From Saccoglossus kowalevskii (lineage: Eukaryota; Hemichordata; Enteropneusta; Harrimaniidae), in assembly GCF_000003605.2 (NCBI RefSeq), contig NW_003122837.1, positions 1-22,483 of the forward strand: a DNA stretch of 22,483 nucleotides, written 5' to 3'. Both the position numbers and the translations under genes were made by a program. The notes under the pieces were generated by a model. That model was given only the letters and a program-made list of their open reading frames with translations. It searched no databases and was not told where the DNA came from. Positions 1 to 22,483 of this stretch are shown here, piece after piece (position 1 is the first letter of the stretch; every line of letters starts with the position of its first letter).

Positions 1-1597
1 AAAGTAGACTTATATGCGTTGAAGTACCATCGCATATATCGCATATACTATTTGCACTGTGGCGTATTAATTTTGAAAACAATATAAATGAACAGATGTC
101 ACGATCTATAATAGTCCAATGCAATGCAAGTCATATTAATTTTCACATGTATAATGCAGAAAATAGTTGAAATGCTAACTTTGCTGTGTTTTCTTTTGCT
201 ATATTCTCGAACTGTAATTCTGTTCAAAGGTCCAGATGCTTTTGTACTCGCACTGGTGTCAAGCACTACTAAAATAATTTGCCACTCAGACAATTATACT
301 CTACAAACTCTTTAACACATTACAAATAATTATCATTTTTACACAACGAATATGCCAATAATTTCAGTTCAAATTGACGGTTCATCTCATTTTATTTTAC
401 AGGCATCACATACTATTGATAGAAATGATGATAGAAATACGTGAAGGTACAATAATTAATGGAGACGCAGCACGTATACTACTGTCTATAATAAATTGAT
501 TATATAATAATTAACATCTAACCCAGATTACATAAACTTTGTATCGGGGACAGTGTTAATTTATCCATGTCAATGTGACATCGTCGTTATTTATACTTTC
601 TCATATGTGCGGCGCAAACAAATTCACGAAAAACGAATTTCTTTTTATTAGCGACCTAATAGACGAATCTGGGCGTTAACACTTATACTAGTAACTAAAT
701 GTTCAGCTTCATTAGTGGATTTTAGCAATATGGTGCCCTCAGTAATCTACATAAACAAACTAAAATTACACCACATCACTGGATGGTGGATGGCGCTATA
801 CTAAATTATTCGATGAGTATAAATCTATTTGACAGCTTAACTAACTAAATAACCTTTTAGTTGTTGGGTTAATACTGTTGCAATTGTGCATATATGCTCA
901 TCCAAAAATAAGATTAGTGCTCCTCAGATCTGTGCGTGATGATGAGTTAGGTAAGTTTAAACCATAGAAACTATAAAGATTATGTTTATGAATTAACATG
1001 AATTACGAGTAGCTCCGCGTACAAAATATTCACATAACCAGGTTTTTTCAGTACATGTACAGTTAGATAGTGTAAGAATACTCATTGACAAAATATGCTT
1101 TACATTCTGCCTCATTTTTCATCTGTTTAGCATACTTGGAAGGCATTTGACCTTATACTTCGACCTTACACATCTTAACAGGGAAAGTTTTAATTATTGC
1201 GCATATTTCTATATTTCTATATATACTAGCTCAATCGCTGTCAAGCTCGTTACATATATCACTTCATCATCTCATCGTCTATGAGATACGAGAAATGTGT
1301 TATTCTCATAACAGAGAATTAGTATCTTTCCATTAAACATGGGGAATACACTCATTATCATTAACCAAATTAAGGAAAAGTTCCATTTATCGATCCATGG
1401 GACTGTCAATATCGGTCCTAGGTGTTAGTATATTTCATAACACAAAACGCTGAGGTCATGCAGTATCGCAAATGAAAGTCGATGAAAGAAAACTATTTTC
1501 TGAATTATCAAACAAACTATAGCCAATCGATAATATGTTTATCAGAGTGTAAATTGTGACAAAAACTATTGGTTTTATGATTTTCTCTATGTTTCTT

Positions 1598-1603
1598 TTT
1601 ATT
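1598..1603 (-). other. Possible poly(A) signal of the ARSB-like gene
   Basis: AATAAA on the minus strand, about 350 bases downstream of the TGA stop. No nearer AATAAA or ATTAAA occurs, so this is the first canonical candidate. Equivalents lie at 9313-9318 and 17032-17037. Unproven. Confidence 0.35.
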
Positions 1604-1778
1604 TATAATAACATCACTATAGGAACATCTGCTAACATCGTTACAATGATTAGTGTATTCTTGCATACATGCATACATTTGCATCAAAACAAGAACTTGT
1701 ATGTCGCCCTAAACGTTATTAGTCCAGTGGCAGATCACTGATATCACACACGTGTTTGAATCCATACCACCACCTCTA

Positions 1779-1790
1779 TGTGACGTCACA
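1779..1790. promoter_or_regulatory. CRE-type palindrome TGTGACGTCACA
   Basis: Perfect 12-bp palindrome containing TGACGTCA, the full CREB/ATF site, about 160 bases beyond the stop of the sulfatase gene. An ACACGTGT E-box-like palindrome lies about 30 bases further from the stop. Both are kept in units 2 and 3 (CRE at 9494-9505 and 17213-17224). Function is inferred from the motif alone. Confidence 0.4.
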
Positions 1791-1951
1791 ACTAGGTAAT
1801 AACGTGTCTACGTATATGGTAGTAAGAATCATTAGTATAATAACAATATAGCGATGTCGAATGTATGATGATTGCCTATTACGCTTGAAATAATACACTA
1901 ACAATAACAATCGACATAATAATGTTCAAGATTCACGTGTCTTGTGTCAAA

Positions 1952-2256
1952 TCAGCCCAGTTTTAAAAGGGCAATTTTTTTATACGCCGCTAGATCCCAT
2001 GGCGCCAGTATGTGGTTGGGCATGAGGAGCTCTGCTTCATCTTGATTGATTGAAGGCTCGTTCAGTACTGGTAACACTGTTGGTAGGTATTCCCCTAATT
2101 TCTTCAGGCACTGCAGTACTTTGTCTGTCCTCGAGTCGGCCAGATTATTCGATTCAGTTGGATCTTCAGCTAAGTTGTAAAGACGTACAATTCGATTATC
2201 GCTTTCGTAAACTGTATCGTGATCACTTTCTGGAGCAGCAAACCAAATTGCTGGAC
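1952..2256 (-). CDS. ARSB: ARSB-like copy 1, terminal coding exon E
   Basis: 305 bp, from acceptor CATCAG to a TGA stop at 1954-1952. It completes the Gly codon and continues [18 protein letters not shown]. It contains the typical sulfatase C-terminal signature [16 protein letters not shown], then a helix ([20 protein letters not shown]) and the end of the protein, [12 protein letters not shown]. The 101 residues fit the length of the last human exon region. An 81-codon ORF on the opposite strand (2050-2295) is a shadow of this exon. Confidence 0.9.
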
Positions 2257-4843
2257 CTGATGTTTAAACAGGGTAGGACATTTAAGTTAAATTAAGGATT
2301 AAACAGTAACCTCTAACGCATACAATGTAGTATACCTTTCAACAAATAAAGACAAAGACTAGTGTAACCATAGAAACCATATTCAAAATGCTAGCATTGT
2401 AAGCAATTAATTAATTAATGTAATCTGATGTAAATTTATAATATGCAAATATTAATATGCATTTAAATAAAATCGTATTTTATGAGCATTGCAACGCGTT
2501 ATTCACTAATTTAGATTTCATGACTGATCTATAATTTAGTATCAGGGCTGATACTGAAACAAGATATTTACACAGTATTTACCTTGGTGCCCTGTTAATA
2601 ACTTCCAATCACCAACACGAACTGCTGCCTTTATTCCCACATCGAAATACTCGTTTTCCGTCCAACGATCTTTTGTTTTTGCCTTGTTCATCAATGATTC
2701 TGGAACCAAGTTTATGAGTACATCGTCCCGCATAGATGGTTGGTTTTTGCTTTTACAAATGTAAATAAAATATTAGGCGTTATACATTATACACATCAGT
2801 AGTACAGTGCTCTTATAATGTTTTTGCTGTGGAAATTCAGCATTCGAGAAAAGTATTTTCACAAGTAGCTATTTCTCAAACAATCTAGGTCAGGGGGACA
2901 TTGAACAAAACGTTTAAATTACCTTATAGTATTCCATTGGTCCACACCGTACAAATCCATTGATTTAATTTCATTACTATCACCACCAGCCAAACTTACA
3001 AATGTAGGAAGCCAGTCGGTAACGTGAATAAGTTGATGATTTGATGACCCTCTGACACGATAGTCCAGTAGTGGACTCGTAACAAACCCCACACCTCTTA
3101 CACCTCCTTCCCACAGTGTTGCTTTGGCGCCTTTGAGAGGCCAGTTGTTACCACTTGCATGGGGACCGCCATTGTCTAAATCAATTACAGAGTTGGCTTA
3201 AGTAGCAGTCCTATATTAGTTTGTGGCGAAATATACTTCCTTAAAAACTTAACTTAGCAAGTTAACAATATAAATAGAGATAATCGGTAAAACAAAAACT
3301 TGCTGGCAGTGAAATTAGAAGCAAAAATTATCCACACGAAGAATTTCATTCGACCTTTACGTGTGCCTTTGTAACACAGATATTCAGTAAATTAATCTTC
3401 ACATACTGTTATTTATCGTAGCATAACGTGTGTTGCTTTATAAGAAAATATTAGTGTTTGGGGACTTGTTTTGGGATATGTTGCTATCAATTGAATACAC
3501 TTCTAAGTAAATATTTTTGTTTTCAGAATTAACCTTAATATATGTTGTGCTTTCTATATGTGGTAAATTATTGTCATTCACGTGTACTCACCTGTTGATA
3601 CGACCAAAACAGTATTGTTCCATAGACCAGATTGTTTTAATTGTTCAACTACGCTGCCTATAGCATCGTCCATACATGTAACCATGGCAGCATACACACG
3701 TCTATCTGGATCTGTTATATGGGAATACATGTCTATGTAACTGTCGGGTGCCTGTAGAGGCACATGGGCAGCTTGAAATGCCAAGTACATAAACATTGGC
3801 TGAAATATACAAGAGGGTAAAACCGGTTATGTAATTCATAGATCATGGCGTTTGAAGTATGACTGAGACGTCGTAATATAATATTTAATAATGTGTGTCA
3901 TATTTTGCAATGACATACTTCACTGGAAATTGTCATTGAAACAATAAATAATACCAGAGGTACATTACTTGGGGTTTGCAACGCGCATATAACTGTATGG
4001 TGACATCATGCCAAGATCCCATTCAAGTCTCATCTCGTAGCTAACGAGACTGAGGCTATGACCTTTTGACATGACATAGGCGGTTTGTAATAAAACAATA
4101 AAATATATATTACTACATTCATAGTGAAAAAATGTAATACATCGAAAATGTACAGAAAATATAGTTATCGTAATCCGTAGTATCGTGAGCAGCTATTTGA
4201 TCCACCTGGACATCCCAGTATCCTAGTTACCTCGGGCATGCGCATTCAAATTTTACTGAGTTGGAACGCTTATGCGAGAGCGAGATTGAAACGGGATCTT
4301 GGTACCATGTCACCGTAGTGTACCTCTGATAATACGTAATGACAACCAGCGGTCATATTATAGTGAATCATGAACAACATTATAATGCTCATTTTATGTT
4401 TGAATGAAAGACACACCAAATACAACGTTTAACTGATATGGGATCTGTTATTCTTGAATATGGTTGCAGACAGATTTACAGCGTATCATGTCAAAATATA
4501 AAGTGACATTGTTAGAACTCGACGAGACTAGATGATGATCATTTGTACCCGAACTAATCGCAAAATTCCAAAAATGATCAGTTCGTATATTTTCTTGCAT
4601 GGAACGCGGGGATGCCATATATTACTCAAAATAATATTGCTATTGAGTCAAGAGTGTCGATGATATAATATGACCTTACCTTGTCGGCATTGTGATTTGC
4701 TATGATTGTTCTTGCCTCCTTAGAATATAAATCGGTAGAATATTCCCCAACATATTCGTGTGCAATACTTTTATCATCTCTGTATAATTGCCACCACTCG
4801 TTATTCTCGTAAGTATAGTGGTCAGTTTCCCCTCCAATTATAC
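1952..4843 (-). CDS. ARSB: Arylsulfatase B-like gene, 5'-partial, copy 1
   Basis: Lysosomal-type sulfatase of the ARSB/ARSI/ARSJ group, which in animals removes 4-sulfate from GalNAc residues of dermatan and chondroitin sulfate. The coding exons in order are 4680-4843, 3592-3799, 2923-3175, 2583-2749 and 1952-2256 (1097 nt, 364 full codons before TGA plus one Gly codon shared with a missing upstream exon). All four introns are GT-AG with phases 0, 1, 2 and 1. From memory of human ARSB these match its junctions, except that human exons 6 and 7 are one exon here. The length fits human residues 167-533. Second-half active-site residues are present: His in FQAAHVPLQ, Asp-Asn in STDNGG and Lys in LKGAKATLW. 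The N-terminal half (DD pair, CxPSR cysteine converted to formylglycine, GKWHxG) was not found upstream. An in-frame ATG at 4907 could give a 386-residue truncated product if transcription began locally. Whether it is a working gene or an open pseudogene is undecided. Confidence 0.85.
2583..2749 (-). CDS. ARSB: ARSB-like copy 1, exon D (human exons 6+7 fused)
   Basis: 167 bp, from acceptor GTAAAAG to donor GTAAAT. It begins with the base completing a Ser codon (NTIS) and encodes 55 full residues. DDVLINLVP corresponds to the LLHNIDP segment, and [19 protein letters not shown] to the conserved AIRHGNWKLLTGYPG. Human ARSB splits this stretch between two exons. Here there is no intron, while the outer boundaries keep the same phases (2 and 1). 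Confidence 0.88.
2923..3175 (-). CDS. ARSB: ARSB-like copy 1, exon C (human exon 5 equivalent)
   Basis: 253 bp, from acceptor ATTTAG to donor GTAATT. Its first two bases complete the Asp codon of DNGG, the second-half metal-binding pair (human Asp300-Asn301). Then follow [17 protein letters not shown], holding the Lys that contacts the sulfate in human ARSB (Lys318), [12 protein letters not shown], and [17 protein letters not shown]. The exon has no internal methionine until near its end, so it is easily missed by ATG-based ORF calling. It is the most family-typical exon in the unit. Confidence 0.93.
3592..3799 (-). CDS. ARSB: ARSB-like copy 1, exon B (human exon 4 equivalent)
   Basis: 208 bp, the same length as I recall for human ARSB exon 4. 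It starts in phase 0 with CCA (Pro) after TATTTCAG and ends TCAACAG before the consensus donor GTGAGT. It encodes 69 residues. [18 protein letters not shown] includes the active-site His (human His242 equivalent). [15 protein letters not shown] is the usual MDEAVG helix, and [13 protein letters not shown] carries the conserved N-x-T glycosylation sequon. Confidence 0.92.
3955..4328. mobile_element. MITE-like DNA element in the ARSB-like intron, copy 1
   Basis: 374-bp insertion inside the 880-bp intron between exons A and B. Its ends are the inverted pair CAGAGGTACA and TGTACCTCTG. The 7 bases outside each end are the same direct repeat, ATAATAC (3948-3954 and 4329-4335), as expected for a target-site duplication. 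The inverted similarity continues inward: GGTGACATCATGCCAAGATC at 4000-4019 pairs with the reverse complement of the stretch near 4292-4311. The left arm has about 30 extra bases after CATTAC. No transposase ORF is present, so it is non-autonomous. The CAGRGG-type end suggests hAT, but hAT duplications are 8 bp; a TA-target reading (TA flanking CCAGAGG and CCTCTGA) also fits. Family left open. Confidence 0.8.
4680..4843 (-). CDS. ARSB: ARSB-like copy 1, exon A (human exon 3 equivalent)
   Basis: 164 bp, starting in phase 1 with the last two bases of a Gly codon after the acceptor TACAAAG, and ending on a full Lys codon before GTAAGG. The peptide runs from [11 protein letters not shown] to IIANHNADK. 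It aligns with the human segment from GYLLGSEDYYSH to LITNHPPEK and keeps the YST element ([12 protein letters not shown]). The acceptor is set where human ARSB has its intron, within the Gly codon of TYFG. The frame stays open upstream to an ATG at 4905-4907, but those 21 residues do not resemble the family, which has PTRRGFD there. Confidence 0.8.
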
Positions 4844-5247
4844 CTTTGTATAATGTACGAGATCTTATTGGTAAATACGACTTCAAAGGCGTTTTATGTG
4901 TATACATTTCATATCGCGATATTGACGGATTGCAAATAAGTGTGTTAATGTGTACTTTGAGATCCTACTTCAAATGATAATGGAGAGTTGTGATAGTTTC
5001 AGTTAGTGACTTCAATTACATGTGCATTTGTGCATCAATCGCTGTAGGGGTTGTGTACGAAGTCAGACTACAGCGGAGGACAACATATAGTGAACGTGTC
5101 GACTGTAGGAACCCTTGTCATGCACGCATTCAAATAGCATTACGTGACTGTATTTTGTACTTAAAATGCTTCTCGCACACACGTGCCACTAGCCTTGGAT
5201 CCAGCTATTCAGAGTGCCCCTCCCCATTGAACTCAAGAATAGCCTGG
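4844..5247. other. Upstream region of the ARSB-like exons
   Basis: The missing 5' exons would begin in this direction. On the minus strand the frame of exon A stays open back to a TAG near 4970 and includes an ATG at 4907-4905 with G at -3. Nothing resembling GKWHxG, PTRRGFD or CxPSR was found. The 86-codon plus-strand ORF (4990-5250) is not recognised. Confidence 0.5.
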
Positions 5248-5254
5248 TGAATCG

Positions 5255-5270
5255 CTACGTAAATACGTAG
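5255..5270. repeat. Short hairpin palindrome in left inverted-repeat arm
   Basis: CTACGTA-AA-TACGTAG has perfect 7-bp arms. The right arm has the 12-bp palindrome AACTACGTAGTT at 7521-7532, at a matching distance from its end. Both are repeated in unit 2 at offset 7719; in unit 3 only the left-arm hairpin lies within the window. Confidence 0.7.
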
Positions 5271-5560
5271 ACGACACACAATTCTGCGTCATAACTGATT
5301 GGTCGTTTCCAGGATTTCAGTACATTACTATGGAAACTCACACACGCAGTCTGATCCGTGCGTAAGACCCGCCCACAGCCCCCATGGTCGATTCACTAGT
5401 CTACCAGTTGTAGATTATTCTTGGTCTTAGGACATCTAGCCGAGCGAGCTAATTTTGCTATTCTTCTTCACATAGGCCAGTACCTCTCTGCAAAGGGCAG
5501 ACTGTTGTTGTCAATTACTTTTCTACACAGTCATTTTTTTTCAGTTGTTTCGCCTGAAAA

Positions 5561-5581
5561 CCCCCGACAAAAAGTAGGGGG
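5561..5581. repeat. G/C hairpin CCCCC...GGGGG
   Basis: Five Cs and five Gs separated by an 11-base A-rich loop (GACAAAAAGTA), in otherwise AT-rich DNA. It is kept in all units and has no assigned role. Confidence 0.6.
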
Positions 5582-6003
5582 AAAAGGTATGTGACAACCG
5601 AAATATTCCCGATTTCTGTAAATACGAATATTTTTTTTTGCGCAGACTTCGTGCTATTTTATTAAACTCTGCAAACAAACTTCCACTTACATATATAGCA
5701 GGCCAAGGGGAAAGAAACATTGATGACTAATTTACTAATACCTCCGTTTATCTTCTTTTCTGGTAAATATGTTTATACTTTTTTCGAATTCGATTCTCTG
5801 CGCTTAACAACAGAACACCAAGAATTATTCAGTTTATAAAGTTATTTAAATCTAACGCAAATCTTGCATATATTAATCTAATTAAGCAAACATTTTATTA
5901 AGATTTAGGACGTAAAACGTTTTATTAAACTGATTAAAGTAACTGGATGACTTGAATGTATCTGTGCTAACCGACAAGGATTTGTAGTTCGAACATATTC
6001 GAT

Positions 6004-6026
6004 ATGCAAATGAGTCGTATGCAAAT
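6004..6026 (+). promoter_or_regulatory. Paired POU octamer motifs
   Basis: Two ATGCAAAT octamers start 15 bases apart (6004-6011 and 6019-6026), inside the inverted-repeat-bounded segment. Both are intact in unit 2 (13722-13744). In unit 3 (21446-21468) the second reads TTGCAAAT. Octamers of this kind bind POU proteins, but chance occurrence in AT-rich DNA is possible. Confidence 0.3.
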
Positions 6027-6893
6027 CTGTTTTGTGTAGTGACGTTAAGTAACGCACATCGAACTGTTCAGGATACTATTTGACCGTTTTATGTTGGATG
6101 ATAACCGTGGAAACGATTGTGATGTACGTGCGCTAAAGTTAGTATTTCGTCGTTTTTTGTGGGTGCTGGCAATAAGACCAAAGACGATAGGCACAGAGGG
6201 TAGGCAAAAGTACTTGGGTCAGCCACAGTTCCAGTTACTCAGACTGGTACTTGCAGCGTCAAAGCGTCTAGCTCATGAACAGAAGCTCACTTTTTTGGAA
6301 ACGTTCGGGTGTGAGAGGCTTTCAACCTATTCTTCATAATAGAAGAGTTATTACACGTCTCCAACTGACAAATAGGAGTTCGGTATATAACACATGTGAC
6401 CATTTTTTTTTTCAATGTGCCTACGATTTTTGACTCGTACCTTGACTTTGGTAGCTTGGTACCTCACACTCATTACTGTTTTTTTACATCTGCCGTATTA
6501 AAAGTAAAACACTACTTTCCCATATGGTTAACTATTGTTGTGGCAGTATTAGATTTGCTCTTTACTTGTCCCATGCAAGTTCCTTCATTGGAGCATTAAG
6601 CAGTCTTCTAAAATTGGCATTGAGTCATCTTACTTGAATACTTGTATGCTAGTTGTGACCTAATTCATCACCATAAGTAACGTTGAATGATGGCTGTTAT
6701 TTGAGGTAGTGTATTTGTAATTCATATCTTTTGGACATGCGGGGGAAACATTTACTTGCAAGCGGCGCACATGAAGGTGTCCTTTTCGAACTCGGACTTG
6801 TCGAAAGGCACATTTTCTAATCTCTGGCTCGGATTCGAATTTCAGGTCTTCAAGTCATTCACCAACCCCAATTTAAAACCAAGATCACAATTA

Positions 6894-6930
6894 ATATCAT
6901 CATCATTATATCATCATATCATTATCTATG
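6894..6930. repeat. ATC-rich microsatellite-like tract
   Basis: Irregular run of ATC and TATC words. It is the same in unit 2. In unit 3 (about 22334-22370) two extra Ts are inserted, which may be sequence error near the contig end. Confidence 0.6.
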
Positions 6931-9666
6931 AAGTTAGACAATACACAATTGAAAGAAAATCTCACCAGTGCATCGCATGAACACTGAAATGCTGACTGTA
7001 GATTGACAAAAAGAATGAAGTGTATAAATTGCTACTCTTTTAGCATCGATGAGATTGTGTTCTGTGAATCCGAGTTTTGGAACGTTCCACATCGTGCGGG
7101 GCGTGATCACATTACTGCGACCTGACCGTGGAACCAACGAGACTGATGCTAATAATTACTGATGTTTACGGTCTATTTTCGTTTATTGACATATTGGATG
7201 GGCTACAATTGCGGTTCTAAATGTATTCATTCAAAGATATATTAAACTAAAATCCTTCACACAACAGTAAGGTACTGACTCGAACAACAAGGGTACCATG
7301 TGCATCACCATGAGTACGTTCGCGTCGCCACTTCTTCGACTAGATACCGTAATATTTTGAAAACAATCTACGAATAGTAGATGTTGCGCTGCCTAGTAAA
7401 TCGGTTTGGAGTGTTATGGGCGTGTTATTACGTATGTGGCAGTCTGTGAATGCGAGCTCCCATGGTAATGTACTGAAGTCATGAAGACAACCAATTAGTG
7501 AGGACACGGAATTCTGTGCAAACTACGTAGTTAAATAGCGATTCACGATATCATACTTGAGAATACTTCAAATGTCCGGATTTCAGGCTTTGTTTAATTT
7601 CTTTGTTTAGTTTCAAGCCGCATTTTAGATGGCTGTCCCATATAGTGAATGTTGTTGAATTAATCGCATTTATTTTTTCACCACTTGTACGCCAACTGAC
7701 TGTAAATTGATACACAAAAATAGACTTATATGCGTTGAAGTACCATCGCATATATCGCATATACTATTTGCACTGTGGCGTATTAATTTTGAAAACAATA
7801 TAAATGAACAGATGTCACGATCTATAATAGTCCAATGCAATGCAAGTCATATTAATTTTCACATGTATAATGCAGAAAATAGTTGAAATGCTAACTTTGC
7901 TGTGTTTTCTTTTGCTATATTCTCGAACTGTAATTCTGTTCAAAGGTTCAGATGCTTTTGTACTCGCACTGGTGTAAAGCACTACTAAAATAATTTGCCA
8001 CTCAGACAATTATACTCTACAAACTCTTTAACACATTACAAATAATTATCATTTTTACACAACGAATATGCCAATAATTTCAGTTCAAATTGACGGTTCA
8101 TCTCATTTTATTTTACAGGCATCACATACTATTGATAGAAATGATGATAGAAATACGTGAAGGTACAATAATTAATGGAGACGCAGCACGTATACTACTG
8201 TCTATAATAAATTGATTATATAATAATTAACATCTAACCCAGATTACATAAACTTTGTATCGGGGACAGTGTTAATTTATCCATGTCAATGTGACATCGT
8301 CGTTATTTATACTTTCTCATATGTGCGGCGCAAACAAATTCACGAAAAACGAATTTCTTTTTATTAGCGACCTAATAGACGAATCTGGGCGTTAACACTT
8401 ATACTAGTAACTAAATGTTCAGCTTCATTAGTGGATTTAAGCAATATGGTGCCCTCAGTAATCTACATAAACAAACTAAAATTACACCACATCACTGGAT
8501 GGTGGATGGCGCTATACTAAATTATTCGATGAGTATAAATCTATTTGACAGCTTAACTAACTAAATAACCTTTTAGTTGTTGGGTTAATACTGTTGCAAT
8601 TGTGCATATATGCTCGTCCAAAAATAAGATTAGTGCTCCTCAGATCTGTGCGTGATGATGAGTTAGGTAAGTTTAAACCATAGAAACTATAAAGATTATG
8701 TTTATGAATTAACATGAATTACGAGTAGCTCCGCGTACAAAATATTCACATAACCAGGTTTTTCAGTACATGTACAGTTAGATAGTGTAAGAATACTCAT
8801 TGACAAAATATGCTTTACATTCTGCCTCATTTTTCATCTGTTTAGCATACTTGGAAGGCATTTGACCTTATACTTCGACCTTACACATCTTAACAGGGAA
8901 AGTTTTAATTATTGCGCATATTTCTATATTTCTATATATACTAGCTCAATCGCTGTCAAGCTCGTTACATATATCACTTCATCATCTCATCGTCTATGAG
9001 ATACGAGAAATGTGTCATTTTCATAACAGAGAATTAGTATCTTTCCGTTAAACACGGGGAATACACTCATTATCATTAACCAAATTAAGGAAAAGTTCCA
9101 TTTATCGATCCATTGGACTGTCAATATCGGTCCTAGGTGTTAGTATATTTCATAACACAAAACGCTGAGGTCATGCAGTATCGCAAATGAAAGTCGATGA
9201 AAGAAAACTATTTTCTGAATTATCAAACAAACTATAGCCAATCGATAATATGTTTATCAGAGTGTAAATTGTGACAAAAACTATTGGTTTTATGATTTTC
9301 TCTATGTTTCTTTTTATTTATAATAACATCACTATAGGAACATCTGCTAACATCGTTACAATGATTAGTGTATTCTTGCATACATGCATACATTTGCATC
9401 AAAACAAGAACTTGTATGTCGCCCTAAACGTTATTAGTCCAGTGGCAGATCACTGATATCACACACGTGTTTGAATCCATACCACCACCTCTATGTGACG
9501 TCACAACTAGGTAATAGCGTGTCTACGTATATGGTAGTAAGAATCATTAGTATAATAACAATATAGCGATGTCGAATGTATGATGATTGCCTATTACGCT
9601 TGAAATAATACACTAACAATAACAATCGACATAATAATGTTCAAGATTCACGTGTCTTGTGTCAAA

Positions 9667-9971
9667 TCAGCCCAGTTTTAAAAGGGCAATTTTTTTATAC
9701 GCCGCTAGATCCCATGGCGCCAGTATGTGGTTGGGCATGAGGAGCTCTGCTTCATCTTGATTGATTGAAGGCTCGTTCAGTACTGGTAACACTGTTGGTA
9801 GGTATTCCCCTAATTTCTTCAGGCACTGCAGTACTTTGTCTGTCCTCGAGTCGGCCAGATTATTCGATTCAGTTGGATCTTCAGCTAAGTTGTAAAGACG
9901 TACAATTCGATTATCGCTTTCGTAAACTGTATCGTGATCACTTTCTGGAGCAGCAAACCAAATTGCTGGAC
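9667..9971 (-). CDS. ARSB: ARSB-like copy 2, terminal coding exon E
   Basis: 305 bp ending in TGA at 9669-9667, with the [13 protein letters not shown] signature. Identical to copy 1 by eye. Confidence 0.9.
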
Positions 9972-12562
9972 CTGATGTTTAAACAGGGTAGGACATTTAA
10001 GTTAAATTAAGGATTAAACAGTAACCTCTAACGCATACAATGTAGTATACCTTTCAACAAATAAAGACAGACTAGTGTAACCATAGAAACCATATTCAAA
10101 ATGCTAACAATGTAAGCAATTAATTAATTAATGTAATCTGATGTAAATTTATAATATGCAAATATTAATATGCATTTAAATAAAATCGTATTTTATGAGC
10201 ATTGCAACGCGTTATTCACTAATTTAGTTTTAGATTTCATGACTGATCTATAATTTAGTATCAGGGCTGATACTGAAACAAGATATTTACACAGTATTTA
10301 CCTTGGTGCCCTGTTAATAACTTCCAATCACCAACACGAACTGCTGCCTTTATTCCCACATCGAAATACTCGTTTTCCGTCCAACGATCTTTTGTTTTTG
10401 CCTTGTTCATCAATGATTCTGGAACCAAGTTTATGAGTACATCGTCCCGCATAGATGGTTGGTTTTTGCTTTTACAAATGTAAATAAAATATTAGGCGTT
10501 ACACATTATACATATCAGTAGTACAGTGCTCTTATAATGTTTTTGCTGTGGAAATTCAGCATTCGAGAAAAGTATTTTCACAAGTAGCTATTTCTCAAAC
10601 AATCTAGGTCAGGGGGACATTGAACAAAACGTTTAAATTACCTTATAGTATTCCATTGGTCCACACCGTACAAATCCATTGATTTAATTTCATTACTATC
10701 ACCACCAGCCAAACTTACAAATGTAGGAAGCCAGTCGGTAACGTGAATAAGTTGATGATTTGATGACCCTCTGACACGATAGTCCAGTAGTGGACTCGTA
10801 ACAAACCCCACACCTCTTACACCTCCTTCCCACAGTGTTGCTTTGGCGCCTTTGAGAGGCCAGTTGTTACCACTTGCATGGGGACCGCCATTGTCTAAAT
10901 CAATTACAGAGTTGGCTTAAGTAGCAGTCCTATATTAGTTTGTGGCGAAATATACTTCCTTAAAAACTTAACTTAGCAAGTTAACAATATAAATAGAGAT
11001 AATCGGTAAAACAAAAACTTGCTGGCAGTGAAATTAGAAGCAAAAATTATCCACACGAAGAATTTCATTCGACCTTTACGTGTGCCTTTGTAACACAGAT
11101 ATTCAGTAAATTAATCTTCACATACTGTTATTTATCGTAGCATAACATGTGTTGCTTTATAAGAAAATATTAGTGTTTGGGGACTTGTTTTGGGATATGT
11201 TGCTATCAATTGAATACACTTCTAAGTAAATATTTTTGTTTTCAGAATTAACCTTAATATATGTTGTGCTTTCTATATGTGGTAAATTATTGTCATTCAC
11301 GTGTACTCACCTGTTGATACGACCAAAACAGTATTGTTCCATAGACCAGATTGTTTTAATTGTTCAACTACGCTGCCTATAGCATCGTCCATACATGTAA
11401 CCATGGCAGCATACACACGTCTATCTGGATCTGTTATATGGGAATACATGTCTATGTAACTGTCGGGTGCCTGTAGAGGCACATGGGCAGCTTGAAATGC
11501 CAAGTACATAAACATTGGCTGAAATATACAAGAGGGTAAAACAGGTTATGTAATTCATAGATCATGGCGTTTGAAGTATGACTGAGACGTCGTAATATAA
11601 TATTTAATAATGTGTGTCATATTTTGCAATGACATACTTCACTGGAAATTGTCATTGAAACAATAAATAATACCAGAGGTACATTACTTGGGGTTTGCAA
11701 CGCGCATATAACTGTATGGTGACATCATGCCAAGATCCCATTCAAGTCTCATCTCGTAGCTAACGAGACTGAGGCTATGACCTTTTGACATGACATAGGC
11801 GGTTTGTAATAAAACAATAAAATATATATTACTACATTCATAGTGAAAAAATGTAATACATCGAAAATGTACAGAAAATATAGTTATCGTAATCCGTAGT
11901 ATCGTGAGCAGCTATTTGATCCACCTGGACATCCCAGTATCCTAGTTACCTCGGGCATGCGCATTCAAATTTTACTGAGTTGGAACGCTTATGCGAGAGC
12001 GAGATTGAAACGGGATCTTGGTACCATGTCACCGTAGTGCTCCTCTGATAATACGTAATGACAACCAGCGGTCATATTATAGTGAATCATGAACAACATT
12101 ATAATGCTCATTTTATGTTTGAATGAAAGACACACCAAATACAACGTTTAACTGATATGGGATCTGTTATTCTTGAATATGGTTGCAGACAGATTTACAG
12201 CGTATCATGTCAAAATATAAAGTGACATTGTTAGAACTCGACGAGACTAGATGATGATCATTTGTACCCGAACTAATCGCAAAATTCCAAAAATGATCAG
12301 TTCGTATATTTTCTTGCATGGAACGCGGGGATGCCATATATTACTCAAAATAATATTGCTATTGAGTCAAGAGTGTCGATGATATAATATGACCTTACCT
12401 TGTCGGCATTGTGATTTGCTATGATTGTTCTTGCCTCCTTAGAATATAAATCGGTAGAATATTCCCCAACATATTCGTGTGCAATACTTTTATCATCTCT
12501 GTATAATTGCCACCACTCGTTATTCTCGTAAGTATAGTGGTCAGTTTCCCCTCCAATTATAC
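9667..12562 (-). CDS. ARSB: Arylsulfatase B-like gene, 5'-partial, copy 2
   Basis: Exons at 12399-12562, 11311-11518, 10642-10894, 10302-10468 and 9667-9971 have the same lengths, splice sites and stop as copy 1. By eye the five exons encode the same protein as copy 1. The introns differ at several places: a deleted AA near 10068, GCTAACAAT for GCTAGCATT near 10104, a TTTTAG duplication near 10229, and changes in the MITE end. The N-terminal half is also missing from the DNA upstream of this copy. Confidence 0.85.
10302..10468 (-). CDS. ARSB: ARSB-like copy 2, exon D
   Basis: 167 bp with the [13 protein letters not shown] motif, identical to copy 1. The preceding intron (10469-10641) has two T/C changes just outside the exon. 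Confidence 0.88.
10642..10894 (-). CDS. ARSB: ARSB-like copy 2, exon C
   Basis: 253 bp with the DNGG and LWEGGVR motifs. No coding difference from copy 1 was seen, and Tyr is retained in LLDYRV, where copy 3 has Asn. Confidence 0.93.
11311..11518 (-). CDS. ARSB: ARSB-like copy 2, exon B
   Basis: 208 bp, with the active-site His region FQAAHVPLQ and the sequon WNNT. The peptide is identical to copy 1, and the donor is GTGAGT. Confidence 0.92.
11674..12047. mobile_element. MITE-like element, copy 2
   Basis: Same insertion as in unit 1 with the same ATAATAC flanks (11667-11673 and 12048-12054). It was therefore present before the array was amplified. The right end has become TGCTCCTCTG, so two bases of the terminal inverted repeat no longer pair. 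Confidence 0.8.
12399..12562 (-). CDS. ARSB: ARSB-like copy 2, exon A
   Basis: Same acceptor TACAAAG, donor GTAAGG and 54-residue peptide as copy 1. The in-frame upstream ATG is also kept, at 12624-12626. Confidence 0.8.
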
Positions 12563-12966
12563 CTTTGTATAATGTACGAGATCTTATTGGTAAATACGAC
12601 TTCAAAGGCGTTTTATGTGTATACATTTCATATCGCGATATTGACGGATTGCAAATAAGTGTGTTAATGTGTACTTTGAGATCCTACTTCAAATGATAAT
12701 GGAGAGTTGTGATAGTTTCAGTTAGTGACTTCAATTACATGTGCATTTGTGCATCAATCGCTGTAGGGGTTGTGTACGAAGTCAGACTACAGCGGAGGAC
12801 AACATATAGTGAACGTGTCGACTGTAGGAACCCTTGTCATGCACGCATTCAAATAGCATTACGTGACTGTATTTTGTACTTAAAATGCTTCTCGCACACA
12901 CGTGCCACTAGCCTTGGATCCAGCTATTCAGAGTGCCCCTCCCCATTGAACTCAAGAATAGCCTGG

Positions 12967-15264
12967 TGAATCGCTACGTAAATACGTAGACGACACACAA
13001 TTCTGCGTCATAACTGATTGGTCGTTTCCAGGATTTCAGTACATTACTATGGAAACTCACACACGCAGTCTGATCCGTGCGTAAGACCCGCCCACAGCCC
13101 CCATGGTCGATTCACTAGTCTACCAGTTGTAGATTATTCTTGGTCTTAGGACATCTAGCCGAGCGAGCTAATTTTGCTATTCTTCTTCACATAGGCCAGT
13201 ACTTCTCTGCAAAGGGCAGACTGTTGTTGTCAATTACTTTTCTACACAGTCATTTTTTTTCAGTTGTTTCGCCTGAAAACCCCCGACAAAAAGTAGGGGG
13301 AAAAGGTATGTGACAACCGAAATATTCCCGATTTCTGTAAATACGAATATTTTTTTTGCGCAGACTTCGTGCTATTTTATTAAACTCTGCAAACAAACTT
13401 CCACTTACATATATAGCTGGCCAAGGGGAAAGAAACATTGATGACTAATTTACTAATACCTCCGTTTATCTTCTTTTCTGGTAAATATGTTTATACTTTT
13501 TTCGAATTCGATTCTCTGCGCTTAACAACAGAACACCAAGAATTATTCAGTTTATAAAGTTATTTAAATCTAACGCAAATCTTGCATATATTAATCTAAT
13601 TAAGCAAACATTTTATTAAGATTTAGGACGTAAAACGTTTTATTAAACTGATTAAAGTAACTGGATGACTTGAATGTATCTGTGCTAACCGACAAGGATT
13701 TGTAGTTCGAACATATTCGATATGCAAATGAGTCGTATGCAAATCTGTTTTGTGTAGTGACGTTAAGTAACGCACATCGAACTGTTCAGGATACTATTTG
13801 ACCGTTTTATGTTGGATGATAACCGTGGAAACGATTGTGATGTACGTGCGCTAAAGTTAGTATTTCGTCGTTTTTTGTGGGTGCTGGCAATAAGACCAAA
13901 GACGATAGGCACAGAGGGTAGGCAAAAGTACTTGGGTCAGCCACAGTTCCAGTTACTCAGACTGGTACTTGCAGCGTCAAAGCGTCTAGCTCATGAACAG
14001 AAGCTCACTTTTTTGGAAACGTTCGGGTGTGAGAGGCTTTCAACCTATTCTTCATAATAGAAGAGTTATTACACGTCTCCAACTGACAAATAGGAGTTCG
14101 GTATATAACACATGTGACCATTTTTTTTTTTCAATGTGCCTACGATTTTTGACTCGTACCTTGACTTTGGTAGCTTGGTACCTCACACTCATTACTGTTT
14201 TTTTACATCTGCCGTATTAAAAGTAAAACACTACTTTCCCATATGGTTAACTATTGTTGAGGCAGTATTAGATTTGCTCTTTACTTGTCCCATGCAAGTT
14301 CCTTCATTGGAGCATTAAGCAGTCTTCTAAAATTGGCATTGAGACATCTTACTTGAATACTTGTATGCTAGTTGTGACCTAATTCATCACCATAAGTAAC
14401 GTTGAATGATGGCTGTTATTTGAGGTAGTGTATTTGTAATTCATATCTTTTGGACATGCGGGGGAAACATTTACTTGCAAGCGGCGCACATGAAGGTGTC
14501 CTTTTCGAACTCGGACTTGTCGAAAGGCACATTTTCTAATCTCTGGCTCGGATTCGAATTTCAGGTCTTCAAGTCATTCACCAACCCCAATTTAAAACCA
14601 AGATCACAATTAATATCATCATCATTATATCATCATATCATTATCTATGAAGTTAGACAATACACAATTGAAAGAAAATCTCACCAGTGCATCGCATGAA
14701 CACTGAAATGCTGACTGTAGATTGACAAAAAGAATGAAGTGTATAAATTGCTACTCTTTTAGCATCGATGAGATTGTGTTCTGTGAATCCGAGTTTTGGA
14801 ACGTTCCACATCGTGCGGGGCGTGATCACATTACTGCGACCTGACCGTGGAACCAACGAGACTGATGCTAATAATTACTGATGTTTACGGTCTATTTTCG
14901 TTTATTGACATATTGGATGGGCTACAATTGCGGTTCTAAATGTATTCATTCAAAGATATATTAAACTAAAATCCTTCACACAACAGTAAGGTACTGACTC
15001 GAACAACAAGGGTACCATGTGCATCACCATGAGTACGTTCGCGTCGCCACTTCTTCGACTAGATACCGTAATATTTTGAAAACAATCTACGAATAGTAGA
15101 TGTTGCGCTGCCTAGTAAATCGGTTTGGAGTGTTATGGGCGTGTTATTACGTATGTGGCAGTCTGTGAATGCGAGCTCCCATGGTAATGTACTGAAGTCA
15201 TGAAGACAACCAATTAGTGAGGACACGGAATTCTGTGCAAACTACGTAGTTAAATAGCGATTCA
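12967..15264. mobile_element. Inverted-repeat-bounded segment, unit 2
   Basis: Same segment as in unit 1, with outer TGAATCGCT at 12967 and AGCGATTCA ending at 15264. The interior differs from unit 1 mainly in homopolymer lengths and a few substitutions. Confidence 0.55.
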
Positions 15265-17385
15265 CGATATCATACTTGAGAATACTTCAAATGTCCGGAT
15301 TTCAGGCTTTGTTTAATTTCTTTGTTTAGTTTCAAGCCGCATTCTAGATGGCTGTCCCATATAGTGAATGTTGTTGAATTAATCGCATTTATTTTTCCAC
15401 CACTTGTACGCCAACTGACTGTAAATTGATACACAAAAGTAGACTTATATGCGTTGAAGTACCATCGCATATATCGCATATACTATTTGCACTGTGGCGT
15501 ATTAATTTTGAAAACAATATAAATGAACAGATGTCACGATCTATAATAGTCCAATGCAATGCAAGTCATATTAATTTTCACATGTATAATGCAGAAAATA
15601 GTTGAAATGCTAACTTTGCTGTGTTTTCTTTTGCTATATTCTCGAACTGTAATTCTGTTCAAAGGTCCAGATGCTTTTGTACTCGCACTGGTGTAAAGCA
15701 CTACTAAAATAATTTGCCACTCAGACAATTATACTTTACAAACTCTTTAACACATTACAAATAATTATCATTTTTACACAACGAATATGCCAATAATTTC
15801 AGTTCAAATTGACGGTTCATCTCATTTTATTTTACAGGCATCACATACTATTGATAGAAATGATGATAGAAATACGTGAAGGTACAATAATTAATGGAGA
15901 CGCAGCACGTATACTACTGTCTATAATAAATTGATTATATAATAATTAACATCTAACCCAGATTACATAAACTTTGTATCGGGGACAGTGTTAATTTATC
16001 CATGTCAATGTGACATCGTCGTTATTTATACTTTCTCATATGTGCGGCGCAAACAAATTCACGAAAAACGAATTTCTTTTTATTAGCGACCTAATAGACG
16101 AATCTAGGCGTTAACACTTATACTAGTAACTAAATGTTCAGCTTCATTAGTGGATTTTAGCAATATGGTGCCCTCAGTAATCTACATAAACAAACTAAAA
16201 TTACACCACATCACTGGATGGTGGATGGCGCTATACTAAATTATTCGATGAGTATAAATCTATTTGACAGCTTAACTAACTAAATAACCTTTTAGTTGTT
16301 GGGTTAATACTGTTGCAATTGTGCATATATGCTCATCCAAAAATAAGATTAGTGCTCCTCAGATCTGTGCGTGATGATGAGTTAGGTAAGTTTAAACCAT
16401 AGAAACTATAAAGATTATGTTTATGAATTAACATGAATTACGAGTAGCTCCGCGTACAAAATATTCACATAACCAGGTTTTTCAGTACATGTACAGTTAG
16501 ATAGTGTAAGAATACTCATTGACAAAATATGCTTTACATTCTGCCTCATTTTTCATCTGTTTAGCATACTTGGAAGGCATTTGACCTTATACTTCGACCT
16601 TACACATCTTAACAGGGAAAGTTTTAATTATTGCGCATATTTCTATATTTCTATATATACTAGCTCAATCGCTGTCAAGCTCGTTACATATATCACTTCA
16701 TCATCTCATCGTCTATGAGATACGAGAAATGTGTTATTCTCATAACAGAGAATTAGTATCTTTCCGTTAAACATGGGGAATACACTCATTATCATTAACC
16801 AAATTAAGGAAAAGTTCCATTTATCGATCCATGGGACTGTCAATATCGGTCCTAGGTGTTAGTATATTTCATGACACAAAACGCTGAGGTCATGCAGTAT
16901 CGCAAATGAAAGTCGATGAAAGAAAACTATTTTCTGAATTATCAAACAAACTATAGCCAATCGATAATATGTTTATCAGAGTGTAAATTGTGACAAAAAC
17001 TATTGGTTTTATGATTTTCTCTATGTTTCTTTTTATTTATAATAACATCACTATAGGAACATCTGCTAACATCGTTACAATGATTAGTGTATTCTTGCAT
17101 ACATGCATACATTTGCATCAAAACAAGAACTTGTATGTCGCCCTAAACGTTATTAGTCCAGTGGCAGATCACTGATATCACACACGTGTTTGAATCCATA
17201 CCACCACCTCTATGTGACGTCACAACTAGGTAATAACGTGTCTACGTATATGGTAGTAAGAATCATTAGTATAATAACAATATAGCGATGTCGAATGTAT
17301 GATGATTGCCTATTACGCTTGAAATAATACACTAACAATAACAATCGACATAATAATGTTCAAGATTCACGTGTCTTGTGTCAAA

Positions 17386-17690
17386 TCAGCCCAGTTTTAA
17401 AAGGGCAATTTTTTTATACGCCGCTAGATCCCATGGCGCCAGTATGTGGTTGGGCATGAGGAGCTCTGCTTCATCTTGATTGATTGAAGGCTCGTTCAGT
17501 ACTGGTAACACTGTTGGTAGGTATTCCCCTAATTTCTTCAGGCACTGCAGTACTTTGTCTGTCCTCGAGTCGGCCAGATTATTCGATTCAGTTGGATCTT
17601 CAGCTAAGTTGTAAAGACGTACAATTCGATTATCGCTTTCGTAAACTGTATCGTGATCACTTTCTGGAGCAGCGAACCAAATTGCTGGAC
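17386..17690 (-). CDS. ARSB: ARSB-like copy 3, terminal coding exon E
   Basis: 305 bp ending in TGA at 17388-17386. One silent change in the first Phe codon after the acceptor (IWFAAP); otherwise the same as the other copies. Confidence 0.9.
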
Positions 17691-20287
17691 CTGATGTTTA
17701 AACAGGGTGGGACATTTAAGTTAAATTAAGGATTAAACAGTAACCTCTAACGCATAAATTGTATTATACCTTTCAACAAATAAAGACAAAGACTAGTGTA
17801 ACCATAGAAACCATATTCAAAATGCTAGCATTGTAAGCAATTAATTAATTAATGTAATCTGATGTAAATTTATAATATGCAAATATTAATATGCATTTAA
17901 ATAAAATCGTATTTTATGAGCATTGCAACGCGTTATTCACTAATTTAGTTTTAGATTTCATGACTGATCTATAATTTAGTATCAGGGCTGATACTGAAAC
18001 AAGATATTTACACAGTATTTACCTTGGTGCCCTGTTAATAACTTCCAATCACCAACACGAACTGCTGCCTTTATTCCCACATCGAAATACTCGTTTTCCG
18101 TCCAACGATCTTTTGTTTTTGCCTTGTTCATCAATGATTCTGGAACCAAGTTTATGAGTACATCGTCCCGCATAGATGGTTGGTTTTTGCTTTTACAAAT
18201 GTAAATAAAATATTAGGCGTTATACATTATACACATCAGTAGTACAGTGCTCTTATAATGTTTTTGCTGTGGAAATTCAGCATTCGAGAAAAGTATTTTC
18301 ACAAGTAGCTATTTCTCAAACAATCTAGGTCAGGGGGACATTGAACAAAACGTTTAAATTACCTTATAGTATTCCATTGGTCCACACCGTACAAATCCAT
18401 TGATTTAATTTCATTACTATCACCACCAGCCAAACTTACAAATGTAGGAAGCCAGTCGGTAACGTGAATAAGTTGATGATTTGATGACCCTCTGACACGA
18501 TTGTCCAGTAGTGGACTCGTAACAAACCCCACACCTCTTACACCTCCTTCCCACAGTGTTGCTTTGGCGCCTTTGAGAGGCCAGTTGTTACCACTTGCAT
18601 GGGGACCGCCATTGTCTAAATCAATTACAGAGTTGGCTTAAGTAGCAGTCCTATATTAGTATGTGGCGAAATATACTTCCTTAAATACTTAACTTAGCAA
18701 GTTAACAATATAAATAGAGATAATCGGTAAAACAAAAACTTGCTGGCAGTGAAATTAGAAGCAAAAATTATCCACACGAAGAATTTCATTCGACCTTTAC
18801 GTGTGTCTTTGTAACACAGATATTCAGTAAATTAATCTTCACATACTGTTATTTATCTTAGCATAAAATGTGTTGCTTTATAAGAAAATATTAGTGTTTG
18901 GGGACTTGTTTTGGGATATGTTGCTATCAATTGAATACACTTCTAAGTAAATATTTTTTGTTTTCAGAATTAACCTTAATAATATATGTTGTGCTTTCTA
19001 TATGTGGTAAATTATTGTCATTCACGAGTACTCACCTGTTGATACGACCAAAACAGTATTGTTCCATAGACCAGATTGTTTTAATTGTTCAACTACGCTG
19101 CCTATAGCATCGTCCATACATGTAACCATGGCAGCATACACACGTCTATCTGGATCTGTTATATGGGAATACATGTCTATGTAACTGTCGGGTGCCTGTA
19201 GAGGCACATGGGCAGCTTGAAATGCCAAGTACATAAACATTGGCTGAAATATACAAGAGGGTAAAACAGGTTATGTAATTCATAGATCATGGCGTTTGAA
19301 GTATGACTGAGACGTCGTAATATAATATTTAATAATGTGTGTCATATTTTGTAATGACATACTTCACTGGAAATTGTCATTGAAACAATAAATAATACCA
19401 GAGGTACATTACTTGGGGTTTGCAACGCGCATATAACTGTATGGTGACATCATGCCAAGATCCCATTCAAGTCTCATCTCGTAGCTAACGAGACTGAGGC
19501 TATGACCTTTTGACATGACATAGGCGGTTTGTAATAAAACAATAAAATATATATTACTACATTCATAGTGAAAAAATGTAATACATCGAAAATGTACAGA
19601 AAATATAGTTATCGTAATCCGTAGTATCGTGAGCAGCTATTTGATCCACCTGGACATCCCAGTATCCTAGTTACCTCGGGCATGCGCATTCAAATTTTAC
19701 TGAGTTGGAACGCTTATGCGAGAGCGAGATTGAAACGGGATCTTGGTACCATGTCACCGTAGTGTACCTCTGATAATACGTAATGACAACCAGCGGTCAT
19801 ATTATAGTGAATCATGAACAACATTATAATGCTCATTTTATGTTTGAATGAAAGACACACCAAATACAACGTTTAACTGATATGGGATCTGTTATTCTTG
19901 AATATGGTTGCAGACAGATTTACAGCATATCATGTCAAAATATATAGTGACATTGTTAGAACTCGACGAGACTAGATGATGATCATTTGTACCCGAACTA
20001 ATCGCAAAATTCCAAAAATGATCAGTTCGTATATTTTCTTGCATGGAACGCGGGGATGCCATATATTACTCAAAATAATATTGCTATTGAGTCAAGAGTG
20101 TCGATGATATAATATGACCTTACCTTGTCGGCATTGTGATTTGCTATGATTGTTCTTGCCTCCTTAGAATATAAATCGGTAGAATATTCCCCAACATATT
20201 CGTGTGCAATACTTTTATCATCTCTGTATAATTGCCACCACTCGTTATTCTCGTAAGTATAGTGGTCAGTTTCCCCTCCAATTATAC
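17386..20287 (-). CDS. ARSB: Arylsulfatase B-like gene, 5'-partial, copy 3
   Basis: Exons at 20124-20287, 19036-19243, 18363-18615, 18023-18189 and 17386-17690. All splice sites and the stop are kept. Two exonic changes separate it from copies 1 and 2: Tyr to Asn in exon C (LLDNRV) and a silent TTT to TTC Phe codon in exon E. Its introns are the most diverged of the three, with substitutions and small insertions around 18661-18985. As in the other copies, no exons for the CxPSR or GKWHxG parts are visible between this copy and the window end. Confidence 0.85.
18023..18189 (-). CDS. ARSB: ARSB-like copy 3, exon D
   Basis: 167 bp, identical in peptide to copies 1 and 2, with the same acceptor GTAAAAG and donor GTAAAT. 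Confidence 0.88.
18363..18615 (-). CDS. ARSB: ARSB-like copy 3, exon C (Tyr to Asn)
   Basis: 253 bp with DNGG, the catalytic Lys region and LWEGGVR intact. It has a single amino-acid change relative to copies 1 and 2: TAT to AAT in the LLDYRV loop (plus-strand change near 18502). That loop is variable in the family, so the change is probably mild. Confidence 0.92.
19036..19243 (-). CDS. ARSB: ARSB-like copy 3, exon B
   Basis: 208 bp, coding sequence unchanged. One base changed just inside the downstream intron (CGAGTACTCAC on the plus strand), leaving the donor GTGAGT intact. Confidence 0.92.
19399..19772. mobile_element. MITE-like element, copy 3
   Basis: Same insertion, with intact CAGAGGTACA and TGTACCTCTG ends and ATAATAC flanks (19392-19398 and 19773-19779). 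Confidence 0.8.
20124..20287 (-). CDS. ARSB: ARSB-like copy 3, exon A
   Basis: 164 bp with the same peptide and splice sites as copies 1 and 2. The in-frame upstream ATG lies at 20349-20351. Confidence 0.8.
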
Positions 20288-20691
20288 CTTTGTATAATGT
20301 ACGAGATCTTATTGGTAAATACGACTTCAAAGGCGTTTTATGTGTATACATTTCATATCGCGATATTGACGGATTGCAAATAAGTGTGTTAATGTGTACT
20401 TTGAGATCCTACTTCAAATGATAATGGAGAGTTGTGATAGTTTCAGTTAGTGACTTCAATTACATGTGCATTTGTGCATCAATCGCTGTAGGGGTTGTGT
20501 ACGAAGTCAGACTACAGCGGAGGACAACATATAGTGAACGTGTCGACTGTAGGAACCCTTGTCATGCACGCATTCAAATAGCATTACGTGACTGTATTTT
20601 GTACTTAAAATGCTTCTCGCACACACGTGCCACTAGCCTTGGATCCAGCTATCCAGAGTGCCCCTCCCCATTGAACTCAAGAATAGCCTGG

Positions 20692-22483
20692 TGAATCGCT
20701 ACGTAAATACGTAGACGACACACAATTCTGCGTCATAACTGATTGGTCGTTTCCAGGATTTCAGTACATTACTATGGAAACTCACACACGCAGTCTGATC
20801 CGTGCGTAAGACCCGCCCACAGCCCCCATGGTCGATTCACTAGTCTACCAGTTGTAGATTATTCTTGGTCTTAGGACATCTAGCCGAGCGAGCTAATTTT
20901 GCTATTCTTCTTCACATAGGCCAGTACCTCTCTGCAAAGGGCAGACTGTTGTTGTCAATTACTTTTCTACACAGTCATTTTTTTCAGTTGTTTCGCCTGA
21001 AAACCCCCGACAAAAAGTAGGGGGAAAAGGTATGTGACAACCGAAATATTCCCGATTTCTGTAAATACGAATATTTTTTTTGCGCAGACTTCGTGCTATT
21101 TTATTAAACTCTGCAAACAAACTTCCACTTACATATATAGCTGGCCAAGGGGAAAGAAACATTGATGACTAATTTACTAATACCTCCGTTTATCTTCTTT
21201 TCTGGTAAATATGTTTATACTTTTTTCGAATTCGATTCTCTGCGCTTAACAACAGAACACCAAGAATTATTCAGTTTATAAAGTTATTTAAATCTAACGC
21301 AAATCTTGCATATATTAATCTAATTAAGCAAACATTTTATTAAGATTTAGGACGTAAAACGTTTTATTAAACTGATTAAAGTAACTGGATGACTTGAATG
21401 TATCTGTGCTAACCGACAAGGATTTGTAGTTCGAACATATTCGATATGCAAATGAGACGTTTGCAAATTTGTTTTGTGTAGTGACGTTAAGTAACGCACA
21501 TCGAACTGTTCAGGATACTATTTGACCGTTTTATGTTGGATGATAACCGTGGAAACGATTGTGATGTACGTGCGCTAAAGTTAGTATTTCGTCGTTTTTT
21601 GTGGGTGCTGGCAATAAGACCAAAGACGATAGGCACAGAGGGTAGGCAAAAGTACTTGGGTCAGCCACAGTTCCAGTTACTCAGACTGGTACTTGCAGCG
21701 TCAAAGCGTCTAGCTCATGAACAGAAGCTCACTTTTTTGGAAACGTTCGGGTGTGAGAGGCTTTCAACCTATTCTTCATAATAGAAGAGTTATTACACGT
21801 CTCCAACTGACAAATAGGAGTTCGGTATATAACACATGTGACCATTTTTTTTTTCAATGTGCCTACGATTTTTGACTCGTACCTTGACTTTGGTAGCTTG
21901 GTACCTCACACTCATTACTGTTTTTTTACATCTGCCGTATTAAAAGTAAAACACTACTTTCCCATATGGTTAACTATTGTTGAGGCAGTATTAGATTTGC
22001 TCTTTACTTGTCCCATGCAAGTTCCTTCATTGGAGCATTAAGCAGTCTTCTAAAATTGGCATTGAGTCATCTTACTTGAATACTTGTATGCTAGTTGTGA
22101 CCTAATTCATCACCATAAGTAACGTTGAATGATGGCTGTTATTTGAGGTAGTGTATTTGTAATTCATATCTTTTGGACATGCGGGGGAAACATTTACTTG
22201 CAAGCGGCGCACATGAAGGTGTCCTTTTCGAACTCGGACTTGTCGAAAGGCACATTTTCTAATCTCTGGCTCGGATTCGAATTTCAGGTCTTCAAGTCAT
22301 TCACCAACCCCAATTTAAAACCAAGATCACAATTAATATCATCATCATTATATCATTCATATCATTTATCTATGAAGTTAGACAATACACAATTGAAAGA
22401 AAATCTCACCAGTGCATCGCATGAACACTGAATGCTGACTGTAGATTGACAAAAGAATGAGTGTATAAATTGCTACTCTTTTA
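20692..22483. mobile_element. Inverted-repeat-bounded segment, unit 3 (right arm outside window)
   Basis: The left arm starts at 20692 and the segment is cut by the window end before its right arm. The interior has private changes, including the second octamer-like site and the one-base indels in the last ~130 bases. Confidence 0.5.

Follow-up and report, generated by a model that had tools for sequence, protein, structure and literature searches.

In macrosatellites such as D4Z4 and RS447, each unit contains a complete reading frame. The locus that we describe here, from the hemichordate Saccoglossus kowalevskii, resembles them in unit size, head-to-tail order, high identity, and gene content, but its units carry the 3' half of a gene instead of a whole frame. 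Partial gene duplicates are common, and Table 2 of PMC3449122 lists one in a tandem array (eelpout AFPIII, from sialic acid synthase). As in the tandem partial duplicates described there, our units are incomplete copies of one ancestral gene, with both exons and introns. However, the copies at our locus lack the 5' half, seem to lie beside their source, and give no sign of a new function. As far as we know, the nearest structural analogue would be the kringle IV-2 (KIV-2) repeat of human LPA. As described in PMC7613587 and PMC11462820, KIV-2 units are also multi-kilobase (about 5.5 kb), bear exons, and are arranged head to tail within one gene. But KIV-2 units are internal to their gene and code in series, while every unit here includes a stop codon (the TGA in exon 7) and the end of the gene, so the units cannot be read in series as in a coding intragenic VNTR of the LPA type. 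The locus looks like a kind of structure that is already known: a partial gene duplication in a macrosatellite-like tandem array. Among the best-ranked titles in the literature, none pointed to arylsulfatase B in tandem or to a comparable macro-array of partial copies.

The window (the whole stretch of DNA that we analyzed, with 22,483 bases) is the entire contig C1543, from an assembly that has 4830 contigs and totals 572,110,611 bases. It consists only of three head-to-tail units of 7716, 7719, and at least 7048 bp (Table 1). In self-BLAST, positions 1–14761 are 99.40% identical to 7717–22483, and positions 1–7042 are 99.35% identical to 15436–22483. Head-to-tail units of more than 1 kb (here, 7.7 kb) with such high identity characterize a macrosatellite or large tandem array. 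A first-pass annotation of this DNA had described units of these sizes at about 99% identity, and a window that is all array with no unique flank; our comparison confirms both. In the orientation of the gene, the unit starts midway along intron 2 (unit position 333), includes exons 3–7 and the stop codon, and ends 1.6 kb beyond the stop (position 334). The breakpoint is the same at all three junctions in the window and falls between AAAAATG and ATAATT.

The units are not clones of each other: across unit positions 1–6950, there are 45 substitutions and 10 indel events between them, and the pairwise substitution divergences are 0.33%, 0.40%, and 0.56%. The last ~60 bases of the window contain three single-base losses in short homopolymers, which are probably errors at the end of the contig, so our variant counts omit the last 98 positions of unit 3. 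The window contains no short tandem repeats with a period of up to 500, and neither Rfam (at the gathering score) nor ARAGORN (with the bacterial code) found RNA genes. We also considered and rejected a phage or plasmid origin, as unit 1 matched none of 50,697 phage records or 72,556 plasmid records. Among viral contigs, there was no exact match for two patterns of 26 and 27 bases and no relative of the protein.

Table 1. Features of the array, its gene, and its inserted elements. Positions are in the window unless contig C1355 is named.
Feature	Position	Strand	Evidence
Array unit 1 (phase of the first-pass annotation)	1..7716	.	self-BLAST and unit alignment
Array unit 2	7717..15435	.	self-BLAST and unit alignment
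Array unit 3, cut by contig end at unit position 7048	15436..22483	.	self-BLAST and unit alignment
Duplication junction, unit end/unit start (gene orientation)	333..334	-	junction comparison
Duplication junction, identical to 333..334	8049..8050	-	junction comparison
Duplication junction, identical breakpoint, one substitution further into the unit	15768..15769	-	junction comparison
Exon 1, carries CTPTR	C1355 269,642-269,893	as unit exons	N-terminal profile
Exon 2, carries GKWHLG	C1355 270,438-270,624	as unit exons	N-terminal profile
Exon 3, unit 1	4680..4843	-	C-terminal profile and splice sites
Exon 4, unit 1	3592..3799	-	C-terminal profile and splice sites
Exon 5, unit 1	2923..3175	-	C-terminal profile and splice sites
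Exon 6, unit 1	2583..2749	-	C-terminal profile and splice sites
Exon 7 with TGA stop, unit 1	1952..2256	-	C-terminal profile and splice sites
Exon 3, unit 2	12399..12562	-	C-terminal profile and splice sites
Exon 4, unit 2	11311..11518	-	C-terminal profile and splice sites
Exon 5, unit 2	10642..10894	-	C-terminal profile and splice sites
Exon 6, unit 2	10302..10468	-	C-terminal profile and splice sites
Exon 7 with stop, unit 2	9667..9971	-	C-terminal profile and splice sites
Exon 3, unit 3	20124..20287	-	C-terminal profile and splice sites
Exon 4, unit 3	19036..19243	-	C-terminal profile and splice sites
Exon 5, unit 3	18363..18615	-	splice sites and translation comparison
Exon 6, unit 3	18023..18189	-	C-terminal profile and splice sites
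Exon 7 with stop, unit 3	17386..17690	-	C-terminal profile and splice sites
MITE-like inverted-repeat element in intron 3, ends CAGAGGTAC, flanked on both sides by ATAATAC	3955..4328	.	letters and family search
Left inverted arm of possible old element, intron 2	5227..5443	+	inverted-repeat comparison
Right inverted arm of the 5227-7571 stretch	7336..7571	-	inverted-repeat comparison
217-bp dispersed repeat within the 5227-7571 stretch	5851..6067	.	mostly 77-82% identical to genome copies

Each unit carries five intact exons (exons 3–7, with a TGA stop) of an arylsulfatase-B-like gene on the minus strand, in agreement with the multi-exon piece of a sulfatase gene in the first-pass annotation. 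Acceptors are AG and donors are GT at every exon in all three units. The sole amino acid difference among the three translations is a change from Y to N in exon 5 of unit 3. The best relative with a solved structure is human N-acetylgalactosamine-4-sulfatase (ARSB; 1fsu, E = 3.7e-77), and exons 3–7 alone match positions 128–300 of the 301 in Pfam's Sulfatase profile. On the minus strand at 4844–4964, no stop interrupts the reading frame as it continues from exon 3 into the intron, and an in-frame ATG there might conceivably serve as the start of a truncated protein.

The units lack exons 1–2. We built profiles for the N-terminal and C-terminal parts of sulfatases from bacterial relatives (22 proteins were found; rows with 40 or fewer residues in the relevant part were dropped). 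Against 1039 six-frame pieces of the window, the N-terminal profile found nothing better than E = 3.2, while the C-terminal profile detected exons 3–7 in every unit (with E = 0.034 for exon 6, the weakest). As a positive control, the N-terminal profile found exon 1 (E = 1e-28) and exon 2 (E = 2e-14) on another contig, C1355. A motif scan of unit 1 and its neighbor found no GKWHLG and no C-x-P-x-R in the context of a sulfatase. Judged by the C-x-P-x-R formylglycine motif and the DD and GKWHLG residues, no unit encodes an active sulfatase. When the ten active-site residues of ARSB, as given in PMC6272068, are placed by alignment to 1fsu, six of them belong to the absent part (D53, D54, C91, R95, K145, and H147), and the formylglycine cysteine is among the active-site residues in exons 1–2. 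(To number the active-site residues, 41 is added to the 1fsu chain number; at the modified Cys91, the PDB record has A.) With exons 3–7 only, and with the profile control positive in the flank, each unit contains just part of the ancestral reading frame, as expected for a partial gene duplicate. On their exon content, the orphan 3' halves would be unable to encode an active enzyme alone.

Contig C1355 (273,771 bases) is probably the edge of the array. A search of the same assembly matched window positions 1–333 to this contig at 100% identity. C1355 has non-array DNA up to 271,086 and then sharply enters the unit at position 333. From this junction, it runs from unit position 333 to 1 and then from 7716 down to 4821, and it ends inside exon 3, before exons 4–7. 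The unit starts here just as it does at window 333..334, but it is preceded by other, non-array DNA: the flank-to-unit and unit-to-unit junctions have the unit start in common and differ in the sequence before the breakpoint. Together with this one, the window's three junctions bring the assembled unit starts to at least four. The array's downstream flank was absent among the 17 scored candidates of the own-assembly search.

Exons 1–2 lie on C1355, 0.5–1.4 kb before the flank-to-unit junction. Spliced to exons 3–7 of unit 1, they form a model of 1536 bases that encodes 511 amino acids with no internal stop; the phases fit, and all introns are GT-AG. Once exons 1–2 are added, the score against human ARSB (1fsu) rises from 263 to 424 bits, and coverage of Pfam's Sulfatase profile grows from 128–300 to 1–300 of 301. 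In the alignment to 1fsu, read by eye, active-site residues are present at 10 of 10 places, and by these residues (as listed in PMC6272068) the whole gene model is an ARSB-like sulfatase. Near-identical exons 1–2 were found once in the assembly, on C1355, and no second near-identical copy of the region was found among the 40 candidates scored of 172. (The intron 2 part of this query also matches dispersed repeats.) The best-scoring other nucleotide matches to exons 1 and 2, among the same 40 of 172 candidates, are 78% and 87% identical, on contig C10. Since only one near-identical copy was found among these candidates, a second haplotype of the locus, which we had considered, is not apparent. 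The presence of exons 1–2, in phase, beside the flank-to-unit junction points to a single ancestral source for the partial duplicates, given the link between C1355 and the window that we infer from the unit sequence they share; the two contigs would be one locus.

Over the same stretch, the edge unit on C1355 differs from the array units by 1.2–1.3%, while the array units differ among themselves by 0.28%. An edge unit that is more divergent, with interior units that are alike, is expected if the interior units are homogenized. The edge unit also lacks 507 bp that are found in the array units. Alternatively, the divergence and the gap could reflect another haplotype or a second locus. Farther from the junction, at ~259.8–262.9 kb of C1355 (~6.7 kb before exon 1), there is a 3-kb minisatellite with a 21-bp unit, ~145 copies, and 73% matches.

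We propose, with good confidence, that the window comes from the interior of a tandem array, which arose as the 3' half of one arylsulfatase-B-like gene was duplicated repeatedly, and that exons 1–2 of this gene are at the C1355 edge. The first duplication would have joined intron 2 to a point 1.6 kb downstream of the stop. The copy number would then have risen by unequal exchange, and gene conversion would have kept the units alike. Exons 1–2 would be spliced to exons 3–7 of one unit, most likely the nearest. The product would be one ordinary lysosomal or secreted sulfatase, and the remaining units would be orphan 3' halves. No unit shows exons 1–2, and the one near-identical copy that was found seems to lie beside the array; by itself, the repeat number would alter the count of 3' halves and not of complete genes. 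To judge from the gene structure, repeat number alone should not change the dose of the enzyme. The first-pass annotation had suggested that the array can change gene dosage; this does not fit with units that lack exons 1–2, or with near-identical exons 1–2 that were found only outside the array, on C1355 (40 of 172 candidates scored). The lesson is that a gene-like array can be misread as extra dose: the exons are intact, and the catalytic half is absent from the units and seemingly present once, at the edge.

The differences between units bear on how they have evolved. Variants are clustered (22 neighbor pairs within 60 bp versus 14.3 expected, P = 0.003), and variants from the same unit are adjacent more often than by chance (23 of 44 versus 16.9 expected, P = 0.03). 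Private substitutions are uneven across units (6, 17, and 22; P = 0.011), and a simple clock does not fit. The clustering and the uneven counts fit exchange between units but do not prove it. At gap-free sites across positions 4821–7048, the edge unit has 28 changes that none of the array units shares. Sharing conflicts at two sites: the edge unit agrees with unit 1 alone at site 260 and with unit 3 alone at site 5209. Because they are shared with the edge unit, these changes are not truly private to units 1 or 3, and they weakly support exchange.

We also considered that the array might be an assembly artefact, with a region of one or two copies, or two haplotypes, strung into a false concatemer. 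The contig lies wholly within the repeat, has no flank, and has probable errors at its end; and unit 1 has few private changes, as in a collapsed consensus. However, the three units have private substitutions and indels of 3 and 6 bp, which excludes the looping of one sequence. Furthermore, a single-copy locus is not expected to yield the unit-to-unit junction three times, and the boundary on C1355 is different. A second contig carries an edge unit, and nothing points to a second haplotype, as one near-identical copy of exons 1–2 was found among 40 scored of 172 candidates. We consider an artefact unlikely.

Exons vary less between units than introns do, which is a moderate hint of constraint. 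Of the 55 variant events at unit positions 1–6950, 2 are in exons (1097 bp; 1.8 per kb), 25 are in the gene's introns (1795 bp; 13.9 per kb), and 28 are elsewhere in the unit (4058 bp; 6.9 per kb). Fisher's test, which ignores the clustering of variants, gives P = 0.0005 for exons versus introns and P = 0.0085 for exons versus all non-coding positions. Sliding the exon pattern around the unit gives P = 0.12 for substitutions and P = 0.04 for all events. One of the two exon changes is silent, there are no indels in exons, and the splice sites are intact in all three units. If the depletion in exons is real, then most of the differences are true changes and not random sequencing error. The conservation of exons exceeds what is predicted for wholly dead copies, and it counts against the view that most units are orphan tails.

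These data would suit a gene with one promoter and many tails, in which exons 1–2 can be spliced to exons 3–7 of any unit, all of the units are used, and selection maintains the exons of every unit. Repeat number would then tune transcript ends or splicing, not dosage. If downstream tails are used, then the locus would provide a natural experiment on how several redundant 3' halves are handled by one gene, and on whether exons in copies that have no promoter are visible to selection. But the sliding test gives less significance than Fisher's test, and the units are young, so that inheritance from a functional copy, or conversion with it, would look alike. Also, one would usually expect the nearest acceptor to be the one that is spliced. 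We think that the use of many tails is quite unlikely, and we prefer the proposal that exons 1–2 are joined to one unit.

Rolling-circle transposition or an extrachromosomal circle could also give head-to-tail multimers with the exons and introns of a gene fragment. Helitrons have CTRR at their 3' ends. But the boundary of the unit is not CTRR followed by T, and a scan for CTRR with a hairpin found just two weak sites, neither of them at the boundary. Furthermore, the fragment lies in register beside its own exons 1–2, which dispersal would not give. Helitrons do capture gene fragments (PMC4778049), but such an origin, or a circle, seems very unlikely here. Finally, we reject as barely credible the amplification of a working sulfatase gene with raised enzyme output: although the exons are intact in all units, exons 1–2 (with 6 of the 10 active-site residues) are in no unit by the N-terminal profile and were found once, beside the array, among 40 scored of 172 candidates.

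Two transposon-like insertions per unit had also been reported, and we can confirm one of them. The element in intron 3 (374 bp) has 37 dispersed relatives at 91–94% identity among 40 scored of 482 first-look candidates. These matches cover about 3955–4319, and some start slightly earlier. Its position is unchanged in the other two units, with offsets of +3 (unit 2) and +9 (unit 3). Three copies of this MITE-like family lie within 5.4 kb on contig C4490 (scored matches). The other stretch, at about 5227–7571, has two inverted arms of over 200 bp each, but none of the 40 hits that were scored, of 481 candidates, showed the arms outside this contig, and we describe the stretch as a possible old element. 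Positions 5276–5782, within this stretch, are absent from the edge unit on C1355. Both inserted stretches are at the same place in every unit of the window, which implies that they were inserted before the amplification.

The spliced model aligns to human ARSB (1fsu) from residue 23 to 474 of 511. Human ARSB has 8 exons and our model has 7; presumably, a single exon here is the counterpart of human exons 6 and 7. The intron positions can be compared at Ser381 of human ARSB, whose codon is split after the second base by intron 5 (c.1142_1143), as reported in PMC12267954. In our model, the exon 5/6 boundary is at the aligned serine and in the same phase.

Outside the window, exon 5 has protein-level relatives at 21 places, with 38–69% identity (112 of 135 candidates scored; two of the matches are only partial). 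These places point to an expanded ARSB-like family in this genome. In 9 of the 21, the matched stretch contains stop codons. On contigs C201 and C3824, which carry paralogs and do not stand in for outgroup species, the exons found are in single copies. In the C10 paralog, exons 1, 2, and 7 are readable; part of the stretch is N, so we conclude nothing from its missing exons. On contig C480, two exon-7-like pieces of sulfatases (4101–4367 and 7216–7482, 3.1 kb apart, and both 45% identical to the query) are perhaps another local duplication.
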